Source: a virus
IMG/VR virus record: IMGVR_UViG_3300026512_000004
Coordinates: 1 to 20,652 of that record
Direction: 5' to 3' (one strand)
DNA: 20,652 bases
Under the pieces are notes generated by a model. The model did no database searches and was not told the origin of the DNA. It worked only from the letters and a program-made list of their open reading frames with translations. The position numbers and the translations under genes were made by a program. This document shows, piece after piece, positions 1 through 20,652 of the stretch. The number at the start of each line of letters is the position of its first letter. The stretch's first letter is position 1.

Positions 1-1
1 C

Positions 2-1372
2 GACAGTAAAAGTAACGAGGAATTCTATGATAGATTACATACTTTAGCACGTAAATTGTTCTTCTACGCAAGTTTAAAACCTATCACTGTTAACCTTGAT
101 GATTTGATGAAGGCGAGACGTAAAGTTAAGGAGTTACCTCATAATCCTATTGTAGGTAGTTATCTTGTTGAGATGATTACGGATCAAGCGTTGGAAAATA
201 TATCTGGAACCGATTTGGATATTCTGTACAAATCAGGATCACGTTTATCTCGTGAACAGTTTAGGAAAGCTTGTGTTATTGGTGGATATGTAGCAGATGT
301 ACACAATAAGGTGTTACCGAAACCTATTATGAATTCCGTAATTGAAGGGTTGCCTGAAAAAGATTTCTTTCTTGCTGCACAAGGTACACGTAAAGCGTTG
401 ATAGATAAGTCCATATGGACACCAAGGTCTGGTTATTTGGAGAGAACTTTGGTGTTAACATTGACTGCCGTAGAAATCAGTGAAGATGATTGTGGTGACG
501 AGTTTGGTCTGAAGATTAAAATACCGAGTCAGTTCGTCAAGTACTTTAAAAACAGATATTGGAGATATCCCGGAGAAACAGAATGGAGACAAGGACAACC
601 ACCTGCAGAACAAGATATAGAGTTAAGGTCACCAATCACTTGTAAAGCTGAATGGCCGAGATTATGTGCAAAATGTGCTGGTAAATTTCCGCTGAAGCAT
701 ATTGGAGTTATAGCGGCACAGTGTATTGCAGAACGTTTAACACAGTTAATTTTAAGAACCTTTCATACATCTGGAGCGGCAAGTTTAACAATTGATAAGG
801 AAGTCTTACAACTCATTAAAGAAAATATTGTTGACTGGACTCAAAAATCTATCCTTTTGAAGAAGTGTAGTAAAATCCAGCGCATCATAGATGTCACTAA
901 CCCGATACATGTAGAATATAAAGATGATGTAGTCGAATTAATTTATAGTGAACAAGTATTAGATAACGCGGACATTATTGAAAGATTGAACACATTGAAA
1001 TCGCTTTTCAGAGAGACAGAGAATCCAAATCCACCTCAAGATGTATTACTTTGGTTATTAAAAGAGTACACTAAGATTGGTGATATATTTGCGGTACTGA
1101 TTGAAGTATTACTTTCTATGTTGTATTGGTACAAAGACGGAAATCGTTATGTGCCGTTTCGCAAGCCTGCTTTAGGCAAGTTGATTATACCTTCTTTGAG
1201 GCGTATACCCGGTTTAATTTCTACATGTTTAGGCATGTTATATATGCCAAATTACAAGACTTTCTTAGAGTATTTACAAAATCCAACTAGTGTAGGCAGT
1301 ATTCATGAAATACTTTGGGAGCGCAATTTTGATTATCTGAAAGCTCTGCAAAATGAACGTACTAGAGTTTAG
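2..1372 (+). CDS. Phage RNA polymerase beta' subunit, C-terminal part (set 1), 5'-truncated by the window
   Basis: This is the C-terminal portion of a split beta' subunit of a phage multi-subunit RNA polymerase. The frame is open from base 2, so the true start lies upstream; a TTG at 56 is only the first start-like codon. Bridge-helix-like sequence precedes SGYLE (428-442), matching the bacterial NSGYLTRR region. The second beta' zinc site is complete: Cys in DDCGD (491-493), then a C-x7-C-x2-C group (641-676). GVIAAQ leads into the trigger-loop start LRTFHTSG (752-775), with the Arg and His that bacterial enzymes use in catalysis. It overlaps the next gene by 20 bp. The beta' N-part carrying DFDGD for this set is not in the window. 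Family assignment is secure; whether this is the virion or non-virion polymerase is not. Confidence 0.93.
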   Translation, partial: DSKSNEEFYDRLHTLARKLFFYASLKPITVNLDDLMKARRKVKELPHNPIVGSYLVEMITDQALENISGTDLDILYKSGSRLSREQFRKACVIGGYVADVHNKVLPKPIMNSVIEGLPEKDFFLAAQGTRKALIDKSIWTPRSGYLERTLVLTLTAVEISEDDCGDEFGLKIKIPSQFVKYFKNRYWRYPGETEWRQGQPPAEQDIELRSPITCKAEWPRLCAKCAGKFPLKHIGVIAAQCIAERLTQLILRTFHTSGAASLTIDKEVLQLIKENIVDWTQKSILLKKCSKIQRIIDVTNPIHVEYKDDVVELIYSEQVLDNADIIERLNTLKSLFRETENPNPPQDVLLWLLKEYTKIGDIFAVLIEVLLSMLYWYKDGNRYVPFRKPALGKLIIPSLRRIPGLISTCLGMLYMPNYKTFLEYLQNPTSVGSIHEILWERNFDYLKALQNERTRV

Positions 1373-2300
1373 ACAAAAAGATTACGACAGAATTTTCACA
1401 ACATACATACCTACATTAGTAAAAATAAAATACCCGGATGCTACTAACATAAAGATTGAAAAAGAAGAAGTATGTACATATACAAGTTGGTGGTATCGGA
1501 TAAAATGTACATTTGATTGTGTGAAAGGAACAGTTGAACAAACAGTTATGATTCCTATACTTGAAAACCAGCTAATGAAGTTGCGGGGTACATATTATAT
1601 ACCAAGATATTGGCTGGTTTCTGCACCTTTAGTTCGTCGTAAAAAGACAGTCGTAATATGGTCCTGGTTGAAACCAATAATAGTAGATATTATGAAGGAT
1701 AGAGTTTATTTTCAAGTAGTTAGGGAAACAAAACCGAGCGTTAATATTGACGAGGACTTCAGTACCTTTATGAATACTATTGGTTGTTCTGATGAAGAAT
1801 GTCCTTTGCGTAGTGAATGTAGATTGACAGCGAGAAATGAGTTCAAATATGATTTTAAGATGATTAACGACATTTTCTTCGATGATTGGACATTACGAGT
1901 ATATACGGATTGGTTTCCGAATGTTGAAAAACACTGTGCCTTCCGTTACTTTGTTGAAACGGTTTTTACGGATAAGTGTACAGATTTAAATGATATGCGT
2001 CAGAAACGTTTATCCTGTTTTGAAAATTGGTTCAAAAGTTTAATACTGTTAAGCGATTGGAGTCGGACACATTTAGTAGATTTCGAGAATTTATTAGCAG
2101 TTCCAGAAGCTAATCCGTTGAGCATAATAATATTGTCTCTAAAATGTTATGAAGTTGGTTCCTCTTTGGAATCGATTAAGTTTAATGAAAGTTTTGAATA
2201 CATAATTTGTCCAGTTTCGTTATCCGATCAGGAACCGTTGAAGTATTCTACACTTTTACCTGAAGTAGAAGTTAATGAGATTGGACGTTTCTTAAAATGA
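1353..2300 (+). CDS. Phage RNA polymerase beta subunit, N-terminal part (set 1), reduced
   Basis: Probable N-terminal portion of the split beta subunit, 315 residues. Residues 67-85 (IPILENQLMKLRGTYYIPR) correspond to the bacterial beta segment near VINGTERVIVSQLH and to residues about 438-458 of the long beta at 16230. Near the end, YIICPV followed later by NEIGRFL fits the bacterial GRICPIETPEG...NEYGFL region. No GPGG fork-loop motif is visible, and the span between these landmarks is much shorter than in bacterial beta, so lobe or protrusion sequence has been lost. A cluster C-x4-C-x5-C (in CSDEECPLRSEC) has no known role here. The ATG lies inside the beta' C gene and has no clear Shine-Dalgarno. 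The stop overlaps the next start as ATGA. Assignment rests on position plus weak motifs. Confidence 0.75.
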   Translation: MNVLEFRQKDYDRIFTTYIPTLVKIKYPDATNIKIEKEEVCTYTSWWYRIKCTFDCVKGTVEQTVMIPILENQLMKLRGTYYIPRYWLVSAPLVRRKKTVVIWSWLKPIIVDIMKDRVYFQVVRETKPSVNIDEDFSTFMNTIGCSDEECPLRSECRLTARNEFKYDFKMINDIFFDDWTLRVYTDWFPNVEKHCAFRYFVETVFTDKCTDLNDMRQKRLSCFENWFKSLILLSDWSRTHLVDFENLLAVPEANPLSIIILSLKCYEVGSSLESIKFNESFEYIICPVSLSDQEPLKYSTLLPEVEVNEIGRFLK

Positions 2301-3994
2301 TAGCATTAGGGCCACCTTTTACGGCACAAACGGATACAACACGTTTACAAATGGCTACGAAACAATTTGCTCAGACTTTAGTACATGAGACCTGTGAAAT
2401 ACCTTATGTGATAACACGTGAAATGCTTGGTTTATCTTTTCCTCCTTTAGTTATACGTGCTCATAAGGATTGTGAAGTTGAGAAATATGGCAGGTTATTG
2501 TTAGTCGATGATAAAGTATATTGGGTGGAAGATTTCCTCGCGGGTACACCCTTACGTTACGTGAAAACAGGTAAAGTACATGAAGGAGAAGTTATTTGTG
2601 AATATGTAGGGTTCAAAAACGGTATTGTTACTTCTGGTTGGAACAGTGTTGTTGCTTTTCTACCATTCTTTGGATATAATTATGAAGACGCTATTGTTGT
2701 GTCAGAACGTTTTGCTAAGAAAACTGTCCACACTACTGTTGAAGAATATTTGATACCAGTATACGAAGACACCACTATCTATGAAGCTCCAGATAAAATA
2801 CATTGTGAAGGTAATATCAAATTTAGATGGTCTTCTAAGACAACTATAGATACCATTTCTGATTTAGTTGATTTTATATTCGGTAGAAGTGCAAATGATG
2901 AACTTGTAATTGAAAATGCTAAATGGATACAAATACGTACTTATAAGATAGCAAGAAAACCTAAATTGTTATCAAAAAGTACAGAAGAGATAGTTAGTAA
3001 ACTGTATAAACAATATGTTGCTCAGTTAAGAGGTGAAGTAGAAGCTGTAAGTAAGGTTTTGCCTACATTTGTTCACGATTATTTGAACAGATTGATCATC
3101 ACAATGGACGATGTCCGGATTAATGACTTGTTCCCTTATCGTAGTAAATTACAGTACATCATTCACGTAATCGCTAGATTCGACAAAGATTTAAAAGTTG
3201 GTGATAAGTTATGCAATAGGTATGCAAATAAAGGAGTTGTGTCTCTTATAATTCCAAATGAATTAACTCCAGAATATCAAGATACAGATGGATCTTGGAA
3301 GAAGATAGAAGTTTTATTAAACCCATTAGGACTTTTCGCGAGAATGAATATGGGCCAGGTCTGGGAGTTGTATATTGCTCGTATTGTTAAGAAGTTGTGG
3401 TCCGAAGGTGATGAGAAGAATTTCCAGAAACTGTGCGAGTTGCTGAAAGCACCAGAACAAGAGTTCAAACCATATTTAATAGTTGATAAAATTTCTTACT
3501 TCGATGTTGACCGTGTTTATGCATTTATCAACGAGCAATTAGGTGGAACCGTTACCAAAGTTCGATACAAGAGGGAGTTGTTGGAGTGGTTGAAAGATAA
3601 TTATGGTGCTGATTTTGATTGGCCAATAACTGGTGACGTATACGTACAAGCAAGTGTTGGTATTCAGTATATACAGAAGTTAAAACAAACTGCAGAATCT
3701 AAAATCAATGTTAGAGACTTAGGCCCGTACAGAATAATAACAAAACAGCCCACACGTGGTAAAAAGAAATCTGGTGGTTCACGTATCGGTTACATGGAAA
3801 TAGATGCGTTAATAGCACACGGTGCATTAGACACGTTAAAAGAGTTAACAACTATAAAATCTGATTGTGTAGACGAAAAGGTTAAAATGGTGAAAGATAT
3901 GGTGTCAGATAGGAAACCCGATTTGAAAAATGTCAAATCCTACACGAAGAGGACCGTTGATCACATAATGGCTGCGTTATCGGAGATGTTGTAG
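2297..3994 (+). CDS. Phage RNA polymerase beta subunit, C-terminal part (set 1)
   Basis: C-terminal portion of split beta, 565 residues, contributing much of the catalytic face of the polymerase. The start IALGPPF...RLQMATKQFAQ matches bacterial [22 protein letters not shown], so this gene begins where the upstream one ends. GYNYEDAIVVSERF (126-139) is the bacterial GYNFEDSILVSERV. The two lysines contacting nucleic acid and NTP are present as GDK (K304) and ANKG (K312) with the usual spacing of eight. NPLGLFARMNMGQ matches NPLGVPSRMNIGQ, and SGGSRIGYMEIDALIAHGA matches GGQRFGEMEVWALEAYGA near the C-terminus. Translation probably couples to the upstream gene through ATGA. It closes the set 1 gene group; a 52-bp gap follows. 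Confidence 0.94.
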   Translation: MIALGPPFTAQTDTTRLQMATKQFAQTLVHETCEIPYVITREMLGLSFPPLVIRAHKDCEVEKYGRLLLVDDKVYWVEDFLAGTPLRYVKTGKVHEGEVICEYVGFKNGIVTSGWNSVVAFLPFFGYNYEDAIVVSERFAKKTVHTTVEEYLIPVYEDTTIYEAPDKIHCEGNIKFRWSSKTTIDTISDLVDFIFGRSANDELVIENAKWIQIRTYKIARKPKLLSKSTEEIVSKLYKQYVAQLRGEVEAVSKVLPTFVHDYLNRLIITMDDVRINDLFPYRSKLQYIIHVIARFDKDLKVGDKLCNRYANKGVVSLIIPNELTPEYQDTDGSWKKIEVLLNPLGLFARMNMGQVWELYIARIVKKLWSEGDEKNFQKLCELLKAPEQEFKPYLIVDKISYFDVDRVYAFINEQLGGTVTKVRYKRELLEWLKDNYGADFDWPITGDVYVQASVGIQYIQKLKQTAESKINVRDLGPYRIITKQPTRGKKKSGGSRIGYMEIDALIAHGALDTLKELTTIKSDCVDEKVKMVKDMVSDRKPDLKNVKSYTKRTVDHIMAALSEML

Positions 3995-4046
3995 TCGATA
4001 TTGACACGTCGCCTTTACACTTCTTTTTTTGTTTTGAGAGGAAAGT
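3995..4046 (+). promoter_or_regulatory. Intergenic gap with TTGACAC element, T-rich tract and ribosome binding site
   Basis: This is one of only three gaps above 50 bp. It holds TTGACAC (4001-4007), a run of T (4024-4030) and GAGAGG (4036-4041) correctly placed before the ATG at 4047. TTGACA resembles a host -35 box, but no matching -10 box sits 16-18 bp downstream. No stable hairpin precedes the T run, so it is not called a terminator. The same TTGACAC occurs in the gap before 9346, 41 bp upstream of that ATG compared with 46 bp here. The ribosome binding site is clear; the promoter idea is weak. Confidence 0.35.
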
Positions 4047-5198
4047 ATGAAACATAACGAGTATTTTATTAACCTATATCGCGGTGAGTTTAATTTATCA
4101 GGTCTCCAGGTATTACAATTGTATCGATTTCCACTACGTAAACTAGCTTCTTACGTTGTCGCTGAGTGTTCGTTGCCAACGAACTTACTCAATGCTCTTC
4201 AAGAGCTTCTGATAGACCACGAAGTGAACAATTTACAGTTTAATCTAGAAATTTGTCACATACAGAATAAAGAAAAAGTTCCATTAGTTACATGTAACTT
4301 ACTTCTTGTTCATATGGATGTTGATGTTACGTTAATCGATAAGCCTGAAACAAATAGTGTTCGTATGTACTTTGTACCATGGCATGTATATGAGATGCAA
4401 CAGAATAGTAAATTGTTCACGATATATGAAAATATGTCTGCTTTAGATGCCATAAAAGACATATTAAATAAAATGAAATCCGAATACAATTTAAAAGCTG
4501 TTAAGTTATTCACAAAAGATGCTAGTAATTTTGTTTATGAACAGATACTTGCTAGAGCCGATAACGATCTAGTTTTACCAGTACGAATTGCCGATATGTA
4601 TAAGCCAGCACATACTCAACCTATCTATTTTGTTGATTTTTTCCATTATGAAGAATCTACACCTAAACCTTCTGTTTTCTTTTTCACATTATTTAGTCGT
4701 GATTTATTTCCCACAAAAAACGTGTTAACAACATCTCTGTCTTTGACTTCCAGGCGTTTAAAATCGGTCCCGTTACACGAATTTCTAAAGGGCAACCACT
4801 ACGTCGATCTATTAAGAGATAAACCTAAAATCACTGTCAAGACACCAGATATGATATTTCAACAACCTAATAAACAAGAAGCAAAAAACAATCAAGAACT
4901 AGTAATACATACACCTGATAGTAAGATAGATGCGTTGAAACGATTTGACCAAACTAAAGAACTAGTCTTGAAGAAGCTACATAGTTTTAGTTGGTGGGAA
5001 ATTCGTAATTATGATTTTGAGATGTTGACACTGTGTCAGAGAATCAATATAGATATAGCCGATCCAGATAGTTTTAATCAATTGATTGTAGGTTTGAAAA
5101 ACGTGTTTAGACGTGCAGCACAAACGGCTGATCCTGAGAAAATACCGTATAATCACGATTACTATATATTAACATGCGATTATGTCTCAGACAGTTGA
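4047..5198 (+). CDS. Probable tail/baseplate hub-like structural protein
   Basis: 383 residues with no signal peptide or membrane segment. I do not recognise it by strong motifs, but its layout resembles hub proteins of large myoviruses. An N-terminal half alternates strands (FNLEICHIQ, CNLLLVHMDVDVTLID). A pivot FTIYENMSALDAIKDILNKM then looks like the hub pattern of 'N-x-SALD-x-I' followed by a helix. After that come YEQILARADND and a strand-rich PSVFFFTLFSRD, like the PPL...FFFDFD segment of hubs. Residues from about 255 are Lys/Gln-rich and may be flexible before a helical C-terminus. It opens a transcription run that also encodes a PAAR spike tip, which normally sits on the hub and spike, so context supports the call. 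It overlaps the nuclease gene by 17 bp. A different virion protein remains possible. Confidence 0.45.
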   Translation: MKHNEYFINLYRGEFNLSGLQVLQLYRFPLRKLASYVVAECSLPTNLLNALQELLIDHEVNNLQFNLEICHIQNKEKVPLVTCNLLLVHMDVDVTLIDKPETNSVRMYFVPWHVYEMQQNSKLFTIYENMSALDAIKDILNKMKSEYNLKAVKLFTKDASNFVYEQILARADNDLVLPVRIADMYKPAHTQPIYFVDFFHYEESTPKPSVFFFTLFSRDLFPTKNVLTTSLSLTSRRLKSVPLHEFLKGNHYVDLLRDKPKITVKTPDMIFQQPNKQEAKNNQELVIHTPDSKIDALKRFDQTKELVLKKLHSFSWWEIRNYDFEMLTLCQRINIDIADPDSFNQLIVGLKNVFRRAAQTADPEKIPYNHDYYILTCDYVSDS

Positions 5199-6084
5199 TT
5201 GGATTTACTTACGACCACCAAAGTTATCGCTAATAACACCTACTAAGAAAGATGTTTTATATTTAATTGACATATGTTCTATTATACGTGGATTATATAC
5301 ACGTCGCGCAATGGAATACGAGATATACGAAGTTGCAAGTGGTAAGGAGTACCCTACTAAGTTTTTCTACGAATTGATGGATTTTTTGAAGTATATAGGG
5401 ACCATAACGCGTAATTGGAAATGTAAACCTTACTTTGTTATATTTTATGACGAAGGAGGATGTATTCAAAACAGACAATTAGACCCTGACTACAAGAAAC
5501 GAACCTTTGAGTTTGACGAATACGATAAATTACGTGCTTTATTAAGACGGCATTATTTACAACACATACCAGAATATTTTGGCCATATACAAAATGTACA
5601 GATAATTAACACAAAAGAGTACGAATGTGATTTCGTTTCACTTTGGAAAAAGAAAGATGACTTCTTTCATGTTGTCCTGAGTAACGATAAAGATCTTTTA
5701 CAAGTTATTGACGATAATACTGTTATGTTAACGCCGCAAAATAAACTGTTTACACGAGAGAATGCAACTACTAAGATACACGAAAAAGTGAAGTTGGATC
5801 CAAAATACGTTCCGTTACTTTTGGCAATGGCAGGTGATTCTGCTGATAATATTCCAGGATGTTGTCGTGGGTATGGTTACGTACGGTGTGCGAGACTCAT
5901 CGTGGAAGCCGGTATACCTCCGGACCCGTTTTCTTTCCCCCAAAGTATAGATATATTACTTAGAAGAATTGGGTTTGACACAGATCGGTTACGACTAAAT
6001 TACCAATTGACATCTTTTAGTGAACAAATGAAGAGGATTAATTGGGACAAAATTGAAACCGTAGGAGGGTTAGATGACTTTTAA
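5182..6084 (+). CDS. FEN-type 5'-3' exonuclease / flap nuclease
   Basis: A 300-residue 5' nuclease of the T4 RNase H / T5 exonuclease / Pol I N-domain family. Such enzymes use two metal ions to remove 5' flaps and RNA primers during replication. Acidic motifs appear in order: YLID (D30), a FYDEGG block (D90, E91) followed by DPDYKKR like the family's PEYKANR, EYECD (E148, D150) in place of EADD, LSNDKDLLQ (D169, D171), and GDSADNIPG (D219, D222) leading to a helix-hairpin-helix-like RGYGYVRCARLI. Length is normal for a phage stand-alone enzyme. The EADD motif is degenerate, but acidic residues remain, so activity is plausible. It lies between a probable hub gene and a helix-turn-helix gene, an unusual place for a replication enzyme. 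It overlaps the next gene by 11 bp. Confidence 0.92.
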   Translation: MSQTVDWIYLRPPKLSLITPTKKDVLYLIDICSIIRGLYTRRAMEYEIYEVASGKEYPTKFFYELMDFLKYIGTITRNWKCKPYFVIFYDEGGCIQNRQLDPDYKKRTFEFDEYDKLRALLRRHYLQHIPEYFGHIQNVQIINTKEYECDFVSLWKKKDDFFHVVLSNDKDLLQVIDDNTVMLTPQNKLFTRENATTKIHEKVKLDPKYVPLLLAMAGDSADNIPGCCRGYGYVRCARLIVEAGIPPDPFSFPQSIDILLRRIGFDTDRLRLNYQLTSFSEQMKRINWDKIETVGGLDDF

Positions 6085-6460
6085 AGAGCTGGTAGAATTG
6101 TTCCGTCAAAAAGTACACGAAAAAACACAAAACAAAGAACTGACATTATATGCGATTGGTTCTACACTTTTTGAAGGTGGTATGATGCCACTCAATAGAG
6201 TTGTCAAAGGAAAAGGATTACCTAGATATGATACTGTTGAAAAATGGTTTAACGAGATTGGTTACGATGTACACATTGTAATAACACCTAAAAACGATTC
6301 TGAGGTTAAAGAGTTGAGCGATAGATTAAATAGAGAGGCTATGGATAGACTTTTTGATCAAATCACCAATATGACTACTACTGTCAGACGTGGTGGTAGA
6401 ATTGGTCGTATGATTGAAGATATAGTAGAACAAATGGCGAAACAACAAAGTAGTGAGTAA
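6074..6460 (+). CDS. Small Cro/C1-like helix-turn-helix protein
   Basis: 128 residues. Residues about 22-70 follow the Cro/C1 (XRE) pattern: LTLYAIG as helix 2, a short turn, a recognition-type stretch ending NRVVKGKGLPRYDTVEKW (compare SRILKGKGNPSLDTLEKL), then FNEIGYDVHIVI like the usual 'LGYEL-x-V' ending. The C-terminal half is helical and charged, with a basic RRGGRIGR patch at about 105-112, which could serve dimerisation or DNA contact. GGAGGG at 6063-6068 gives a well-spaced ribosome binding site for this ATG, inside the preceding nuclease gene. The stop and next start overlap as TAATG. It could be a regulator of the structural run, but a virion role cannot be excluded because its neighbours are tail-like genes. 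Confidence 0.55.
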   Translation: MTFKELVELFRQKVHEKTQNKELTLYAIGSTLFEGGMMPLNRVVKGKGLPRYDTVEKWFNEIGYDVHIVITPKNDSEVKELSDRLNREAMDRLFDQITNMTTTVRRGGRIGRMIEDIVEQMAKQQSSE

Positions 6461-7413
6461 TGCAAGTCTACGACAAAATTGATACGATAAACAGTCATCT
6501 ACAAGATATTATCGATCATAAAGAACAGGTTGCGATTAGTAATGGTAATACGTTAACCTACAATTACACGTATAATCACACACCATTAACTCAAGGTAAG
6601 ACGTATTTAAAATTCACAAAAAATGGTTCTGAAATTATAGTTGGTCCAGATACTCCGACTGATGATGATACAGGTATTATACAAACTGTCGACGTTGTAG
6701 TAAACATAGTTTCCTATTTAACCGGACAATTGGAAATAACGTTCACTACAGCACCAGATAATGGAACTCCTATTTTCGTCGTATCAGGATACACATTTGA
6801 TGATGTAGATGAGTGCATTGATACACAAAATAATTTGAACAATGTGAAATTAGTTTTACAAAATAATGAAACGAATATAACTGATAATTTTGATATGTTT
6901 TTTGGCAGTTCTAACGCTATGATTCAGACTACACAATCAGAGCAACTGGAGCAAAATTGTATTTTACAAGGGAAAACAATATCCTGTCTATATCAAGGCT
7001 ATTTTCTCGACGATCTCGTGAATTTAGTAGGCATTGACTTGGTGAACAGTTTAGATGAGCTAAATGAGAGGTTAAGCAACGTAGAACCAAGCATAAATAA
7101 TCTTCTTGACATACGTAATCAAATACTCGATTTTCTCAACACGGCAAATAAAGAAATAACGGCTAAGGTAATGGCAGCAAAGATGGGTGTTAACCACCAG
7201 GACGAGTTATTTGCGAGTTACGGAACAATTTATGAAATGAAAGGTGGACAAGATTTGTATGCAAAAATGTCAGCGTATTTTCAGGCGCAACAATTCAATA
7301 ATAAGGTTGTATCAAGTATAATAGCTGAGGCACGTGAATATTTAGATAGTAATATTGCACCATTGACAAATCAACTTAGTACAAATCTTGCGAACTTAGG
7401 TTGTAATGCCTAA
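6460..7413 (+). CDS. Probable tail/baseplate-associated structural protein
   Basis: 317 residues. The N-terminal part (about 25-110) looks like a beta-sandwich of the type found in phage baseplate and fibre-attachment proteins: NGNTLTYNYTYNH, then TGIIQTVDVVVNIVSYLTGQ, then LEITFTTAPDNGTPIFVVSGY. The last two resemble the frequent 'NYKTGEI-x-V-x-F-x-TAP-x-NGT' repeat of such proteins. From about 185 onward it is mainly helical, with heptad-like NSLDELNERLSNVEPSINNLLDIRNQI suggesting a coiled coil and trimer formation. No enzyme motif is seen. It begins in a TAATG overlap with the preceding gene and overlaps the PAAR gene by 8 bp, placing it directly before the spike tip. The exact virion position is unknown. 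Confidence 0.5.
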   Translation: MQVYDKIDTINSHLQDIIDHKEQVAISNGNTLTYNYTYNHTPLTQGKTYLKFTKNGSEIIVGPDTPTDDDTGIIQTVDVVVNIVSYLTGQLEITFTTAPDNGTPIFVVSGYTFDDVDECIDTQNNLNNVKLVLQNNETNITDNFDMFFGSSNAMIQTTQSEQLEQNCILQGKTISCLYQGYFLDDLVNLVGIDLVNSLDELNERLSNVEPSINNLLDIRNQILDFLNTANKEITAKVMAAKMGVNHQDELFASYGTIYEMKGGQDLYAKMSAYFQAQQFNNKVVSSIIAEAREYLDSNIAPLTNQLSTNLANLGCNA

Positions 7414-7705
7414 AGCAGCACGTTTGACAGATATGACGATCGGCATTTGTTGTTGTCATGGTGGATGTATACCGATGATGGGTGTCATTGTGACTAGCTC
7501 TTCGAATACAATTACCGACAACCTATTACAAGCAAGAGTCACGGATTTGGTACTAGGTTTATGTGGACATATTGGACTTATTGTTACGGGAAGCGGTGAC
7601 GTTATTACGAATAACTTACGAACTGCACGTGTTGGGGACTTAACTGCTGGCTGTCTAATAACGACTATAGTAACAGGAAGTCCAGATACAATAGTTGACG
7701 GTTGA
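7406..7705 (+). CDS. PAAR-type spike-tip protein
   Basis: 99 residues with the threefold repeat of PAAR proteins, which cap the membrane-piercing spike of contractile tails and type VI secretion systems. The three repeats begin AARLTDM (4-10), QARVTDL (42-48) and TARVGDL (73-79). Each is followed by Gly-rich strands such as GVIVTSSS, GLIVTGSGDVITNN and TIVTGSPDTIVDG. Candidate metal ligands are the C15-C16-C17-H18 cluster, C21, C53, H55 and C83; PAAR tips usually bind one zinc through His and Cys. There is no C-terminal toxin extension, so this is the plain structural form, as in T4 gp5.4. Its gene lies between a probable baseplate protein and a probable connector protein. The stop TGA shares one base with the next ATG. 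Confidence 0.88.
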   Translation: MPKAARLTDMTIGICCCHGGCIPMMGVIVTSSSNTITDNLLQARVTDLVLGLCGHIGLIVTGSGDVITNNLRTARVGDLTAGCLITTIVTGSPDTIVDG

Positions 7706-8403
7706 TGCAAAATTGGAATAATGTCTTAAGCTACATTAAATCGCATTTAGGAGCACCGGTTAATGAACTAGAGTTAACCGATGAACAGATAATACGATAC
7801 ATACAAGAACACACATTAGTAGAGTTTTCGAATTATGTACCCCATAAGAAATACGAAGTAATAACAAGTAGTAATCTGGTACAAGATTATCCTGTTCCAA
7901 AATACGAGATACCTACAGACGATCCGATATTGGATGTAATGGAAGTGTACTACAATAATGATTACAGTACAGGACTTGAGTCATTGGCTGCTGCACTTGG
8001 TACACGTACAACATTGCCCGCAGTGAGGCTTGCTTTAGAAGCGCAAGTAAGACTTGACATTGCTAAATACTTTGCGCCTGCTATTACCTTTGAGTTCGAA
8101 TCACCTAAGTATCTATATATAACACCTAAAGTAGACATAGCACTAGTACGTTATGGTACAGTCCATAAGAACTTAAATACTATACCGGCTGACATGTATC
8201 AACTGTTCAAACGATTGGCTTTAGCTGATATTATGATTTGGTTAGGTAGTATAAGATCCAAGTTTGAGTCGTTAGCAACACCAGTTGCTCAAGTTCAGTT
8301 AAATTGGCAGCAACTATATCAAGAGGGACAACAAATAAGAGCAGAAGTAACACAAATGTTAAATTCATTGCCACCTGACCGATTTGTAATTTGGGTAGGA
8401 TGA
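7705..8403 (+). CDS. Probable neck/connector-type virion protein
   Basis: 232 residues from the ATG at 7705; a TTG one codon earlier is a less likely start. ELTDEQIIRYIQEHTLVEFSNYVP near the N-terminus resembles the acidic helix that opens many phage neck, connector and tail-completion proteins. It is followed by a strand, then DPILDVMEVYYNND, like the 'V-x-D-V-x-x-V-Y' segment of those proteins. The C-terminal helix LALADIMIWLGSIRSKF, then VQLNWQQLYQEGQQIRAEVTQML, fits the 'AKLILGRIRSKF ... L-x-x-EG' ending common in large-phage structural genes. No enzymatic motif is present. It overlaps the next gene as ATGA. Virion protein is likely; the specific role is a guess from pattern similarity. 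Confidence 0.45.
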   Translation: MQNWNNVLSYIKSHLGAPVNELELTDEQIIRYIQEHTLVEFSNYVPHKKYEVITSSNLVQDYPVPKYEIPTDDPILDVMEVYYNNDYSTGLESLAAALGTRTTLPAVRLALEAQVRLDIAKYFAPAITFEFESPKYLYITPKVDIALVRYGTVHKNLNTIPADMYQLFKRLALADIMIWLGSIRSKFESLATPVAQVQLNWQQLYQEGQQIRAEVTQMLNSLPPDRFVIWVG

Positions 8404-9260
8404 TGTTTGAACCAGCACCCATTTATAACAGACCACAACCTACACCACAACAACAGAGACCACGTTTTACAAACTTAGGCAGAGTATCACTTCCAATGAA
8501 CAACTTGTTCGAGATATCTTTGGTACGTGACAATACTAATAATTTTAGACCTATTTGTATTATGGCTAGTATGGTACCCGGTATCCAGGATAGTACTAGT
8601 CCTACTGGAAGACGTTATGATATGAATCAACGTATAACACTTATGTTTACTGTACATGAATTGTTTTCTCTAGCAGCTGCGTTGAAGTTATTAGTTGAGG
8701 GACGTATTAGAGATTACGTCAAGTGGAGTGATACAACTAAAATACAAGGTTATCAAGGAGCAGGACTTAAAAAATCTTTTCGTGTAACTGCTGATCCTAA
8801 TAACCCTGGCAAATTCTTTCTTGGAGCAGAAACACAAGGTACAGTACAAAGTAAGTGTTATATCGTGTTAAACTACGATGATATACTTGGTTTAAGTATG
8901 ATAGTAGAACAACTTGCTAAGAGAGCATTGGATTTAACTTTCGAGTTGACCAAGGATTTTAACGGTACTAATGTACAACCCGGTCAACAACCTGTAATAC
9001 AACCTATAACTGTTAACCAACCTGCTCAGAATGTACCTCCAGCTCAAAATATACCACCTGTTCAAAACGTGTCACCTAACGAACCAGTTACTCAACCACC
9101 TGTACAACCTCCGGTAGAACAACCAGTAACCCAAACTACTAATCCGACACAACCCGTTAATCCACAAGAAGTGTTAAATGAAGTTGAAAAGAAAATGACC
9201 AATATTGCCGAAGCGCAACCTGTCACCGGACCAGATTTTAGTGACGTTGTAGAAGTATAA
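8400..9260 (+). CDS. Possible single-stranded nucleic-acid-binding protein with SSB-like architecture
   Basis: 286 residues from the ATG in the ATGA overlap at 8400; a second ATG at 8403 is equally possible. I recognise the layout rather than the family. A Pro/Gln-rich leader comes first. A folded core (about 20-180) follows with strands FEISLVRDN, RITLMFTVHEL, KSFRVTADP, GKFFLGAET and CYIVLNYDDI, and a helix LGLSMIVEQLAKRALDLTFEL. Next comes a low-complexity Pro/Gln/Asn/Val linker (about 188-255) and an acidic end, GPDFSDVVEV. Core plus disordered linker plus acidic tip is the plan of bacterial SSB and T7 gp2.5, where the tip recruits partners. The core does not read as a classic OB-fold; a Whirly/PC4-like fold is possible. 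It is the last gene before the terminator. A virion protein is the main alternative. Confidence 0.4.
   Translation: MMFEPAPIYNRPQPTPQQQRPRFTNLGRVSLPMNNLFEISLVRDNTNNFRPICIMASMVPGIQDSTSPTGRRYDMNQRITLMFTVHELFSLAAALKLLVEGRIRDYVKWSDTTKIQGYQGAGLKKSFRVTADPNNPGKFFLGAETQGTVQSKCYIVLNYDDILGLSMIVEQLAKRALDLTFELTKDFNGTNVQPGQQPVIQPITVNQPAQNVPPAQNIPPVQNVSPNEPVTQPPVQPPVEQPVTQTTNPTQPVNPQEVLNEVEKKMTNIAEAQPVTGPDFSDVVEV
9021..9074 (+). repeat. Three tandem 18-bp units coding for P-x-Q-N-x-P/S
   Basis: Three in-frame, slightly diverged 18-base units (9021-9038, 9039-9056, 9057-9074) encode PAQNVP, PAQNIP and PVQNVS in the linker of the SSB-like protein. Differences are mostly at third codon positions, so the repeat is kept at protein level. 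The flanking linker is also rich in PVQPP and PVTQ words, suggesting growth by slippage. Confidence 0.8.
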
Positions 9261-9272
9261 AACTAAGGTTTT

Positions 9273-9298
9273 GCGGGGCATAATGCCCCGTTATTTTT
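9273..9298 (+). terminator. Rho-independent terminator
   Basis: A GC-rich 7-bp perfect stem, CGGGGCA (9274-9280) with TGCCCCG (9284-9290), has a 3-base loop TAA and is followed by TTATTTTT. It lies 13 bp after the stop of the SSB-like gene and stands out against the AT-rich background. It is the only convincing intrinsic terminator in the window and marks the end of the run that begins at 4047. Confidence 0.9.
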
Positions 9299-9345
9299 GC
9301 TTGTTTGACACTTTTAAAAATAACTAGCGTAAAGGAGGTCAAACT
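9299..9345 (+). promoter_or_regulatory. Leader with TTGACAC element and strong Shine-Dalgarno
   Basis: Directly after the terminator lie TTGACAC (9305-9311), an A/T-rich stretch and AAAGGAGGT (9331-9339), the best ribosome binding site in the window, ideally spaced before the ATG at 9346. A promoter is expected here because transcription from upstream should stop at the terminator. No canonical -10 box follows TTGACA at the usual distance, so a phage-type promoter is as likely as a host one. The ribosome binding site is certain; the promoter position is inference. Confidence 0.5.
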
Positions 9346-9813
9346 ATGAGAAAGTTTTATGACGATGTTGTCGAAGTATCACTCGAGGAGGTTCTCGCCA
9401 ATCCTGAAGATGCTATTCTTGAAGCTGTATCACGTAAGCTTCCTGTGGAACTGAAGAAGAAACTTCGTAAACCTACTCTTCGTCGCGAGATGCTTCAGAA
9501 ATGTGGTAAAAAAGCATTTCTTATTCCTGAAGAGCTTAAGTTTCCTGTGATGGATCCTGATACTTGTCAATATGATTGTAGATTAATTTATGCTGCATTT
9601 GTACGCGCCAATCAGTGGAAGAAGAAAAATCCTCGGTATACTGAGGTAGCTGAGAAAGCAAGAAAATTGTACGAAAAAAATAAATGTGATCTCAAGATAG
9701 GTGTGCACATTCGCGAGACCGATGAAATTGTCGAGCTTTCTCAATTTGCTGAATATGTAATGACACTTGTTGAGGATGAAGAGATGATAAACAATAATAA
9801 GTCTTCTTCTTGA
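9346..9813 (+). CDS. Small, probably highly expressed protein of unknown function
   Basis: 155 residues, charged, with no signal or membrane segment. The middle (about 55-112) reads KKAFLIPEELKFPV, then CQYDCRLIYAAFVRANQW, then RYTEVAEKARKLYEKNKC. This resembles a short module seen in many phage proteins ('FALPEKRKYPI ... A-x-NALARI-x-Q ... KAR-x-L-x-K'), often near head or scaffold genes, but the function of that module is not established. Codon use differs sharply from neighbours: 13 of 15 leucines are CTN, while surrounding genes favour TTA and TTG. With its own leader, a near-perfect Shine-Dalgarno and a terminator just upstream, this suggests abundant product, for instance a virion component. 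The C-terminus is acidic, then Asn/Ser-rich. Confidence 0.6.
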   Translation: MRKFYDDVVEVSLEEVLANPEDAILEAVSRKLPVELKKKLRKPTLRREMLQKCGKKAFLIPEELKFPVMDPDTCQYDCRLIYAAFVRANQWKKKNPRYTEVAEKARKLYEKNKCDLKIGVHIRETDEIVELSQFAEYVMTLVEDEEMINNNKSSS

Positions 9814-9840
9814 ACAGAAATCTAAATCCCAGGTAGGGCA

Positions 9841-10977
9841 ATGCGACTTGTTACTGTTATTGATGCTAAGACTTGGTACCCAACAGATAACTTGTATGGA
9901 ACACTTATTTCGCTGATACATGGAATTAATCTTAATATTGGACGACATATTATAACACGTGTTACCAATGCTCTAACACGTGTTAAATCCGAAAAGAAAT
10001 ATGTTGATTCTGGTGGTTATTCTATCATTGTAGGTGACGTTCACCCCCGTGATTTTCGTTTATTCATCCAATACTATGTCCATTTTCTAGATACTGCTGA
10101 CCCTAATTTGTATGACTATTTATTCTCGCTTGATATACCGGTACTTTTGAAATATCCTAATACTAAAATCACACAGCTGTACGAATACAATAAACTCAGC
10201 TTATCGGAGACGTTTAATGTATTAAATGTAAAACCAGATTTAAAAAAGAAACTCATCTTTATCTGGCAATTTAAAGTTGAAAACGTTTATGAAATGTGGT
10301 CTCAACTCGTTGATGATTTTTCTGTGTATGAACATTTCGACAAGTTTGGTGTTGGTGGGATGGTTGGAATTCGTCGTCTTACTGGCATCTCCTTTACGCC
10401 TTTTATAGGGCCATTCTTTCGTATTTTATATGATTGTCGTAGATACAATGTTCAGCCCAAATTAATTCACTTTCTGGGTATCTCGAACTACACAGATCGT
10501 ATTGTAGGTTCTATTTTACAACATATTTTAAACAAAGTGTTAAATTATGATACTATCATCAGTTATGATACGTTCGCAGTTATAACACGAGGTATGATTA
10601 AACAAAGAATGCCTCGAGAAATACTGGAAATGTACGACAAAGGACGTAGATGGACACGTGAGGAATTAGCCGAAGTAGTACGTGCTAATATTGATTATTG
10701 GGTTAAAGAGGATAAGGAAATAAGTCGTACAACAGAGAGTTTAACTGAAGTTATTACTGATGTTACGAAACCAATTGAATTTCGTGTAAGGGAGTGTATA
10801 TTACGTTTATCACCGCTGAAATTGTCGAATAATCATATTAAAGAACTTGAAACATCCTTGAAGATGTTGACGTTTGCGTGGAATAAATACTGCGAGACTG
10901 ATGATTTACAAGTCTTTAATGAGAAGGTAATGAAACCGTTTATTCGTTTAATTGGATTACCCAATTTGCCGAATTAA
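9841..10977 (+). CDS. TGT/DpdA-like base-exchange enzyme (tRNA- or DNA-guanine transglycosylase superfamily)
   Basis: 378 residues; the first ~240 follow the TIM-barrel of tRNA-guanine transglycosylase. DSGGY (D56) matches the catalytic DSGGF. SLDIP (D98) matches the FDEC aspartate that recognises guanine. FIWQFKVEN (Q133) matches IQQGSVFEN, FGVGGMVG (170-176) matches the GGLAVGE substrate loop, and HFLGIS (210-215) matches HLMGVG. SYDTFA (D233) stands where the nucleophile lies. The TGT zinc cluster is not evident, as in DpdA, the phage and bacterial relative that inserts 7-deazaguanines into DNA. The C-terminal ~140 residues are helical and unassigned. AGGTAGGG just upstream is its ribosome binding site. 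It sits 3 bp before beta' N of set 2. A DNA-modifying DpdA-like role is favoured over tRNA modification, but no deazaguanine synthesis gene is present in the window. Confidence 0.7.
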   Translation: MRLVTVIDAKTWYPTDNLYGTLISLIHGINLNIGRHIITRVTNALTRVKSEKKYVDSGGYSIIVGDVHPRDFRLFIQYYVHFLDTADPNLYDYLFSLDIPVLLKYPNTKITQLYEYNKLSLSETFNVLNVKPDLKKKLIFIWQFKVENVYEMWSQLVDDFSVYEHFDKFGVGGMVGIRRLTGISFTPFIGPFFRILYDCRRYNVQPKLIHFLGISNYTDRIVGSILQHILNKVLNYDTIISYDTFAVITRGMIKQRMPREILEMYDKGRRWTREELAEVVRANIDYWVKEDKEISRTTESLTEVITDVTKPIEFRVRECILRLSPLKLSNNHIKELETSLKMLTFAWNKYCETDDLQVFNEKVMKPFIRLIGLPNLPN

Positions 10978-10980
10978 CCT

Positions 10981-12267
10981 ATGCCTCTCACACTTAAGCT
11001 TATTGATATCGACAAATTAATCGAACAAGAAAACCTTAAAGAAGTTAAATCTGCCAAACCATATATACGTGAACGTGTAGGTCGATTTGATCCCGAAGGA
11101 CTTTGGTCAGAGGAGATTTTTGGACCTGTTGGTAGTGAAGAAAGACGTAAAAAGTTTGCCTATGTGAATTTAGGAACAGTTATTATACATCCCCAGTTAT
11201 ATCCTGTAGTTGGTCGTCTCTCACCTTCTTTCCAGAAATGTTTAACAGGTAAGGGTAAATTTAAAGTACAAAATGGTAAACTTGTTCAAAGTGATGATGG
11301 TGGTTTCGGACCTCTTTTCATTTACGAAAATTTCGATAAAATTGATTGGTCTCAATATGAACTTAAGGATCCGAGAGCAGTCAAGGCTATATTGAAATAT
11401 GGTAAAAAGATGTTTTACGATAAATGGTTGATACTTCCTGCAGGTGTGCGTGACATATTACAAGTAGGTAAAACCCAACGTGTTCAGTACTCTGAAATTA
11501 ACATGTTATATGTTCAGTTAGTCTCTTTAGTAACAACCGAGGCTAAAAGTATATCTAAATACAGTTTGTCCGTTGCTGTTCAGGAAGTTATTAATAAGAT
11601 AGCTGCGTGGATAAAGAATAGGATGAAAGGTAAGTCTGGTGCTATACGTGGCATGGTACTTAGGAAAACCGTGGACTTTTGTGCAAGAGGTACAATTGTT
11701 GGTAATCCGAAACTTGATATTGACCAGATAGAACTACCGTGGTATGTATGTATCAAGTTATTTGAACCTTTTGTCATACACAAGTTAATGAAAGAGCGTC
11801 AAGACTTAATGCAAATCATTGCTGATGTGTTGGAACTAGAATCTACCCCGAATGTAACTGATTTACAAAGATTTTTACGTGAGGTTGCTGATAATAAGGG
11901 AACAACGATACCACCCTTTTTGCGCGATCAACTACGTGAGTTAGTTGCTGAAATTGTGACAGATAAATTAGTACTTTGTAAACGTGATCCAGTTGAAACA
12001 CGAGCAAACTGGTTTGCTGCTCGAGTTGTAGTCAGTGATGGTACTTATTTCGGTATACATCCATCTATGTGTACTAGACTTCAAGGAGATTTTGATGGTG
12101 ACGCAATTGGTGTTTACGCTGTTTTAACGGAGGAAGCACAGAAAGAGGCAGAGAAGTTGTTACCAAGCAAGTCCAGAACATCTTGGTTATCCGTGAAGAA
12201 CTATGGAGACCAACATCACACTGTAGAATTAGATGCAGCAGCTATAATTTATTACGCAACCTCGTAG
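10981..12267 (+). CDS. Phage RNA polymerase beta' subunit, N-terminal part (set 2), catalytic
   Basis: 428 residues forming the clamp and active-site half of split beta'. FDPEGLWSEEIFGP (36-49) matches the bacterial 'KPE-x-GLFC-x-RIFGP' opening. Residues 220-243 (GAIRGMV...RKTVDFCARGTIVGNP) match the switch-2 block GKRVDFSGRSVI. VLCKRDPVETRANWFA matches VLLNRAPTLHRLGIQA. QGDFDGDAIGVY carries the magnesium-binding aspartates D370, D372 and D374 of the universal DFDGD motif. The N-terminal zinc ribbon of bacterial beta' is absent: no cysteine group follows the IFGP block. The chain ends at LDAAAIIYYATS, just after the equivalent of bacterial 'VLGLYYMT', where phage beta' is known to be split. 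The C-half is at 13744, with a helicase gene between them. Confidence 0.95.
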   Translation: MPLTLKLIDIDKLIEQENLKEVKSAKPYIRERVGRFDPEGLWSEEIFGPVGSEERRKKFAYVNLGTVIIHPQLYPVVGRLSPSFQKCLTGKGKFKVQNGKLVQSDDGGFGPLFIYENFDKIDWSQYELKDPRAVKAILKYGKKMFYDKWLILPAGVRDILQVGKTQRVQYSEINMLYVQLVSLVTTEAKSISKYSLSVAVQEVINKIAAWIKNRMKGKSGAIRGMVLRKTVDFCARGTIVGNPKLDIDQIELPWYVCIKLFEPFVIHKLMKERQDLMQIIADVLELESTPNVTDLQRFLREVADNKGTTIPPFLRDQLRELVAEIVTDKLVLCKRDPVETRANWFAARVVVSDGTYFGIHPSMCTRLQGDFDGDAIGVYAVLTEEAQKEAEKLLPSKSRTSWLSVKNYGDQHHTVELDAAAIIYYATS

Positions 12268-12271
12268 ACCA

Positions 12272-13738
12272 ATGCCTGATTTTGGAGTAGTTTGGGGTGC
12301 ACCATTATCGACACAGTATCAACCACAACAATCTGATGCAGTGGATAATCCTTGTAAACAACTTGATCACAATCAAAAACGGTTATACGATAGGTTAAGT
12401 CGTGGATTTGATGTAATAGTTGCATGGAGCCCATCTGCTGGTAAAACGCGTCCTATTGTTTGTTGGGCATTGGAACAACTACATCCTTTTCTACAGCGTC
12501 ATCAGGTTACTGTAGCAGATCCCAGTCCTATAATTAAAAACATGATTTACGATGCTGTAAGCAAAGGTGTCATAAGACAAGTTATTTGGTTAGTTCCAAT
12601 TAAACAACTATTAGAGGGGATAGCTTCTGACTTAGCGGGATCTATATTAGATGTCATACGGATTTATTATCCTGATTATAAAAGCACAAGTTTAATACCA
12701 GGACGCGAATTTGTAGCAACTATGGGTGAAGGTCAGTATACTGGTGATTTAGACAAGTGTCCATTTGTAGTTGCCATTTATGAGTCATTTGCCGAACACA
12801 TCATTAAATATCAACATCATCCATTGTTGATTGTATTTGACGAGACACAGGAAGTTTATGTCCAAGATAATCAGCGCAAATCATTACGTAAAGCACTTGG
12901 TACTATATTACAAGGATTGAAAGCTCGTTGGAAAAATACGAGATTTGTTATGTTAACTGGTAGTTTACATTCTGCTGATATTGCGCAAGCATATGAATTC
13001 CTTACAGCTTATTTCGGCAATCAACGTAAAATACTTGCAGATTATGTTGATCAACCTAATAGGTCACATTTAATTATCATACCAGATCCACATGTACGTG
13101 ATCCTCAAACTATTAAATACTATGTAACACAGTTGAAAAAAGGTACCTGTATTATTTTGTTTTCTAAACGACTGATAGATGAGTACATGAATTGGGCTCT
13201 ATCACGATTGCCTATTGATCAATCTGTATATACGGAACGTGTGACTGTTAACGGTCAGACTTATCATGTACGTGATGTGCTTAAATTTTTACCTAAGAGA
13301 TTAGCCGAATTAGCAGTACGTCGTGTTACCTATCTTTACCGTGATCTTGACCGTGAATATCTACAGGCTTTACCTTGGATACAAGCATTATTTAGTCAGG
13401 GTATTATAAGAGTTGCATTTGCTACTGATGCTATAGGGAAAGGAGTCACACTTGATATACAGACCTTGATAATACCAACTATAAAGAAGACTGGTGGTAA
13501 ATTGTCACCTAGTGATCTAATACAGTTAGTACACAGAGCAGGTAGAGGTAAACAGCCTGTGGCAAAGATTATTTGTCATCCAGATGACTACGATGTTATT
13601 GTCAAAGCAGCGTTAGCCAATAGGGACACATTTGTAGAACCTGGTACAGTAAAACTTGATAAAATTGATACATTGTTAGTATTTTTAAGTTCAATATTTC
13701 GATCTCTTAGACAATCTAGTGACCACACATTAGCGTAG
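12272..13738 (+). CDS. SF2 DNA/RNA helicase
   Basis: 488 residues with the full superfamily 2 motif series, indicating an ATP-driven nucleic-acid translocase. Walker A is WSPSAGKT (52-59), motif Ia VIWLVPIKQL, Walker B VFDETQ (D190, E191; DETQ instead of DEAD/DEAH), motif III LTGS (228-231), motif IV CIILFSK, motif V FATDAIGKGVTL (383-394) and motif VI QLVHRAGRG (418-426, with R422 and R425 as arginine-finger candidates). The motif V/VI wording is closest to Ski2/Suv3-like helicases. It lies 4 bp after beta' N and 5 bp before beta' C of set 2, so it is almost surely co-expressed with that polymerase. It may help open or clear template DNA, or be packaged with the enzyme; this is inferred from position only. 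Confidence 0.92.
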   Translation: MPDFGVVWGAPLSTQYQPQQSDAVDNPCKQLDHNQKRLYDRLSRGFDVIVAWSPSAGKTRPIVCWALEQLHPFLQRHQVTVADPSPIIKNMIYDAVSKGVIRQVIWLVPIKQLLEGIASDLAGSILDVIRIYYPDYKSTSLIPGREFVATMGEGQYTGDLDKCPFVVAIYESFAEHIIKYQHHPLLIVFDETQEVYVQDNQRKSLRKALGTILQGLKARWKNTRFVMLTGSLHSADIAQAYEFLTAYFGNQRKILADYVDQPNRSHLIIIPDPHVRDPQTIKYYVTQLKKGTCIILFSKRLIDEYMNWALSRLPIDQSVYTERVTVNGQTYHVRDVLKFLPKRLAELAVRRVTYLYRDLDREYLQALPWIQALFSQGIIRVAFATDAIGKGVTLDIQTLIIPTIKKTGGKLSPSDLIQLVHRAGRGKQPVAKIICHPDDYDVIVKAALANRDTFVEPGTVKLDKIDTLLVFLSSIFRSLRQSSDHTLA

Positions 13739-13743
13739 ACAAT

Positions 13744-15507
13744 ATGGCTACCAAGTATATAACTACTTTAAGTCAAGTTTACAACGAATTATCGCAAGGT
13801 GCAAAACTGAAAGATAAGTATAAATTTCGTCACGCTAAGAAAACTAAGGATCAAGAAATTGTCACAACTTTAGGACGCATTTGGTTTAATTTACTTTTAC
13901 CAGAAGATTATCCGTTTGTAGATGAACCGATTGGGAAAAAGATGTTAAACAACAAAATACTGAAAAATATACTTGATAAATATGGTCCAGAGGAAGCAGC
14001 AAAGGTTGTTAAACGTATTTACGAAGAAGCATTTAAACTATCTTGTTATTTGCCTGTAACATTTGAATTTGAGAAAATTGAGCCACCTAAGTATTTGTTA
14101 GAAAAACGCAATGAACTCGTTAAGTGGATTGAACGAGAAGATCCTAAACCTGACGAGGTAATGCAAAAGATTAAGGAACTTCAAAAAGAGTACGAAAAGT
14201 GGCTTCAGGAAAATGATGTCTTACTTTACTACGCAGTTAAAGGTGGTGCAAAGGGCAGCTTGGCAGATTGGTCGTCAATGACGTTGATACGTGGTTATAC
14301 GACTAATGTTAAAGGTGAAATCTCTAAAAAGCCTATCATACATTCTATGAACGAAGGTTACGACATAGAAGAGTGGCTAAACGCAGCTAACCAATCTCGT
14401 CGTGCTCTATATCTTCAGTCCACACACGCTGCAGAACCTGGATATCTTGCAAGACGTGTTGTCTTTGCCTGTGATCATATTGAAATATCTTCTGATGACT
14501 GTGGAACCACTAAATATTGGAAGATTCACGTAAATGAGCGCATTGCACAAAGTATTAAAGGGCGTTACTACATAGATGGTAGTAAATTAAAAAGAATAGA
14601 TAACCCCGAAAAATTGATTGGTAAAGACATACTTCTACGTTCACCATTGTATTGCAAAGATAAAAATGGAATATGCGCAATTTGTTATGGTGATCTTTGG
14701 AAAGAGTTAGAAACTAGAAGAGTTGGTATTATTGCCGGTGCTATCACTAACACAGTATTATTAGGGTTAAATCTAAAAGCCAAGCACAGGATTATGTTAT
14801 TTGACATAGAAAAAGTAAATTTCATTGAAAGATTAAAAGGTAACGACGAAGCGTTTAAACTCTTAGACATCAAAGAGACTGAGATACGTGCTAAGGAACC
14901 TAGCATTATCTATATAGATAAAAGCGAATACAGAGAATTAGTAGACCTTCCGGACTATATAGTAATACCGGGTGTCTTCTCAATCCAAGTTGGAAACAAG
15001 GAGGTATCTATAGGTGTTCCGTTTAATGTAAAAGTGTTTAAAACTGCGAATACAGAAGAAACGGAAGAAGATATACTAATACGCTATGACAAGGGTGATA
15101 TTATTATTAAACAAGAATATGCAGACGTATCACCCTCTTTCGATGCAGTGGAGAAGTTATTAGAAGCAAGAGCTAAGTACATTAAGAACCCAGAAATTTT
15201 GGTCAATTTAGTTCATGAATTGATGTCGCGTGCTAAACCATTAGACTTAGTACATTGTGAAGTTATAGTTGCTAATATGTTTAGACGTGCAGATAATCCT
15301 AGAGAACCTTGTAGGATAAGAGGAAGTTATAAAAATGCGGTTGTGATAGGCCAAACTAAATTACCGTTTATTGACAGTTGGTTGAAAGCAGTTGCATTCG
15401 AGAATATAGATTATGCATTGACAAATGCATTGATAGATGGAAAATCCGCCAAAGGAACACCGTTGGAGAAAGTATTATTGGCCGACCTACTCGGAAGTGA
15501 GAGTTAA
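13744..15507 (+). CDS. Phage RNA polymerase beta' subunit, C-terminal part (set 2)
   Basis: 587 residues. TTLGRIWFNLLLP (41-53) matches bacterial TTVGRALLWEIVP, so it resumes exactly where the beta' N gene stops. A charged helical segment (about 110-155) resembles the rim-helix region. Bridge-helix sequence follows (GGAKGSLADW; GYLARRV). The second zinc site is complete: C253 in SSDDCGT, then C304, C311 and C314. The trigger-loop start reads GLNLKAKHR (341-349), where bacteria have LTMRTFH: the histidine (H348) is kept and the arginine is lysine (K345). The end matches the beta' C-terminal domain: HCEVIVANMFR, then LPFIDSWLKAVAFENIDYALTNALIDGK. It is 150 residues longer than the visible part of the set 1 counterpart. 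The last 71 bases may be overlapped by the next gene. Confidence 0.95.
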   Translation: MATKYITTLSQVYNELSQGAKLKDKYKFRHAKKTKDQEIVTTLGRIWFNLLLPEDYPFVDEPIGKKMLNNKILKNILDKYGPEEAAKVVKRIYEEAFKLSCYLPVTFEFEKIEPPKYLLEKRNELVKWIEREDPKPDEVMQKIKELQKEYEKWLQENDVLLYYAVKGGAKGSLADWSSMTLIRGYTTNVKGEISKKPIIHSMNEGYDIEEWLNAANQSRRALYLQSTHAAEPGYLARRVVFACDHIEISSDDCGTTKYWKIHVNERIAQSIKGRYYIDGSKLKRIDNPEKLIGKDILLRSPLYCKDKNGICAICYGDLWKELETRRVGIIAGAITNTVLLGLNLKAKHRIMLFDIEKVNFIERLKGNDEAFKLLDIKETEIRAKEPSIIYIDKSEYRELVDLPDYIVIPGVFSIQVGNKEVSIGVPFNVKVFKTANTEETEEDILIRYDKGDIIIKQEYADVSPSFDAVEKLLEARAKYIKNPEILVNLVHELMSRAKPLDLVHCEVIVANMFRRADNPREPCRIRGSYKNAVVIGQTKLPFIDSWLKAVAFENIDYALTNALIDGKSAKGTPLEKVLLADLLGSES

Positions 15508-15673
15508 AACTTCTCGTACACTGGTTGAACACTTACGTGAAATCGAACGTGAATTAGAATACATTACACAACAATCTAATGAACCAACTACTAAATTACA
15601 TTTACATAACGTACGTTATAAGTTACACGTGTTACTTCGAAAGTTAAAAAACGACGAACTTGAAGTAGATTAG
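15497..15673 (+). CDS. Small helical protein, unknown
   Basis: 58 residues if it starts at GTG 15497, which barely overlaps the end of beta' C. An in-frame ATG at 15437 would give 78 residues but would overlap beta' C by 71 bp, unlike the short overlaps elsewhere, so GTG is preferred. Neither start has a strong Shine-Dalgarno. The product is very rich in Leu, Glu, Arg and Lys: LVEHLREIERELEYITQQ, then a short break, then LHNVRYKLHVLLRKLKNDELEVD, which would form two amphipathic helices, possibly a helical hairpin or coiled coil. No known domain is seen. Its place between polymerase genes makes a polymerase accessory factor conceivable, but nothing in the sequence shows this. Coding potential is supported by the absence of stops and by filling an otherwise empty space. 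Confidence 0.5.
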   Translation: MRVKTSRTLVEHLREIERELEYITQQSNEPTTKLHLHNVRYKLHVLLRKLKNDELEVD

Positions 15674-15736
15674 GTCCTTAGGAATACCTACTAATTTCTA
15701 TTTGTAAATTGTAGAAAATAGAGGGTAAGTCCTGAT
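15671..15736 (+). other. Structured intergenic segment before the nuclease gene
   Basis: This segment holds potential RNA hairpins. TAGGT (15671-15675) pairs with ACCTA (15686-15690). TTTCTAT (15695-15701) pairs with GTAGAAA (15711-15717), including one G-T wobble. An alternative pairing of AATTT (15693-15697) with AAATT (15706-15710) excludes the second stem. No T-run follows, so it is not an intrinsic terminator. GAGGG (15721-15725) is the likely, rather distant, ribosome binding site for ATG 15737. AT-rich sequence makes chance pairing possible. Confidence 0.4.
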
Positions 15737-16225
15737 ATGGCAAGTAACAAAGGTAAACAGAAGGGTAACAAATATGAACGCGATGTAGCTCGTAAACTTA
15801 GTCTCTGGATGTTTAATGATTCTGAAGCACTTTGGCGAAATAGTTCGTCTGGTGCCCGTGGTTATAAAGGCGACATAGTGCCCTACAAACCTATTCCATG
15901 GAAAAGATGGCCGTTTCTTGTTGAGGTTAAAGCAGGTTACTTAAGACAAATGCCTAAAGGTCTATCATATCCAAACATAGTAGAAGAGTGGTTGATTAAA
16001 GCATGTAACCAATTAGGTGGGCAACAAGAGTACGTCTTATTGATTATTAAGTTCCATAGATGTCGTGATGTTCTTATAACTACGAAAGCCAGTTTGATTA
16101 AAACTAGACCTTATTTTATCTTTCTACCTAATTCATCTAAAGTACGCGGTTATGTATACGACTTCGCTACTCTTCTTGCTTCACCTTTTCACAAAACTGT
16201 AAATATGAGAATACTCAAGATTTAA
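15737..16225 (+). CDS. PDDEXK-type nuclease, possibly Holliday-junction resolvase-like
   Basis: 162 residues. The N-terminus GKQKGNKYERDVARKLS has the basic lead and glutamate (E14) typical of archaeal Hjc-type resolvases and related PDDEXK enzymes. YKGDIVP supplies the metal-binding aspartate (D46) and FLVEVKAG supplies E63-x-K65. Together E...D...E-x-K forms the active site of this fold. EEWLIKACNQLGG follows, like the helix after the catalytic core, and strands such as YVLLIIKF and YFIFLP complete it. Length suits a single-domain enzyme. Likely substrates are branched or broken DNA during phage recombination and replication, though specificity cannot be read from motifs. It lies between beta' C and beta of polymerase set 2, 4 bp before the latter, so it is co-transcribed with them. 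Confidence 0.82.
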   Translation: MASNKGKQKGNKYERDVARKLSLWMFNDSEALWRNSSSGARGYKGDIVPYKPIPWKRWPFLVEVKAGYLRQMPKGLSYPNIVEEWLIKACNQLGGQQEYVLLIIKFHRCRDVLITTKASLIKTRPYFIFLPNSSKVRGYVYDFATLLASPFHKTVNMRILKI

Positions 16226-16229
16226 CGAT

Positions 16230-19200
16230 ATGGCGTTAATAAGTAAAATTCACATCAACGAACCAATCGACAGCCTTTACTTTGATCCCAACCATGCGCA
16301 TGTACTATTAGTGTTTTCAGATGCTAAACTATCCACAATAAAAGACTTGCCAATACACTGGTCACAGTGTAGGGCAACGTTAATACCACCTAGTATTAAC
16401 TACGGTCGTAGACGTGTTCTTAGTGGTCTAATTAGTAGGTATAAAAAGGAAATGCCAGAACAGAAATGGATGCTCACTTTTCCACGTCAAATTGAGAATA
16501 ATAAGTTGGTCATTTATGTTATTCATGCTAAAGACTTTGAATATGCCGATTGGATATATTGTAGATGTGGAAGTGAAAAGAAGTTTGTAGATACACTTTT
16601 TACTCGTGTACTCAATAGGTATTACGAAAGTATTAAGAGGAAGTATCCCTATGCCAAAGTACATTTTCTTTTTCATCATACAGACCCAACTAGTTCTTTA
16701 AGATCTGTTTTTGAATATTTAGCAGACAGGCCTCGTGTTTTAGAAGACTACAGAAAGTACATAACAGATGACGTGATACTTGGTGCTGTACCTAATAACA
16801 CTTTATTTGCTATTGTAGATTCTTTTGGCAGACTATCAAGACAAGCTTTGAAAACCATGTTGTTTACTACAGAAGTTGAACCCGAAGAAAAATCTACCAA
16901 ACCTATAAAAGTTAAAAACTCTTTTGTCAAGCCTATAGTTTCTAAGAGTTTACTAAAATCTGCTGTCGATGTTGCTGAAACTCCGAAAGGCAAACCTATC
17001 TACAAAGTTTCTATAACAGAATTAAAGAAAATTCTGCGTAAATATGGTATAAAAGATGAAGCTGCTATTGCTTTGGTAAAAGACGAAGTCGAAGATTATT
17101 TGAATAATGTAAAAGAAGTGAACCCAAATGATTTAGAGAGTGTTATTTTGGACGCAATTTATAGATCTGTTTATGGTACGGAGAGACCAGAAGGACAAGC
17201 TACTGACATTAAATCTTTAGTCGAAACATTGGCCGTTGAAAAGTTTGCCCGTAAATTATCCTATTCAAAGTCGCCAGCAATACCTTTAGATCCAAATGAA
17301 ATCATCGATTTGAAGGAATCTACATCTGCTTTTCGTCATGAAATAGAGTTCGAACATTGGGTTGATAAACACTTCACAGATCTTTTCAAGGCACTTGAAA
17401 CTAGACCTGATAATCCTGTTAAAGTACTTAAAATAGATCGTGAAATTATTGACGAACCTGATAACAGGTATATTAGATATACAGTTACCTTACAGAATAC
17501 TGATTGCGGTTCAAAGAAACCTTATCAAGTTGAATTAAAAGTACCCTATCCTATCAACGGTAGATACTACAGATTGAAAGGGAAACGTTATTTAATTGCT
17601 AATCAATTACACTTACGTCCTATTACTAAAACTAAGAAAAACGAAGTTCGTTTTCTGAGTGCATTCGCTACTATCACCATTAGACTTGTCAATACACGCT
17701 ATACTTTTGACGACATTGAGTTGATGTTAGATTATTTACAAAAGATTTTACCAGATAAAGTTAGAAAAGAAGATGGAGTTTGGGTCTTAGGCGATAATAA
17801 GATTTACTTAGATATTACAAGTCCCGAGATTGTTGTCAGTGAATCTAAACGTATTTATCAAGAAGGTGACACGTTTTTTGTCGAAGAAAATGGAGAAAAA
17901 AGAGAACTTCCCAAATATAAGAGTAGATCACACATATTGTTCGATTTTATTCGTAATTGGTGTATAGATACAACTGGTAAAGATATCCTGCGTCAGGGCA
18001 AAGCAGTACCTTACTTTCAAATTCACATAGCAGGCTTGAAAATGCCACTAATTATTTTCCTGGCTGAACGCATGGGACTTTTGACAGCTTTAAATAAGCT
18101 TAACATAGAGTTTCATATTGCCAAAAAGTTTGATAAAAGGTATACTGTTTCTGTTCCGCTAGAAGGCGGTAATTCTGTTTTTATTGTCGCTTCAAATACT
18201 AAAGAGGAATTTATTGTAAATGGGTTATGTGCTGTTAAAAAGATGCCTACTTTTAAAAATCCAGATGACTATCTTGAGTGGCGTAGGTTTGTGGTCGAAA
18301 GGTACGGTGACAAAATTAAATCTTTTGACGCTGCTGCCAAAAACTTCATAGATCCAATTACACGTGATTTATTACGTTTAGAGGGTAACCCGACCACTTT
18401 TCTTGATGTTATCACAGGACCGATGATCGATCGACTCGTAGATAAGAAGGCAGACGATATTTCCAATTTAGCCATCTATCGCGTGAGATTGTCTGAAATG
18501 CTTTATCACATTATTTTCACACAGATTATGCAAGCTCATTCTAGATATGCTACTAGATGTAAACAAGGTGATGAAAATGCTAGAATGGAGTTTAATTCTG
18601 ACTTTATCATTAACACGTTGTTGTCTGGTTCAGGCGTTTTGATGAACATAGAGCCGTTAAATCCTATGGAAGAAGTGATGCGTTCAAACCGTGTTATAAA
18701 GACCGGTCCTGGTGGAGTTCCCTCTAAACGTATGATTGCTTTAGCTCATAGGAATATTGACAAGTCACATATAGGTAATCTTGGTTTTGTATCCACTTCT
18801 GAATATCAGGACGTCGGTATTCAACTGTATTTAACTACTAATCCTAAAATAAGTAACAGATATGGCATTTTAGGGTTATCAAGCGTAAACAATAAGTGGG
18901 AAGTTGTCACTTGGGACGAAGCAACTATACCTTTTGTTAATGGCCTTGACACTACACGTGCTATAATGGCTACAACACATGCTAAACAGGTGTCGCCGTT
19001 GGTGTCCAGAGAGATACCTTACGTAATGACAGGTGCCGAATACGTAATACCACAGATTTCATCTGATAGATTTGTCATACGTGCCGAAAAACCAGGTGTT
19101 GTTGAGGAAGTTACGGAACATTACATCAAAGTACGTTATGACGATGGAACTGTTAGATATTACGATGTTTTTCCGAGAATTGCTAAGACAAAAAGATCAG

Positions 19201-20652
19201 CTACTGTCGTTCTTAATATGGAAACATTAAAACCAGGTGACCATTTTGAGAAGGGTGAATTGTTAGCTTGGACACAACATTTTAAGGATGGTGTCTATGC
19301 AACAGGTAAAAACCTAAAAATAGCTGTTATGAATTATCTTGGATATAACCACGAAGATGGTTATGTATTGACAGCTGACGCAGCTAGTAAATTGGAGGTT
19401 ACAACTGCTCAAGAAATAGAGGTTTTAATACCAGAAGATGCTAAAGTTTTACAGTTCATTGATAAAGTGGGATATGTAACAGCACCACAGGAAACCTTAT
19501 TGGAGTTTACGTATGACAAGTCTTTAGATGATTATATTCATGAATTAGAAGGTGAAACTGATGTAACTGATATCGATGATGATATGAGAAACAAGTTTTT
19601 CAGAATGTCTGGTAAGACTATCAAGGTTAAAAGTCCAGGTGGTCGTATTGTCGATATACGTATTTATATCAATAGTCCCAGAAAGGTAGATAAAAAGATT
19701 ATAGATGCTTGGAAAAGACTTACAGCAGTGCTTAAAGAGAAGATGACGTTGTGTTCTAAAGATGGTATTCCTGCTACCGACAACTTTGATAGCTCTGTGT
19801 TGAAAACCGGTATACATAAACACAGAGGTGTTCCTTTCAAAGGTGTAAAAATTGTCTTCTACATTAGTTCACCAAAACTAGTTGAAAAAGGTGACAAACT
19901 TGCAAACAGATACGGTGCTAAAGGTATTGTAACACATATCATAGAACCAGATTTCACACCGTATAGTGAATTTCTTGGTCCTCTGGACATCTTCATTTCT
20001 CCTTTGGGTATTTTTGGTCGTAAGAATATCGTATTTTTGAAAGAGATATATACTGGTAAAATAATGTACGTATTAAACCAACGTGTTAAAGAATGGTTGT
20101 CTACTAAAATGAAAACAAGCGAGATTGTATCACGTATTTGTGACGTTTTAAATGCTTTGGGTGCCAAGAGACAAGTTGATTCGCTTAAAAAGGAACTCAA
20201 ACAAGTTAGTAATGTGCGTAAATACTTACAAACTGTCCATATTCCATTGATAGTTCCACCACATACACAGATATCATTTAAGCAATTAGGTGAAGCAGCT
20301 AAATTACTGGGCATACCATTAGATGAACATGTTTATATTCCAGAATTAGGTGCTTGGACAAAACACAAAGTACCTGTTGGAGTATCCTACTACTACGTAT
20401 TAGAACATTATGGCGATCCAACTATAACTGCACGTGCCTCTGAGAAGGTTTCTATGTTAACAGGTCAACCTTTAAAAGGTCGTAGAAAGGGTGGTAAGGC
20501 GATTGCTATTGGTAATTTAGATGTGTATGCTATGCTATCTTGGAACGCGGATAATATACTGACAGAGTTGATGACTGTAAGATCTGATTATCCTGATGCT
20601 AAAATGCAAGTGATTCGTCAAATTATACGTGAAGGACGTGCTAATTTGCCGA
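16230..20652 (+). CDS. Phage RNA polymerase beta subunit, N and C regions in one chain (set 2), 3'-truncated by the window
   Basis: The frame is open from ATG 16230 to the window end, giving at least 1474 residues. Beta homology begins late: VPYPINGRYYRLKGKRYLIA (438-457) matches the bacterial segment ending in VINGTERVIVSQLH, at about residue 130 of E. coli beta. Some 300 N-terminal residues are therefore extra, with no domain I can name; they include CRCGSEKK and a helical KKILRKYG region. Then come KTGPGGVPSKRM (about 820-833, fork loop; bacterial LGPGGLTRERA), GYNHEDGYVL (E1042, D1043), GDKLANRYGAKG (K1223 and K1231, the catalytic-lysine pair), NPLG-like SPLGIFGRKN, and TGQPLKGRRKGGKAIAIGNLDVYA near the C-terminal clamp. 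The rifampicin-pocket sequence CPIETPEG is not conserved (GFVSTSEYQD). The ribosome binding site is weak. Confidence 0.94.
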   Translation, partial: MALISKIHINEPIDSLYFDPNHAHVLLVFSDAKLSTIKDLPIHWSQCRATLIPPSINYGRRRVLSGLISRYKKEMPEQKWMLTFPRQIENNKLVIYVIHAKDFEYADWIYCRCGSEKKFVDTLFTRVLNRYYESIKRKYPYAKVHFLFHHTDPTSSLRSVFEYLADRPRVLEDYRKYITDDVILGAVPNNTLFAIVDSFGRLSRQALKTMLFTTEVEPEEKSTKPIKVKNSFVKPIVSKSLLKSAVDVAETPKGKPIYKVSITELKKILRKYGIKDEAAIALVKDEVEDYLNNVKEVNPNDLESVILDAIYRSVYGTERPEGQATDIKSLVETLAVEKFARKLSYSKSPAIPLDPNEIIDLKESTSAFRHEIEFEHWVDKHFTDLFKALETRPDNPVKVLKIDREIIDEPDNRYIRYTVTLQNTDCGSKKPYQVELKVPYPINGRYYRLKGKRYLIANQLHLRPITKTKKNEVRFLSAFATITIRLVNTRYTFDDIELMLDYLQKILPDKVRKEDGVWVLGDNKIYLDITSPEIVVSESKRIYQEGDTFFVEENGEKRELPKYKSRSHILFDFIRNWCIDTTGKDILRQGKAVPYFQIHIAGLKMPLIIFLAERMGLLTALNKLNIEFHIAKKFDKRYTVSVPLEGGNSVFIVASNTKEEFIVNGLCAVKKMPTFKNPDDYLEWRRFVVERYGDKIKSFDAAAKNFIDPITRDLLRLEGNPTTFLDVITGPMIDRLVDKKADDISNLAIYRVRLSEMLYHIIFTQIMQAHSRYATRCKQGDENARMEFNSDFIINTLLSGSGVLMNIEPLNPMEEVMRSNRVIKTGPGGVPSKRMIALAHRNIDKSHIGNLGFVSTSEYQDVGIQLYLTTNPKISNRYGILGLSSVNNKWEVVTWDEATIPFVNGLDTTRAIMATTHAKQVSPLVSREIPYVMTGAEYVIPQISSDRFVIRAEKPGVVEEVTEHYIKVRYDDGTVRYYDVFPRIAKTKRSATVVLNMETLKPGDHFEKGELLAWTQHFKDGVYATGKNLKIAVMNYLGYNHEDGYVLTADAASKLEVTTAQEIEVLIPEDAKVLQFIDKVGYVTAPQETLLEFTYDKSLDDYIHELEGETDVTDIDDDMRNKFFRMSGKTIKVKSPGGRIVDIRIYINSPRKVDKKIIDAWKRLTAVLKEKMTLCSKDGIPATDNFDSSVLKTGIHKHRGVPFKGVKIVFYISSPKLVEKGDKLANRYGAKGIVTHIIEPDFTPYSEFLGPLDIFISPLGIFGRKNIVFLKEIYTGKIMYVLNQRVKEWLSTKMKTSEIVSRICDVLNALGAKRQVDSLKKELKQVSNVRKYLQTVHIPLIVPPHTQISFKQLGEAAKLLGIPLDEHVYIPELGAWTKHKVPVGVSYYYVLEHYGDPTITARASEKVSMLTGQPLKGRRKGGKAIAIGNLDVYAMLSWNADNILTELMTVRSDYPDAKMQVIRQIIREGRANLP

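What the first reader, a model, noticed from the sequence alone, without database searches (positions are those of the whole stretch)
2..20652. Two distinct split RNA polymerases within 21 kb, flanking a tail-gene block
Both sets have their own beta' C and beta sequences with separate zinc sites and catalytic motifs, so these are two enzymes, not fragments of one. Known phiKZ/AR9-type phages carry a virion and a non-virion polymerase, but in phiKZ the subunit genes are scattered over the genome. Here they cluster around structural genes, which suggests a different genome plan or a less-studied lineage.
Basis: partly seen in the sequence, partly recalled or inferred. Interest (0 to 1): 0.7.

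Follow-up and report, generated by a model that had tools for sequence, protein, structure and literature searches.

The report
Two half-split phage RNA polymerases
A phage fragment carries two different RNA-making enzymes of the kind giant phages use in turn during infection, and here their genes are only partly cut into pieces, which together with uncut relatives gives a way to test how this two-enzyme system arose.

Summary
The two polymerases are real and distinct (24-31% identity). Set 1 (2-3994) is the C-terminal part of beta', cut by the contig end, plus a beta split into adjacent betaN and betaC genes. Set 2 (10981-20723) is beta'N, a DEAD helicase, beta'C with the gp244-like tail still fused, an endonuclease and one unsplit 1497-aa beta. 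So 'split' is only half right. Set 2 is sister to the sampled virion RNAPs (vRNAP; bootstrap 97-99 in three concatenated trees, though not in beta alone). Set 1 looks like the non-virion type (nvRNAP): its beta is cut at the nvRNAP site and lacks the vRNAP-type beta extension; trees leave it unresolved. Clustering is not special: in phiKZ three subunit genes of both enzymes lie within 13 kb. Searching outward gave ten IMG/VR contigs with long RNAP genes; nine carry two RNAPs with mostly whole genes, one (A) probably akin to vRNAP, one (B) resembling nvRNAP. They resemble the published mReC phages. The data favour one old v/nv pair, cut later and stepwise; a 2026 review calls that origin unknown, so the question becomes testable. 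Roles in infection are inferred from orthology, not shown.

The parts
2..1372 (+). Set 1 beta' C-terminal part; open at the contig's left end
   Evidence: PF04998 1.3e-21; cellular-type trigger loop RTFHTSG and four zinc Cys
1353..2300 (+). Set 1 beta N-terminal subunit (betaN)
   Evidence: best of 26 sequences (20 of them shuffles) against the copy-B beta profile, 9.6 bits, E 2.4e-4, next best -1.2 bits; -4.2 bits with the copy-A profile; collinear alignment with eight B copies, 18-21% identity, 20 invariant columns; phmmer ranks all eight B copies above A copies, but weakly (7.3 bits at best)
2297..3994 (+). Set 1 beta C-terminal subunit (betaC), ATGA overlap with betaN
   Evidence: PF00562 7.5e-36, PF04560 6.7e-10; starts 13 residues ahead of an anchor motif, six other nv-type betaC 18-36 ahead of it
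6460..7413 (+). unknown protein in the structural block
   Evidence: no family below E 0.08
7406..7705 (+). PAAR spike-tip protein
   Evidence: PF05488 5.5e-13
7702..8403 (+). virion structural protein, head-tail adaptor-like
   Evidence: phrog_18911 2.8e-26, phrog_211 2.9e-10; homologue beside nv-type betaC in G011 and G013
10981..12267 (+). Set 2 beta'N with catalytic GDFDGD
   Evidence: PF00623 4e-18, phrog_2986 7.1e-48
12272..13738 (+). DEAD-box helicase gene between the two halves of set 2 beta'
   Evidence: PF00270 7.2e-7, PF00271 7.1e-5
13744..15507 (+). Set 2 beta'C with the gp244-like C-terminal part fused
   Evidence: phrog_2962 6.6e-36; residues 373-578 match phrog_2926, 2.1e-6
15737..16225 (+). 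PDDEXK endonuclease
   Evidence: PF24608 2.9e-9
16230..20652 (+). Set 2 beta, one unsplit gene, running to 20723 in the record (1497 aa)
   Evidence: PF00562 4.2e-25, phrog_3148 5.2e-54, both on the part inside the window; full length

Best explanation
The phage carries the two-polymerase system of phiKZ/AR9-type jumbo phages in a less fragmented state. Set 2 is the virion-type enzyme: by orthology it is packed in the head, injected with the DNA and transcribes early genes. Set 1 is the non-virion type: made from early genes, it transcribes later genes. Shown here: presence, gene structure, set 2's sister relation to vRNAPs, the beta cut site shared by set 1 and nvRNAPs, and a beta N-terminal extension present in set 2, vRNAPs and A copies. 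Inferred: packaging, timing and promoter use. The beta' cut of set 2, the gp244 cut and the beta cuts of other phages look like separate later events in genes that are still whole in related metagenomic phages.
For: Set 2 + six vRNAPs form a clade at 99/96 (39 rows) and 97/96 (28 rows), set 2 + four vRNAPs at 98/97 (23 rows). Set 2 beta' is cut where LPJP1 and S6 vRNAP-type beta'N end; R1-37's ends earlier in that alignment. Its trigger loop LKAKH resembles AR9 LKAFH and R1-37 MKSFH. Ahead of a conserved beta segment set 2 has about 330 aa, A copies 330 and vRNAPs about 350-490 (by the best-placed domain; stop-to-stop frames); eight B copies, AR9 nv betaN and E. coli have 15 or fewer. Set 1 betaC starts 13 residues ahead of an anchor motif; AR9 32, R1-37 31, phiKZ 27, JM-2012 18, JD-Fnp7 36, G011 26, each from its first Met; LPJP1's start is undetermined. 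Set 1 betaC scores higher on copy B than on copy A beta in each of nine contigs that hold both (B 112-146 bits, A 93-115). AR9's record labels subunits virion or non-virion.
Against: Set 1's place is unresolved: with B 66/2.7 in the best tree, with nv not rejected (p-AU 0.289; 0.30). Its trigger loop is cellular-type, unlike nvRNAP LSAKH. Beta alone leaves set 2 unresolved or with A and away from v (SH-aLRT 91); one beta'C tree leaves set 2 unresolved. Set 2 held with A is not rejected (p-AU 0.098), nor set 1 held with set 2 (p-AU 0.103). No nvRNAP fifth subunit was found with a phiKZ ORF that I took for gp68. No early-promoter word was found beyond the ribosome-binding site.
Confidence: 0.72

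Rival explanations
1. Set 1 is a separately captured RNAP, not an orthologue of nvRNAP; its beta split at the same place is convergence.
For: Cellular-type trigger loop; nearest by path to bacteria in one beta'C tree; unresolved at the base beside non-jumbo phage RNAPs.
Against: Falls with the nv/B/v/A sequences, apart from the YerA41, Arash and RHph types, at 97/96; betaN matches only the B-copy profile; shared cut site.
Confidence: 0.2
2. Sets 1 and 2 are duplicates made within this lineage.
For: Holding them together is not rejected (p-AU 0.103); nearest to each other by path in one beta tree.
Against: 24-31% identity; set 2 + v clade at 97-99 in three trees; different beta architecture.
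Confidence: 0.04
3. The splits in this contig are assembly errors or decaying genes.
For: Metagenomic contig; ATGA junction in set 1 beta.
Against: A 1.47-kb helicase gene separates beta'N and beta'C; G011 and G013 carry a 535-aa nv-type betaC, with a similar start where counted, in G011; DFDGD and GDK motifs are intact.
Confidence: 0.04

Closest known systems
vRNAP of phiKZ/AR9-type jumbo phages
   Same: sister clade to set 2; beta' cut after the DPBB barrel; changed trigger loop; long beta N-terminal extension; gp244-like part
   Different: known vRNAP core is at least five polypeptides (PMC7598289); set 2 has three, with unsplit beta and gp244-like part fused
nvRNAP of phiKZ/AR9-type jumbo phages
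   Same: beta cut at the same site; no beta extension (AR9 tested); separate betaN and betaC genes
   Different: set 1 betaN and betaC are adjacent and overlap; cellular-type trigger loop; beta' organisation and fifth subunit unknown here
mReC, multi-subunit RNAP-encoding Caudovirales (PMC7481178)
   Same: IMG/VR phages with beta and beta' genes, as in G001-G010; MCP of PF07068 and TerL of PF03237 also found in the window's record
   Different: in the parts read and by term search that paper mentions no second copy, no virion enzyme and no phiKZ; the window's genes are partly split
P23-45 TMP-fused vRNAP and nvRNAP (PMC10770324)
   Same: one phage, two two-barrel RNAPs, duplication inferred
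   Different: another RNAP type; [quoted passage not shown] vRNAP fused to the tape measure

Membership tests
jumbo-phage vRNAP | groups with virion-labelled RNAP subunits (set 2) | tested here: met
   99/96, 98/97, 97/96; as sister, not inside; not recovered by beta alone
jumbo-phage vRNAP | beta and beta' split into at least five polypeptides | tested here: not met
   three polypeptides; JD-Fnp7, L155, L156, L163 and L164 also have vRNAP-type beta' in one frame
jumbo-phage vRNAP | present in virions | not testable with these tools
   needs mass spectrometry
jumbo-phage nvRNAP | beta split at the nv site (set 1) | tested here: met
jumbo-phage nvRNAP | groups with nv-labelled subunits | tested here: inconclusive
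   p-AU 0.289 and 0.30; best tree puts it with B at 66/2.7
jumbo-phage nvRNAP | promoter-specificity fifth subunit (gp226/gp68) | tested here: inconclusive
   a phiKZ ORF taken for gp68 has no match in the record, but outside phiKZ it also finds only JM-2012, not AR9; record incomplete
mReC | encodes beta and beta' detectable by models of cellular subunits | tested here: met
   Pfam hits; the paper used COG models, not run here
mReC | MCP of PF07068 and TerL of PF03237 | tested here: met
   27.5 bits over cut-off 24.4; 53.1 bits over 22; PF07068 also passes in 5 of 11 other phages, AR9 among them, and in only 1 of 10 of G001-G010, so not discriminating
mReC | falls in the published mReC RNAP clade | not tested
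   the paper's sequences were not at hand by name

The most novel reading that the evidence does not exclude
The virion/non-virion pair arose once, before the mReC-like and phiKZ-type phages parted, as two whole-gene RNAPs; copies A and B of the metagenomic phages are vRNAP and nvRNAP in unsplit form, and the window's phage and G011 are intermediate stages of stepwise gene fission. The shared beta' cut site would then be repeated fission, not a cyanobacterial inheritance.
Probability: 0.5. Interest if true: 0.75.

Novelty: new variant of a known kind. Interest (0 to 1): 0.6.

Why it matters
Reviews of 2020 (PMC7598289) and 2026 (PMC13282480) state that it is unknown whether vRNAP and nvRNAP came from one duplication or two acquisitions. 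Phages with both enzymes whole or half-split give longer sequences and shared architecture (beta extension, cut sites) with which to decide. Two-gene phage RNAPs would also be simpler to express and study than five-piece enzymes.

Tried and rejected
Single-protein scans of IMG/VR with set 2 beta'N and set 1 betaC found no relative; alignments were needed. AlphaFold models of ORF 4047-5198 and of set 1 betaN had mean pLDDT 32 and 39 and were not used. hhalign of set 1 betaN against the B profile gave only E 0.045, score 23.9, against at most 18.6 for the four shuffles tried; a first hhalign run in a wrong mode was discarded. Word counting upstream of 40 genes gave only the ribosome-binding site AAAGGAGGT. 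Genes next to copy B (before beta', after beta) have no match below E 0.05 in the window's record. The 297-aa ORF before betaC in G011 is not betaN. A regex for the first beta motif matched nothing. AU tests for {SET2,v,A} and {SET1,SET2} on 39 rows did not finish and {SET1,B,nv} did not get under way there; 23-row versions were used. Start positions read off the global alignment were scattered by gap placement and were recounted.

Full report
What is there. The window is bases 1-20652 of a 122,127-base virus record. Two RNA polymerase (RNAP) sets are present. Set 1: beta' C-terminal part 2-1372, betaN 1353-2300, betaC 2297-3994. Set 2: beta'N 10981-12267, DEAD helicase 12272-13738, beta'C 13744-15507, endonuclease 15737-16225, beta 16230-20723. 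All are on the + strand. Between them lie an exonuclease (5182-6084), a PAAR protein (7406-7705), a structural protein (7702-8403) and unknown genes. The two sets share 31% identity over 185 positions of beta'C and 24% over 606 of beta.

Set 1's beta' runs off the contig; no second DFDGD motif was found among the ORFs of the record and PF00623 matches once, so half of one enzyme is not seen and a split there is unproven. Set 2's beta is a single 1497-aa gene. Its beta'C still carries the C-terminal part that in jumbo phages is a separate protein (SPN3US gp244 kind; phrog_2926 on residues 373-578; that phrog_2926 is the gp244 family is my inference). The review PMC7598289 (parts 1-2 of 6 read) gives at least five polypeptides for the vRNAP core and four for nvRNAP; set 2 has three.

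Which is which. References were phiKZ, AR9, phiR1-37, LPJP1, JM-2012 and JD-Fnp7. AR9's record labels virion and non-virion subunits; the other labels rest on clustering with AR9 and, for phiKZ, on recall. In concatenated trees (beta'N, beta'C, beta) set 2 is sister to the sampled vRNAPs: 99/96 in 39 rows, 98/97 in 23 rows, 97/96 in 28 rows. Singly, beta'N and beta'C agree at SH-aLRT 90 and 86, with G011 in the group, but beta leaves set 2 unresolved or with A at 91, and one beta'C tree leaves it unresolved. Set 1 lies in the wider clade (97/96) but is otherwise unresolved; with B copies it has 66/2.7, and nv is not rejected (p-AU 0.289).

Architecture helps. Set 1 betaC starts 13 residues ahead of an anchor motif, and nv-type betaC of AR9, R1-37, phiKZ, JM-2012, JD-Fnp7 and G011 start 18-36 ahead of it, counted from the first Met. 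The review says v and nv beta are cut at different sites. ORF 1353-2300 aligns collinearly with the N-terminal part of copy-B beta and ends shortly before set 1 betaC takes up; the B profile scores it 9.6 bits, best of 26 sequences of which 20 are shuffles, the A profile -4.2. An extension of about 330-490 aa ahead of a conserved beta segment is present in A copies, set 2 and vRNAPs, and absent in B copies, AR9 nv betaN and E. coli; no sequence similarity of the extension itself was found. Set 2's trigger loop is LKAKH, vRNAPs have LKAFH, MKSFH and the like; set 1, B copies and also most A copies have cellular RTFH-like loops.

Relatives. Scans with alignments gave 231 relatives of beta'N (80 kept) and 14 of beta. 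Ten contigs (G001-G010) carry long RNAP genes. Nine of ten have two beta genes; the tenth is a 17-kb fragment. Copy B is unsplit in all nine that have it: beta' 900-922 aa, beta 1010-1061 aa (open frames). Copy A beta' is one frame of 1003-1008 aa in six of ten and has its C-terminal part as a separate gene in four of ten (G009 is also cut at its start); copy A beta is 1363-1378 aa in eight of ten, a shorter 914-aa frame in G006 and cut by the contig end in G008. G004 and G005 give the same scores and are probably near-copies. The two loci lie about 22-44 kb apart. G011 (129 kb) has two sets split into more pieces.

One origin? With G011 included, {v, A, set 2, G11v} has 95/98 and appears in 947 of 1000 bootstrap trees; {nv, B, set 1, G11n} in 511. 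G011's pieces were assigned by single-gene trees, which leans this result. Without G011 and the fast phiKZ, JM-2012 and JD-Fnp7 rows {v,A,set 2} has 902 of 1000 and {nv,B,set 1} 99; without G011 and set 1, 526 and {nv,B} 268; {A,B} has 0 and 4. On 23 rows forcing {set 2,v,A} costs 1.3 log units (p-AU 0.435) and {set 1,B,nv} 5.2 (p-AU 0.329). By gene, beta'N joins A, v and set 2 at SH-aLRT 90, while beta joins A with set 2 but not with v; an earlier beta'C tree joined A and B at 80/83, against this reading. So A with v is moderately supported, B with nv is open.

Known work. mReC phages (PMC7481178; parts 1-2 of 6 read plus a term search) have RNAP beta and beta' apart from cells; 'phiKZ', 'virion', 'split' and 'two copies' do not occur in its main text. 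I take G001-G010 to be of that kind, untested by name. Whether v and nv arose by duplication is called unknown in PMC13282480 (2026, passages). PMC10770324 (sections 12-13 and passages) infers duplication for the different P23-45 pair and says many viruses encode two RNAPs; its supplementary list was not seen, so it may include such phages. Searches listed no paper whose title or abstract start describes unsplit v/nv RNAPs; papers not named here were seen as listings only, PMC9209446 and PMC12153180 as passages.

Clustering. In phiKZ nv betaC (63.3-66.6 kb), nv beta'C (66.6-68.7) and v beta'C (75.0-76.4) are neighbours, as are v beta and v beta'N (181.8-189.3); nv beta'N and nv betaN lie apart. 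The window, with 7 kb between its sets, is tighter but not of another kind.

Verdict. A real two-RNAP system of the jumbo-phage kind in a half-split state; set 2 virion type (well supported by concatenated sequence), set 1 non-virion type (probable). Roles in infection are inferred.

Noticed in passing
record 27978-31187 (L001:11979-15188): Anaerobic ribonucleotide reductase NrdD interrupted by what reads as two intein-like blocks; the best family match falls in three stretches.
   Followed up: no
record 44416-46359 and 35870-37165: Family B DNA polymerase apparently in two separate pieces: both match one 615-aa protein of G011, though the second piece had no PHROG match itself; a split PolB is listed as a core trait of RNAP jumbo phages in PMC7598289.
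   Followed up: partly
record 104366-105103 and 105368-106354: Large terminase in two neighbouring ORFs on the minus strand that both match one 562-aa protein of G011; an intervening element is possible.
   Followed up: no
L242-L244 (IMG/VR contigs): Open frames of 2021-2611 aa match both beta and beta' queries, so beta and beta' seem fused in one polypeptide; Arash fuses beta with beta'N.
   Followed up: no
L155, L156, L163, L164; JD-Fnp7 82846-85650: vRNAP-type beta' in one frame of about 935-950 aa with both halves matched; unsplit beta' is not confined to mReC-like phages.
   Followed up: partly
YerA41, Carin-5, RHph_Y65: 145-207 kb phages with RNAP genes of a cellular-type trigger loop, outside the jumbo v/nv clade.
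   Followed up: partly
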